This document shows positions 1 to 64,000 of a stretch of 64,000 nucleotides of DNA, piece after piece. Each line of letters opens with the position of its first letter. Positions within the stretch are counted from its first letter, which is position 1. The stretch comes from Tetradesmus obliquus. Taxonomy: Eukaryota > Chlorophyta > Chlorophyceae > Sphaeropleales > Scenedesmaceae. Location: assembly GCA_030272155.1 (NCBI GenBank), contig CP126203.1, positions 3,906,001 through 3,970,000 on the forward strand, in the 5' to 3' direction. Below the pieces are notes generated by a model. That model was not told the origin of the DNA. It ran no database searches and worked only from the letters and a program-made list of their open reading frames with translations. The position numbers were made by a program, and so were the translations under genes.

Positions 1-67
1 CTGCTGATGCTAAATCCAACCACCAACATCATCTCACAAGTCCCACTGCCTTGGCTAAACCCTGCAG

Positions 68-420
68 GAGCTGAGCAGCCTTTTGGCTGAGCTATCCGGC
101 GTTGATCTGCTGGAGGCCACACACACTGATGAGCGCTCCAGCCTGCCATGTCACATATACTACCTGAACTCTTTTTCACAGCTAAATCATGTTGTTTACT
201 GCTGAACCCTGCAGGAGTTGAGCAGCCTCATGGCTGAGCTATCCGGCGTTGATCTGCTAGAAGCCACGCGCACTGCTGCCACCGCACAACCTGCTGTAGT
301 TACTTGTACTGTTTGTTGAACCCGTTATTCTACTGCTACACCCTGCAGGAGCTGTCCAGCCTCATGGCTGAGCTGTCAGGGGTGGATCTGCTAGAAGCCA
401 CCCGCACTGATGAGCGCTCA
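68..420 (+). repeat. Three tandem copies of a VIP1 exon start
   Basis: The exon beginning at 349 ([17 protein letters not shown]) is preceded by two partial copies starting after CTGCAG at 68 and 215. Each keeps the 3' splice site and about 60-75 nt of exon, then diverges into intron-like sequence. Only the copy at 349 runs on into the [10 protein letters not shown] sequence. Confidence 0.85.
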
Positions 421-2120
421 ACTCGAGAGGAGCTGCGCTGCGTGCTTGCTGTTGTGAGGCACGGTGACAGGACGCCCAAGCAGAAGCTCAAGGTGAGGAA
501 AGCAGAAAGAATCTTGGGGCTGCTAGCTACATGAGTGCATGCTTGTTTGTGTGATGCACAATTTTGTGTGCTTCACAAGTCAGGAGCTGCGCTGCGTGCT
601 TGCTGTTGTGAGGCACGGTGACAGGACGCCCAAGCAGCAGCTCAAGGTGAGGAAAGCAGCAAACTTATTTGGGCTGCTAGCTACATCATTGCATGCTTGT
701 TTGTGTGCTTCACGAGTCAGGAACCGCGCTGCGTCCTGGCAGTGGTGAGGCACGGCGACAGGACACCCAAGCAGAAGCTCAAGGTGAGCTCATGGCAGCC
801 GATTCAGTGCGATATATGCACGCATAGTGTAAAGTTACGGCACAAAATGTGTACATCTACACAATGTCGCTGCTTGACGCACCTGTGTTGCTCAATGCTG
901 CGGCTGCATCGTCCAACTGCAGGTGCGTGTGCAACGGCCCGCTGCGCTGTTTGCCAAGACTCCAAAGGGAAAGCAGGCCAGGCGCAAGAGCCTCTATGCT
1001 GTTGTTGTCTGTCTTGCAGCAACAAAGATCTGTGACATCCAGTTATCACAGAGGATTGACACAGGATTTACAGAAACTATGTACAGATTCTCGTATGACA
1101 AGTCCGATGATTCTCATTTCAAGTCACCAATTGCTTGATGTATGTCTTTGCAGGTGCGCGTGCGACAGCCTGCGCTGCTGGCCCTGTTTGCGAAGCACGC
1201 CGACCCTAAGGGCAAGCAGGCCAAGCTGAAGAGCCCCGCACAGCTGCAGGAGCTGCTGGACATATGCAGGAGCACGCTGGCGGTGCGTTGTGTGGCAGGG
1301 GCGAGTGCCATACGTGGAGACACTGTGCAGCATATTGCCGGTCAGCTGGTGTATGCAAGCATCAAACATGGGTGTGCTAGGTAGCTGTCTTGCGAGAGTC
1401 AAAAAGTGGCCTGCCTGAGGAGGCCGGGCATGCAAGGATCACTCACCCGAGCATCTTGCTGAAACATGTGGCTTCATCAGACTGTTTTAGGCTTTGTTTG
1501 ATGTATTTTGTTCTGTATTGTTGTCCCGCAGGAGCTGAGTCACCCCCCGCCGCCTGGCTTGTCTGAGGAGGAGGCTGAGGATCGCGAGGAGAAGCGCGAG
1601 AAGCTGCACATCGTGAAGACGGTGCTGGAGCAGGTGCGGGCGTATATTAGTATAGTGATAGTGGAAAAGGCAGTAGAACTAGTATAATAGTGAAACTCCA
1701 CCCCTCGCTTTGAACAGCAGCACTGTCAAAGGGGCCAGCCGCACATCGTAAAGACTGTGCTGGAGCAGGTGCGGCGCTGTGGTTCTGTCAAAGAAGTGGG
1801 CATTTCAGAGCCCCTACATCCAGACAAGCAATTGCCAATGTTCACAGATGTTGACTGCTTGACGACTGCCTGTTGACTGCCTGGCGTCCACCCACGCACC
1901 TTAACCGTTTCATTTGAGGGGGGGTGCCCTTGACCGCATTATGTGCTGCTATCTGTTTTGCACTTCTGACTGGTTCACAGTGTTGATGTGTACTAACAAT
2001 CAAACTGTGTGTCATTGTATGCACTGCTCCTATCTGTGTGCTGCAGGGTGGCCAGTTCAGCGGGATCAACCGCAAGGTGCAGCTGAAGCCCCTCACATGG
2101 GTCACACCCGGCGACAGCCC

Positions 2121-2157
<37 letters not shown>

Positions 2158-5100
2158 GCTCCTGCAAGTGGAAATGGCAGCAGCAGCGCTGGCCAGCAGC
2201 AGCCGCAGGACTCTACCACACAGCAGCAGCAAGTCAGCAGCATCCCAGACCAGCAGCTGCAGCAGCAGCCTTCTGATCTGCAGCAGCAGCCATCAAAATC
2301 TGAGCAGCAACAGCAGCAGCAGCAGCAGGCGGCCAAGCCTGTGCTGACAGAAGCGCTGCTCATCCTGAAGTATGGCGGCGTGCTGACGCATGCTGGGCGG
2401 GCTCAAGCTGAGGAGCTGGGGAAAGTGTTCAGGCTGGTCATGTACCCCAGGTGCGTTTTGTCATGCTGCGTTATTGTTATTATGTTTTTATTATGTTTTA
2501 TTATCATGAAGGGTTGGTGCTGCAGGATGTGTGTATGTGTCTGCTGATGCATTGACGAGGCGTGACAGCTGTGCAACTGGGCTGAGTCTTCAGGCTGGTG
2601 ATGCACCCCAGGTGCGCTGGACGCTCACCTGTGTTATGTTTCGCCCTTTATTTATTGCTTTCACTTCAACTTCACAGCTTGTGGCACCTGCGCACTCCAA
2701 ACTTTGCCTGCAAGGCACTCGCTGTAGTCAAGTGTTCCCGCAGCTGACCCTGATGCTGCTGTTGCTGGTGCAGGTATGGCTCAGCTGGCGGCGGCCTGCT
2801 GCGGCTGCACTCCACCTACAGGCACGACCTGAAGATCTACTCCAGCGATGAGGGCCGCGTGCAGGTGAGCCAGGATACAACAAGTCCCTGGGAAGGCTCT
2901 CACGGCATCTTTGCGGGCATGCCGCTTTGCGTCAAGCGGTACGCTGCTCAATGCATGTCTTCCTCTTGTTGGTGCGGTTGCTTCCTCTCAACCAATGCTA
3001 TTCAGGCCTGCTGTAGCAATTGTCTGCGGTGGTCTTCACCCAAACACTGCCTGCGGGGGAGGCCGCTGCTCTCACACACCCCATTGCCACTGCCGCTGCT
3101 GCTGCTGCTGCTGCTGCTGCCGCAGGTGTCCGCCGCTGCCGTCACCAAGGGCCTGCTGGCGCTGGAAGGCTGTTGCCGACAATTGTTCTGCTCCTGCTGC
3201 TGCTGCCGCCAGCATAGTAAAAGCTAGTTGTCAACTGCTGCTGCTGCTGCTGCTGCAGGTATCTGCCGCTGCCTTCACGAAGGGCCTGCTTGCACTGGAG
3301 GGCAGCAGCCTGACCCCGATCCTGGTCAGCCTGGTCACCAAGGACGCCAGCATGCTGGACGCGTTCGGCAAGGTGCGCTAGTTGATCTCATGCTATGCTT
3401 GTTGGAAGCAATGATGGTATCAATTTTTTTTATGGTGTACATCGTGCCCCCTTTTATGTCATTATGAGAAAAGCGTGCTGAGCAAATTTCGTGCAACTTA
3501 TGCGTTGCTGCTTCAATCCATTCAAATCCATTGGCCCCTCATAGCCCTTGCCTGAGACGTCCGGCCCATACTCTGCTGCTGACACTTGTGACGGCGTCAC
3601 AACGCAGGGCGCCAGTGATGACATCCGGCACGCAAAGCAGATCCTGTACTCAGCAATGACATGGGACCCAGCCACTTCCACATCCTCCAACTTCACACCC
3701 AACTACAGCCGCAGCACCACCCCTGCACCCACACCGCTGCTGACCTCACCCCCAATGAGCCCCCGCAGCATTAGCAGGGCCAGCAGCAGCGGCGGCGGCG
3801 CTGGTGGTTCAGGTCTTGCCAGGATCTCAGCGGGCGGCCCAGATCAGCAGCAGCAGCAGCAGCAGGGTGTGGTGGCAGCAGCAGCGGCGGCTGTGGCTGC
3901 AGCAGACGGCAGCAGTAGTGTGCAGGCAGGCGGTGGCGTGCAGCTGCAGGCATCGAGCAGCAGCCAGGAGGGAGCAGCAGCAGCAGCAGCAGCAGGGCCG
4001 CCGGGAAGTGACATTGCAGGCATGCCTGAGGCCCCGCTGCAGCACCTGAAGAGGCTGAATGAGCTCATGAAGACCATGGTGGAGCAGGTGGGTGTGTCCA
4101 GGGCTTCCATGCTTTTGTATGTTGCAGGTGCCTTTGCTTGGCAGGATGGTTGCCAATGCAGGACTGGTTACTTGATTAGATCAACACACGCTTGTAAAAG
4201 CTTTTTTGATGGTGAAAGGTGGATGGGGAGTGATGAAAAGGCTGTGTGGTGGGCAGTTCCCTAGCTGGTGTGCTGCTGGTGCAGATTCTGCACCTTCGCC
4301 AGCACGGTCAGCTGATTGCCAATCCTTGACGGTCACAGCTGGTACCAATCCGACTGCACTGACTCAGGAACTGTGCCTGCCTGCTGTGCCGCTCTGTCTG
4401 TGTATTGCCGGCCTGCTGTGCTGTCCCTTTTCGCTGCGTTTGGCTGTGCTGCCTGCAGCTGCGGCAGCTGGTGCTTGCTGAGAAGCGCCACGGCATGACC
4501 AGCAACGCCAGCAGCAGCGCCAAGGACCTCACACAAGCAGAGGCAGCAACAGCAGCAGCAGCAGCAGCAAGTGACTCGGCTGCAGGTGCTGCTGACAGCA
4601 GCAGCGGCGGGCTGCTCGGCAGCATGACAAGCCTTACAAGTCAGCCCCTGCCAGGGGTGTCCCCACTCAGCCCAGGAGTGTCTGGGGCAGCAGCAGCAGC
4701 AGCAGCGGCGGCAGCAGCACCTGCAGCAGCAGCAGGATCGCCGCAGCGGCCGTCGACGGCACCGCCGGCTGGTGCTGCTGCTGCTGCTGCTTGTGGGGCC
4801 GGCAGTGCTGCTGCGGCGGCTGCAGCAGCACGCTACAGCAGCTTGAGCCAGGATCAGAATGTGAGTAAGCTGGGATGGAGCACTGCTACCTGTAATTCGA
4901 AGTTGCGAACGCGCAGCTGCTGTAGGGGCCTGAGTGATGCGCTGGCTATTCAGTGTGCTGCATGCCTTTGGCTCATCCGTGTGATCTGACACATGTCACC
5001 TCTGTCTGCTTTTCTTGCAGGACTGGGTGCTGCAGTCAGACCAGCCCTGCAGCGCGGAGCGGCTTGTTGATTGTATGATTTTTTTAAAACTATCTTATTA

Positions 5101-7263
5101 ACTTCCCTTTTGTCTGTTGCTGCCGCAGGACTGGGTGCTGCAGCCGGACCAGCCCTGCAGCGGGGAGCGGCTGCTGCTGATGTTTGACCGCTGGCAGAAG
5201 CTGGCCAAGACCTTCTGCAAGAAGGGCCGCTTTGACATCAGCAAGGTGGGGAAAGTAACAAAAGCAACATGATTTTGAACCTGGTTTGAATGGCAGGCAG
5301 CAGCTGGCAGGGCGGCTGGTCACCAGCCCTGCACAAGGAGGCGGATGAAAGTGACAGCAGACCTGCACCTGGTGCTGAGCATGATGTTGAGCAATGGTGA
5401 GCAACACAAAGCATGCATCCACTCACTACGTGTTCATTGTACTGCTGTTGTTCTGCATCTGCATCCGCACAGGTGCCGGACATCTACGACAGCGCCAAGT
5501 ACGACGCGCTGCACAACGCGCACCTGGGGCTGGCGCCCACGCTGTACCAGCTCTACGCAGAGGCCAAGATCCTGGCGGACGCCGTCATCCCCAACGAGTG
5601 AGTACCGGCTGGTTATCTTTCAGTCAAATTGTGCAGTTTGTTTGTGTGAGCGTCACGCTGTACGAGCTGTATGCGAAGGCTAAAATCCCCGCGGACCGTC
5701 ATCCCCAACGAGTGAGCACTTGCCTTTTTGCTGATTGCCTCGTGGTGGATGCTATCAACATGTGCATGTTTCACATGGCGCCAGCTCTATGCAGAGGCCA
5801 AGATCCTGGCAGACGCTGTCATCCCCAACGAGTGAGTACTGAGTAATCCCTACTCTTTTTTTGTTTGGATGTGACTGCCATGTGGTTTTTGACTGCTTGT
5901 TTGGGCTACTTGGTTTGACAAGCTGGCGGCAGACGAGCTGTAGAGCAACACGCGGAAGGGAAGATTCTCGCGGACGCGCGTCATTGCCAACGAGTGAGTG
6001 GCAGGAGCGCCATGTCTGCTTGTTTGCTTCCCTAGCAAGGTCGTCACATACATATAAGGAGTGCAGCAGTGCATCATGTTTTTTGTGTTGCGTTCGTTCT
6101 ATGGCAAACGGCCCCTTAAGTGATAGACGGGTTCTGTGAACATTTGCTACAAAGTTAGGTTGCTTTCCGGATGCGTGCAGGTACGACACTGATCCTGCCG
6201 GCAAGCTGGCCATTGCCTCTAAACTTGCCACTGAGCTGTTGGCCTTTTCTTTGAACATGCATCTCATAAATGTTTCATCATGTTTCAACTGCAACCGCAG
6301 ATACGGCACCGACCCTGCCGGCAAGCTGGCCATTGCCAGCAAGATAGCCACGGAGCTGCTGGCCACTTTTTAGATGGCCACTTGTGGATTGGTGCTGTGT
6401 CTGACCAGATGTTGCCATGTGTTGTTTTGCAGGTACGGCACCGACCCCGGCGGCAAACTGGCCATCGCCAGCACGTTTGCCGCCAAGCTGCTGCCATCTT
6501 CAAAGTAACTTTCACCAATTTTCATCATGTTTCAACTGCAACCGCAGGTACGGCACCGACCCCGCAGGCAAGCTGGCCATTGCCAGCAAGATAGCCACGG
6601 AGCTGCTGGCCAAGCTGCTGGACGACCTGCGGGCCAGCAAAGAGGAGAGCCTCGCAACGCTGACAGGTGAGCATGCTGTTTGTATGTGTGTGTTTCCACA
6701 ACTGCTTTGTCTGTTGTATTGTGTGCGGGCCAGCACGGAGGAGAGCCTCACCACATTTGTGTGCATGCGCGCGTGTTACTGCTCTGGTCCTGTGCTTTGC
6801 TGTCAACTTGTTCACTTTCTCTTACTGCTGTCCCCCTGCAGATGTCGACACCCCAGCCGCTGTCAGCAGGGTCGACCACTGGCAGCACAAACCAACAGAC
6901 ACCCACTGTCCTGCGCTGCATGCCGTGTTTTTTTGTGTTTCTGTTCACCTGCAGACGTGGACACCCCAGCTCCCGTCAGCAGGGTCAACCACGACCGCCC
7001 CCTCAGCCGCAAGTCCATGCCGGCACTACGAGCAGCCTCCGCCAACAATCCAAACAGCAGCAATGCCGCTGCTGCTGCTGCTGCTGCTGCTGCCGCATCT
7101 AACGGCAGCAGTGCAGCCGCCGGCGACGGCAGCAGCAGCAACAATGCAGCAGGCACAGGCAGCGACGATGGAGCAGGAGATGTATCGCTGAGCGCTCGCG
7201 TGAAGCGTGCAGCGAGTGCGGGGGCATCTCTTGCCTCTGCTGCCTCACTTGCATCTGACAGCT

Positions 7264-7298
<35 letters not shown>

Positions 7299-8263
7299 GG
7301 GCCGGGCAGTGACAGGGCAGGGGGAGATGAGGCGGAGGTTGAGGGTTGTGAGGGCGAAGAGGGCTTTGAGGCTGAACCTGAGCTGATTCATCGGCTGTGC
7401 CCGATGTACGCATCCGACATCAACAGCCCGCTGAGGTAAGCAAACCTCAGCAACATCACTGAGGCAAGCCCAAAAACATGTTTTGGGAGGATGTTTTTGG
7501 TCAAGGGAAGAGCACATGCAGCTTTACGCACACTACAAGCGGCAGCGGTGTTTCAAGTGCGAGGTGGGTTGTGAGGGCGAGGAGGGTTTTGAGGCTGAGC
7601 GTGAGCTGATCCACCGGCTATGCCCGATGTACGCATCAGACATCAACAGCCCGCCGAGGTAGGCATGTGAACGGGGAGTACCTGGCTGTAGTTGAGCATT
7701 GCAGGCTGCAGAACGTGTCTCTTGACACAATACAGATGGGGTGTGTTTGTCGTTCAGATGTGTTTTATTGGGGCTCAAGTAGGTGGTGATGAGGCTGAGG
7801 TTGAGGGTTGTGAGGGCGAGGAGGGTTTTGAGGCGGAACCAGAACCGATGTGCTGGCTGTGCCCCATGTACGCATCAGACATCAACAGCCCGCTGAGGTG
7901 AGGGTTTAGTGGCTAGGTTTGTAGCCAACTGCTTGTTGGTAGCCCACTGCTAGTTTGTAACACAGCTGTGCGTGGCATGTTCATCTGGTCCACTAGCTGT
8001 GCCCCCTGTGTGCACCTGACATCAACAACTCACTGAGGTAACCAAACCTAAGCAACGTAGTGCTGCAGCAGCAGACGCGGCTGATGGTTTGTGTGTTGCT
8101 GTTGCGCAGACACAGTGCACGTCCTTGTGTGGTGTCGGCATGCCTGCATTGCGTTTTTCATGTCTGTCATGCTGCTGCTGCTGCCCTACAGGCACGTGCG
8201 CACGCGCATGTACGTCACCAGCGAGTCCCACATGCACTCCCTGGTCAACCTGCTGCTGCTGCT

Positions 8264-8308
<45 letters not shown>

Positions 8309-8855
8309 GCTGTGCCCTGTAGGCACGTGCGCACACGCATCTACTTTACCAGCGAGAGCCACATGCACTCCCTGGTCAACCTGCTGCGTTTCTGCCACCT
8401 GCGCCACGCGCTGATGCCGCACAGCAGCAGCAGCGCCTGCAGCGGTAGCAGCAGTGCAATCAACACCCCAGCGCCAGATGCTGCTGCTGCTGCCGGCAGC
8501 AGCAGCTCGCAGCGGCTCAGCATGGATGCATCTGATGCTGCTCCGCGCAACTTGCACGCCAGCGGCAGCTTTGGCGGCAACAGCAGCAGCAGCAATTCGG
8601 CAGCAGCAGCAGCAGCAGCAGCAGCACCATCTGCGCTGCTGTCTGATGAGGCGTTTGCTTTGCTTAAGGCTTGCAGCGAGCTGGACTATCTGACGCACCT
8701 GGTGTTCCGGCTGTATGAGAACATGGCTGTGGCGGCTGACCACCCGGAAAGGTTTAGGATTGAGATCCTGTTCTGCCCGGGCACTGCATTCGACCCAACG
8801 GAGGTTAGTGTGGCTGCTGCTGCTGCTGCTGCATTGATGTGTCCTATTCTGTTGC

Positions 8856-8899
<44 letters not shown>

Positions 8900-9014
8900 C
8901 AGCTGTGTTCGTGCCCACCTAGCTGCAGCAGCAGCTTGTCAGCGGCTGGTGAATGACAGGGGCAAGCAACTGCTGCAGACGTGAATGCATTCAGCGGGAT
9001 GGAGTGTGACTGCA

Positions 9015-9052
<38 letters not shown>

Positions 9053-9133
9053 TGCTGTTGCTGCAGACCATCCCTCCCAAGGGCAACCACACGCTGCCCC
9101 CAGGCCCCAGTGTTCTTTGTGCTGAAGCCTAGT

Positions 9134-9200
<67 letters not shown>

Positions 9201-9269
9201 AGACCATCCCTCCCAAGGGCAACCACACGCTGCCCCCAGGCCCCAGTGTTCTTTGTGCTGAAGCCTGGT

Positions 9270-9318
<49 letters not shown>

Positions 9319-9387
9319 AGACCATCGCTCCCAAGGGCAACCACACGCTGCCCCCAGGCCCCAGTGTTCTTTGTGCTGAAGCCTGGT

Positions 9388-9433
<46 letters not shown>

Positions 9434-9615
9434 AGACCATCCCTCCCAAGGGCAACCACACGCTGCCGCCCAGGCCCCGCGTGCCGCTGCACAAAGGGGA
9501 CGGCAGGACGCTGGCAGATTTCGAGCGGCTGCTGCGGCCCTTTGCTGCCAAGCGCAGCTGTGCGGGGCGCGGCCTGTGGGGACAAAGCAGTGTGGCTCCC
9601 AGCAGCGGCAAGTGA
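349..9615 (+). CDS. VIP1: VIP1/PPIP5K inositol-pyrophosphate synthase, C-terminal part (5' end outside window)
   Basis: Bifunctional diphosphoinositol-pentakisphosphate kinase family: an N-terminal ATP-grasp kinase makes inositol pyrophosphates and a C-terminal histidine-acid-phosphatase-like domain opposes it. Only the phosphatase-like half is in the window. Exons placed by hand: 349-492, 1154-1282, 1532-1633, 2047-2450, 2774-2864, 3259-3372, 3608-4087, 4459-4860, 5129-5245, 5473-5597, 6548-6666, 6955-7435, 8323-8803, 9436-9615. All phases agree, giving about 1122 residues, with TGA at 9613-9615. Diagnostic motifs are [10 protein letters not shown] (first exon), [57 protein letters not shown], and [18 protein letters not shown] followed by [15 protein letters not shown]. 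PolyQ, polyA and Ser-rich inserts interrupt the conserved blocks in the exons at 2047, 3608, 4459, 6955 and 8323. The preceding exon is not in the window. Which of several exon copies is spliced is inferred from length and phase. Confidence 0.93.
584..783 (+). repeat. Two extra 63-nt in-frame cassette copies of the [10 protein letters not shown] exon segment
   Basis: Segments 584-646 and 721-783 each repeat the last 21 codons of the exon ending at 492 ([18 protein letters not shown]...). Each is preceded by an AG acceptor (AAGTCAG, GAGTCAG) and followed by a GTGAG donor. Both are 63 nt, phase 0 on both sides and free of stops. Spliced inclusion would keep the frame and duplicate the signature motif. 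The variants differ at single residues (KQQLK versus KQKLK; EPRC versus ELRC). Confidence 0.85.
920..990 (+). repeat. Decayed copy of the VIP1 exon at 1154
   Basis: Sequence starting GTGCGTGTGCAACGGCC parallels the start of exon 1154-1282 ([14 protein letters not shown]) but carries indels. It keeps the CTGCAG-type acceptor and breaks down after GKQA. A short 3'-end echo of exon 1532-1633 (HIVKTVLEQ, then GTGCGG) also lies at 1742-1768, and one of exon 2047-2450 at 2590-2611. Confidence 0.7.
3127..3170 (+). repeat. Copy of the VIP1 exon start at 3259
   Basis: A (CTG)n-CCGCAG acceptor is followed by codons for [15 protein letters not shown], duplicating the first 15 codons of exon 3259-3372. 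The intact exon is also preceded by a CTG run ending in CAG, so tract and exon start were duplicated together. Confidence 0.75.
5021..5072 (+). repeat. Copy of the VIP1 exon start at 5129
   Basis: TTGCAG is followed by [15 protein letters not shown], a near copy of the [15 protein letters not shown] start of exon 5129-5245. It then runs into AT-rich intron sequence. Confidence 0.75.
5650..6000 (+). repeat. Three 3'-end copies of the VIP1 exon ending at 5597
   Basis: Copies ending near 5713, 5833 and 5994 repeat the [14 protein letters not shown] segment with the following GTGAGT/GTGAGC donor. The first two are well conserved and the third is heavily decayed. All lie downstream of the parent exon. 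Confidence 0.8.
6181..6507 (+). repeat. Three 5'-end copies of the VIP1 exon at 6548
   Basis: Copies starting at about 6181, 6301 and 6434 repeat the [20 protein letters not shown] coding sequence, each after an AG acceptor. They end in stops or intron-like sequence after 20-24 codons. Spacing is roughly 115-130 bp. Only the fourth copy (6548) continues to a donor. Confidence 0.85.
7560..8040 (+). repeat. Three 3'-end copies of the VIP1 exon ending at 7435
   Basis: The exon end ([13 protein letters not shown] followed by a GTAAG donor) recurs at about 7560-7660 and 7787-7898, and in eroded form at 7998-8040. The middle copies also keep the upstream acidic [12 protein letters not shown] segment. 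Confidence 0.8.
8192..8322 (+). repeat. 5'-end copy of the VIP1 exon at 8323 plus CTG tract
   Basis: After CCCTACAG at 8191 the [20 protein letters not shown] coding sequence appears. It is followed by a CTG-rich run from about 8248 to 8318, then the second acceptor CCCTGTAG and the intact exon. The two copies share about 20 codons. Confidence 0.85.
9016..9435 (+). repeat. Co-amplified (CTG)n tract plus start of VIP1 terminal exon, three copies
   Basis: Units of (CTG)n-CAG followed by a copy of the terminal exon start ([12 protein letters not shown]) recur at 9066, 9203 and 9321 before the true terminal exon at 9436. The 9137-9199 tract is (CTG)21. The unit length varies with the number of triplets (118-137 bp). 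The non-terminal copies share a common tail ending in TTTG before the next CTG run, so the unit was amplified as a block. Confidence 0.88.
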
Positions 9616-10243
9616 TGCATTGGAGAATGAAGGAGAGGGTTTATTGCAGCCCTGGGCACCTCACAAAGAAGAGTTAGGGCTCGCTGGGCTGGGCTTGAGG
9701 CAGGCTTCCAATCCTGAAGATGCGTTGCAGGGCGGTGTTGTGTATGTCAGTTGTGCACGCTGGTTTGTAGCGGCTGCTGCGGCCCTTTGCTGCCAAGCGC
9801 ACCTCTGCTGCCAAGCGCACCTGAGGCGCTTTGCTGGGGCCCTTGGGGCAAGAGTGCCGCAAAGCTGCTGCCGCGGCGTCTGGCCCAATGTGGGCCGCTG
9901 CAAGGCTGTGATCAGTTGTCGTGTGTGTACACGCATATGGTATATGAGCGCTCTGCTAGCAGAGCTTTCCGTTATGGACGTTGTCTGGCAGGCTGTAGCA
10001 GCCTGCTAGCAGCGGCAGCTGCTCCTGATGTGAGTCTGGGCTCCAGCGACTGCCTGTTACGAGCAACAAGGCGCTTGCAGCTTGCCAGAGCGCAGCATGC
10101 GTTGCGCTGAAATTGCAGCCACTGGCCGGTATAGCATGAAGAGGTGCCGTGGCTGATCGCTCTTTCTCCTCCTTGATAGTTGGCGGGTTGATGAGTTGCT
10201 TCACAAGCCTGTCATTGGCGTGTGCTGAAATGGTGTTCGCATG

Positions 10244-10248
10244 ATGTA
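10244..10248 (+). terminator. Candidate poly(A) signal TGTAA for VIP1
   Basis: TGTAA lies about 630 nt past the VIP1 stop codon. TGTAA is the established poly(A) signal of chlorophyte nuclear genes; its use here is inferred. Confidence 0.35.
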
Positions 10249-10393
10249 ACAGTCCAGTCGTGTTATCCGCACACTGGTCTAATGCGGGGCGGGTGATGTG
10301 CATGTACGGCGGCGCACCTGAGGCTGGGCTAGACCTACACCCGTCTTGAGCCCATCCAAGGTGGCGATCAGATAATGTGTAGCCTGCAATTCT

Positions 10394-10398
10394 TTACA
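10394..10398 (-). terminator. Candidate poly(A) signal TGTAA for the J-domain gene
   Basis: TTACA on the + strand, so TGTAA on the coding strand, about 260 nt past the proposed stop at 10659-10661. It faces the VIP1 signal, as expected for convergent genes. Confidence 0.35.
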
Positions 10399-10658
10399 AT
10401 GCCTAATCAGCCATATGTGGCTGACAGCACCGTCGACGCTAGACGAACAGTGCATGCCAAGAACGGCTTGCGTCAGGCCCTGACTCAGGGCCGCCGGGTG
10501 TCGCGGCATCACCAAAACAGCAGCGGACGTGATGACTTGATGCCAACTGCCCACACCCCACAACCAACCCACACCCCCACAACCTGCTTCAAAAGCACTA
10601 GAGGCAATGAGCCAGCTACCCCGCCCCAGCAGCAGTATCTACCTCACGCGCACAGAGT

Positions 10659-11399
10659 TCAAGGTGCACGGTATGGCTGCTGCTGCTGGTTGTACTGCTG
10701 CTGCTGTCCTTGGTAGGGAGTGTATGACTGCTGCGGCTGCTGCTGCTGTGGCTGCACATACGGCGCTGCATAGTACCCCTGAGCGTACTGCCCCGCTCCA
10801 TACGGCTGCTGCGTGCTGTACTGCTGCTGCTGCTGCTGTGGGGGCTGGTAGTATCCGCCATTGCCATATGCCTGCTGGTGCCATTGGCCTGCTGCTGCTG
10901 CTGCTGCTGCTGCTGCGGTGTGTACTGCCTGCTGGTCTGCTGGTAGCCTGCACCTGCTTGGCTGTATGCAGCAGCTGCAGCAGGAGCAGCACTATAAGCA
11001 GCGCTGTAAGCAGAGCCGTATGCAGCTGCCTGTGGTGCTTTTGGTGCTGCTGGTGCTGCTGCTGAATACGCAGGCGGCTGCTGCTGCTGCTGCTGCTGCT
11101 GGCTGTAGGCTGCCTGCTGCTGCAATGGCAGCTGAGCAGCATAGTAGGCTGCAAATGCTGCCTCTGCAGCTGCAGCAGCTGCATTGACCTGATGCTGCCT
11201 GCCAGCATACGCAAGAGCGGCTGTGCTGCCTGCAGCTGTAGCGGTGCTGCTGCTGCTGCTGCTTGCTGCTGCTGGTTGGTACTGCTGCTGGTACGGCTGG
11301 TACTGCTGCTGCTGCTGTGCTGGTGCTGCTGCTGCTGGCTGGGCACGTTGGCTGGCAGCTGGTGCCTGACCAATGCTGCTGCTGCTGGCTGCTGGCAGA

Positions 11400-11444
<45 letters not shown>

Positions 11445-12048
11445 GTTTGCGTCGCAGGCTGCTCCTGCTGCTGCCTAGCCAGTAATTCACGCTCACTGAA
11501 TGTGCCCTTGACAAAAGCAGCAGCAGTGCTACCTGCTGGACTGACCAAGGCGGCGGCTGCTGCTGCTGCTGGTGCTGCTACTGGTACAGCAATCGGCACT
11601 GCCAGCGGTACAGCCAGTGGCACTGCAAGGGGCACCTGCATGCCCTGGGGGGCAGCTGGCTGCTGCTGCTGCAGCTGCTGCTGCAGCTGCTGCTGCTGCT
11701 GCTGCTGCAGCTGCTGCTGCTGCTGCTGCTGCAGCTGCTGCTGCTGCTGCTGCTTTTGAGCTACTGCTGCCGCCCGCTCCCTAAAGCTGACAGAAGCAAC
11801 AGCGGGGCCAGCGGCAGCAGCAGCACTTGGTGCTGCCGCTGCCTTGCCTGGCGCTCCCGGCCTTAGCTGATGTGCTGCTCCTTCCTGGTTGCTGCTGCTG
11901 CTGCTGGCCCCACCTGGCCTGCGCTGCTGCTGCTGCTTGGGCTGCTGCTGCTGCTGCTGCCAGTCAGCAGGGATTTGTGTGGTGTGCACTGAACCCCAGC
12001 TGTCCTCCCCAGCTGCCTGGTTGAGCACTGCACCCCAGCCATCCTCAT

Positions 12049-12085
<37 letters not shown>

Positions 12086-13747
12086 CCACTGCGGCCTCAG
12101 ATCAGTAGGCTTGGCAACGCCCCCTTGTGCAAATGCACTTGCAGCAGCACCACCCCTGCCTCCCCTACCCCCGGACCTGCCGCCACCCCTGGTGCTAGCA
12201 GCAGCAGCAAGCAGGGAACGCGGCGGAGGCGGCGGCTGCTGCTGCTGCCCTGCAGTGCTGCTGCTGTCGTCAAACAACTCCTCCTCTGCTGCTGCTGCTG
12301 CTGCTGGTGGTGGTGGGGTAGCTGCTGCTGCTGCAGTGTTGTGAGCTGTGTCCACCGACAGGTGGTCGGACTGCTGCTGCCACTGCTGCCGCCGCTGCTC
12401 CTCCAGTTGTGCTGTGCGCATCGACTCCTCAAGCACGAGGCGCAGCATGCGCTCCTCCTGCAAACATGCACAAACAAGGAGGCAGAGGGCTAGGTTTCTT
12501 CCTGAAAACAGAGGATGCTCCCCGATCAAGGGGTGTATATGTTGCCTACAAACAGAGAATGCTCCACAATTAGGGGGTGCGCATGGACTCGTCAAGCACC
12601 AGCCGCAGCATGCGCTCCTCCTGCAAACATGCAGATGAAAGGTTTATGTTTGTTAGTCATTTAGAGCATTCGGTTTCTGCCTTTAAAAACACAAAAGTTC
12701 CAGCTGTGCAGCGCGCGTGGATTACTCAAGCACCAGCCGCAGCATGCACTCTGCCTGCACACATGCGCACCAGCAGCATGGCGAGAGCGGCACGGTGTTG
12801 GTTTGAAAGCTGCACAGCTACCCAAAACCACCCGGCGCCAGCATGCGCTGCTGCAAGCGCCACATACCGAAAACAGCAACACTGTGAGATGGAAACAAAT
12901 ACATAGCTAGCCAGAAGCCACCCAACACGCCCTTTCACACCGTCCCAAGCAACAGTGAAGTAGACTCAAAACATGACTCCAGCCAAGCAGTGGAGAGCAG
13001 CTCACCTCTGCTTCTTGCTGTGCCGCAAAGCGGGCCTGATTCATGCCAGGCGGCGGCATGCCACCCTGCCGCTGCTGCTGCCGCTGCTGCGGCGGCCGCC
13101 GCGGCATCGGCACTGCAGGCTGACTGCCAAAGGCGCCAGCAGCAGAGCCTATGCCGCTGCTGCTGCTGTTGCTGCGGCTGGCACCAGCAGATGTGGCTAC
13201 TGCTGCTGCTGGTGCAGGGGTGGCGCTGTTGCTGCTGCTGCTGCTGCGGGACAGGGGCTTGGTTGCTGCTGCGGCGGCAGCAGCGGCGGGGCCTGCGCCA
13301 CTGCTGCTGCTGGGCCTGCTGCTGCTCGCACCAGCTGCTGCTGGCTCTGCTGCTGCTGCTGCTGCTGCTGCTTCTTTCACCTTCTTTTCCTTCTTCTTGG
13401 GCGCTGGCTGCTTCTCCTTTGCTTTGGCTGCTGCCGCCTTGGCTGCTGCAGTCTCAGCCTCGTACTCTGCTGCTGCCCTGTCCATTGCTGCTTTGATGGC
13501 AGCCTCCTTTTCTCGCTGAGCCTGCAGCAGCAGCACCATGAGCTGTCAGGTTTCTAATGCAAACAGAGAGCACAAGAGTGCCAGCTGCACTGATGATTGC
13601 AGCTACAGTACAGCAACAATGCTGCTGCCGTGCAACATCAGCGATGACAAGCCTGCTCACTGCTCTGCTGTGATGCGCTGCAGATCTCACAAAGTAGCAA
13701 TTGGCAGCAGACGATGCTGTCTGTCCTAGGATCAGATCTAACCTCCA

Positions 13748-13780
<33 letters not shown>

Positions 13781-16700
13781 TGAACATACTCCAGATGCCG
13801 GACTGGAAGGACTCTGAAGCCTTATTCAGACCCACCGGAGCATAGGCTCAAGCAGGCTTGCTTGCTTCTGATGCGTAAATCTTGTAACAAACAAGTAACA
13901 AGCTTGTAACAAACTTGTAACAAACTTGTAACAAGGCCCACCTGCAGTGCCTCCTCGTCCACTGGCTTCTCCTCTGCAGGAGCTGCTGCTGCTGCTGCCC
14001 CTTTCTTCCCCTTCTTCTTGCCCTTTTTGCTACCACCTGCTGCTGCTGCTGCTGCTTCTGCTTCTGTGTCTGCCGGTTCTCCATCGGCAACTGCTGCTGC
14101 TGCTGCCGCCCCACCGCTGCTGCTGGCCCGCTGTGCCTCAGCTGCTGCACATGCAGGCGCCTTGCCGGCTGCTTTTGACTTTGACTTTGCTGCTGCTGCT
14201 GCGGGCTTTGCTGCTGCTGCTGCTGGAGCTGGCGCCGCCTCAGGAGCGGCTCGGCCTGCAATGCAGCAGTAGGTTGATGCAGCAGCAGCAGCCAATGTGT
14301 GAGACACGTATGTGAAACACCTTGCTTTGCAGCAAAGTAACCAACTATCTAGCTGACCAGTAGGAATAGGTCGGCGGCACTGTGGTGGCATCATCCCGGG
14401 CTCACACCCTCAGCCGCTGCTGCTACTGCCCTGGCATCCTTTCACAAGGCCGGCTTAAATTAGCAATGCTGCAGATATCAGCAAATCCCAACAGGAGATG
14501 TCCATCGCTCCCCTCAAAACTTAACACTGGTGCTTGCAATGCAACCCCAAGCACCCCCTCATACACCCACCTGAGGTGGCATAGCTCGACTCAACACTGA
14601 AATCGCCCCAGCTCACACCCTCAGATGCTGCCGCTGCTGCCGCCGCATCATCCCCAGCCGCCGCTGCTGCAGCAGCTGCACGCTGCACAACATCAGCCGC
14701 AGCATAGCCGCCACGAGCTCTGAATACATACTTAGTGCCGGGCTGCAGGGCTGGTATTTCAACAAGCTGCTGCTGGCTGAGGCGGGAGGCCCACGGGGTG
14801 CTGCTGCTGCTGTTGGCTGGGCGGTAGTCGAGCTGGTAGAGCACCTGCGCCTGTGCAGGGAAGCAGCAGCAGCGGCAGCAGTTGCATCAGCAGTCAGGTC
14901 AGCAAATATTCGAAGAAGAGGAGTGCTGCTGTTGGCTGGGCAGCAATTGGTAGAGCACCTGCGCCTGTGCAGGCAAGCAGCAGTTGCAACAGCGGTCGAG
15001 TTAACAGATGGAGTGAAGTGAGGAGTGCTGCTGTTGGCTGGGCGGTAAACGAGCTGGTAGAGCACCTGCGCCTGTGCAGGCAAGCAGCAGTTGCAACAGC
15101 GGTCGCTAGCGGCGGATGTCCAGCTGGTAGAGTACGGCTGCATTGCACTTTCTGCCGCTCCAGTGGGGCGGGGGCCTCTGGCGTTGATTGCTATGGCTTG
15201 ATGGGGTTGTTTGATGGGGTTGTTTGCTGATGATAGGCTGCATTGCACGCTGCAATTGCTCACCTGCACAGTTGCATCCGCCGCGCCGCGCCGGTCCACG
15301 TTGATGCTGATGCTGCTGGAACTGCAGCACAAGCCCAGGGGCCCTATCAACCAAATTCAATTTAACAGCTGCATTGCAACACCACACTCATTCACCTGCA
15401 CAGCTGCATCCGCCGCGCCGCGCCGGTCCACGTTGATGCTGATGCTGCTGTTGCTGCGGCTGGCCATCACCGGGCGCGGCAGCCGGCCCCAATGCAGGTG
15501 ATGCTGCTGGACCATGTTCACAGGCCGAGTCCCTCTACCTATCAACCTTGATCTTACAGCTGCATTGCACGCGATTCACTCACCTGCACAGCTGCATTGG
15601 AGCTGCATCGCACACCACATTGCATCGATGCTGCATAGCACGCCACATCCAACGACCAAACAGCTGCATCCGCTGCGGCGCGCCAAACAAAGTTGATGGT
15701 GATGCTGCTGGAGTTCAAGCACAAGCTGCGCCCCCCTATCAGACCCCCTGTCATCTTGCAGCTGCATTGCTCCACCACATCTGCCCACCTGCACAGCTGC
15801 ATCCGCCGCGCCGCGCCGGTCCACGTTGATGCTGACGCTGCTGTTGCTGCGGCTGGCCATCACCGGGCGCGGCAGCCGGCCCCAATGCAGGTGATGCTGC
15901 TGGACCATGTTCACAGGCCGAGTCCCTCTACCTATCAACCTTGATCTTACAGCTGCATTGCACGCGATTCACTCACCTGCACAGCTGCATTGGAGCTGCA
16001 TCGCACACCACATTGCATCGATGCTGCATAGCACGCCACATCCAACGACCAAACAGCTGCATCCGCTGCGGCGCGCCAAACAAAGTTGATGGTGATGCTG
16101 CTGGAGTTCAAGCACAAGCTGCGCCCCCCTATCAGACCCCCTGTCATCTTGCAGCTGCATTGCTCCACCACATCTGCCCACCTGCACAGCTGCATCCGCC
16201 GCGCCGCGCCGGTCCACGTTGATGCTGACGCTGCTGTTGCTGCGGCTGGCCATCACCGGGCGCGGCAGCTGCGCCAGGCGCTTCGCGAGGACAGCGTCAG
16301 CGGCGTTGGTTGAGCTGCTGGCGGCGCCCTGGCGCTGCTGCTGAGCGAAGAACTCTTCAGCCTGAAGCAGCGGCAGCAGCAGCAGGTATCTTCAGTTGCA
16401 GCATGTAGCACCAACAAGAATCAAACACTATGTTCAAGCGCTGGGGGAGCTGCTGGCGGCGCCCTGGCGCTGCTGCTGAGCGAAGAACTCCTCGGCCTGA
16501 AGCAGTAACAGCAGCAGCAGTAACAGAAGCAGCAGCAGCAGCAATAGCAGCAGATTATGATATGGTAAGCCGTAGCATGTACAGCTTTCTTTAAAATAGC
16601 GTAACATTTTTTAATGCTGCAGGCCAAACACTAATCAGCAGTGATGCTGGTTGAGGGACAGATGGGTCTGCCCATGGACAGAAAGATGCAAAAGCTCATG

Positions 16701-19160
16701 TCTGCTAGCAGCCGTCAGCACCCTAGCACACCATGCCTTTCAGGATGTGAGAACACATAAAAATGTGATGGCCCGCGACAAGCTGCATCGCTGCATGCAG
16801 GTCTCACCTCCTGGGCGCGCCGCCACTGAGCTGCCTCGTAAGACCACACAACGCAGAGAGTGTGTAGCGCGCAATCTATGATGCTGACTGCTGCTGTTGC
16901 GTCAGCTGCATGCAGGACCTGGCAGAGCTGAATACCTCCAGGTGCAACATTCACAAACAAACAGAGCAGGTCACTTGAGCTGCATGCAGGTCTCACCTCC
17001 TGGGCGCGCCTCCACTGAGCTGCCTTCTTGTTGAGCTTCTCCTCCTCCTTCCTGCAAGCAGCGGTCAAACAGGCGGGAGGTCATATAAGTCATAATACGG
17101 TCGAATAAATAAACAAAAAAGATTGAGACATGCGCTGCCTTCTTGTTGAGCTTCTCCTCCTCCTTCCTGCAAGCGGTGATTCAAACAGGCAGCAGGTGAA
17201 AGCACGTCAACATGCGGTCAAACCCATGAACAAAACAGAACAAAACAAAACAAATTGTGACGCTGCTTTCTTGTTGAGCTTCTCCTCCTCTTTCCTGCTG
17301 CCGGTGAAACAGAAGTCGACGTTCGGTCAAACCCACAAACCATACATAACAACACAAAATTCTGCAAACCCTGACAGATCCCATCTACATGTACCCTCAG
17401 GCTACTGCGGCCTGCAGCTGCAACTCACCAAACCACACAACTGCATCTGCTCCATCAACATGCTGCAAAGGCCTGCCCTACCCAATGAGCATGGGGTCGA
17501 TGCCCAGGTCCCCAAATAGGTCCTCCAAATAGGTCCCCAAATAGGTCCTCAGCATGGACATAGGTCCCCAAAGGCCTGCCCCACCCACCATCCACTGCAG
17601 AACAGCAAGGCAGCAACACACCTCTCATAGCGGTCGCTGCCGCCGTAGCCGCCGTAGCCGCTGCTGCTGCCGCGTGCATAGCGTGGGTGCCCTCCCGGCA
17701 TGCCGTCATCCTCGTCATCAGTCTCCCACTCATCGTAATCTTCGTCATCGTCATCCTGCAGAATTGCAGCAAAGAGTAACAATCATGTTGTTGTTGCTGT
17801 TGTTGTTATGGTTGTTGCCGCCCATGGAAAAGAAGCCTCCCCGGGGTAATGCAAACACGCCATGAGGCTGTCCTCTGGCGCATATGCAAGGCCGCCTCTT
17901 TGAGCCAAACAACCCATATTACCAGCAGCCTAAAGGCTGCAACTATCACGCACCTCGTAGAAGGCAAAGCCGCCGCCGCCGCGGCTGCCGCCAAACGGCC
18001 CGCCGCCCATGCCCCCCATGCTGAAGAAACCGCCTCCAGGAGTCGTGAACACGCCCTGGCCCTCCGCCAAACGGCCCTCTACTAAGCCCTCACTCACAGG
18101 CTCAAACACGACTCCTTTTTATCACAAGCGCAAAACCCCAATGCACATCATCACAACCAGAGTCCTCATGCACCTCATAGAAAGCACAGCCCCCGCCGCC
18201 GCGGCTGCCGCCAAACGGCCCGCCACCCATGCCGCCCATGCTGAAGAAGCCGCCTCCCGGCGACATGAACACGCCCTGGCCCTCCGCCAAACGGCCCTCT
18301 ACTAAACCCTCACTCACAAGCTCCAACACGATTCCTTTCGACCACAAGCCCAAGACCACAAGCCCAAAACCCCAATGCACATCATCACAGCCATAGCCCT
18401 CACGCACCTCATAGAAAGCAAAGCCGCCGCCGCCGCGGCTGCCGCCAAACTGCCCGCCCATGCCACCCATCCTGAAGAATCCTCCTCCTGGCAACATGAA
18501 CACGCCTCGCGGGCCGCCTCCAAAACGCGCTACACCAGGGCCAACCTTGCCGCCAATCGGCCCACCAAGCCCTTCATGCATTCAGAACACGCCGCTTCTT
18601 CCTTCTTCAAACCTCACACCCCAAGATCCACAACTATCAGCCCCGCAGCCAAAGATGTCACGCACCTCATAGAAAGCAAAGCCGCCGCCGCCGCGGCTGC
18701 CGCCAAACGGCCCGCCACCCATGCCGCCCATTGAAAAGAAGCCCCCTCCAGGGGTCATGAAAACGCCTCGTGGGCCGCCTCCACCGCCAAACGGCCCACC
18801 ACCAAAACCTCCCCTGCCGCCAAAACCGCGGGGCGGCCCTCTGCCAAAACCGCCGCGCGGGCCGCCTCCGAAGAGCATTGCGAAGATGAGCATGGGGTCA
18901 ATGCCCAGGTCGCCAAACAGGTCCTCCATGTCCATGCTGTTGTCACAAGCAGCAGTGGCGGTGTGCAGGACGTTACGTTGGCAGTGTGTTGTGGCAGGAT
19001 TTGGTGGTGTGAAGGAGTGGCCAAAAGCAGCATCACGTGAAAAAACGGCAGCAACATGAAATCCACAGGTGCGGTGGTTTGCAGCGTCAGACCAAGATGA
19101 GCATGGGGCGATGCCCAGGTCCCCAAAGAGGTCCTGCATGTCCATGCTGTTGACGAAAAG

Positions 19161-19223
<63 letters not shown>

Positions 19224-20946
19224 TTGCAGGAGGTGACAATGGCAGTGTGTTGTTCGCAGGCTTTGGCGGTGTGAAAGAACGGGCGAGAGCGCCAACATTC
19301 GACAACACGGCAGCAATCAGAGGAACAGTTGCAATGATTTGCAGCGTCAGCGCGCAGATGAGCATGGCGTCGATGCCCCAGGTCACTGAACAGATCCACC
19401 ATGCCCATGCTGTTGTGATATGATTTAAAACGCAGAGGTGCTTGTGCCGGCCGAGCAGCAGTTGACAGCAGCGGCAGGTGACTATGAGCGCATGCGCATG
19501 CTAGCTGTGGCAAACAATACTGGGGACATATACTGGCCATGGCATGGCAATATGCAGACACAGCAGTCGTCAATCCTGCAAGGAACTGCAAGCTGCAGAG
19601 TTTGAACCAAAAGTAACAGCCAAGATAACAGTCAAACCAGCAGTCAAAGTGACAAACCCCACCTGTTGGGGTCCAGGTCATCGAGGTCATCATCAGAGGC
19701 ATCCGCGGAGGTGAGCCGCGCATAAGCAGCACTGATGAGCTGAAACTTGGTGGTTGACTCCTCACTGCTGCCGTTCTTATCAGGATGCCTGCAGGGTCAA
19801 CAACATACAGCAGCAGCTGCATGCCATTGTGCCTCAACTGTGTCAGCTAGAAGCTGCTTGTTGACTCCTCGCTGCTGTTGCCATTCATGTCAGGGTGCCT
19901 GCAGGAACGGCAGACGGATAGCAGCAGCTGCATGGCAGTCTTTTGATCTTAATAGGTGCTTGCCGGCAATTCCATGTGGAATCGAAGCCGCTGCCGTTCT
20001 TGTCAAGATGCTTGATTGCCAGGCTGCACTGTGAGCTACGGCTGGTGGGTGGGCTCCTTGCTGCTGCCGTTCTTGTCAAGATGCTGACAGGAAGAGCCGG
20101 CAGGTCAGCGTGCCAGCCGCTTGATTGCCAGGCTGCACTGTGAGCTACGGCTGGTGGGTGGGCTCCTTGCTGCTGCCATTCTTGTCAAGATGCTTGCAGG
20201 AAGAGCCTGCTGCTTGCATGCCAGTCGCTTTTGCCAGGCTGCACTGTGAGCTAGGGCTTGTACGTGGGCTCCTTGCTGCTGCCGTTGTTGTGAGGGTACC
20301 TGCAGGAATAGCCGACTGCTTGTATGCCAGGCTGCACTGCTAATAGCAGCTGCAGCGCCAGCTGCTGGCACAGCAGGGCGCGAGCAGGAGTGCTGCTGAA
20401 ACAGTTGCAGGCTGCAGCTCTTAGCCAATGGCATAGGTCCACATTGGCTACACAGCAGCGCGCTGCACAACGTGTGCCTCGTGGCTATTGCTCGGCGCAG
20501 TTCAAACTGCAGGTGGCCACCTTGGACGCTGCACCAGACTGCAGCCCTCAGCTGCAGTAAATGCTGCTGTGCCCGCTGCTTGCCGCTGTTAACTTGCGGA
20601 ATGTTTCACCGTGCTGTGAACCAAAAGATCACATAGTTGATGTGCAGACAGCAGCAGCGCAGCCTGATCTGGTGCAAGACAGACGCTGCTGCTGTGCTGT
20701 GGTGCCACCCAGTGCCCAATGGCAGCATGCACGCTCACCACTTGAGTGCCAGCTGCCTGAAGGCTTTCTTGATGGTGCCCTCATCTTCCGTAGCCTGCAA
20801 TCAGTCAACGAAGCGCTTCGCATGAGCCCCCTGCACAGCATGCTAGCCCGGCCAGCCCATCCAAGCCATAATCCGTGCCAAAGTCTTGTGCTCGTGCTTG
20901 CCTCGATCTCCAAGACGCTGAACGCCTCTTCCCTAGTGATCTTCAT
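10659..20946 (-). CDS. J-domain protein with fibronectin III-like domain and Q/Y/G-rich tail
   Basis: Hsp40-type co-chaperone by its J domain, which stimulates an Hsp70 partner. Exons (minus strand): 20902-20946, 20739-20794, 19663-19788, 18666-18936, 17622-17755, 16997-17051, 16182-16361, 14571-14844, 13942-14255, 13006-13521, then 12457 down to 10659. Start ATG (20944-20946) leads into MKITREEAFSVLEIE. Approximate residues: J domain 5-75 with KKAFRQLALKWHPDKN and HPD at 35-37; G/F-rich 76-165; acidic DDDDEDYDEWETDDEDDG 166-183; charged KEEEKLNKKAAQWRRAQE about 212-229; FN3-like 290-380 (VLYQLDYRP...LQPGTKYVFRAR); Ala/Lys-rich 381-657; Gln-rich tail to about 1250. Intron 1 appears to use a GC donor. 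One frame change inside a CAG tract (10890-10915) is needed to reach the natural-looking end YNQQQQPYRAP; without it the frame stops at 10616-10618. J domain and phases are firm; the last 100 residues are not. Confidence 0.85.
12570..12765 (-). repeat. Two 5'-end copies of the J-protein last exon
   Basis: The start of the exon at 12457 (EERMLRLVLEESMRT) is echoed at about 12575-12622 (with its TTTGCAG acceptor) and, more decayed, at 12718-12760. Both are transcriptionally upstream of the intact exon. Confidence 0.75.
14925..15135 (-). repeat. Copies of the FN3-exon start and its acceptor
   Basis: The acceptor and first codons of exon 14571-14844 (GGCGCAG, then VLYQL...RPANSS) recur near 14958 and 15072, with a weaker trace near 15125. 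Spacing is about 115 bp, and each copy sits in the intron upstream of the intact exon. Confidence 0.75.
15265..16275 (-). repeat. Near-identical 393-bp tandem duplication plus older copies of the NVDRRGAADAAVQ exon end
   Basis: The block at about 15490-15882 is repeated at 15883-16275 with essentially no differences that I can see, offset by 393 bp. Each unit contains the 3' end of exon 16182-16361 (SINVDRRGAADAAVQ with GTGGGC or GTGAATG-type continuation). Two older copies of the same exon end lie at about 15399-15490 and 15275-15330. The near-identity marks the 393-bp step as recent. Confidence 0.85.
16430..16505 (-). repeat. 5'-end copy of exon 16182-16361
   Basis: The AEEFFAQQQRQGA start of the exon, with its TTCAG acceptor, is echoed here about 140 bp upstream in transcription. 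It is followed by CAG/CTG-rich sequence. Confidence 0.75.
16803..17305 (-). repeat. Copies of the KEEEKLNKKAAQWRRAQE exon on both sides
   Basis: Exon 16997-17051 has two 5'-end copies upstream (about 17135-17172 and 17265-17300: KEEEKLNKKAA) and one 3'-end copy downstream (about 16806-16845: AAQWRRAQE followed by GTGAGACC). Confidence 0.8.
17480..17570 (-). repeat. Eroded copies of the DLFGDLGIDPM segment
   Basis: Short repeats of GGTCCCCAAATAGGTCCTC are degenerate copies of the sequence coding DLFGDLG at the start of exon 18666-18936, lying near its downstream neighbour exon. Confidence 0.55.
17825..18535 (-). repeat. Four 3'-end copies of the Gly/Phe-rich J-protein exon
   Basis: The GGMGGGPFGGSRGGGGFAFYE coding end of exon 18666-18936, with its GTGCGTG donor, recurs at about 18408-18530, 18170-18280 and 17955-18060, with a fragment at 17825-17865. 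Spacing is 220-240 bp. All are downstream of the parent exon. Confidence 0.85.
19090..19420 (-). repeat. Two 5'-end copies of the MDMEDLFGDLG exon, one carrying (CTG)20
   Basis: Copies at about 19090-19148 and 19345-19412 repeat the start of exon 18666-18936. The nearer copy is preceded on the coding strand by an exact 60-bp (CTG)20 run (+ strand (CAG)20 at 19163-19222). Confidence 0.8.
19855..20310 (-). repeat. Five graded copies of the HPDKN (J-domain signature) exon start
   Basis: Upstream of the intact exon 19663-19788, copies of the HPDKNGSSEEST start lie near 19865-19905, 19985-20010, 20050-20090, 20160-20200 and 20262-20300. They read HPDMNGNSSEE, HLDKNGS, HLDKNGSSKEPTH (twice) and YPHNNGSSKEPTY. 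Each follows an AG, but the HPD triad is lost in all except the first. Confidence 0.82.
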
Positions 20947-22699
20947 TGCTTTCAAGGTCGTAGGCTAAGCAGGAGGGGCTCGGCACGCTACTGGGCACCC
21001 GGCAGGCGCGTGTAAGTGAGACTACTGGCTTCTGGTTCGGCTGCGGATGTTTATTCAAACGCTGTGATTACTAAAATAACATCGTCCGTTCAACAAGATG
21101 AACTGCGACACCTGCAGGCTGCACCTTCAGGGAACTGCAGCAGCAACAGGCCCTACTGGCAACACACCCTTGACAAGTACAACAACTACAGCAGCTGCAC
21201 ATTGAACGATGCAAGAAGCAGCTGTATTAGTCCATGATCTCTTCTTTTGGATGGCATGCATAAATGGACACAATGCCATCGTGCACAAGTGAGGTGACAT
21301 CATGTCAATGACACAACCGCTGCCAACTGCCTATTACATCTGCAGCACAGACAGCGCGCATGTCTTTCAGGGGCCAGCTCTTATAAAACTGTCTCACGAG
21401 CACTGGCCGTCACGCATACCATCTAATACATGCCTCACTCACCCACTGCTGTGACCCCCGTGCCGGCCAAATCATGATGATCAGCTGTGTTGAGTCATAC
21501 CTCTGGCACTGCCTTTATGATACAACCTGCCCACTGCTTGTATGATACACCCGCCCACTGCTTGTATGATACAACCCGCCCACTGCTTATGTGATATATC
21601 CAGCCCACTGCTTGTATGATACAACCCGCCCACTTGACGCATCATCTCACCCGCCGCTGTGCAACTCAAGCCAGCACACACACTCCTCGTGACAGAATAT
21701 TAATAGTTCAACTTGCTGCTGCCCTGGGTGTGAACGTCAGCAGCAGCGGCGCGCGCGGGTACACGCTGACAGAAAACGTCTCCCCAGCCGCCAAGCTCTC
21801 AACAGTCATGCTTCTGCCAACGCAGCCCACACAATGCTGCTGGGAAACCAAGTCAACAGCGCCTGCCAGAAACGCCCACACCCACACTGTCAGCATCTAC
21901 ACATGGCTGCCCCCCCCCCCCCCCCCCCCCCCCTTCAACCCCCCGCCCCGCCCTCGGCATCGCAATTAATGCCTTTACAACCCCCACACCTCTGGCGCAG
22001 CATCGTCCTCACCATACAATATCTGAAGCATGTCGCAAATCAAGCTCTCGACCCATACCTACTGAACACTACCCCACTTTCTTGGCTCACAACACACCAG
22101 TAGCTGTCCAACTCAACCCGGCAACTCCAACCCTTGCACAAGCTGCATTTGAATGAAAATTCAAAACTCAGCTCGCTGCTGCCCTGGGCGTGAACGTCAG
22201 CAGCAGCGGTGCTCGTGGGTACACGCTGACAGAAAACGTCTCCCCAGCTGCCAGGCTCTCCACAGTCATACTTCTGCCAACGCAGCCCACATAATGCTGC
22301 TGAAAAGCCAAGTCAAACAGTGCGTGCCACAAAAGCTTACACCCACACTGTCAGCATCCACACAATCGTCCTATCACATGGCTGAACCCCCACCCCCCCC
22401 ACCCCCACCCCCGGGCCCTCGGCATTGCATCCATTTACCAATAACCCAAAGGTGGGCCACAGGCCCACCCACAAAGAAGCCAGACAAGGCTCATTGCAAT
22501 TGCTGCCTTTACAACCCACACCTCTGGCACAGCATCGTCATCATTACACACTATTCAAAGCATGCGCTGATCAAGCCCTCGGCCCATACCTCTTGAACAC
22601 TACCCCCGTCATTGGCTCACGACACAGCAACAGCTGTCCAACTCAAGCCAGCAACTCCAACCCATGTGCACAAGCTGCAAGTTGATAAATTCATGAAAC
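20947..22699. repeat. Intergenic region with two extra copies of the P450 terminal exon
   Basis: Between the J-protein start and the P450 stop. Copies of the P450 C-terminal codons (minus strand, MTVESLAAGETFSVSVYPRAP...) lie at about 21708-21815 and 22155-22270, each ending in its own stop. A 24-base C run lies at 21910-21933 and a further C-rich stretch at 22388-22415. A repeated sequence around 21520-21640 codes nothing recognisable. Confidence 0.75.
22509..22513 (-). terminator. Candidate poly(A) signal TGTAA for the P450 gene
   Basis: TTACA on the + strand about 190 nt beyond the P450 stop codon; position and motif fit the chlorophyte signal. Confidence 0.3.
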
Positions 22700-25187
22700 T
22701 CAACCTGCTGCTGCCCTGGGCGTGAACGTCAGCAGCAGCGGCGCGCGTGGGTAGATGCTGACAGAAAACGTCTCCCCAGCCGCCAAGCTCTCCACAGTCA
22801 TGCTGCGAGGTGAGGCCAGCTTGAAGCGGCCCAGCACACTCGCCACTGTGCCCATGATGGCCAGGCGCGCCCAGTGCTGCAGTACAGGCAGTACAGGCAG
22901 TACAGACATTACATGCAATACATGCATTACATGCAGTAAAGAAAGTGCATGCAGCAGTACAGTTGGAGCGGGTCAGGCACGCTTGCAACAGTACCCATGA
23001 TGGCCAGGCGCGCCCAGTGCTGCGGTACATGCAGCACCAGCAGTGCAGGCAGTACACACAGTGCATGAACTACAGGCAGTACAGGGCCCATGATGACCAG
23101 GCAGGCCCAGTGCTGTAGTACAGGTAGTACAAGCTTTACAGGCGGTGAACAATAGTGCAGTGCAGTGGTACAGTTAAATCGCAAACGGCCCAGCGCAGTT
23201 GCCACTGTGCCCACGATGGCCAGGCACGCCCAGTGCTGCAGTACAGGCAGTACATTGCAGGCAGTACAGCAGTTGGGGTGGGGGTCGCTCAAGAACATGC
23301 AAGCAGCTGAACAGTTGAAGCGGCCCAGCACACTCGCCACTGTGCCCATGATGGCCAGGCGTGCCCAGTGCTGCAGGACACGTTACAGGCAGTACAATAC
23401 ATTACCGACAGTACAGTTACCGACTGTCCGTTACGGCCAGGTATCATCGCATCAAAATGTATCCAGGTGTATCAATAGGCTTTTCATTTTAATTGCATCA
23501 GTGCATCCAACATTTGCATATCTACCTGGCCCAGGCAGGACCTGATGCCGCTTGAAAAGCAGAGCGAGCAGGACCTAACAGAATGCTTGTTTTGTGTGGG
23601 GCCTGCGACGGCATGGCGCCTCACGATGATTGTTGCAGTATCGGCATGCCGGCCACATGGGTGTTCACTGACATGCCCCTGATTCACACCAGCAGTGCAA
23701 CTTCGATTCCTGTCCCGCTGCCAGGATTTGATGTCGTTTTGTTTTCCTACCTGGCCAAGGCAGGTCCTGATGCCGCTGGAGAAGGGCGCGTAGCTGCCGG
23801 CCAGGTCACTGCTGTTGCCAGTCCAGGTGGCAGCGCCTGCCCCATTCCCTGCAGCAGCATCACCAGCCTGCTGCAGCGCCCAACGCTCCTGCAGGGCAGG
23901 ATTTTAAATTCCAAATCTGGTTACAATCAGCCAGGTTCAAATCTGAATTGGATAGGGTTACGATTGGGATGTGGGTTACATATGCCTCAAGATGAAACCG
24001 GCTGCGCGCTGCAGCTGACAGTGCACCCGCATGTCTGTAAGACACGCAAAGGCAGTGAAAAGGCAGTAAAACGTCTCCGCGACGTTACTCTCCACAATTG
24101 TCGTTTCTGTTGCTATTGTAAATATGTCACTGACATGTTCTGTTGCTGTTGTAAATATGTCACTGACATGTTATTGTGTTTCCCCCATGAGCGGAATAGC
24201 GGCTCGCTGGGCTAGTGCCTGGGGTCGGGCTCAGTCCCAAAAGTGTATTGTACTGTAATGTATTGTATTGTGTTACCAACAGCTGTCACTCACTGGGTAG
24301 AACCTGTGTGGCTCCAGGAAGTTGTGTGGGCTGGCATGCATGCCCCCCATGGACAGGAACAGCAGCGTTCCTTTTGGCACAGCGTAGCCACCCAACTCGA
24401 TGTCTGCTGCTGTCGCCCTGCAAGCAGTACAAGGCAGTACAGTACAGTGCGATACAGTACAGTGCAGTACACACACACTTACAATGCAATAGAGCGTCAA
24501 ACACTGCAGTGTGCCCTTGGGCACAGTGTAGCCACCCAACTCGATCTCTGCTGCTGTCGCCCTGCAAGCAGCACAAGGCAGTACAACACAGCACAGAGCA
24601 ATGCACCAGAGCGTCAACCACAGCAGTGTGCTGTTGGGCACAGCGCACCCACCAGCTTGATGCCTGCTGCTGTCGCTCTGCAAGCATCACAGCACAGTAG
24701 AGCTTCATCATCCACACGTGAATCTACGAACTCAAAGGTCCGCAGCGGCGCCAAGCTGCACAGTGCATTGCAACCTCATGCAGCGCGTTACAGCTGCCGC
24801 TCTGGACCAGAGCACCGTGTGTGTAAAAATGGACAGTCTAGCATGAAAAATGCAAAGCTGCGCACCTTCAGACATTGCTTGGCCAGGAGACCCCCCGTCC
24901 AAGGTCCCCAGGCGCTCCAAGTGGGCTGTCCACGCAAGCACGGCTGTCCAGCATCATGGCATATTAGCATCATGGGAAGTGTGTTGTGGCCAACCCTACC
25001 TGTTGACTTGTGGCACTGCGGAGTTGACCCGCATTGCCTCTTTGATGACCTTCTCCAGGTACGGCAGGTGGCCCACATCAGATGCCGCAAACTCCCTGGG
25101 GCTGCTGCTGCTGCTGCTGCTGAGGCCTGCAGCGTCCAGCTCAGCGTGCACCTTGGCCTGAACCTCTGGGCTGGTGGCAATCAGGCA

Positions 25188-25248
<61 letters not shown>

Positions 25249-26221
25249 ACTCAGCGTGCACCTTCGCCTGAACCTGGGGGCTGGTGGCAATCAGGCACTT
25301 GGCAGCAGCAGCAGCAGATTTACAGCATGATTATAGACCCGCACACTCCACAGCAAGCAGTGCTGTTGCTGCAAGCACTGATGAAGCATCCTGGGCATGC
25401 ACAGCCAGGGCACTGATTAATTATCCTGCACGACACACAGCTTTTGTAGGCTTCCATAATTGACATTCATCCTCAAACCCCCAGACCTAAGGTTTCTAAA
25501 CACAAAACCCTGAACCGTGATGCTCACAGGGTGTACACCGCAGCCGTGGCAGCCGGCAGGGTCCCCGCCACCACCAGATTGCCAATCAGTGCAACCGTGT
25601 CTTTCCTGCTCATCTTGCTGCCAGGGCAGCATGCAATGCTTCAACATCATGTTGCCATGATGGCAGGGTCTTGATCAATAAGCAGCACCATCTCTCACAA
25701 GCAATGTGCCGTCCTTGCTAAGCCTTAACATTATCAACCCTACTGCGTTCTCAAACCATAAAGAACCAATGCGCTCACAGGGTGTACACCGCCGCGGTAG
25801 CCGCCGGCAGCGTCCCCGCCACCACCAGATTGCCGATCAGTGCCATGGTATCTTCCTTGCTCTGCCTAAACCCCTAAACCCCTAAACCCCAAAACTCTCA
25901 TCTCTAAGCCCTGGTGCTCACAGTGTGTAGACAGTCGCTGTTGCAGCCGACCACGTGCCAGCCACCACCAGATTGCCAATCCAATCATTCTCACAGTGTC
26001 CTCCTTGCCCTGCCTCAACCCCTACACCCCAAAATCCATCAGAGCTGAACCCTGATGCTCACAGTGTGTAAGCTGCTGCCGTAGCCGCCGGCAGCGTCCC
26101 CGCCACCACCAGATTGCCGATCAGTGCCACAGTGTCTTCCTTGCTCATCTTGCTGCCAGGGCAGTCAGGATACTTGTAGTCGCGTGTGCTCTGGAAAGCT
26201 TGCAGGATGGAGGGAGGGCCG

Positions 26222-26275
<54 letters not shown>

Positions 26276-26656
26276 ACTGGCGCTGCTGCTGCTGCTCCCT
26301 CCATCTCAGCGTAGATCTCCTCATACTTCCTGCAGGCATGGCAGACCTCAGCGTCACTTGTTGCTTGCAGGCGTGTCACATGTTGTTTTGAGTAGTGTAA
26401 CACTTATGATGCGCAGTCGACAGTCTGAGGCACTCACTAGCGCACACCATGTGAAGCACTCACAGCGCACACCGTTTCAGTACCTCATTTGCGCACACCC
26501 TTGAGGCACACCCTCGAGCCACTCACTTGCGCACACCCTTGAGGCTGTCATTGTAGTCCTGCACATCGTGTGCAAAGGGGCAGAACTGCTGCTGCAGCTT
26601 GACCAGGAGGCTGCGGGCAGCACCCACCGCTCCCTTGCGCGCAGTAATGATGTCCT

Positions 26657-26689
<33 letters not shown>

Positions 26690-27897
26690 CGACCGCAGCA
26701 GAGGCAAAAGCGTTGTAGCCAAACATGATGTACCCAGTGGCGCTGAGATACTGCCAATGCGGCCCACCATGGGCCAGCTCAGACACACCAAGCGTCCACT
26801 GCACTTACAACTGCTTTCCCTGACATTTACCCAAGGCTTTCCCCGAGGCTTCCGTAAACCGTGGATAGGGAACGGTTATAGAATCCCATTTGGGAACGAA
26901 TGGCTTCCCTATAGGATTCCCTAACCGTTCCCTGTCTCTTCAGTATCGGACGTCCTGGCATGTGCCGCACATATCCCACGCTTGAGTCACAAATTCACGT
27001 CAACTGTGCACATTGTGCAAGGGACACACAGCATAGCATAATCACACCTCTTGACGCTGAAGCGTCATGTCGCCGCAAGGTTTCACCCTGAAGAAGTCAC
27101 ATGGCTGGCCCAGGTCTGTGCATTTGAATGCGTTGTAGCCGAGGGTTTTTAGGGTTTAGGGGGTTTGAAACCAAACCCCAAACCCTAAACTTCACCTCTT
27201 GAAACCACACCCCTCACCCTCAGGAAGTCACATGGCTGGCCCAGGTCTGTGCATGTGAATGAGTCGTAGCTCAACATGATGTGCCCCGTGGCGCTGACAT
27301 GCGGCCAATGCGGCCCAGCATGGGCCAGCTCAGACACATCAAGCTTCCTGGCATGTGCCGCACATCATGTGCAGACAGAGTCTGTCCGGGACAGTGTCCC
27401 ATGTTTGAGATTTTCATGTCAGCTGTGCGCAATGCGCAAGTGAAACACAGCATAATCACACCTCTTGACGCTGAAGCGTTATGTAGCCAATGTTTTTTGC
27501 AAAGCCTCACCCTGAGGAAGTCACATGGCTGGTCCAGGTCTGTGCATTTGAATGCGTCGTAGCCAAGGGGTTTTAGGGTTAGGGTTGTAGGATATTTGAA
27601 CCTAACACCAAAACCCTAAACTGCACCTCTTGAAACCACACCCCTCACCCTCAGGAAGTCACATGGCTGGTCCAGGTCTGTGCATTTGAATGCGTCGTAG
27701 CCAAACATGATGTGCCCTGTGGCACTCAAAGAGATGCGGCCCACCAGCTCGAATATGTCGAGCGTCTGGGCGCCCACTTGGCGCATCACCTTGCCAGCCT
27801 ACGACAGCAGCAACAGCAGCAGCAGCAGCACGTCAAATGTATGCACACACACGTCTGCACCTTGCCAGCCTACACATGTGACAGCAGCAGCAGCGGC

Positions 27898-27940
<43 letters not shown>

Positions 27941-28462
27941 GTGGTGGCGCAGAGTGAGATGCGGCCCACCAGCTCAAACACGTCAAGCGTCTGGGCGCCC
28001 ACTTGACGCAGCACCTTGCCAGCCTACGGCAGCAGCAGCAGCAACGGCAGCAGTCACAGTAATGGTGTTGGCAGTGGCAGCAGCAACAGCAGCCAACGTC
28101 GCCGGTGGCAGCGGCGGCAGTGGCAGCAACAGCACCCCTGCGTTGGTCTTATGTGCGGCTCTTCCAAGAGGAAGTCCTCTATTTTGCTCTTGTAACAGAG
28201 CAGTGCTGCATCAATGCAGCCACATCTTAAGATGTTTCACCCCAGCCAGATCGTCACTGACAGTGCGTTTAGCTCAACCATGAACCCCAGTGGAATGCCG
28301 CACCTCTTCAGCCAGGATGGGCACGTACTGCGGCACAGCATTAGCAGCAAACGCAGGCGCGAAGCCATCTCGGATGGTGCGCCAGCGCGCCTGGCCGTCA
28401 TTTTCGTTGCCCAGTGCCAGCAGCGGGTAAGTCGGAGGCGTGGTGGTAGAGCACAGCTGCGC

Positions 28463-28544
<82 letters not shown>

Positions 28545-29062
28545 CTTAGACATCAATCCACTCCTAATGCAGTGCCCAGGCTTCACTAAAAACAATCTAA
28601 ACAGGCAGGCAGCTTGATGCCAGTGCACAAAGCAGCGCAGCAGCACAGCCACACTCACTATGGCGAATGTTTCGTAGAGGTCTGCTGGCTTGCTGACGCC
28701 TGTGAACTCCTGTGCGGTGAGCTGTGCCAGCAGGGCAGGGTCCACCACTGTCTTGCCGGGGGCCTTGATCTTGAAGATGCCTTTTAAACCTTCAAACATC
28801 AATCCACACCTGATGCAGTGCCCAGGCTTCACCCAATCACCTCAAACAGGAAGCCTGATGCCAGTGCACAAAGCAGCGCAGCAGCACAGCCACACTCACT
28901 ATGGCGAATGTTTCGTAGAGGTCTGCTGGCTTGCTGACGCCTGTGAACTCCTGTGCGGTGAGCTGTGCCAGCAGGGCAGGGTCTGTGACCACCACTACTG
29001 TCTTGCCGGGGGCCTTGATCTTGAAGATGCCACCATACGTCTCAGCCATGGCGTAGACCTTC
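22700..29062 (-). CDS. Cytochrome P450 (N-terminal exon not identified)
   Basis: Haem-thiolate monooxygenase family. Exons (minus): 28900-29062, 28304-28456, 27649-27798, 26527-26654, 26063-26329, 25000-25188, 24294-24417, 23751-23888, 22700-22876. Phases agree and give about 495 residues. Landmarks in order: WRTIR (C-helix WxxxR), SATGHIMFGYDAF, the I-helix region ALIGNLVVAGTLPAATAAAY, KEAMR (K-helix ExxR), ELGGYAVPKGT, FYPERW (PERW), PFSSGIRTCLGQ (haem Cys ligand), and a C-terminal beta segment ending TFTPRAAAG. Exon 26063 contains a long Ala run and exon 25000 a Ser run. The I-helix motif normally reads [AG]Gx[DE]T; here the acid-Thr pair is replaced by Leu-Pro. The membrane-anchor exon should lie above 29062 but I cannot identify it. 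Clan-level assignment is not possible from sequence reading alone. Confidence 0.88.
22980..23400 (-). repeat. Four 5'-end copies of the P450 terminal exon in ACAGGCAGT-repeat context
   Basis: The HWARLAIMGTV start of exon 22700-22876 recurs near 23020, 23110, 23235 and 23370, each after a CTGCAG-type acceptor. The surrounding intron is rich in short ACAGGCAGT/ACATGCAGT repeats. Confidence 0.8.
23520..23575 (-). repeat. Copy of the P450 haem-ligand exon end
   Basis: FSSGIRSCLGQ and the following GTAG donor are duplicated about 210 bp downstream (in transcription) of the intact haem exon 23751-23888. It includes the Cys-ligand codon but lacks an upstream acceptor that I can recognise. Confidence 0.75.
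24510..24690 (-). repeat. Two 5'-end copies of the ELGGYAVPKGT P450 exon
   Basis: Copies start at about 24558 (AEIELGGYTVPKGTLQ) and 24680 (more decayed), each after TTGCAG. The intact exon starts at 24417. Spacing is about 120-140 bp. Confidence 0.8.
25193..25315 (-). repeat. (CTG)18 at a P450 3' splice site and duplicated exon start
   Basis: On the coding strand an exact (CTG)18 run (+ strand 25193-25246) immediately precedes the acceptor of exon 25000-25188. A copy of the exon start (CLIATSPQVQAKVHAE) lies upstream at about 25247-25308 with its own short CTG run. Confidence 0.85.
25525..26000 (-). repeat. Three 3'-end copies of the P450 I-helix exon
   Basis: The end of exon 26063-26329 (TVALIGNLVVAGTLPAAT...YTL plus GTGAGC) recurs at about 25528-25625, 25785-25862 and 25920-25998. 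Two of the three keep TLPAAT; the third reads AGTWSAAT. A (CCCCTAAA)3-like stretch sits at 25865-25890. Confidence 0.85.
26690..27560 (-). repeat. Four 3'-end copies of the P450 GHIMFGYDAF exon
   Basis: Parts of exon 27649-27798 (VGRI-SATGHIMFGYDAF and CTDLDQPCDFL with following GTGAGG) recur at about 26700-26795, 27085-27140, 27215-27335 and 27505-27560. Long stretches such as GAAGTCACATGGCTGGTCCA are nearly unchanged. Telomere-like TTTAGGG motifs lie between copies (27149-27190, 27568-27585). Confidence 0.8.
27950..28025 (-). repeat. 5'-end copy of P450 exon 27649-27798
   Basis: AGKVLRQVGAQTLDVFELVGR coding sequence with its CGTAG acceptor, about 225 bp upstream of the intact exon. It is separated from it by an imperfect CAG-rich run at 27880-27940. 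Confidence 0.8.
28465..28542 (-). repeat. (CTG)26 before a P450 3' splice site
   Basis: + strand (CAG)26, the longest pure triplet run in the window. On the coding strand it is CTG and ends 8 bases before the exon start at 28456. Confidence 0.92.
28670..28800 (-). repeat. 3'-end copy of P450 exon 28900-29062
   Basis: KIKAPGKTVVDPALLAQL...ETFAIV with its GTGAGT donor is repeated about 220 bp downstream of the parent. It lacks the VV-T codons present in the intact exon. Confidence 0.82.
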
Positions 29063-29081
29063 CTGCATGCAGCAGCAGCAG

Positions 29082-29139
<58 letters not shown>

Positions 29140-30613
29140 GCATTGTATAGTGTGCCGCACTGTTCACCTATGGCACCGACCTTCCTGCAAGCAGCAGCAG
29201 CAGCAGCAGCAGCAGTTCCTTGATATGATGTGCCGCACCCTTCACCTATAGCGCAGACCTTCGCGCAAGCAGCAGCAGCAGCAGCAGCAGCCGTTTCTGT
29301 GCCGCTTTTGGCTTTGAATGCACTGTACGTTGAACATCGCATGAGTGCTCACGTGACGTGGAGTTGCAGCACAGCACACCACCAGGGCCTGAGCACCACT
29401 CAACCAACTGACTCACAGCTGTGCTGCTCTACCAGCTGGCGATTCTGTGATGTGGCATTGGCATGCAGTTACTGCATAAGCCTTTTACTTTAGTTTGGTT
29501 TAATTTCTGCAAACACCTGCATGCTGTTTTATTGCAGTGACCTTGAGTGGCGGTCAAATCCATGACTGTGCGGAGAGCGGCGGTGAACGCATGCCGCGAT
29601 GTGGCTGCAGAACCGCTTCCCATATTTGAATATGCTACATGCCTGCAGCAGGATGTTTTATAGCATTGGCACAAGCAACAGGCACAGCAGTGTTGCTGCT
29701 CCCATGCATGCCGCATGGGCCATGGGCCTCTGGCTCCAGTTGATTGATTACACTTAGATAGCTAAATTTGTAGGAAATAAACGTTAGTTTCTATTAAATC
29801 CGGGTTGAATGCAACCCCAGCCATGGCAGCTCAGCCGCAGCGGAACATCAGGCAGCTGGCGCCATGCATGCAGCTGCAGCTGCAGCTGAAACAAGTATCT
29901 TCAAGTTACTCCGTCTGCCAGCTGGAAGAACAGCAGTTCTGGCGCAGTTATTTCCATAACAGCGGGCCTTCCCCTCAAAGTACGTCGCAGTACCAGGGAT
30001 TCAAAAGACAGTTGCGTGTCACCAGGTTCGCACCCCGCAACTCAAGCACCCACCTGTGGAAGTCCAGGCTTGTAAGCTTGAGCGCGTTGCTTAACAAACA
30101 TTCCGAAGTAGGCATTTCGCTGAAAGGCTTTGCCATGGCGCCTGTCTTCGCAGCAGAGCGAGGTGTCACCTGCTGTGAACTTCGTTCCGTGGCCGGTGTC
30201 TCAATTCAGACCTGTACAGAGGTATATATGAAACATACAAATGGCTAAGTGTGATGCTTGGACACCCGCTTAGCCCTCAGACAGACCAAAGGACCACCAT
30301 GCTTTTGGGCCCACCTGTCAGTAGGGTTGGGACAGCAACACGCAGGTAGCCACTGAAAGCGACCAGGCAACCGACCTTCAGTTTTGGCTTCGCTTCTGAC
30401 ATACCATACAGAGCGTGTGAGTTCTGTTTGACGTACACGCAGGCACCTTACAACGTAAAATTCCTGCAGGAAACCGCTCACGTGCCACAGGCCACAGGGC
30501 GCTTAGATCTTTGGCCTGTCACGGTCAATACATACATTCGCAGCTGCTTCAGCGGATCACATCGGTAAAGACCTCACACCGCGAGTTCTTACCGTGCAAC
30601 AAGCAAGCTGGAA
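29063..30613. other. Divergent region between P450 and alpha-dioxygenase genes
   Basis: A CTG tract precedes the 29062 acceptor (+ strand CAG run 29069-29138, one interruption). Two decayed copies of the KVYAMAETYG exon start lie at about 29155-29188 and 29225-29270. The unfound P450 N-terminal exon and both promoters should be here. An open frame on the + strand at 29823-30248 (starting MAAQPQRNIRQ) has no recognisable homology or splice context. Confidence 0.5.
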
Positions 30614-31115
30614 ATGAGTGTGGGAGATCTCATCTCGAGTGCGGTTTCACGCATCGTGGATATGCTGCTGTACGTCGTGTACAGAGCCTTGCAGCCCTTC
30701 TGGCTTAAGCTGTGGCCCCCGCTGCAGGTGAGACCTCGCTGCTGTGCCAGGTGGCACACAGCAGCAGCAGCAGCAGCAGCAGCGGTACCGCAGCTTGCTT
30801 TCACTGCTGCAGACAGCCATAAACAGAAAGCCCTCCAACACAGAAATAACGTCTGATATTTCGCTTCATAATACATATTACTTGACTTAATGGCAGGTGG
30901 TGTACCTGATCAGCAAGAGGGTCATCCTGCGCGAGAGGAACCTGGCCGCCCCCACGCTGCCCCCATCCAGCGCCATCCGCGAAAATGGCACGCCCCTGGA
31001 CGCCAGGACATTCGAGGGCTCATTGAACAACCAGCAGCGCCCTACCATGGCCATGACTGGCTGCCCCTTCATCCGCAACACGCCTGCGGCAGAGGGCAAC
31101 ATGATGGTGAGCTGG

Positions 31116-31172
<57 letters not shown>

Positions 31173-34100
31173 TTTATGATTTGTCCAAATGTGCCAGCAA
31201 TCACTGCTCTAAATGTACTGGCACGCTGTGCCCTTGCCTGGCCATGACTGGCTGCCCCTTCATCCGCAACACGCCCGTGGCTCAGGGCAACAAGACGGTG
31301 AGCTGGGGCAGCAGCAGCAGCAGCAGCAGTGCGCCCGATCCTCTGCTGCTGTTTGCAAACGCCTGATGACCGTGACATTCACACAATTTTAACAAAAGGC
31401 TTGGCCCCTGCCCTGTTCCTGTTTTCCTGTCTGCCAATTGCAGCAGCCAGTTGATGGTCCCCAAACCTCTGCTGATGTCTCCAGCAGCCTGGCAATCAAA
31501 CCAATGCTTTGCTGCACTTGCAAACTGCTAAAGCCCTTGCATTTGTACATTGCAGAAGCCACTTGACGGCCCCGACCCAGTGCTGGTGGCTCAGAAGATC
31601 CTTGCACGCCCTGGGGGCGTCACCAAGACGCGGCCCCTGGTCAACCTGCTGGGGGGTGAGCCAGGCCTGCAAAGTATCAAACATTGTTATATCATGCTTT
31701 CTTTTACATGCTGTACATGTTGCACCTGGTGGGGTGACTGAGACGCGGCCCCTGGTCAACCTGCTGGGAGGTGAGCTGGGCCTGCACATAATGACATACA
31801 TTGCTATTTCATGCTGTCTTTTACGTGCTGTTGGACCTGATGGGGTGACCAAGGTACACCCTCTGGCAAACCTGCTGGGACGTGAGCTGGTGTTGTGTGG
31901 GGCCTGACATCAACTGAGGCTGTACAGTGTGGTGCTGCTGTTGCTGCTGCTGCTGCTGCTGCCACCTTCCTGGTCAATCTGGTGGGCGGTGAGCTTGGAC
32001 TGCTAGAAGACAAATATTGTAAGAACCCATGCTGTCTTTTTTACGCAGCTGCTGTTGCTGCCCTTGGCATGTGCACTGCTTCGAGGTCCGCTGCTTGCTG
32101 CAAACACCAATTCTGCAGTGCTGCTGCAATCGCAGCTGTGCAAAGCACTGCTGTTGTGAATACGCTGTCTGCACAGACGCATGTCAACCATGCTTCTTGC
32201 ACTGCTGCTGCTGCTGCTGCTGCTGCTGCAGGTGCCTGGATCCAGTTCATGTTACACGACTGGTTTGAGCTGCGCAAGGACCAAACGGCCGCCCCGGTCA
32301 CCTTCCCGCTCCCCGGCGGCTCTGTAATGCCCCTGCAGCCCGCCGTGATAAACCGCGAGGGTTCTGTTATTAACAACCACGACCACTGGTGGAGCGGCTG
32401 CCAGATCTATGGCACAACCCCGGACAAAAACCACGAGCTGCGCAGCGGGATCGACGGCAAGCTGCGCCTTGTTAATAACGGCCCTGTAACGTCAGATGGC
32501 ACCTATCTGCCGCTGGATGCGGCTGGGACGGAGCTTGTGGGGTTTAACTTGAACCTGTGGACTGGGCTGCAGCTGCTGCACTTTGTGTTTGCCAAGGAGC
32601 ACAACACGGTGTGTGACATGCTCAAGGCAAACAACCCTACATGGTGAGCACTGGCGGATAGTACATACTATCTAGTGTACATATACAACCAAGCAGGCTG
32701 TCACTTGGCTCACTGTAACGTTGCAATCCATCAGTCAACGGCGGTGATTGCGGCATGACCGCCTGATCTGCTGTGGTAAGCTGCCCTGCCCATGCAGCAG
32801 TGCACAATGCACAACCTGTTGCTGCCTGGTGCATGCGGCTTGGGTTTCGCCGACAGCGCTGTTTGCCAAGGAGCACAACACGGTGTGTGACATGCTCAAG
32901 GCAAATAACCCTACATGGTGAGCACTGGCGGATACCAGTAGTATGCAAACAAGCAGGCTGTTAGTTGGCTCGTTGCAACGTTTGATCCATCAGTCAACGG
33001 CGGTGATTGCGGCATGACCGCCTGATGTGCTGTGGTAAGCTGCGCTGTTCTTGCAGCGATGCACAATGCACAAGTTGTTGCTGCCTAGTGCCTGCGGTTA
33101 AAGTTTTGCCAAGTAGCACAACGTGGTGTGTGACATGCTCAAGGCCAACAACCCCACCTGGCGAGCGGCCGCGCTGAAAGGCACTGTTCAGATGGGATGC
33201 CGCTGTCCTGTTGTCGAAGCTGCACTGCTGCCGCTGCTCATGGTGCTGCAGGCAGGACAATAAGACATTCGCTGCAGGGCGCTCCATCATTACCGCACTG
33301 ATGTCTGACAGCTGCTGCTGCTGCTGCTACTGCTGCTACTTCCACAGAAATGGCGCCAAGTTGTTTGCCGCGGCGGGCCTCTTCATCACCACGCTGATGT
33401 CTTGTCAATGTTGCTGCTGCTGCTGCTGCTGCTGCTTCCACAGGGATGACGCCAAGTTGTTTGCGACGGCGCGCCTCATTATCACCGTGCTGATGTCTTG
33501 TCAATGCTGCTGCTGCTGCTGCTTCTGCTGTTGCTGGCAAGGACGATGGCAAGCTGTTTGCCGCAACGTAATATATCATTACGGAGCTCACGAATCGTCA
33601 TTGCTGCTGCTGCTGTTGTTACAGGGACGACGCCAAGCTGTTTGCTGCAGCGCGCCTGATCATCACCGCGCTGCTGGCGCGCATCCACACCGTGGAGTGG
33701 ACCACTGCAATCATCCAGCACCCGGCAGGACGCGCATCACAGGTACAAATAAAGGTTTCATGAGGGTGTCAGGGGTTTAAGGTATCCACAGATTAGGGTT
33801 TTGGACTTCCTTTGCGCGCATCCACACGGTGGAGTGGACGACCGCCATCATCCAGCACCCAGCTGGATGCGCGTCACAGGTGGGTCTTAGTGGATTTGTG
33901 GGGTTTTAGAGGTTTCAGAGGTTTAGAATTAGGGCGCTGCTTACGCGCATCCACACAGTGGAGTCGACCACTGCAATCAACCAGCACCCGGCAGGCCGCG
34001 CGTTACAGTTACAAATAAAGTTTTCACAAGAGTGTCAGGGGTTTTAACGGGTCCACATATTAGGGTTTTCAGGCTTCCTTAGCGCGCATCCACGCGGTGG

Positions 34101-37100
34101 AGTGGACGACCGCCATCATCCAGCACACGGCAGGCCGCGCGTCACAGGTGGGATTCAGGGATTCGCAGGGTTTTAGAGGTTTAAGAGGTTTAGAATCAGG
34201 GCGCTGCTGGTGCGCATCACCACAGTGGAGTGGACGATCGCCATCATTCAGCACCCGGCAGGCCGCGCATCACAGCTGGGTCTCAGGTGTGGGTTCACGA
34301 GGTGGCTGTAGCTGGCAATGTCAATTCAATGTTACAAATACATTGCAGTAACACCATTCAGAGACGCGCCCCGGCCAACAGCTGCACACCCTTACCACAC
34401 TGCTCGCTGCCTGAGGTTCTCTTCTGTTCCATATGCTTTGCAGTACTTCCCGTGGTACGGCATTCTGGGCACACTCTTCGGTCGCAAGCTGCACACCCTC
34501 ACCAAGCTGTCATGCATTGTGTCACTTTCACGTTATAACTCTGTGTCTCTTTTTGTGCTGCAGTACTTCCTGTGGTACGGCTTCCTGGGCACACTGCTGG
34601 GCTGCAAGCTGCACACCCTCACCAGGTTGCTCATACGTAATCTGCTGTCTCCCCTTTTCTTTCGCAGTACTTCCTGTGGTTCGGCATTCTGAGACACTGC
34701 TGGGCCGCAAACTGCACACCCTCACCAGGCTGCTGACAACATTGTCTACATTTCTACATTCACTCCTTTCCCTTTTTTGCAGGACTTCCTGTGTAACAAC
34801 GATCCTGGGCGCTCAATGGGCCGCAAGCTGCACTCCCTCACCAAGCTGCTCATGCACTTTGACACTTCCATGTTATATATCTGTTACTTTTGTGCTGCAG
34901 TACTTCCTGTGGTACGGCATGCTGGGCACACTCTTCGGCCGCAAGCTGCACACCCTCACCATGCTGCTCATGCATTCTGACACTGTCATGTGATCTATAT
35001 GTTTTGTTTTGCGCTGTAGTACTTCCTGCGGTACAGCATCTTGGGCACAATGTTTGGCCGCAAGCTGCACACCCTCACCAAGCTGCTTATGTATTCTGTC
35101 ACTTGCATGTTACTTATCTGTTACTTTTGTGCCGCAGTACTTCCTGTGGTACGGCATCCTGGGCATACTCTTCGGCCGCAAGCTGCACACCCCCACCAAG
35201 CTGCTCATAACATGATCTGCTGTCTTCCATTTTCTTTTGCAGTACTTCCTGTGGTACGGTATCCTGGGCACACTGTTTGGACGCAAGCTGCACACCCTCA
35301 CCAAGCTGTCATGTAATCTGACACTATCATGTTATTTGTCTGTTATTATTGTGTCACAGTACTTCCTGTGGTACGGCATCCTGGGCACACTCTTCGGCCG
35401 CAAGCTGCACACCCTCACCAAGCTGCTGCGGCGCCTGCCCACCTTCATCGGGCAGTTCCTGTGCGGCATCCCTGGCAGCAACACTGTGATGGCCGGTGAC
35501 AACCTGCCCTTTGCTCACTCGGAGGAGTTCATTGCGGTGAGCGCCAGGTGTAACTAGTGAGACACGGAGTGTGGGTGTAACTAGTGACGCCTTCATCGGG
35601 CAGTTCCTGTGCGGCATCCCCGGCAGCAACACGTTGATGGTGGATGACAACCTGCCCTTCGCGCACTCCGAGGAGTTCATTGCGATGAGTGATATGTGCA
35701 ACTAGTGACACCTGGTGTATGGGTGTAACTGGTGACACCTTCATCGGGCAGTTCTTGTGCAGCAATCGTGGCATAAGCACAGTGGTGGCTGGTGACAACC
35801 TGTTTATTGCTCTTGAAAGAGTCCATTGATGATAGTGCACACCAAGGTGTAACGGTCCCTCTCTGTCTCTCTTCTGCCGCAGGTGTACCGCATGCACTCG
35901 CTGCTGCCAGACAGCGTGGAGGTGCTTGGCCCTGTTTACGCAGCGACGCCTTGCTTACGCTGCCTGTACTCACAACAACCCCGTGTTTCTGCACATGTGT
36001 ATGCTGCAGGTGTACCGCATGCACTCACTTCTGCCAGACAGCGTGGAGCTGCGGGCATCCTCCAGCGGCAAACTCATCAAGACTGTGGGCCTGGGTGACA
36101 TCATCCTGGACAAGGGCACTGCGGTCAACACCAGCGTGCCACTGCCTGACCTGTTCTACACCCTGGGCGTGGGCCATGCAGGTAGGCTGGCTGTGTTACT
36201 TTGTTACATCTTTTTATATTTAGTATAACAAAGAGACATCAGCCTCGACAAGTGCACTGCGGTCAACACCAGCGTGCCGCTGCCCGACCTGTTCTACACC
36301 CTCAACGTGGGCCACGCAGGTGTGTTTATTATGTTATTTTGTTACATTTGTTGTTAGCCATCACAAATAACAGCAGGCATGATCCTGGACAAGGGCACTG
36401 CTGTCAAAACAAGTGTGCCGCTGCCTGACCTGTTCCACACACTGGGCGTGGGCCATGCAGGTGGGCTGGTCATGTTATCTTGTTCTATCTGTTGTCATCC
36501 ATCACAAAAAAACAGGGAAAATCATCCTCGACAAGGGCACTGCGGTCAACACCAGCGTGCCACTGCCTGACTTGTTCTACACGCTCGGCGTGGGCCATGC
36601 AGCCACGCTGGCTGTGTTATATTGTTGAGTTTGTTATATACCGTCAAAAAAACAATGGACATCATCCTGGACAAGGGCACTGCGGTCAACACCAGCGTGC
36701 CACTGCCTGACCTGTTTTACACCCTGGGCGTGGGCCATGCAGGTGGGCTGGCCGACCACAGCCAGTGGCTGTGTAGCCGTGTTGTTTTGTCACACCTGTT
36801 TTGTTACACCTGTTTTGTCACACCTGTTTTGTCACACCTGTTTTGTCACACCTGTTTTGTCACACCTGTTTTGTCACACCTGTTTTGTCACACCTGTTGC
36901 ATGTGCAATACATAGAGATGCCAACACTGCGGGAGGGGCAATTGAGCGTTATCAGCAACTTTCGCTTATCTGTTGTAATTTTTGTTGTGAGCCAAGGTGG
37001 AATAACAAGAGACGTCATTCTGGACAAGGGCGCTGCTGTCATCACCAGTGTGCCGCTGCTGACTTCCCCACGGCGCTGCGCAGCCTGGAGATGCCAACAC

Positions 37101-38294
37101 TGCGGGAGGGGCAACTGAGCATTATTAGCAACTTTCAATTATCCGTCACCGTTGTACAATGATTCTTGACCTTGCTGTGTCCTGCAGGCGCGCTTGAGCT
37201 GCGCAACTTCCCTAGTGCACTGCGCAGCCTGGAGACACCTGCACTCAAGGCCAAGAACATGGAACAGCCCAAGCCGCATGTTTTCAGATCATATACTATG
37301 CGCCATGTCATGTACCTGCAGGCGCGCTGGAGCTGCGCAACTTCCCCACTGCGCTGCGCAGCCTGGAGACGCCCGCACTCAAGGCCAGAAACATGGAACA
37401 GCCCAATCCGCACAAGCTGCTGGACATGGCTGCGGTGGACGTGTGGCGTGGACGGGAGTCACGCCTGCCACTGTTCAACGCATACCTGAAGGTGACTGAA
37501 GGGCCTGATCACCTCCTGCTGCCGGCAGCGTTGGGTGCGTTAGACCAACAACTTTTGCGCACTGTCACATCTTGCGAGGCATCTTACCTGCCACTGCTGC
37601 ATGTATTGCATGTGCTGTGTGCCTGCAGGCGCTGTCGCTGCCCACCTACTCATCGTTTGACAAGCTGGGCATTGAGGATGCTGGCGCGCGTGCCGCACTC
37701 AAGGAGGTGAGCATAGTCTGCGCAAAATGTGCCATCTACTGGAGCAGGTTGCACATCTCCTTAAAAGCAGCAGCTGCTGGCAGCATGCTCTACATGTCCC
37801 GCCACGAACAGCGTCAGCAGCTGGCCAGCCATGCTGCATGCTGCATGTGCACCATTCCCGTATGGCAACAGCACTGGCAAAAGTGGTACAAGGCCCAGCC
37901 AGCCGCTGGGGGCTCAGCTAGCATGGTTGCTTCTGAGCATCAGCTGCTGCTGCTGCTGCTGTTGCAGGTGTATGGCAACGACATCGACAAGATTGATGTG
38001 GCAGTAAGTCTACTGGCTGAGACTGTCTCACAGTGCTGTTGCTGCTGCTGCTGCTGCCGCTGCTGCTGCAGGTGTACGGCAACGACATTGACAAGATTGA
38101 TGTGGCGGTGGGCCTGCTGGCTGAGACGCCACTGCCTGGCTGGATCTTTGGTGAGCGTTATTTTTATGTGTTACTTGTTGTTATTTGATGGTTTTTGGGG
38201 GTTAGATTGCGCGTAGTAGAATTTGTGATGGCAGCTGCAACACCATGATCGTGTTGCAGATAAAGAACAGCCTGCAGAGCATTACCAAAGCTTC

Positions 38295-38368
<74 letters not shown>

Positions 38369-39247
38369 AGGCGAGGCCGTGTACACCATCTTTGTGCTGC
38401 AGACGCAGCGCCGCCTGGAGAGTGACCGCTTCTACACGGCAGACTTTGACGAGGCCGCATACACGGCTGCGGGGCTGGCCTACGTACACGACACCACCAT
38501 GAGCGACATCCTTATGTAAGTGATGGCAGCAGCACAACACAGCAGCAGCAGCAGCACTAGTAGAAAGTGGCACCTCTGCGAGCATGGGTCAGTGCACGAC
38601 ACCACCATGAGCGACACCCTGACGTGGGTGGCAGCAGCACAGCAAAGCAGCAGCAGCAGCAGCTGCAGGTGCCAGAGCTGGGCCCGCACCTGCAGCTATC
38701 ACCCTATAGAAGCACTTGCTGGTAGAACAACAGTTGAGTGTGTTTTGATGTGCGCATGAGCGACACCCGAGCTGCACCTGCAGTCGTGACAGTGCAAACA
38801 CATATGTAATGCATTGCACTGTTTGCTCCTGCAAATGCAGGCGCCACGTGCCGGAGCCGGCCTTGCACCTGCAGCCGCGCAGCAACGCCTTCATCCCCTG
38901 GGGCAGCAGCAACAAGCGGCACCATTAGCGTCTTATCAAACCATGCGACATAACCATTGCACATGCCCTTGAAATGCAGGTGTTGCAAGCTGAGGCTCAA
39001 GCTGCTCCTGCTGCTCCTATTCCACAAAGCATTAGGGTGCTTCATAAACAGGTGATCACCTGTTGCGTGCTTTTGTGAGTGCAGGCGCCACGTGCCAGAG
39101 CTGGCCCTGCACCTGCAGCCGCGCAGCAACGCCTTTATCCCCTGGGGCAGCAGCAAGAAGAGGCAGCTGCACGAGGCTGTGATCTGGGACCTGCTGCTGC
39201 CCGGCACAGTATTGGGCTGGTTGCGTGACATGGGCTACAGCTGGTGA
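30614..39247 (+). CDS. DOX: Fatty-acid alpha-dioxygenase (animal haem peroxidase superfamily)
   Basis: Adds O2 to the alpha carbon of fatty acids, starting oxylipin formation. Twelve exons: 30614-30727, 30897-31106, 31556-31655, 32232-32643, 33625-33742, 35360-35536, 36010-36181, 37322-37491, 37629-37706, 38072-38150, 38371-38515, 39085-39247. Every phase agrees; 645 residues, the usual length of plant alpha-dioxygenases. AWIQFMLHDWFEL holds the distal haem His (His150); VYRMHSLLPD holds the catalytic Tyr (379) and proximal His (382), as in plant alpha-DOX and cyclooxygenases. Other family blocks are FAKEHNTVCDMLKANNPTW, YFLWYGILGTLFGRKLHTL, GHAGALELRNFP, YGNDIDKIDVAVGLLAE and RRLESDRFYTADF. 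The N-terminus (MSVGDLISSAV...) is hydrophobic and amphipathic, perhaps membrane associated. TGA at 39245-39247. The introns hold many exon-end copies. Confidence 0.95.
31118..31171 (+). repeat. (CAG)18 just after a 5' splice site
   Basis: An exact 54-bp CAG run starts 11 nt after the GTGAGC donor of exon 30897-31106. A shorter copy follows the duplicated exon end at 31312-31330. Its orientation is opposite to the CTG runs found at acceptors. Confidence 0.9.
31230..31990 (+). repeat. 3'-end copies of alpha-DOX exons 2 and 3
   Basis: Exon 2 end (MTGCPFIRNTPVAQGNK plus GTGAGC) is copied at about 31240-31301. Exon 3 end (GVTKTRPLVNLLGG plus GTGAG) is copied at about 31727-31773, 31840-31885 and, with a CTG run, 31960-31992. 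Confidence 0.8.
32855..33165 (+). repeat. Two 3'-end copies of alpha-DOX exon 4
   Basis: The LFAKEHNTVCDMLKANNPTW coding sequence with GTGAGC recurs at about 32860-32922 and, decayed and out of frame, at 33104-33163. The intervening about 230 bp are also duplicated. Confidence 0.85.
33252..34280 (+). repeat. Copies of alpha-DOX exon 5: 5' ends upstream, 3' ends downstream
   Basis: Intact exon 33625-33742. Upstream 5'-end copies near 33256, 33350, 33441 and 33540 read variants of DDAKLFAAARLIITALM, some after CTG runs. Downstream 3'-end copies near 33815-33882, 33945-34010, 34085-34150 and 34208-34277 read variants of RIHTVEWTTAIIQHPAGRASQ followed by GTGGG-type donors. A clear two-sided example. 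Confidence 0.87.
34441..35310 (+). repeat. Eight tandem 5'-end copies of alpha-DOX exon 6
   Basis: Copies start at about 34442, 34562, 34667, 34783, 34900, 35019, 35138 and 35243, before the intact exon at 35360. Spacing is 105-120 bp. Each has a pyrimidine-rich tract, AG (GTAG in one) and about 23 codons of YFLWYGILGTLFGRKLHTL followed by T(K/R)L. Variants include YFPWYGIL, YFLWYGFLGTLLGCKLH, DFLCNNDPGRSMGRKLH and YFLRYSILGTMFGRKLH. None of the eight continues into the second half of the exon. Confidence 0.92.
35583..35925 (+). repeat. 3'-end copies of alpha-DOX exon 6 and a 5'-end copy of exon 7
   Basis: TFIGQFLCGIPGSNT...EEFIA segments recur at about 35586-35686 and 35735-35825. At 35883-35925 an acceptor and VYRMHSLLPDSVE (catalytic Tyr and haem His codons) precede the intact exon at 36010. 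Confidence 0.85.
36234..37275 (+). repeat. Five 3'-end copies of exon 7 and three copies of exon 8 start
   Basis: ILDKGTAVNTSVPLPDLFYTLGVGHA with the G/GTGGGC or GTGTG junction recurs at about 36236-36321, 36378-36461, 36522-36602, 36660-36741 and, fragmentary, 37016-37055. Exon 8 start (ALELRNFPSALRSLETPALKA) is echoed at 36912-36945, 37064-37105 and 37188-37262, before the intact exon at 37322. Confidence 0.87.
36784..36898 (+). repeat. 14-bp minisatellite (TTTTGTCACACCTG)n
   Basis: About eight near-perfect copies of the 14-mer in an alpha-DOX intron, one with a T for C change (TTGTTACACC). Confidence 0.9.
37968..38003 (+). repeat. 5'-end copy of alpha-DOX exon 10
   Basis: GTTGCAG followed by VYGNDIDKIDVAV, about 100 bp ahead of the intact exon at 38072. 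Both are preceded by CTG-rich runs. The copy is followed by AGTAAG, which could act as a weak donor. Confidence 0.75.
38296..38370 (+). repeat. (CTG)24-CAG at the 3' splice site of alpha-DOX exon 11
   Basis: Exact 72-bp CTG run ending in CAG, with the exon starting at 38371. The run takes the place of the usual pyrimidine tract. Confidence 0.93.
38590..38930 (+). repeat. Copies of alpha-DOX exon 11 end and exon 12 start
   Basis: VHDTTMSDTL is repeated at about 38592-38625. The RHVPEPALHLQPRSNAFIPW start of exon 12 appears at about 38841-38925 and ends in a stop (38926-38928), before the intact exon at 39085. Confidence 0.8.
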
Positions 39248-39695
39248 TGCGGATGTGTTTGACAGCTGGCAATTGAGTCTTGCTGGGGTTGAGCTGGCGG
39301 TTGAGGCCTGCTGCAGTTCAGGTGGTGATGCAGACTTCGGAGGCACCTGCACGAGGCCGTCATATGGGACCTGCTGCTGCCTGGGACTGTGCTGGGCTGG
39401 CTGCGTGACATGGGCTACAGCTGGTGATGTGCACGGTGTGTGTACGGGCGACACCTGGTTGTTGAATGTGTTGGTTGCAGCCTGTGATTGCTGCTGCGCG
39501 TCACTGTGCTGGGCTGGCTGTGTGACATGTGCTACAGCTGGTGATGCAGATTGCACTGTTGTAATACCGTTGGCCACAGCATGTTCGTTGAAGGGCTTGG
39601 CTGCAGCCTGCAACTGCTGCTGCCTGGGATGCAACTGCTGCAGCCTGCAACTGCTGCTGAACTGGCTGCGCGACATGGGCTACAGCTGGTGATGC
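39248..39695 (+). repeat. Three copies of the alpha-DOX C-terminus after the stop codon
   Basis: Coding sequence for LHEAVIWDLLLPGTVLGWLRDMGYSW plus stop is repeated at about 39348-39427. Shorter versions (LGWLCDMCYSW-like, LNWLRDMGYSW) lie at about 39508-39545 and 39660-39692. These lie in the 3' untranslated region. Confidence 0.85.
39560..39564 (+). terminator. Candidate poly(A) signal TGTAA for alpha-DOX
   Basis: TGTAA about 310 nt past the stop codon, among the C-terminal copies. Confidence 0.3.
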
Positions 39696-40992
39696 AGCTT
39701 GTGAGAGTAGCTGAGGCTGGTCAAATGTGCAACAAGCAAACTGGATTACACCTGGTGAGGCCGCTGCACAGCAATCATGCAACAGGTGTGTTATGGCAGG
39801 TAAGGGAGCGTGATTATGACGCCTTTCCCTACGATATCAAGGGTGCTCAAGAAAGTTGCTATGCATATCCTTGGGGTGGTTTCAGCAGAGCATACAAAAG
39901 TGCCGTCAAATCAAATGATGCTGCACGTCCTCAGCCGTTTGCAATGCTGTGATGCAGTCAGCTTACAGGAGGTGCACGTGATCAACTTCAGGCTTGTTTG
40001 TGATTGGCTGTCCACAATAGTGGTGAAAATGCCATCATGTACATCACTCCCTTGCCAGTATGGAAGCCTTGCTTTACATGATCGCAGGCTGTTTCAGTCC
40101 GGTTGCCTTTAATGGCTGAATTTTCAGCTCAGATGATGGAGCAGAATCTCAGCAAAGCAGGGTGGGGGATCAGCTTACATGGTGAAAAGAAAAGTAAACA
40201 TGCTGCTCGTGATCAGACTTGGTGTTCTTCGGCAGTGGCAGTTGAGGTTTGTACGTCCATGCAGCGCTGTTCTCGATCACAGTGTTATTGGTGGGCTGGC
40301 CGTCTGTGTACGGCTGATGAGTCATCCGGCAGCCCATAGCAATCTTACTTTCAGGGCAATCGACTCCATGCCACACGTGCAATATTGAATTATCATACAA
40401 GGTGGAGGTATAGCATACTACTTGAGCTGATGTGCAGGGTGATTGCATTCCAGGTGGTGGTTGATGCAGAACTGGCTGTGCGTTTGCAGATGGGCTTTTT
40501 ACAGCATACAATTTGAGCTGAGTATCGTGTAAGACATCAGCTGATGTGCAGGGTGATTGCAGTCCAGGTGGTGGTTGGTGCGCATGCTGATTTGTGCTGG
40601 CTGTGATTTTTGGCAGATGGGCTTGCTACAGGCTTGCTGCTTTCCAATTGGCGGGGAGGCTGATATAATAATGGCTGTTTGTTGCGGTGATTGCATGTGT
40701 TGCAAGTGTTGCCACTGGTTCTGGCAGCCGTCTCTGTGATGGATGGTTCAGCCTAGTTGGCAACGTTGTATGCAGCGGCGTCATATGCTGCTGGCGTTTG
40801 AGACACGAGGGGAAGCGGGATGGTCAGGCACCGGAGGTGTGAGGCTGCTAACATGCATGTACCATATGGTTTTCATGGGCTTGAGGGCTGGGCTGGGCGA
40901 TCGGGGGATGGGGAAGGCAGCCAGCAGCAAGTGGCTTGAACAGACTGGTGTTTCTGTTGTTACAGGTGTCATGTGCGCAGTCGTGGAGAATT
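39696..40992. other. Intergenic stretch without recognisable gene
   Basis: About 1.3 kb between the convergent alpha-DOX and isoleucyl-tRNA synthetase genes. Short open frames exist but none has family motifs, codon bias like the neighbours or splice context. A direct repeat around GATGTGCAGGGTGATTGCA occurs at 40430-40450 and 40542-40562. Confidence 0.5.
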
Positions 40993-41270
40993 CACAAGGT
41001 GTCTTGTTACAAAACACGAAAGTGCCTTGAGATACAGCATTTTATGTCAGATTGATCTATCGGCTGAGCTTTGTCACACACCAACACCAGCCGCTGGTGT
41101 TGGTGTGCGACAAAGCTCAGCCGATAGATCAATCTGACATAAAATGCTGTATCTGGGGAGGCTGTATGAGCCTCTCGTTGGCTCCTGACTGGGGTTCCCA
41201 CTCCTCGTTGAGTGGAGCATGTAATGTAATGTAATGTATGTATCTCAAGGCACTTATGAGACACCTTGAT
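40993..41270. mobile_element. Foldback (inverted-repeat) element with a near-perfect 123-bp palindrome
   Basis: Arms 41031-41090 and 41094-41153 are 60 bp each, reverse complements with one mismatch, separated by only 3 nt. An outer pair continues the symmetry: GTGCCTTGAGATAC at 41021-41034 and GTATCTCAAGGCAC at 41239-41252, then AAGGTGTC (40998) and GACACCTT (41261). Between the right inner arm and the outer arm lies about 85 bp (41154-41238) ending in repeated ATGTA units. No open frame for a transposase. It could be a MITE-like element or an inverted duplication caused by retroelement insertion. Confidence 0.7.
41154..41240 (+). mobile_element. Possible retroelement 3' end with (TGTAA)n-like tail
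   Basis: The insert inside the foldback contains GGCTCCTGACTGGGGTTCCC and a short hairpin (CCACTC-CTCGTT-GAGTGG). It ends in three to four ATGTA units. A short unit repeated at the end resembles the tails of some non-LTR retrotransposons. No reverse transcriptase sequence is present, so this is tentative. Confidence 0.35.
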
Positions 41271-42021
41271 GTACTCATGCATGCAGTAACAGCAACTGTT
41301 GCTGATAAATATCAAGAGTTGAACGTTCAAGGTGCATGCAGGTCACACATTACAATCACAATCCAACATAGTGCGTACTCCCATAGCTGAAAGGCCCCGC
41401 AGGCCATCATGGCAACTTCAGATGCTCTGCAGCCAGCAGCAGCAGTGCTGCAGTGCTGCTGATTCACGCCTGAGCATTCTGTACAGCTGCATCACAACAG
41501 CACAGCATCCTGCAGCCGCGACATTAAAGCCTCCTTATAAAGCAAGTTGCTGATTGCTTTCATTACAAGCATAATGCAGCATCATGCACCCCTCCTTCAT
41601 TGGGAGTCTGAAAAGCATCCTGCACCAAGCCAAGGAAGCCGGTCGGTACCGGTATCCTAATTAATAGCTATCAAAGGCTCTTGGATATAGCATTTCCCGA
41701 GATACCTCTCCAGAGGGATGCACGCAAGAACCAAAAACGGCGTCTTGGGCCAAGCAGCCCTTGGGCAGCACACAGAGCAGTTGCAATGCACATCACACAG
41801 CAAGCCGCTGTGCACAGCTCCACTGACACACAACGCTTGCAGCCACCACAAACTGCATTGCTCTGCAGTCCGCATGAGCAGCACTGCAGCTGCTGCTGCA
41901 TATGGCCCAGCCGGTTGCGGCGCATACTCCTAACCACACGGCATGCAGGCCTACGCACAGGACCATCTGCTAAGAAGCACAGCAACGCCTTGCCAAAAGG
42001 GGGTTATCAAACAGAGATGCG
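41271..42021. other. Intergenic, 3' side of isoleucyl-tRNA synthetase
   Basis: No gene recognised. A TTACA (minus-strand TGTAA) at 41563-41567 is a possible poly(A) signal for the synthetase gene, about 730 nt past its stop. Confidence 0.4.
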
Positions 42022-42258
42022 TCACTGCAGGCTCATCTGCTGCACGCTTCCCGCTGCTGCTGCTGCTGCTGCCGCCGCCGCTGCGCTGCTGCCCGGTGCT
42101 GCCGCCAGCACTGCCACAAAGCTGGCCCCATTTTCATCGCCTCCAATGCTCTGCAGCTCCTGAGCAATGACCACACTGCTGCCTGGCTTCGCTATCACGC
42201 GCCTGAAGAGGCCTGTCTGCCCTAAAGCCCCTGTCAAAGCAGCCCGCATGCCCCTCAA
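42022..42258 (-). repeat. Copy of the isoleucyl-tRNA synthetase terminal exon past the stop codon
   Basis: [19 protein letters not shown]...GSVQQMSLQ and a TAA/TGA-type stop duplicate the end of exon 42299-42644 about 280 bp downstream. The frame is open throughout, with a longer Ala run than the parent. Confidence 0.87.
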
Positions 42259-42298
42259 TGATCTTGATCAGCAGCGCTGGTGACATGAAACGAATGTG

Positions 42299-45200
42299 TT
42301 ACTGCAGGTTCATCTGCTGCACGCTGCCGGCCGCTGCTGCCGCCGCCGCCGCGCTGCTGCCCGGTGCTGCCGCCAGCACCGCCACAAAGCTGGCCCCATT
42401 CTCATCTCCTCCAATGCTCTGCAGCTCCTGCGCAATGACCACGCTGCTGTCTGGCTTGGCTGCAAGGGCCTGCAGCGGCCGCCCGAAGGCCTCTGACAGG
42501 TAACTCGCCTGGCCCTCAATGATCTTGGTCAGCAGCGCTGGCACGCTGCCGCCATCTGCTGCTGCTGCTGCTGCTGCTGGCGTGTAGTAGAGCTCCACCA
42601 CGTCTGTTACTGTCAGGCCGGCCTTCTTGCGAAGCTTCTGGTACCTGTTAGTTGCAGAGAAGGTGAGTGCAGCGCGCAAAATGCAGTGTTTCAAGTATGA
42701 GATGCATGCATTTGCAGATCCTCCTGCTGCGCCAGGTCGCAAGAGCACCACACAAGGAGTGGCATTTTACAATAACAACACACAACCGACATGTTACATA
42801 ACACACCCACCTGTTGACTAGCTCCCGCGCCAGGCCCTGCTTCACCAGGTCGTCCTGCTGTGCCAGGTCCAGCACCACAGACCACCCACAAGGGTCCTAT
42901 CATGTTACAAACTTGTATAACGTGTTATTTGGTTGTAACATCTACACACCTGTTGACCAGCTCTCGCGCAAGCCCCTGCTCCACAAGGTCATTGTGCTGT
43001 GCAAGGTCCAGTACGACCAGAGCACCACCAATTGTGTTACATGCCTTTATGACATCAAAGTAACACACAACTTACATGTGATACAACACACCCACCTGTT
43101 GACCAGCTCTCGCGCAAGCCCCTGCTCCACAAGGTCATTGTGCTGTGCCAGGTCCAGTACAACCAGAGCACCACCAATTGTGTTACATGCCTTTATGACA
43201 TCAAAGTAACACATAATCAGCATGTTACATAACACACCCACCTGTTGACCAGCTCGCGTGCCAGGCCCTGCTCCACCAGGTCATCCTGCTGTGCCAGGTC
43301 CAGCACCACCAGCACCTCACCATCACCCGCAGCATCAACCTCGCCAGGGGCCACACCAGCCGGCGGCTTGAAGCTGCGCACCACCTGCATGCAATTAACA
43401 TGTGGCAACAACGTGATACAACGGGCCGAACTAGAAGTGTGAGACGAGGGAACCACGCCAGCTGGCGGCTTGAAGCTGCGCACCACCTGTGCATGTAGAA
43501 CACGTGACAAGAAGGGGCCAATCAGAAGTGAGAGGAGTGCAAGTATTTCTGTCAGGTGACCGGCAATCACCCGCAGCATCAACCTCGCCAGGGGCCACGC
43601 CGGCGGGCGGCTTGAAGCTGCGCACCACCTGCATGCATGCAACCAAGCAAAATAGTTTCTGAAAGCGAAGAAAATGGTTGCAAACAAATAGGTGTTGTTT
43701 GGCCCTCAGCCAAATAGCAGCCAGCAAGCGCGATGCAGTGCCAGCAAGACACCTGCTGCTTACAGCATCATGATGTTTGACAACGTTGGACATAAAACAT
43801 TGCAATGTTTGGTAACAATGTCCCACACCAAAACTTGCTGACCTCGATGTTGCCCTCGGCCAGGATGTAGCTGGCCAGGTCAATGCTACCAGCAGATCAC
43901 CTGCTGCTAAAAAACAAAGCACCAAAAGCTTTGCACACACGACAACACACAACATACAGCCTTTCAGCGACAGAGCCAGCTTCCGCCCTGCTTACATGTT
44001 GTAAATGGAAAACTCTCCCCTTTTAACATCACAACGCCCGCACCTTGATGTTGCCCTCCGCCAGGGTGTAACCGGCCAGCTCAATGCTGCCGCTCTTCTC
44101 AAAGGCCAGGATGTCATCCATGGTCAGGCCCTTCACAGCAGCAGCGACCTGCAGGCAAGCAGAAAGGCCAACAAAAGCATCAGCATCAGCAGCAGCATCA
44201 ACAGCAGTGGCAGCAGCAAGGACGTCGTCCATGGTCAGGCCCTTGACTGCAGCAGCAACCTGCAGGCAAGCAGAAAAAGCAGCATCAGCATCAGCATCAG
44301 CAGAAGCAGCAGCAGCAGCAGCAGTGGCAGCAGGAGGGATGTCGTGCCTGGTCAGGCCCTTGACTGCAGCAGCAACCTGCAGGCAAGCAGAAAAAGCAGC
44401 ATCAGCATCAGCATCAGCATCAGCGGAAGCAGCAGCAGTGGCAGCAGCAGGGATGTCGTGCCTGGTCAGGCCCTTGACTGCAGCAGCAACCTGCAGGCAA
44501 GCAGAAAAAGCAGCATCAGCATCAGCATCAGCGGAAGCATCAGCGGAAGCATCAGCAGTGGCAGCAGGAGGGATGTCGTCCCTGGTCAGGCCCTCGAGTG
44601 CAGCAGTAACCTGCAGGCAAGCAAGAAACACAGCAAGCATCAGCATCATCATCAGCAGCAGCATCAACAGCAGCAGCAGCAGCAGCAGCAGCGAGGATGT
44701 CGTCCATGGTGAGGCCCTTGCCAGTCAGGCACCCGCGCTCAGCTCCGCACCGGCTGACGAGTCAACCAACAGTTTATTTCCTTGCGCAGGCGCTTGCGAC
44801 ACTTAAGATGTCAACATCACCAATACAAATGTCTGTAAAAGATGAACTCACCTTGCCCATGTCCTTGCCCAGGCCTGCCGGTTGGGCACTGGCCCAGGCA
44901 GTATCAATGCCACAGATATGTGGGGTACATACATTCAATTGCTCACCTTGCCCATATCATTGCCTAGGCCCTGACAGTGAAACGTCTACATTCTAAAACA
45001 TTCACATTTCAAAAAGTCATCCCACCTTGCCCATGTCCTTGCCCAGGAGCTTGCCTAGGCCCTGCCAGTCAGGCACTGCACTCAGCTCCGCATAGGCCAG
45101 CGGGTCGGCGCACGTCTCCAGCGCCAACACATTGAGCTCGCTGGTCACGTACTGCGCCAGCTCGCCTGCAAATCATGACAAAAGCGAAGCCAACCCACAG

Positions 45201-45724
45201 CCATGTACACATGATAAGTGGAGGAGTGATGTACTGCAGCACGTCTCCAGCGCCAACACGTTGAGCTCACTGGTCACTTACTGCGCCAGCTCGCCTGCAG
45301 GCATGGATAAACCATGATTGCTTGATTTGCCAAGCATAAACGCGCTGTGCCAAGCATAAATGCGCTGTGCCAAGCATAAATGCGCTGTGCATGCAGGATG
45401 AATGCAGCATAGCAGGGTTGATGTGCCAGAGGCTACCGAAGTCGAGCACTGCTGCGAGGTCAGCCTGTGTACAGTTGTAATTGTGGTTGACACAAATCTT
45501 TCAGGTGTGTGTGATTGCAACATGTGTTGTTATGAAGGTTGTTATAACAACCCGCTCACCTGTGATATCAGCCAGGAAGTCCGGGTCCGGGTGCACCACC
45601 ACCACACGCCGCAGCGGCTGCTTCAGCGGCCTGTTGTGCTTCTCACGGATGACCCTGCCTGCCTCAATCACAGCCTGCATGCGGCCCACGCTGGCCTGGA
45701 TGCGGCCGTCACCCTCGCGCTCCT

Positions 45725-45774
<50 letters not shown>

Positions 45775-48700
45775 TTTGAGTGTGCATGCGGCCCACGCTG
45801 GCCTGGATGCGGCCGTCACCCTCGCGCTCCTGTTGGGCAGCAGCAGCAGCAGCCTATAAAAGTTGATGCTGGACCATGCTTGGAGCAGTTCTTTTGCAAA
45901 AGGTAGTCGTGACTGCCGTGCTACGCACACTGTTGCAGTGAGAAGCACAGTCAGAAGTGCCAGTTTATGCATGCACAAATTGCCGGACCCTCAACACTAC
46001 CCACCTGCTCCACTGCCGGCATGTCGCACCAGTGCACGCTCTCCGGCACCTCTGCTGCTGCTGCTGCTGCCGCGCCGCCTTGCTGCTGCTGCTGCGCTGC
46101 CACCAGCCCTGCGCGCAGGTTCCTGTACATGGTCTCGCATATGAATGGTGTGAAGGGAGCCATGACCTTGGTGACTGTCAGCAGCACGTGGAACAGCGTG
46201 GTCAGCGCTGACAGGCAGTCGCAGCGGCCCTTGCCACCCTGTGTGCACAACAGCAGCAGCAACAGCAGCAGCAGCAGCAGCAGCAGCGGTGTCAGCCAAA
46301 CGTGGAAGAGAGAGGTCAGCGCTGCCTGGCAGCTTGCGCTTGCGCTGCAGCGGCTGACCAATAATCTCCCCAAAAACAGCTTGAGGAATAGGGTAGTCTT
46401 ACAAATCCCACACGCCCCGTGCACCAGAAAGCCCTGAACCCCACCTTAAGTCGCTTGCGGTTGTAGCGCACGTAGGTGTTTGTCAGCTGGTCGATGAATG
46501 ACACCAGCCGCGGCACCACAGTGTACAGCCGGTAGCCCTCCAACTCCGCACCCCAAAGCAACAAAACAGCATGCCTCCAACATCCCAGACTCAACGTTCT
46601 GGCACTCGCGGTAATTAGACGGGCATACGTTTGTGGGCCACACATCTTTAACGCTCAACTACCCAGAGAAACCTGCTAAAACCGCACCTTGAGCCGCTTG
46701 CGGTTGTAGCGCACGTAAATGTTTGTCAGCTGGTCGATGAATGACACCAGCCGCGGCACCACAGTGTACAACCTGTAACCCTCCAACTCCGCACCCCAAA
46801 GCAACAAAACAGCATGCCTCCAACATCCCAGACTCAACGTTCTGGCAGTCGCGGTAATTAGACGGGCATACGTCTGTGGGCCACACATCTTTAACGCTCA
46901 ACTACCCAGAGAAACCTGCTAAAACCGCACCTTGAGCCGCTTGCGGTTGTAGCGCACGTAGATGTTTGTCAGCTGGTCGATGAATGACACCAGCCGCGGC
47001 ACCACAGTGTACAGCCGGTAGCCCTCCATTTCCGCACCGCAAAACAACAAAACAGCCCGCCTCCAAAACCCAAGACCCGACACTCAGCTAAATGCAATGG
47101 AACAGTAGGCACACGTTTGCGCGCTAACCACCACCCAAGCATGACAACCCCGAGAAGCCTGCTAAAACCGCACCTTGAGCCGCTTGCGGTTGTAGCGCAC
47201 GTAGATGTTTGTCAGCTGGTCGATGAATGCCACCAGCCGCGGCACCACAGTGTACAGCCGGTAGCCCTCCATCTCCGCCCGCACATACGCTGTCAAGCTG
47301 CGCACAGCAGCAGCAATCCAGCGGTCCAGCACGGCACCGCCGGCTGCCTGCTGCTCGCTGCTGTCTGCTGCTGCTGCTAGGGCTTCGAGGCCTGCGTCTA
47401 GGGTTGTGCCAGGGTTGAAAGTTTCGCCTGTCTCCAGCTCCCAGCGGCGCACATTCTGCACCAGGAACCTGCAGCATATCATACACACGTTGGTGATCAG
47501 TCAGGAGAATTCAACTGTTGACAAGCAAACATCAACCAAACAGCACTCACAGCAGATTCAAATTAGCTGCAGCTGCAAGTACAGCAAGTACAACACGTAC
47601 AGACACCATCGAAGGTGCCCCATACATGCCAGGACCCACAAGATGTGATACTTTGCACAAAATACCACCGTAAAGCGCGCATCACACCTGTATGCGTTGT
47701 ACCAGGGCAGGAACACGTCCTTGACCACCCCCAACAAACACGCATTATGCAGTATTCACAAAGCAACGTACACAAAGCAGCCACCCAACCGACAAGTCAG
47801 GTCACCTGTACGCGTTGTACCAGGGCAGGAACACGTCCTTCACCACCCCAAACACACCCTCCTCCCTGAAGCGCAGCGTCTCCGCGCGCACCACGGGGCT
47901 GTTGATCAGGTACAGCCGCAGCGCGTCAGCGCCGTACTTGTCGATGACCTCCGTGGGGTCCTGCAAACAGCAATGACATGTTATGTGACATGTCACAATC
48001 TGGGACTTGGGCTGGAGGTGTTTATTTGATGTGTGGTGAGGTACAGCCGCAGCCTGTCAGCGCCGTACGTGTCGATCACCTCCGTGGGGTCCTGCGGGGA
48101 GATGTTACATAACATGTTATTGTGGCATGAGTTTCAGGCAGGAAACAGTGTGCAGTGTTATGTGTAGCCGCAGCGCGTCGGCCGTCGTAATTGTGGATCA
48201 CCTCCATGGGGGCCTGCAAGGATTGGCGCAAAATGTCACATTCGCATGCTTTGAATGAACACAACACGTAACTCGTGGGCTGGTGACAAACAATGTTTAA
48301 AAAGTAATGCCGCGCCTAGCCCTCAATCAGCAGGGTTTTAAAAGCCCTAGGACCCTCACCGGGTAGTTTTTGAGCCGCTTGCTCATCTTCTTGCCGTCTG
48401 CGGCCAGCACCAGCCCGTTGCACACCAGGTTCTTGAAGGCCGGCTTGTCAAACAGCGCCGTGCTCAGCACCATGAGCGTGTAGAACCTGCGAGCGATAAG
48501 AGAAAACAGACAGAGTTTGAGACACAGAGCTTCAGCCTCCAGTATCACCAAGCAGCTGGACCTCACCAGCGACGCATCCGGTCAAATGCCGCAGTCATAT
48601 GTAGCTACGGCGGTCCCTCTCTCTGTTTGGATTAGTTTCCGCTTGATTTGAGCCTCATTGACCAGTTGGAACTCTGGACAATGAGCAAAGCTATGTGACG

Positions 48701-50332
48701 GAGCCAGCAGTGTAAAATAACTTTGCATTAGCTTTGCATAAAACATTTTAGCTTTGCACTTGACATTTTAGCTTTTTGCATGTAACATGCTTGAGGCATA
48801 GGGGTAGGGGCAAGCAGTTGCCCTTACCAGCCGCGTGTCTGGTCCAGCCCCTCAGCCACAAAGTCAGCCGCGGAGTTCCGCTAGACCCACATGAAACTGC
48901 CCTGCACCTCTTGTTTGAGGTTTACGGTTTAGGTTAAACCCTGAAAAAACCAAACCCTGCTCACCAGCCGCGCGTCTGGTCCAGCCCCTCAGCCACAAAG
49001 TCTGCGGGGAAGTTGGCCTCAAACAGCTCCTTGTTCTCAAAGGGGTAGTGCAGCTGCGGCAGCAGCGGCAGCAGCAGCAGCAGCAGATGTAGTCAAGAGG
49101 CAGTTTGAAGCACGATGCAGCAGGCACAGGAGAACAAGCTGAGCGTCTTTGCCAGCGCTCACCACTTGGTGCCCAGCATGCATGGAGGAAAGAGCTGTCA
49201 CACAAGCGTGCACCTGGCCTTTAAACCTACAGCCACATTGCTGCTCATGAACATAACGCACCTGGCCGTAGGGCATGCTGCCTGACTCGAACCAGCAGTC
49301 AAAGACGTCATCGATGCGGCGCAGCAGGCCCTTGCCACGGCTGCTGGGGATGGTGATGTCATCAATGAAGTGGCGGTGCAGGTCGTCCACCTGTTCAGAC
49401 ATTGTAGATATGACGGCAGGAAAGCAGAGCATGTGCTTACGTGGTTTTTTGAATGGCGATTTTGTCATAGAAGTGGCGGTGCAGATCGTCCACCTGTTGG
49501 AGCATGGCCGTCGCCAAGCACAACGGCGTTTCCTCCGAAGTAACAAGTGACAATATAACATGTAACATAACATAACAAGTAACACACCTTGCGCCCTGCG
49601 ATTTCCTCCAGCTCCTGGATGCTGCCGATGACGCGGATCTCCTCGCCATCCTCGCTGGCCCAGATGGGGATGGGCGTGCCCCAGAACCTGCGGCAGTATC
49701 ACATTGGGATGTTGTTAGTATTTGTGGTTTAGGCTTGATGCAGTGACCAGCCAGCCGGCACACACCACACATCCTCGCTGGCCCAGATGGGGATGGCCGT
49801 GCCCCAGAGCCTGCACAACAACAGCATTTACACGAGCCCGGGTTTGGTGTTGAATTCAGCATTCAAGAAGGCAGATGGAGGACTTCATGAGTTCATAATC
49901 TGCAACTTGAGCTGACTCTATTAAGCGATGTGACCATCCTGATGCAACTTGCGTAGCACACAATTCATTCACAGCTCAGTGGCTCCAGCAATGGCCAGTT
50001 GTGCGCGCCCTCCATAGTTCATGTTCAGCGGCTGGTCATCACTGCCATTTTGCTGATACTTTTGAATCCTACCTGCTCCTGCTGATGGCCCAGTCGTGTG
50101 CGCCCTCCAGCCAGTTGTGGAAGCGCTTCTCCTTCACGTAGGATGGCACCCAGTAGGTGACCTCGTTGTTGGCCAGCAGCCGCTCCTTGATGGCCTCAAC
50201 CTTGATGTATGGAAGGCAGCAGCAGCAGCAGCAGCAGCAGCAGCGGCAGCAGCAGCAGTGAGTGAGTGCGAAGGGAGAGGGGGAGCATCCAAGTGTTGTT
50301 GGCCAGCAAACGCTCCTTGATGGCCTCAACCT

Positions 50333-50364
<32 letters not shown>

Positions 50365-53300
50365 GGCGCACACGCACACAGTGGGACAGAAACAACGTGT
50401 CAGATTCGCAGCACAAAAGGAGACAGCATGGGCTGATGTGCTGATTATCTGGCAAGCAGCAGGCAATGAGTAGAATGCGTCAATAGCGAACCTGCGCACG
50501 CTGACAGCGCAGGAGGGCACTGCGCGGTAGATGAGGGGCATGTCGCCCCTTCACATTCCAGCCATGTTGCGCTGCAGGGGACAACCTTAAACCCTGCAGC
50601 TCTGCAAGCCTAAAACTTGCGCACCTTGACGAACCATGAGGGCACTGCGCGGTAGATGCGGCGTGCGTTGCTGCCCTTCACCCCAGCCGTGTGACACCAG
50701 CAAAACTAAAACACCATAGCCATCAAGCAAGCCCACAATGCGCACAACGTGACAAAATGGGAGGGCACTGCGCGGCAGATAAGCGGCGTGTCATTGCCTT
50801 ACACCCCAGCCATGTTGCACAGCAGGAACAAACCTTAAACCCTGCAGCTCTGCAAGCCTGAAACCTGCGCACCTTGACGAACCATGAGAGCACTGCGAGG
50901 TAGATGACGGGTGTGTCGCTCTGCCATGCCATAGCCAAATAACACAGCAGCAACAGACATCAAAACCTAATGACTTTACATTTGGCGGCGCACCTTGACA
51001 AACCAGGATGGCACTGCGCGGTAGATGAGGGGCGTGTCGCTGCGCCAGCAGAAGGGGTAGGAGTGGTTGAGGCTTGCGTGGTCCACCAGGCGGCCCGCTG
51101 CCTTGATGTTGGCGATGATCTCCTTGTCAGCGTCCTTGACGTACCTGCACACATGTAACATGTTACAAACGTATGTTACAAATTCTGATATGGTGATATG
51201 CATGGATAGGAGGGGTTGAGGCTGGCGTGGTCCACCAGGCGGCCCGCTGCTTTGATGTTGGCGATGATCTCCTTGTCAGCGTCCTTCACGTACTCCAGGA
51301 ACACAGCATGTTATATATGTGTTACAAACATGTCAAACATGTGTTACAAACATGTCACACATGTGTCACAAAGGAGCTACGCAACTTGCCAAGCACCACC
51401 GTGTCTTGGTAAAATGATCGTACTCAGCAAGAGGGCTCCCTAGGCTGGCGCGGTGAAGTGAAGCGGATGCATACCTAGAAAACCCCCACCAAACAGACCA
51501 AAGAGCCTCGAAACTGGGCAGCAGCTCGCAAAACCAACATCACCAAGCACATGATCACTGATGCACTGTACTGTTGACACTATGATGAGCATATCAACCA
51601 TCTTACACACGCAACAGTGGGTTGTAAGACACATCACTCACTTGCCGGCGAAGTCGGTCACCTCCGCCGTGAAGCGTCCGTTGAGGTCGATGGGGCAGGG
51701 AAGGCCCTCGCCCTTGGCGATCACGCCGTTGGCCAGGCACACCCTGGACGCAGCAGCAGCAGCAGCAGCAGCAGCAAGTCAAAGTCATGCTCGAGTGCTT
51801 GGCAACAAGCAGGTCCTGCATTCTCAGTCAGTGACCCTGGTGCTTGGCCATAAGCACCGCAGAGGGGAATGCATGGTGCATCATGCTGGCGCCGCTTGGC
51901 TTCACAGTTCACCAATACATGACACAGCGAAACATCTGCGCAGCGGGCCACCTGTACTCGTCCTCTCCAAATGCCGGCGCCTCATGCACCATACCCGTGC
52001 CGCTGCGCTGAACTACATTCGTAACATACATAACACAGCACAAAGGCCGCACATCAGCCCAGTGTAGTCGTCCTGTCCATATGCAGGGGCCTTGTGCACC
52101 ACGCCTGTGCTGCAACTTGTTCACACATAGATGGCAAAACAGCCGCACATCAGCCAACCTGTAATCGTCCTCTCCGAAGGCGGGCGCCTGGTGCACCACG
52201 CCTGTGCCGCTGTCATCGGTCACGTAGCCGTCAGCCACCACGCGGAAAGCGGTGGTGTGGTCAGCAAAGTACGGGAACAGCGGCTCGTAAGCAGCGCCAA
52301 CCTGCAGAGTGAACACGCACAGGAAACCGTCCAGGTGGTCAGAGGAAGCAATTGCTGAAGGAAGTGTGGCAGCTGGCCCCATATAGCGCCGATTGATGTG
52401 CATGCACAGCAGGACTCAGCTATTACCCACGTTTGGTCCGTAAATTGGCTGCTGCTGACGCAACTGGACGGTTGCAAGCAAAAGAGTAATTCGTAATTTG
52501 AGGGACCCCGCTCTTCGGGCCAGCCCTCTCACCAGCTCAGCGCCCTGGAACTTAGCCAGCAGCTCAAAGCCGGCCGGCGCAGCGCCAGCCTCTCCCTCCT
52601 TGCCTTTCTTCTTGTCGCCGCCCTTCTTGGGCTTGGGCACTTGAGCCAGCACCAATACAACACTTCCGAGAGCCCGTTTGCTTACCTTTTTCCCTCCATT
52701 GGGACGCTACTGTGCATGCTGGTGTGCCCAGTTCCTAAACCGCTAAATCCCTTTCCAAGCAGCAACCACCCTCACCAGCTCAGCACCCTGGAACTTGGTC
52801 AGCAGCTCAAAGCCGGCAGGCACAGCAGCAGCAGCGGCCTCGCCCTCCTTGCCCTTCTTCTTGTCGCCGCCCTTCTTGGCCTTGGGCACTGCACCAGGCA
52901 GCGCTGCCAGGCGCGCCTCGGCCACGATGTACACTGTGCCTTTAGCTGGGTCCTTCACCTGTGGGTGGGGAAGCGTCAACATACAAACAGCCACACACAG
53001 CAGGAGCAGCAGCAGCAGTAGCAGCAGCAGCGCAGCATCAGTCAGTGCCAGCAGAACAGCGCCCTTCTTGGCCTTGGGCACTGCGCCGGGCAGCGCTGCC
53101 AGGCGCGCCTCTGCCACAATGTACACTGTGCCTTTTGCGGGGTCCTTGACCTGTGATGATTGCAGTTGTGCAAGCAAGCATGCCAGTGGCAAGCAGAGCC
53201 CAGCTGGTCAGTGCGAAGGCCCGAGAGAAGGAGCATGAGCTGGCAAAAGCCAGGGAACAGTGGTTTGCAACAGGCACCAGGCTGCACAGCCAGGCGCGCC

Positions 53301-56300
53301 TCGGCCACGATGTACACTGTGCCTTTAGCTGGGTCCTTCACCTGTGGGTGGGGAAGCGTCAACATACAAACAGCCACACACAGCAGGAGCAGCAGCAGCA
53401 GTAGCAGCAGCAGCGCAGCATCAGTCAGTGCCAGCAGAACAGCCGCCCTTCTTGGCCTTGGGCACTGCGCCGGGCAGCGCCGCCAGGCGCGCCTCTGCCA
53501 CGATGTACACTGTGCCTTTTGCGGGATCCTTGACCTGCGATGATTGCAGTTGTGCACGCAAGCATGCCAGTGGCAAGCAGAAACCAGCTGGTCAGTGCGA
53601 AGGCCCGAGAGAAGGAGCATGAGCCGGCAGAAGCCAGGGAACAGTGGTTTGCAACAGGCACCAGGCTGCACAGCCAGGCGCGCCTCGGCCAAGATGTACA
53701 CAGTACCCTTGGCGGGATCCTTGACCTGTGGTGATTGCAGGTGTCAAGATTCAACATGTTAAGAGATGTGAGCGCGTGAGCTGGCACACCAGGCAGAGCA
53801 GCGAGGCACGCCTCTGCCACGATGTACACGGTGCCCTTGGCGGGGTCCTTCACCTGTTGGAAACGAAGCAGGGGGACATGTAACGTCGTCCATGGTCGTC
53901 CATGGTCGTCCATGGTCGTCCATGCCACAGCCGACTGCACTACAATAGAACCACACAACAGACCTGCGGCTGCGCAAGCAGTGTCCTGCAAGTGTCACCG
54001 ACTTACAGAGTGATAATCACACCTACCTGCACATACGTTAGCTCCGGGTGCACGCACAGCGCCAGATTGCTAGGCAGCGTCCACGGCGTGGTGGTCCACG
54101 CCACCAGTTGACTGCCCTCAATCACAGCGCCAGCCGCCGCGCCGCCCGCCGCCTTGATCGGGAAGGCCACCATGACTGCTGGATCGTCCACATCTTTGTA
54201 GTTGAGGCCAGCCTCAAAGTTGGAGAGGCTTGTGGAGCAGGCTGTGGAGAAGGGCATGACCTTGAAGCCCCTGTACACGAGGCCCTTCTCGTGCAGCTGC
54301 TTGAACACCCACCTGCAGGGTGCAATGGTACAATATGCGTTTGGGGTTGAGGGGTTTAGGTCTGATAGGGTTGGGGTTCAATTTGCAAGAGAGGTGGAGC
54401 AGGCTGTGGAGAAGGGCATGACTCTGAAGCCGCTGTACACCAAGCCCTTCTTATGCAGCTGCTTGAACACCCACCTGCACAGAGCGAGGATGCAATGCGC
54501 ATTGAGGTTAGGGTTTTGCACGGGGTTGTGAGGGTTGAGTGAGAATGCAGTGCGCATGTGAGGTTAGGGTTTTGAACAGGGTTGTGAGGGTTGAGTTTGA
54601 GAGACTTGTGTAGCAGGCTTTGGAGAAGGGCATGACTTTGAAGCCGCGGTAGGCCGAGCCCTTCTTGTGCAGCTGCTTGAACACCCACCTGCGGTAAAGT
54701 ATAATCATGAGAAGATGTGAGCAAGGAAGATTATTGTGGTGTTAAAAAACAGTGCTGAGGTCCAGGGTTCCACCAGCAAATGGCTGTTCACAGGCAAACA
54801 GGCATTTGAGACTGGCAAACCGTGTGAATTCAAAGCATCCAGGCCACGCACCACACGCTCTCCATGAAGCTGGGGTCCAGCGTCTTGTAGTCGTTCTCAA
54901 AGTCGATCCAGCGACCCAGCCGCCGCACAGTGACCTCCCACTCCTTGGAGTAGCTGCAGCAGCAGCAGCAATAGCAGTAGGGGATCGTGTGTGGCACTTT
55001 CAGAAATAGCACAGACAAGGTGCAACAGCATCTCCTGTGCATTTCTGTGTGATTGCATGCGTGCGCTGCTATGCTGCCGCACTGCTGTGCTGCTGCAATG
55101 CTGTTGCCTGATCACGATGCTCCTGCCATCCTCGTTGTACTGCTGCACTGCTGCACTGTTGTACTGCTTTGACGGCTTTTTCTGTCGCCTCACCGCATGA
55201 CGATGCTCCTGCACTCCTCATTGTACTTGTCAATGCCCATGGCCAGCACGTCATCACGGCTCTTGATGCCTGCATGCCCCAGAGCAGCAAAGTCAGTGCT
55301 GCGATGTGAGAGCACATGATGGAAAAGAGTGGAGCTGAGCTGAGCCTTTCCTACGACATCTTCATCCCAGGTCAGGCGAGGGAGAGAGACTCCCATGAAA
55401 ACGGCCAGGCAGAACCCCTCCAAAAACCACCCAGCTTTTGTGTCGACATCGTACTCCACGGGCAGGCACAAAACCATGCTAGACCCCTGACCCCCCAACC
55501 TGAACCCTCAAGCAACACACCAAGCTTGTTGTCGATCTCGTACTCCTCTGGCAGGCACAACTGTGGGGTAGGCACAGACAGCATGTTAACAACAAACCCT
55601 AAACAAACACAACGCACGCACCCAGCTTCTTGTCGATCTCGTACTCCACGGGCAGGCCGTGGCAGTCCCAACCGAAGCGGCGGCTCACATGGCGCCCCGT
55701 GGAGCACGCGTAGCGCGTCACGATGTCCTGCAGGAAAACACCAGACAAAAGGCAGTGCGAACAACATAGCTGACTTTCAGCGCACTGGCATCAGGCCAGA
55801 AGTGTCACGTGGCGCCCCGTGGAGCACGCGTAGCGCGTCACAATGTCCTGCGAGGTTACAAGGTTTTAGAAGAAGATGAGGTGAGAAAAAGGGTACTTTT
55901 ACAACCGCCGACAGCCGCTTCTTGTTTGCAGGCAAGAATTGTGCACACGTGCAGCTGCATACCACCAGTTATGATGTCTATCTGCTGCCTGAGCCTCGTG
56001 CCATCGCCTGCCGTTATAACCTGCTGTTACAAGCTGGCTGTCGCCCAGCTCCTGTCGCAGACTGCACCAGCACACCTCCTAGCTGCTGCATGAAGCTGCT
56101 GCTGCTGCTGCTGCTGCTTGTGGTGGTGCTGCTGCTGCAGTTGAACAGCACTGGCTGTTCTGAGCCCTGCAAATGCAATTTGAGGGTGCCGGCCAGCATG
56201 TGACCTTGGTGCGGCAGGCCAACTGCTGCTGGCGCTGCTGCAGCTGGCTGTACACAAATCCCCACTGCAACGCTAAGCAACCTCATTCCACTACAACCAC

Positions 56301-57229
56301 ACACCTTGAGGGTGCCAGCCAGGATGTGTCCATAGTGAGGCAGGCCTGTTGCGAAAGGCGGGCCATCGTTAAAGATGTACTCCGGCTTGCCCTCACTGCG
56401 GCGCAGCTGCTCCTTAAAAGCATCAAGGCTATCCCACAGGGCGAGGATCTTTTCCTCCTCGGCTGGGAAGCTGTCAGGCAGAGTTTGAAAAGTGTTACAT
56501 TGTTAGTTTGGTGGCGGTTGGGTGAAAAGTGACAGAGGCGCTACGCTGATGTTTCTTGGAGGCGTCCGGGCTGCCGCCCGCTGCCAGGAGATCCTCTTCC
56601 TCGGCTGAGAAGCTGCCGTGCGTGTTTTCCCTTTGTTTCAACATTGGTAAGTTGCTGCTGGAGAAATAAAAGGTGACAGAGGCGTTGCTCGGAGGGAGGA
56701 GTGGTGGGGTGAGGTCGGGACTGGTGACTGGGGTCCAGGCTGTCTGCTGTGATGAACATATTGCGTGCAGGAAAAGCTTGGTACTGATAGTAACAAGCAC
56801 TGCTCGTAAGAATGCTACGGCTGTGTTTGCGTTGTGTTGTGTGAAGCATGCAGTGTCCATGCTTGAGTGAGTAGCACAGCTACATGTACTGCTGCTTTGC
56901 CAAGCAATGCTCATCATCTGACTCGCTGCAGCACACTCATATCAAACGAAACATTCATGATTGAAACTACGATTAGATTAGATATATTCTGGCCGAAGAA
57001 AAGTTCAAGTGCCACAATGTCTGATGACATGCAGCAGTTGGGCCGCCGCCATGCTGCTGGCTACAGCTGCAGCTGCTCCAACTGTGCTGAATCCCATCAC
57101 CTGGCCTGCCACCCCATCATGCACATTTGTTGCACACTTTTATGTAACAGTAAACATCGGGATTTGCTGTCATAAGGAATTATAGATCACAGCCCACCTG
57201 TAGTCCTTCCCTTCTACCACCTCCTCCAT
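42299..57229 (-). CDS. IARS: Isoleucyl-tRNA synthetase, cytosolic type
   Basis: Class I synthetase charging tRNA-Ile, with a CP1 editing domain. 23 exons (minus): 57198-57229, 56305-56470, 55622-55727, 55194-55269, 54852-54953, 54027-54312, 52776-52958, 52159-52301, 51642-51743, 50994-51144, 50073-50200, 49588-49687, 49262-49390, 48965-49053, 48360-48486, 47806-47960, 47174-47468, 46005-46238, 45560-45722, 45026-45165, 44044-44148, 43242-43384, 42299-42644. All phases agree; 1166 residues, normal for the eukaryotic cytosolic enzyme. The start [20 protein letters not shown] is typical and has no transit peptide. Landmarks: HYGH (HIGH motif) 56-59, [41 protein letters not shown] (editing), [16 protein letters not shown] (editing), [35 protein letters not shown] 631-635 and [15 protein letters not shown]. 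Low-complexity Ala/Gln inserts occur in exons 47174, 46005 and 42299. The first exon is only 32 nt. Introns carry many exon-end copies. Confidence 0.97.
42810..43640 (-). repeat. Copies of synthetase exon 43242-43384 on both sides
   Basis: 3'-end copies ([21 protein letters not shown] plus GTGGGT) lie downstream at about 42810-42880, 42950-43020 and 43095-43165; the last two are almost identical over about 140 bp. 5'-end copies ([11 protein letters not shown]...) lie upstream at about 43455-43488 and 43565-43630. Confidence 0.85.
44160..44720 (-). repeat. Five tandem 5'-end copies of synthetase exon 44044-44148
   Basis: Units of about 115-120 bp start at about 44262, 44382, 44491, 44611 and 44715 (less complete). 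Each has a TTGCCTGCAG acceptor and VAAAVKGLT(M/R)(D/H)D(V/I)(L/P) followed by an imperfect GCT/GAT-rich run. The six starts including the intact exon differ by few substitutions. Confidence 0.88.
44840..45300 (-). repeat. Copies of synthetase exon 45026-45165
   Basis: The 3' end (LGKDMGK plus GTGAG) is echoed at about 44850-44878 and 44945-44972. The 5' start ([18 protein letters not shown]) is echoed upstream at about 45240-45297. Confidence 0.78.
45726..45840 (-). repeat. (CTG)16 at a synthetase acceptor plus copy of exon start
   Basis: + strand (CAG)16 at 45726-45773, so CTG on the coding strand, directly before the acceptor of exon 45560-45722. A copy of the exon start ([16 protein letters not shown]) follows at about 45787-45832 behind another short CTG run. 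Confidence 0.87.
46440..47040 (-). repeat. Tandem array, 242-243-bp period, of synthetase exon 47174-47468 3' end
   Basis: The exon end ([32 protein letters not shown] region) with its GTGCGG/GTGGGG donor recurs three times downstream, with donor junctions near 46931, 46688 and 46446, regularly 242-243 bp apart. The two lowest units are nearly identical. The copies start within EGYRL, so each holds about 100 nt of exon and about 140 nt of intron. Confidence 0.9.
47680..48215 (-). repeat. Copies of synthetase exon 47806-47960
   Basis: The 3' end ([13 protein letters not shown] plus GTG) is copied at about 47687-47725. The 5' start ([18 protein letters not shown]) is copied upstream at about 48044-48095 and, decayed, 48162-48214. 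Confidence 0.8.
48820..49820 (-). repeat. Copies of synthetase exons 48965-49053, 49262-49390 and 49588-49687
   Basis: Downstream 3'-end copy of [13 protein letters not shown] at about 48828-48872. 5'-end copy of VDDLHRHF at about 49460-49495 (CAACAG acceptor). 5'-end copy of [13 protein letters not shown] at about 49768-49812. Each lies on the side predicted by the polarity rule. Confidence 0.75.
50210..51310 (-). repeat. Copies of synthetase exons 50073-50200 and 50994-51144
   Basis: [11 protein letters not shown] with a CTGCAG acceptor and CTG run is duplicated at about 50293-50350. [10 protein letters not shown] plus GTGCGC is duplicated downstream at about 50505-50535, 50625-50665, 50755-50790 and 50870-50915. 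[26 protein letters not shown] is duplicated upstream at about 51205-51297. Confidence 0.8.
51945..52640 (-). repeat. Copies of synthetase exons 52159-52301 and 52776-52958 (3' ends)
   Basis: [22 protein letters not shown] ends lie at about 51951-51995 and 52057-52107. [16 protein letters not shown]...KFQGAELV plus GTGAGA lies at about 52530-52635. All are downstream of their parent exons. Confidence 0.8.
52959..53870 (-). repeat. Five 5'-end copies of synthetase exon 52776-52958 in a composite about 382-386-bp repeat
   Basis: [18 protein letters not shown] starts recur at about 53152, 53340, 53537, 53727 and 53853. The block at 52959-53060 recurs nearly unchanged at 53341-53445 (382-bp offset), and that at 53150-53300 recurs at 53535-53690, so a two-copy unit was itself duplicated. 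At 53885-53922 a short GTCGTCCATG repeat follows. Confidence 0.85.
54385..54700 (-). repeat. Two 5'-end copies of synthetase exon 54027-54312
   Basis: [10 protein letters not shown](L/S)...GFKVMPFS coding starts with GTGCAG/CCGCAG-like acceptors at about 54395-54474 and 54605-54692, before the intact exon (start 54312). TTAGGGTTTTG motifs lie between the copies. Confidence 0.82.
55100..56230 (-). repeat. Copies around synthetase exons 2-4
   Basis: [10 protein letters not shown] echo at about 55110-55140. [12 protein letters not shown] and EYDVDTKAG ends at about 55525-55560 and 55440-55470. [15 protein letters not shown] start at about 55805-55850. [14 protein letters not shown] end of exon 2 at about 56180-56215, with a CTG/CAG run below it. 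Confidence 0.75.
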
Positions 57230-58494
57230 ACTGCCTGCTGCTGCTACTGCTGCCTTTGCTGTGCCAGCTCCTGACTAAGTTTAAAGGCGTTCTTATCGGC
57301 GTTGTAGTTCCAGTATGAATTGCCTGCAAAGACGGCAATCAGCACAGGCTGCAGCACAGTACTGGCACAAAGTGGCACTGGTCCTCGTCGTTGCAATCAG
57401 ACACGCCTGCAGTGTCCCAAGGAGCTAGCCTACACGATGTGGACACGATCCATTGAACTACAGCTGTTGCTGCGTCCACAACCGCCACCTGTCATTCCGA
57501 CTCCTCGGTGCCAGGGGTCTGTGCTGCCAAGCGTGCTTTGCTGCTGCGCCTTCACAGTAGCTGCACTTTGCTCTGTTGAACTCGAACTATTTTGCGATCG
57601 TAGACGTGTGGTGCGTGCCAAGCCCTCAGCTGCAGTAGCCCGTGCAGAGCCATTGGCCCAGCAAAGTCAAACAAGGTACCAGCATTGTTTGCAATTGGAC
57701 GTGGTGCAGCTGCGACAGAGCTCTACAGAGTCATGTGGCTTACTGTGCGGGGAGGCACAGCAGGAGCAGCAGCACTGGCCTGGCATCGTGCACAACGCCA
57801 CAGACGCTCACAGCAGCATGCAGACCGCTACTTAATGATGCGATGTTCAGCGATCAGACGTGCTCTCGCTAGGCAGGCTTGCATTGCAGCAGCTGCTGAC
57901 ACAACCTGTTGCTGTGTCTGTGGTCTGTGGTCTGGACATGCAGGCACACAGCAATGGCATCACTGTTTGCCCAGCACAGGCTGGGAAGTAGCTGCACTAG
58001 GAGCCAGAGCAGCAGCAGCAGCAGAGCAGCCGGAGTTGCAGGCAGGCAGGCAGCAGTTAGCAGGTACGGCACAACAAGCAGCAGTGCGTTCTGCTACTGC
58101 CTCGCTGTAAAGCTTGCTGTGCACTATCTTGTGCATGTATATCATGCTCCTCAACCATAGCTTACTGCAGTCCGATGCATCACGCATGCAGCATCTGGCC
58201 AAATGCACTTGCGAGCAGCACATCTTCCCTCCTTAGTAGCAGCAACCAGGCACACCTGCTGCTTCCACACACGCTACACCTTGTGCAGCAGCACGTACTA
58301 TCACTGCCGCACACAGCGACTGCAGCTACTGGTTGCGTGCAGCAAGTTCACACTTGCAGCTGGTGCAGCAGCTGCCACACCTTGCCTGGAACCGCCAACA
58401 CTGCAAACCGTTTGCAATGCACTGCAGGCCGCGCCGCAGCCAGCAGCTGCTCATTCAGTGTGCAGCAGCCACAGACAGTGCACAGTCGGGTGAC
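57230..58494. other. Divergent region between isoleucyl-tRNA synthetase and mTERF-like gene
   Basis: Should hold both promoters and possibly an N-terminal exon of the mTERF-like gene. I see no clear TATA box and no recognised coding sequence. GCAGCAG-rich tracts and CAGGCAGGCAGGCAG (58035-58050) occur. Confidence 0.45.
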
Positions 58495-60610
58495 ATGAAG
58501 ACAGTCGTGCAGAAGATGACCCCGGGGGATGTGCCTTTCCCCTGGAGCGAGAAGGACCCCTTCAGGCTGCCAGTCAGCATCGACCGTGTGCAGAAGAAGC
58601 TCATCACACTCGGTGAGTGTGCATCAAAAGCAGATCCCGCTCGCGCTGACAGTGCTGGTTTCAGCCATGTGATGGGTGGGCAGCAGTACGGTGGGGGTGG
58701 GGGTGACTGATCAGCGGCAAAGCAGCAATTGCCGAAGGGTTTGGGTTGGTGGGGGTTGGTGTCTGAGGGGGTGATGTGCGCTTCCCGTGGAGCGAGAAGG
58801 ACCCCTTCAGGCTGTCAGTCAGCATCGACCGTGTGCAGAAGATGCTGATCACACTCGGTGAGTGTGCATCAAAAGCAGATCCCGCTCGCGCTGACAGTGC
58901 TGGTTTCAGCCATGTGATGGGTGGGCAGCAGTACGGTGGGGGTGGGGGTGACTGATCAGCGGCAAAGCAGCAATTGCCGAAGGGTTTGGGTTGGTGGGGG
59001 TTGGTGTCTGAGGGGGTGATGTGCGCTTCCCGTGGAGCGAGCAGGACCCCTTCAGGCTGTCAGTCAGCATCGACCGCGTGCAGAAGATGCTGATCACACT
59101 CGGTGAGTGTGCATCAAAAGCAGATCCCGCTCGCGCTGACAGTGCTGGTTTCAGCCATGTGATGGGTGGGCAGCAGTACGGTGGGGGTGGGGGTGACTGA
59201 TCAGCGGCAAAGCAGCAATTGCCGAAGGGTTTGGGTTGGTGGGGGTTGGTTTCTGAGGGGGTGATGTGCGCTTCCCGTGGAGCGAGAAGGACCCTTCAGG
59301 CTGTCAGTCAGCACCGACCGCGTGCAGAAGATGCTGATCACACTCGGTGAGTGTGCATCAAAAGCAGATCCCGCTCGCGCTGACAGTGCTGGTTTCAGCC
59401 ATGTGATGGTGGGCAGCAGTACGGTGGGGGTGGGGGTGACTGATCAGCGGCAAAGCAGCAATTGCCGAAGGGTTTGGGTTGGTGGGGGTTGGTTTCTGAG
59501 GGGGTGATGTGCGCTTCCCGTGGAGCGAGAAGGACCCCTTCAGGCTGTCAGTCAGCACCGACCGCGTGCAGAAGATGCTGATCACACTCGGTGAGTGTGC
59601 ATCAAAAGCAGATCCCGCTCGCGCTGACAGTGCTGGTTTCAGCCATGTGATGGTGGGCAGCAGTACGGTGGGGGTGGGGGTGACTGATCAGCGGCAAAGC
59701 AGCAATTGCCGAAGGGTTAAGGTTGGTGGGGGTTGGTTTCTGAGGGGGTGATGTGCGCTTCCCGTGGAGCGAGAAGGACCCCTTCAGGCTGTCAGTCAGC
59801 ATCGACCGCGTGCAGAAGATGCTGATCACACTCGGTGAGTGTGCATCAAAAGCAGATCCCGCTCGCGCTGACAGTGCTGGTTTCAGCCATGTGATGGGTG
59901 AGCAGCAGTACGGTGGGGGTGGGGGTGACTGATCAGCGGCAAAGCAGCAATTGCCGAAGGGTTTGGGTTGGTGGGGGTTGGTTTCTGAGGGGGTGATGTG
60001 TGCTTCCCGTGGAGAGAGAAGGACCCCTTCAGGCTGTCAGTCAGCATCGCCCGCGTGCAGAAGATGCTGATCACACTCGGTGAGCAACAGCACCGAGGGT
60101 GTGGTTACAACACAAGCTGATGTGGGGGGGGGGGGGTGTCACTGGTTCAAACTGACAGCGTGCAGCTTACCGCGGCAGCAGGCTGAGAGTAGCAGCGCTG
60201 AGTGCAATTGGCAGGGACGGCTGCGTGTGGCAGGCACCGGTGGGAGCAGTTGCATGGCTGCAGCAGCAGCGATGCATAGCATGCAATGTTAGTTCTTGTT
60301 AGTGTTCCGCTGTGTGCAGAGAATGTTGTTTATCCTGGCACAGGATACAACACAGCCTCCACGCCCCTGGGGTGTTGGACTTTTACAGCGTGTTGGCAGC
60401 TAGCGCATTGTTGTCACTGCCATGAGCAGCAAGGGACACCAAGAAGGCCCAGCACAATGGGCGCAGCTGCTGCAGCTTCGTATGGCACTGCACTGCTGGC
60501 ACGCGCAAGCCTGGTGGTGAGCAGCACCTGGGCAGGCTCTTGAGAACCGTGCGCTGATCCTGTCCTGTCTGATCTCCCTTGACGTCTACTTGTCGTTTAC
60601 TTGCTGCTGC

Positions 60611-60643
<33 letters not shown>

Positions 60644-60727
60644 CGCCAGGCTGGGAGAAGCCGTGGGTGGAGCAGATTGTGGACCGCATCATGAAGGGCG
60701 TGTGCTGATACTGTTGCTGCTGCTGCC

Positions 60728-60761
<34 letters not shown>

Positions 60762-60762
60762 T

Positions 60763-60803
<41 letters not shown>

Positions 60804-61062
60804 GGCTGGGAGAAGCCGTGGGTGGAGCAGATTGTGGACCGCATCATGAAGGGCATGCTCAAGACCACAGAGGAGCGCGCACAGGGCGTGGTGAGTCCTG
60901 CTGGCAGCAGCAGCAGCAGCAGCAGGAGCAGGATCCTGAACAAATGAAAGTGCTCTGGCCTGCGCACTGCCAGCAGCCAGGCTGAGCTCAGCGTGGCACT
61001 GCAGTTGGTGTCACCTGGCGCCGGTACTGTGCGCTACCTCATGTAACGCTGCCGACCGCTTG

Positions 61063-61098
<36 letters not shown>

Positions 61099-61183
61099 AT
61101 CAACTTCCCGACCAGCATTGGGCTGAAGCAGGACGATATCTGCAACATTGCCTTCATCAGCATGGTGCTGTTCGAACCAACTC

Positions 61184-61244
<61 letters not shown>

Positions 61245-62124
61245 ATCAACTTCCTGACCAGCATCGGGCTCAAGCAGGACAAGATCTGCAACATGGCCTC
61301 CATCAGCATCGTGCTGTTTGGACCAACTCTTGCTGCTCCTGCTGCTGCCGCCGCTGCTCTGCTGCAGATCAACTTCCTGACCAGCATCGGGCTCAAGCAG
61401 GACAAGATCTGCAACATGGCCTCCATCAGCATCGTGCTGTTCGGACCAACTCTTGCTGCTGCTGCTGCTGCTGCCGCCGCTGCTCTGCTGCAGATCAACT
61501 TCCTGACCAGCATCGGCCTCAAGCAGGACGAGATCTGCAACATGGCCTCCATCAGCGTCGTGCTGCTGGGCCTGAACCCTGACACGCGCCTCAGGACAGT
61601 CACAGACTACCTCAAGGCGCGTGGCGTGCCTGATGGCAGCGTGGCTGACCTGGTGCTGCGCCACCCACGCATCTTCGAACACAAGGTGCGGCGATGCTGC
61701 TTCTTTTTGCGATGCCAACAAGGCAAGGATGTAGGTGCTGCCGTCTATGCTTGGCTGATCGCCTCCGTTGTGCTGTAGTGCTGAAGGTTGCGCTGTGGCC
61801 TGTTTGTTTGTCGGTTGTTTGGGGGGGTTGGATGTGGCGTGCCTGATGGCAGCGTGGCTGACGGCGCCACCCGCTCATCTTTGAGTACAAGGTGCGGCGC
61901 TGTTTGTGGGTGATTCCCACGAGGTGGACGCGCTACCGCTGCTACTGACACCCATTTGCTGTCGCCACGTGCTGCTGACACCTTGCTGCTGCCGCTGCTG
62001 CTGCTGCTGCTCCTGCTGCTGCCGCCAGGTCACCCCTGAGGGCAAGTACCTGGTGAAGGGTGCCGCGCGCATCCAGGTGGACGCGCTGCCGCTGTTACTG
62101 ACCTGCTACTGCTGCGGCTACTGA

Positions 62125-62183
<59 letters not shown>

Positions 62184-62346
62184 TCAGGTCACCCCCGAGG
62201 GCAAGTACCTGGTGAAGGGCGCTGCGCGCATCCAGGTGGACGCGCTGCCGCTGCCCGACGGCTCTGCTGCCGTGGGTGTGAACTACTTCAGGGAGAACAC
62301 CAGCTTCATGACCAGCCCAGTCAGCCCAGTGCCGCCATCGGCATAA
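58495..62346 (+). CDS. mTERF-like protein (short; N-terminus uncertain)
   Basis: mTERF proteins bind organellar nucleic acids through helical repeats and act in plastid or mitochondrial transcription and RNA metabolism. Exons: 58495-58612, 60805-60890, 61494-61685, 62188-62346; phases agree; 184 residues from ATG 58495. Sequence blocks: VSIDRVQKKLITLGWEKPW, VEQIVDRIMKGMLKTTEERA, FLTSIGLKQDEICNMAS (mTERF-type helix), NPDTRLRTVTDYLKARGV (helix), and VADLVLRHPRIFEHKV, the Pro-containing mTERF repeat end. The tail VTPEGKYLVKG...SPVSPVPPSA ends at TAA 62344-62346. The family call rests on one to two repeats, fewer than usual, so upstream exons or a transit peptide may be missing, or this may be a degenerate paralogue. 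The first exon has seven copies in tandem. Confidence 0.6.
58613..60083 (+). repeat. Six 244-245-bp tandem repeats carrying copies of mTERF-gene exon 1
   Basis: The exon end (FPWSEKDPFRLSVSIDRVQKMLITLG) with its GTGAGT donor occurs seven times, with donor junctions at 58613, 58858, 59103, 59347, 59591, 59835 and 60080: steps of 245, 245, 244, 244, 244, 245. Units differ by single bases (for example lysine to glutamine in the third copy and single-base deletions in the 59281 and 59401 areas). The last copy lacks the intron part of the unit. Copies 2-7 read VQKMLITL where copy 1 reads VQKKLITL. Confidence 0.95.
60603..60804 (+). repeat. CTG runs and 5' copy of mTERF-gene exon 2
   Basis: An imperfect CTG run with CCGCCAG precedes GWEKPWVEQIVDRIMKG at about 60650-60705, which ends in TGA. 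A second impure CTG run (60715-60800) with CCAG precedes the intact exon at 60805. Confidence 0.85.
61059..61493 (+). repeat. Three 5'-end copies of mTERF-gene exon 3, each behind a CTG run
   Basis: INF(P/L)TSIGLKQD(D/K)ICNMAS(I)S starts at about 61099, 61244 and 61367, before the intact exon at 61494. The run before the second copy is an exact (CTG)18 (61187-61240). Acceptors alternate between CCAG and GCAG. Confidence 0.9.
61836..62179 (+). repeat. 3'-end copy of exon 3, 5'-end copy of exon 4, and (CTG)18
   Basis: GVPDGSVAD...HPLIFEYKV plus GTGCGG at about 61838-61892. VTPEGKYLVKGAARIQVDALPL at 62029-62093 after CCGCCAG. An exact (CTG)18 at 62126-62179 precedes the intact exon 4 acceptor TTTTCAG. 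Confidence 0.87.
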
Positions 62347-63671
62347 TCCTTGAAAAGGATGACGTGCCTGCATTGGTCTGAATGTGGTAGTGTGTAGGGG
62401 AGAACACCAGCTTCATGACCAGCCCAGTCAGCCCTGTGCCTCCCTCGGCGTAATCTGTCATCACGATGACAGCAGTGCTGCGTGCTGGCGTGCTGGGTGT
62501 TGCGCCGAGTGTTGCTTGCAGCTTCTTGACCAGCACCGCCAGCCATGTGCCGCCCTTGGCATGATAAGGAGTTCTGATGTGTTTTACAGTGCAGTCATGG
62601 GATCTAGAGATTGTGGGGTCTAGGTTTGTTACAGCGGCGTGTGTCACGCGCAGCCTGCTGAACGTGCAGGTGGTGTTGCATGTGCCACGTGGATGGGCTC
62701 CAGTGGATTGCTCGGCGCTCATGTTGCGGCACGCCAGATGTTTGCAGCATTGTGCGGCTGATTCTGGCGTTGCAGCTGTTTGTCAACTTATGTTTGCTGC
62801 ACTCCCTCAGCAATTGTAGCGCTGCAGTAGGTTTGCTTGTGTGGCAGCTTGAGTGGTTGAGTTCAAGGTAGTGGGCATGGTTGCTTGTTATCGCCTGCTG
62901 CTAGTGTGTAACAGTATATGCAGACACGAACAGTTGCGACTGAACACATCAACAGTAGTAGTGCTACACACACCCAAATAAGCTGTAACGTTGTAAAAAC
63001 CACGGCAGGCTGTTGCTCAGCTGAGCAGGGAGGCCACAAGCCACATATGCATGGCAGGACCATACAGTGGCCTGTACATTGGTGCACCGTCGACCATTGC
63101 CCGTTGGCCTATAATACAGTGTATGTGGTAGTTACCCAGCACCCAATGCACGTTGAGCCGGAATGCACAACGGGCTAGCAGGCAGAGCACATTGCGGTTC
63201 TAATGATGTATCTTATGTGTGTTTGTGTTCTGACTTCTGATTTATTTGTGTGTGTTTGTGTTCTGATTTGTGGATGCAATGCAGGTGCTGCTTGTCTCTC
63301 TGCTCTGCCATCAGCACCACAAGATGGGAACAACGTCCATGCACGTCTACCACGCATGAAAGAAACTATAGTGGACGGTTACATCATTGCGAACATGCTA
63401 GAGCTTGTCAGCGCAGGCTGCCGCCAGGTGTTGTGGTTGTGTCCGATGTTACGTATGGCGCTGTGATTCACAATCCGCTGTGCACAGCAAGCACATACTG
63501 GCTGTTATGCAATAGGCACAATTGGCAGTTCTGGGCGTATTTGCTTCTGCGCGGGTCGCTGGACCGAAGGGCTCTTTCACGTGGTCCTGCTACCTTTTGG
63601 CAGCTCACCATGCGTCACACTCTCTGCATCTTTGCACACAATTGATTCAAACGTACCAAATGTTTCTAGCA
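62347..63671. other. Region after the mTERF-like gene, with C-terminal copies
   Basis: Copies of the last codons (ENTSFMTSPVSPVPPSA plus stop) lie at about 62400-62453 and, decayed, 62522-62566. Beyond that no gene is recognisable to 63671. A GTGTGTTTGTGTTCTGA repeat occurs at 63216-63268. Confidence 0.6.
62907..62911 (+). terminator. Candidate poly(A) signal TGTAA for the mTERF-like gene
   Basis: TGTAA about 560 nt past the stop codon; it lies past the C-terminal copies. Confidence 0.3.
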
Positions 63672-63818
63672 ATGCCATCCTCGGATGCTGATGCCGCGCC
63701 AGTAAGGCCGCGAGCTGCACCTCCTGCAAGAGGCCTGCCTTCCTTTCGCGTATGGCAAGCACGGCAGCTGCTCGGGCGCGACTTGCTGTGCTGGTGCTTC
63801 ATATTCTGTACCTACATG
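63672..63818 (+). CDS. Possible first exon of an unrecognised gene (truncated by window end)
   Basis: ATG at 63672 opens 49 codons (MPSSDADAAPVRPRAAPP..., then an aromatic/hydrophobic end LLCWCFIFCTYM) followed by a good GTGAGT donor at 63819. Phase 0 at the junction. The Pro/Ala/Arg-rich start and short hydrophobic segment could be a signal anchor or transit sequence. No family is recognised, and the rest would lie to the right of the window. Confidence 0.35.
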
Positions 63819-64000
63819 GTGAGTCAGCTTTGGGTGCGGGTCCGAGGCAGCGTGTGCGGAGCTTGTCTTGCATCCTTGGATGGGCTGCCAGCCATGCACT
63901 GCTGCTGTAGCTGCATTACAGCCTGCACACAGGGGCGTCTGAGTGCATTGGAGGCTTTTGCTTGGCTCTAAAGCAGTCACAGTGTCAAAGAGTACTTTCA

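Follow-up and report, generated by a model that had tools for sequence, protein, structure and literature searches.

Copies of exon ends beside splice junctions and the growth of introns in three genes of Tetradesmus obliquus

Why are some introns so much longer than others? The control of intron length is an old question, and the usual answers are transposons, a general bias of insertions and deletions, and selection. Introner-like elements also add intron DNA on a large scale. In a comparison of five green algae (PMC5966456), T. obliquus had the longest introns, with a mean of 462 bp versus 230-302 bp, and coding sequence made up the smallest share of its genome (15.7%). The window analyzed here is a stretch of 64,000 nt from this alga (GCA_030272155.1, contig CP126203.1, positions 3,906,001-3,970,000, forward strand) with six genes. 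Partial copies of exon ends had been claimed in all the genes recognized there. Are these copies real, and could they be what lengthens the introns?

Copies of exon ends in three gene models

Exon models were built from homologous proteins, independently of the repeats, for three of the six genes: a VIP1/PPIP5K-type gene, a haem peroxidase gene and an isoleucyl-tRNA synthetase (IleRS) gene. The copy counts formally cover these three genes, whose 46 exons have 92 ends, 88 at splice junctions and 4 at start or stop codons. Splice choice was inferred from annotated proteins. The VIP1 frame is uncertain after exon 8; the scores for stops, frameshifts and splice dinucleotides include VIP1, and the codon ratios that are relied on exclude it.

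An exon-centred search found partial copies, called echoes here, at 49 of the 92 exon ends, 95 copies in total (Table 1). The 46 copies of 5' ends are without exception upstream of the intact exon, and the 49 copies of 3' ends are without exception downstream. Among the 122 rows of the search there was no copy of a whole exon and no complete extra exon with both splice sites; the remaining rows were 15 interior fragments and 12 matches without exon sequence, the latter mostly mirror images of the search itself. As background there were 7 opposite-strand matches within these genes and 6 matches from one gene to another. Splice junctions carry 91 of the copies (47 of 88 junction ends), and the other 4 are found at two of the four non-splice ends, the stop ends of IleRS and peroxidase. 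Of the 95 end-anchored copies, these 91 have a unit that spans exon plus splice signal. The units are direct, adjacent and short, with the nearest one offset by 85-274 bp (median 131 bp), and inverted pairs are rare. Within the three models, the echoes lie inside existing introns or beside a coding end. The exon parts are 0.70-1.00 identical to the parent exon, which agrees with the description of the copies as ranging from identical to barely recognizable.

The self-alignment that had been proposed as a check was done as a self-BLAST of the window and gave 185 forward self-matches, every one within 2 kb, and one inverted match. The claim that every recognized gene has such copies is borne out by counts for the three genes with models. 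For the other three (DnaJ-like, P450-like and mTERF-like), named by eye from their translations, the evidence is self-matches and the order of similar peptides only. Scans of the window with Rfam (gathering thresholds) and for tRNAs gave no match. The original prediction also proposed tandem duplication of a segment spanning the junction, leaving one full-length exon, and this geometry is right. The polarity that it described holds, but it is not a separate rule, since it follows whenever a tandem duplication keeps the exon readable. The data support local tandem duplication across splice junctions in which the polarity is strict, one exon stays intact and the intron grows.

Table 1. Genes, exons and representative echoes in the window
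Feature	Position	Strand	Basis and remarks
VIP1/PPIP5K-type gene	349..6666	+	spliced alignment to P0219 and P0251; 11 exons modelled, 9 exon ends with echoes; model stops before later exons
VIP1 exons 1-6	349-492, 1154-1282, 1532-1633, 2047-2450, 2774-2864, 3259-3372	+	spliced alignment
VIP1 exons 7-11	3608-4087, 4459-4860, 5129-5245, 5473-5597, 6548-6666	+	spliced alignment
Two 5'-end echoes upstream of VIP1 exon 349-492, offsets 281 and 134	54..290	+	self-BLAST, exon-centred search
Two 3'-end echoes downstream of VIP1 exon 349-492, offsets 154 and 291	582..788	+	self-BLAST, exon-centred search
Three 5'-end echoes of VIP1 exon 6548-6666, offsets 367, 247 and 115	6176..6497	+	self-BLAST, exon-centred search
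Haem peroxidase gene (PF03098)	30662..39244	+	spliced alignment to P0121, 619/629 residues identical; 12 exons, echoes at 15 exon ends
Eight 5'-end echoes upstream of peroxidase exon 35360-35536, spacing about 102-120 bp	34440..35320	+	self-BLAST, exon-centred search
Four 3'-end echoes downstream of peroxidase exon 36010-36181	36235..36752	+	self-BLAST, exon-centred search
Intron-only pair outside echo arrays (the one detectable), offset 173, 45 bp, 86.7%	36929..37146	+	flank-only screen
IleRS gene	42302..57229	-	P0001 aligned without a mismatch over 1166 residues; 23 exons, echoes at 25 exon ends
Five 5'-end echoes upstream of IleRS exon 52776-52958, offsets 192-895, more than one flank type	53060..53860	-	self-BLAST, exon-centred search
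Four 3'-end echoes downstream of IleRS exon 50994-51144, spacing 121-125 bp	50489..50926	-	self-BLAST, exon-centred search
Three 3'-end echoes downstream of IleRS exon 47174-47468, 243-bp units	46437..47041	-	self-BLAST, exon-centred search
Four 5'-end echoes upstream of IleRS exon 44044-44148	44216..44720	-	self-BLAST, exon-centred search
Three 3'-end echoes downstream of IleRS exon 43242-43384	42777..43166	-	self-BLAST, exon-centred search
mTERF-like gene (name by eye), near-identical 245-bp array, 6.4 copies, 98%	58524..60084	+	self-BLAST

Intron length and intron-only duplicates

Intron growth had been suggested as the outcome of the duplications, and echo units do make up 45-67% of intron length: 1824 of 4090 bp (45%) in VIP1, 4453 of 6696 bp (66.5%) in the peroxidase and 6226 of 11430 bp (54.5%) in IleRS. 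When the units are subtracted, the SD of intron length falls from 309 to 108 (permutation p 0.02 for the SD and 0.0004 for the MAD), and the residual introns have a median of 208 bp versus 227 bp in the nine introns without echoes. Intron length follows echo span with an r2 of 0.88; part of this correlation is inherent in the measure, since an echo span is never longer than its intron. In these three genes, introns appear to grow from a fairly constant core of about 210 bp. A single recognizable process, with units that can be counted and dated, accounts for roughly half of the intron sequence of the three genes and for much of the variation in intron length, and exon-end duplication could help explain the long introns and low coding share of T. 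obliquus.

If placement were random, 55% intron-only events would be expected versus 34% junction events. No intron-only family was found in the first screen of the three modelled genes. A permissive screen that used flanks only detected one intron-only pair versus 12 exon ends, and by our arithmetic about 20 intron-only pairs would be expected from random placement. Placement is therefore not blind to gene structure in what can be detected, and duplicates equally common in intron interiors, the outcome that would have told against the original prediction, were not seen in these genes. Most of the 12 exon ends are array members, which recombination between exon pieces could make without a junction-targeted first event. 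Small interior exon fragments lie between the two halves of the intron-only pair. The geometry, polarity, sizes, added length and near-absence of intron-only duplicates are observed in the three genes.

Possible origins of the copies

We give a probability of about 0.6 to the explanation that intron growth results from junction-straddling tandem duplication followed by recombination between exon pieces. A short segment across an exon-intron border would be duplicated in tandem, at the offsets given above. The splice site beside the uninterrupted exon would stay in use, so that the mRNA would be unchanged and the intron one unit longer. Recombination between the exon pieces, now present twice, could then multiply the unit into arrays, and introns would lengthen from the core. 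For the first copy we tentatively favour exon-anchored repair, in which a broken end would copy across the border into the intron of a template, either a sister or a diverged homologue, and then be end-joined.

Of the 95 copies, 54 lose their homology no more than 10 bp from the splice site, and when 51 of these short-flank copies were tested singly, flank similarity reached p<0.05 in only 6. When the flanks are pooled, weak homology is kept on the 3' side (p 0.0008) and none is seen on the 5' side (p 0.74). This residual homology rules out novel filler at birth for all short-flank copies on the 3' side; on the 5' side such filler could still apply. Telomere-like filler was also considered, and AGGGTTT is 6-fold enriched (28 versus 4.6), but it is too rare to be the source. 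A flank shared with the parent is commoner in inner copies (29 long, 17 short) than in outermost copies (12 long, 37 short), a pattern that array growth driven by exon pieces would produce. The flanks of outermost copies are mostly unrelated to that of the parent; after a plain tandem duplication they would be related, except where the introns have since decayed. The farthest echo of peroxidase exon 36010-36181, for example, has an exon part that is 98.8% identical and a flank without homology to the exon's own flank.

Could tandem duplication be neutral and blind to position, with intron-only duplicates fading while exon-piece copies stay visible through exon conservation and gene conversion? 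The weak homology of the 3'-side flanks agrees with this. Among pairs with clearly homologous flanks, the ratio of flank to exon divergence is 2.56 (CI 1.69-3.8) between parent and echo and 1.38 (0.74-1.86) between echoes, near the neutral values of 2 and 1, and the splice dinucleotides show about the same free decay as other sites. However, besides the shortfall in the flank-only screen, 49 junction ends would imply 80-100 intron-only units, and there is little space for these beside a fairly constant core of about 210 bp unless deletions balance them. The ratio of differences at third versus first plus second codon positions is 3.8 (CI 2.6-5.7) in IleRS copies, and a freely decaying copy allows about 2, or somewhat more if third positions mutate faster. 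We consider position-blind duplication rather unlikely. The neutral mode proposed in the original prediction is only partly supported: the average of the homologous pairs fits it, but exon parts are often far more alike than flanks, more than half of the copies lose homology at the splice site, and the IleRS ratio is high. Plain neutral decay for all copies was rejected as it fits that average and not single arrays. Divergence at five exon ends is 2-9% in the exon part versus 20-43% in the adjoining intron part. One copy of peroxidase exon 6 (offset 460) differs at 1 of 60 exon positions and 11 of 45 flank positions without gaps, and divergence of exon and flank is uncorrelated in that array (20 pairs).

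It is also conceivable, but unlikely, that the unit beside the exon was copied by exon-anchored repair and end joining from another haplotype or a close relative in which exons align and introns do not. Homology would then stop at the splice site, exon pieces would differ mainly at silent sites, and intron-only duplicates would be invisible. The short flanks, the exon parts that are 92-100% identical in many copies and the IleRS codon ratio are all in line with this. The pooled 3'-side homology is not, and the third-position excess is not clear in the peroxidase copies, whose ratio of 2.46 (CI 1.82-3.36) is not clearly above the neutral expectation. At sites 441, 447 and 600, two peroxidase echoes agree with protein P0121 of a different T. 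obliquus strain, OEZ85, where the adjoining exon does not. However, echoes keeping ancestral residues would explain these sites equally, and at site 443 the translated echo matches the exon and differs from OEZ85. Copying from diverged templates would require frequent recombination between very diverged genomes, which to our knowledge has not been described for T. obliquus.

The remaining explanations are much weaker. Insertion of a mobile element with its own splice site, introner-like or of another kind, is very unlikely; the filler between echo and exon is often unrelated to the neighbouring intron, but no common filler was seen by eye, and a contiguous 9.2-kb IleRS stretch of introns and exons found only triplet repeats and one 136-bp match (77%) elsewhere in the genome, with 40 of 190 candidates scored and common words skipped. 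Functional alternative or mutually exclusive exons are highly improbable. Stops (4 of 93 echoes) and frameshifts (10 of 93) are few, with the VIP1 frames uncertain, and IleRS has its third-position excess. However, no exon is copied whole, and where the copies break off inside the exon, inspection by eye showed no consistent second splice site. Splice dinucleotides are intact in 74 of 93 echoes as scored, or 77 allowing a one-base error in VIP1 exon 10, and broken in 16-19, and neither of the two annotated IleRS isoforms found uses an echo. The hundreds of decoy splice sites named in the original prediction exceed these counts. The lack of whole copies and the neutral-like splice decay led us to reject this role. 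Assembly error is extremely improbable: the copies differ by up to 30% and have separate histories, inverted pairs are rare, the same geometry is seen on other contigs, and nothing in its favour was found.

Other loci and known systems

In a small sample outside the window, partial family matches kept the polarity in 18 pairs, broke it in 1 and were ambiguous in 11. Three of the 18 pairs compare echo with echo, which leaves 15 to 1 with 11 ambiguous. The obeying pairs come from a few genes on contigs C16, C12, C17, C6 and C10. PF00664 matches were too variable for short echoes and were kept out of this count. Echo density among the sampled loci ranges upward from none, with the window at the rich end. 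Uniform presence does not hold, as some loci and genes, including most Cpn60 genes sampled, have no echoes. Donor-like edges of duplicates are enriched in 22 loci (7.4% versus 1.7% and 12.8% versus 1.6%); acceptor-like edges are little informative, CAG being common. A more general process may be tentatively proposed, in which the exon-intron border is the unit of duplication in Tetradesmus. Exon-anchored repair or recombination, possibly between diverged haplotypes, would copy units of about 130 bp into introns with a core of about 210 bp, exon fragments would be kept alike by recombination with the working exon, and intron length in much of the genome might be set in this way rather than by transposons or general slippage.

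Vaughn and Bennetzen (2014) reportedly described short tandem duplications from the repair of staggered breaks. Such duplications form through fill-in and end joining; their placement is assumed to be blind to gene structure, and we know of no splice-junction bias in them. One account (PMC8355091) describes short, direct, local duplications with insertions under 100 bp, a candidate mechanism for the first step. In the three T. obliquus genes, by comparison, the nearest units have a median of 131 bp and there are hardly any intron-only units. Intron gain by tandem duplication likewise duplicates an intron-exon segment with inherited splice signals. It yields a new intron and extra exon sequence, whereas here an existing intron appears to lengthen, with copies at about half of the tested exon ends. 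Tandem exon duplication and mutually exclusive exons also place tandem exon sequence inside genes; these are whole functional exons (PMC9013439), and only decaying exon ends are found here. Introner-like elements add intron DNA as well, but in the one 9.2-kb IleRS stretch searched there was no dispersed family of many similar copies apart from the triplet repeats. Echoes resemble coding exons with splice sites, which is a warning for gene predictors; a crude gene finder, used for anchors only, swallowed many echoes together with junk.

Geometry of the echoes

The original prediction, that exon ends and adjoining intron are repeated as partial copies (echoes) beside the intact exon, describes a real and strongly non-random architecture, and its geometry and size have been established in three genes. 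The isoleucyl-tRNA synthetase (IleRS) isoform P0001 (OEZ86_009348, Tetradesmus obliquus) could be traced over 23 exons of the minus strand, all 1166 residues matching. The haem peroxidase P0121 (OEZ85_000815, T. obliquus) matches at 619 of 629 residues over 12 exons, and the proteins P0219 and P0251 served to locate 11 exons of a VIP1-type gene. All exon-based counts refer to these 46 exons; the remaining three genes (DnaJ-like, P450-like and mTERF-like, named by eye from translations) lie outside them.

In a self-BLAST of the window one match is inverted; the 185 forward matches each join sequences less than 2 kb apart. Searching each exon with 80-bp flanks against its own gene yielded 122 rows. 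All 46 5'-end copies are upstream of the exon and all 49 3'-end copies are downstream, while none of the 122 rows is a whole-exon copy; the others are 15 interior fragments and 12 matches without exon sequence. Control matches numbered 7 on the opposite strand and 6 against other genes. The 95 copies affect 49 of 92 exon ends. Start and stop codon ends make up 4 of the 92, and without them 91 copies affect 47 of 88 splice-junction ends. The nearest copies are offset by 85-274 bp (median 131). The proposed polarity rule therefore holds in 95 of 95 copies but carries no extra evidential weight, because tandem duplication leaves the exon joined to the copy remaining in line; what it supports is the tandem geometry alone.

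The array in the mTERF-like gene is among the youngest large arrays of the window, judged by identity. P0007, the second annotated IleRS isoform, retains an intron with a stop within the first retained bases, at the exon bearing three 243-bp 3'-end echoes.

Coordinates of individual features (window positions unless a contig is given)
Feature	Position	Copies	Identity
245-bp array, mTERF-like gene	58524-60084	6.4	98%
14-bp minisatellite, peroxidase intron	36783-36898	8.3	98%
Intron retention in P0007	47165-47468		
Peroxidase echo	37188-37278		
Peroxidase echo	38836-38921		
Class I synthetase gene, contig C1	C1:7432466-7439303		

Junction bias and intron growth

Simulation with the observed unit sizes gave 55% intron-only, 34% junction-spanning, 8% exon-internal and 3.5% whole-exon duplications. 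A first screen of the three genes found no intron-only families in 22.2 kb of intron. A second, permissive screen of intron sequence alone, with exons and exon-derived parts masked, detected repeated sequence within echo arrays at 12 exon ends, versus one pair outside arrays; about 20 such pairs would be expected if the ratio of junction-spanning to intron-only units were as simulated. The anticipated excess of junction-spanning units is seen in these genes. Most of the 12 exon ends belong to arrays and may be products of exon-piece recombination. Short-period repeats (10-56 bp) are present in the introns, and the tandem repeats confined to introns in the window have short periods. CAG/CTG triplet runs are frequent throughout positions 1-64000, some at acceptor sites, and perturb simple repeat screens.

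Homology past the splice site is bimodal, reaching at most 10 bp in 54 of the 95 copies and at least 14 bp in 41. The flanks of the short-flank copies are seemingly unrelated (median p 0.465; p <0.05 in 6 of 51 tested, three being unplaceable), and the exon parts of those 51 are 70-100% identical. For long-flank copies p is <0.05 in 30 of 41. When outermost copies were pooled, weak homology was kept in 3'-side flanks (18 copies, p 0.0008) and none was detected in 5'-side flanks (17 copies, p 0.74). Short flanks characterize 37 of 49 outermost copies and long flanks 29 of 46 inner copies, therefore the arrays seem to have grown by exon-piece recombination. A first event, its flank homology since mostly lost, would have been followed by array growth through recombination between exon pieces. 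Telomere-like heptamers of the AGGGTTT type number 28 on the two strands of 1-64000 against 4.6 expected, a 6-fold excess, and several were seen by eye within intron filler.

In parts of the T. obliquus genome, junction-spanning tandem duplications are one of the main contributors to intron length. With the echo unit taken from outermost copy to exon, echoes account for 1824 of 4090 intron bases in VIP1, 4453 of 6696 in the peroxidase and 6226 of 11430 in IleRS, in keeping with the suggestion that they lengthen introns. Once they are subtracted, the standard deviation (SD) of intron length falls from 309 to 108 (43 introns) and the median is 208 bp, near the 227 bp of the nine echo-free introns. 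Intron length correlates with echo span (r2 0.88), partly by necessity since the span cannot exceed the intron; permuted spans under the same limit gave a wider spread (p 0.02 for SD, 0.0004 for MAD).

Divergence of the echoes and neutrality

The suggestion that this growth is neutral agrees with part of the data. Of 93 echoes scored, 74 have an intact splice dinucleotide, or 77 once one VIP1 boundary is corrected; stops occur in 4 of 93 and frameshifts in 10 of 93 (VIP1 frames being uncertain), counts compatible with loose decay. The average flank/exon divergence ratios, for clearly homologous flanks, also fit: 2.56 (1.69-3.8) in 24 parent-echo pairs, where at most 2 is expected, and 1.38 (0.74-1.86) in 19 echo-echo pairs, where 1 is expected. 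However, neutrality does not account for ratios of 4 to 13 at IleRS exon 17, peroxidase exons 3, 6 (5' end) and 7, and VIP1 exon 1, nor for the third-position ratio in IleRS, 3.8 (2.59-5.7); that of the peroxidase is 2.46 (1.82-3.36). Some copies were kept similar, or had a function for part of the time since they arose. Either gene conversion by the working exon or descent from a diverged allele would account for this. Most change lies on the echo side: of 197 amino-acid-changing codon differences in IleRS and the peroxidase, 164 have the nearest homologue siding with the exon, 6 with the echo and 27 with neither. The source of the first copy, like the reason why exon pieces stayed alike, is inferred.

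Two peroxidase echoes carry K441 and K447, and N600, as in the OEZ85 strain protein and unlike the adjoining exon, and therefore may retain ancestral states of the exon; echo and exon agree at 443.

Recurrence in the genome

Among the matches listed by full-text searches, which cover few subscription journals and are weak evidence of absence, none was seen to describe such a pattern, and "intron" is absent from the main text of the Scenedesmus genome papers PMC7590803, PMC7955037 and PMC5552973 (term search). According to PMC5966456, introns are on average longer in T. obliquus than in the other four green algae compared, and the nearest case found is one potato gene (PMC4974935).

Recurrence beyond the window has been established in a small sample of the assembly (104.66 Mb, 17 contigs; window at C13:3906001-3970000). 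Duplicate coverage was scored in 20 loci, each of 10 kb: the window's two neighbours and 18 others from 14 contigs. Local direct duplicates cover 0-52% of these loci, two having none, and inverted ones are rare; the window's six 10-kb blocks are covered to 33-58%. The highest coverage among the 20 loci is at L028 (4 pairs), a locus at a contig end that may hold a different kind of repeat; the following values are 44% and 31%. Donor-like motifs are 4 to 8 times more frequent at duplicate edges than in interiors (22 loci, 94 matches). Polarity outside the window was scored from overlapping partial-hit pairs in a six-frame search with three protein families (185 hits in all): 18 pairs obey, 1 breaks and 11 are ambiguous, or 15 to 1 without the 3 obeying pairs that compare echo with echo. 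Contigs C16, C12, C17, C6 and C10 carry the pairs that obey; Cpn60 hits fall on 11 contigs, most without such a pair. The class I synthetase gene on C1 (loci L003, L004 and L006) has no detectable local duplicate in the 6.8 kb examined, in contrast to the echo-rich IleRS of the window. Echo-like copies are present in a synthetase gene on C10.
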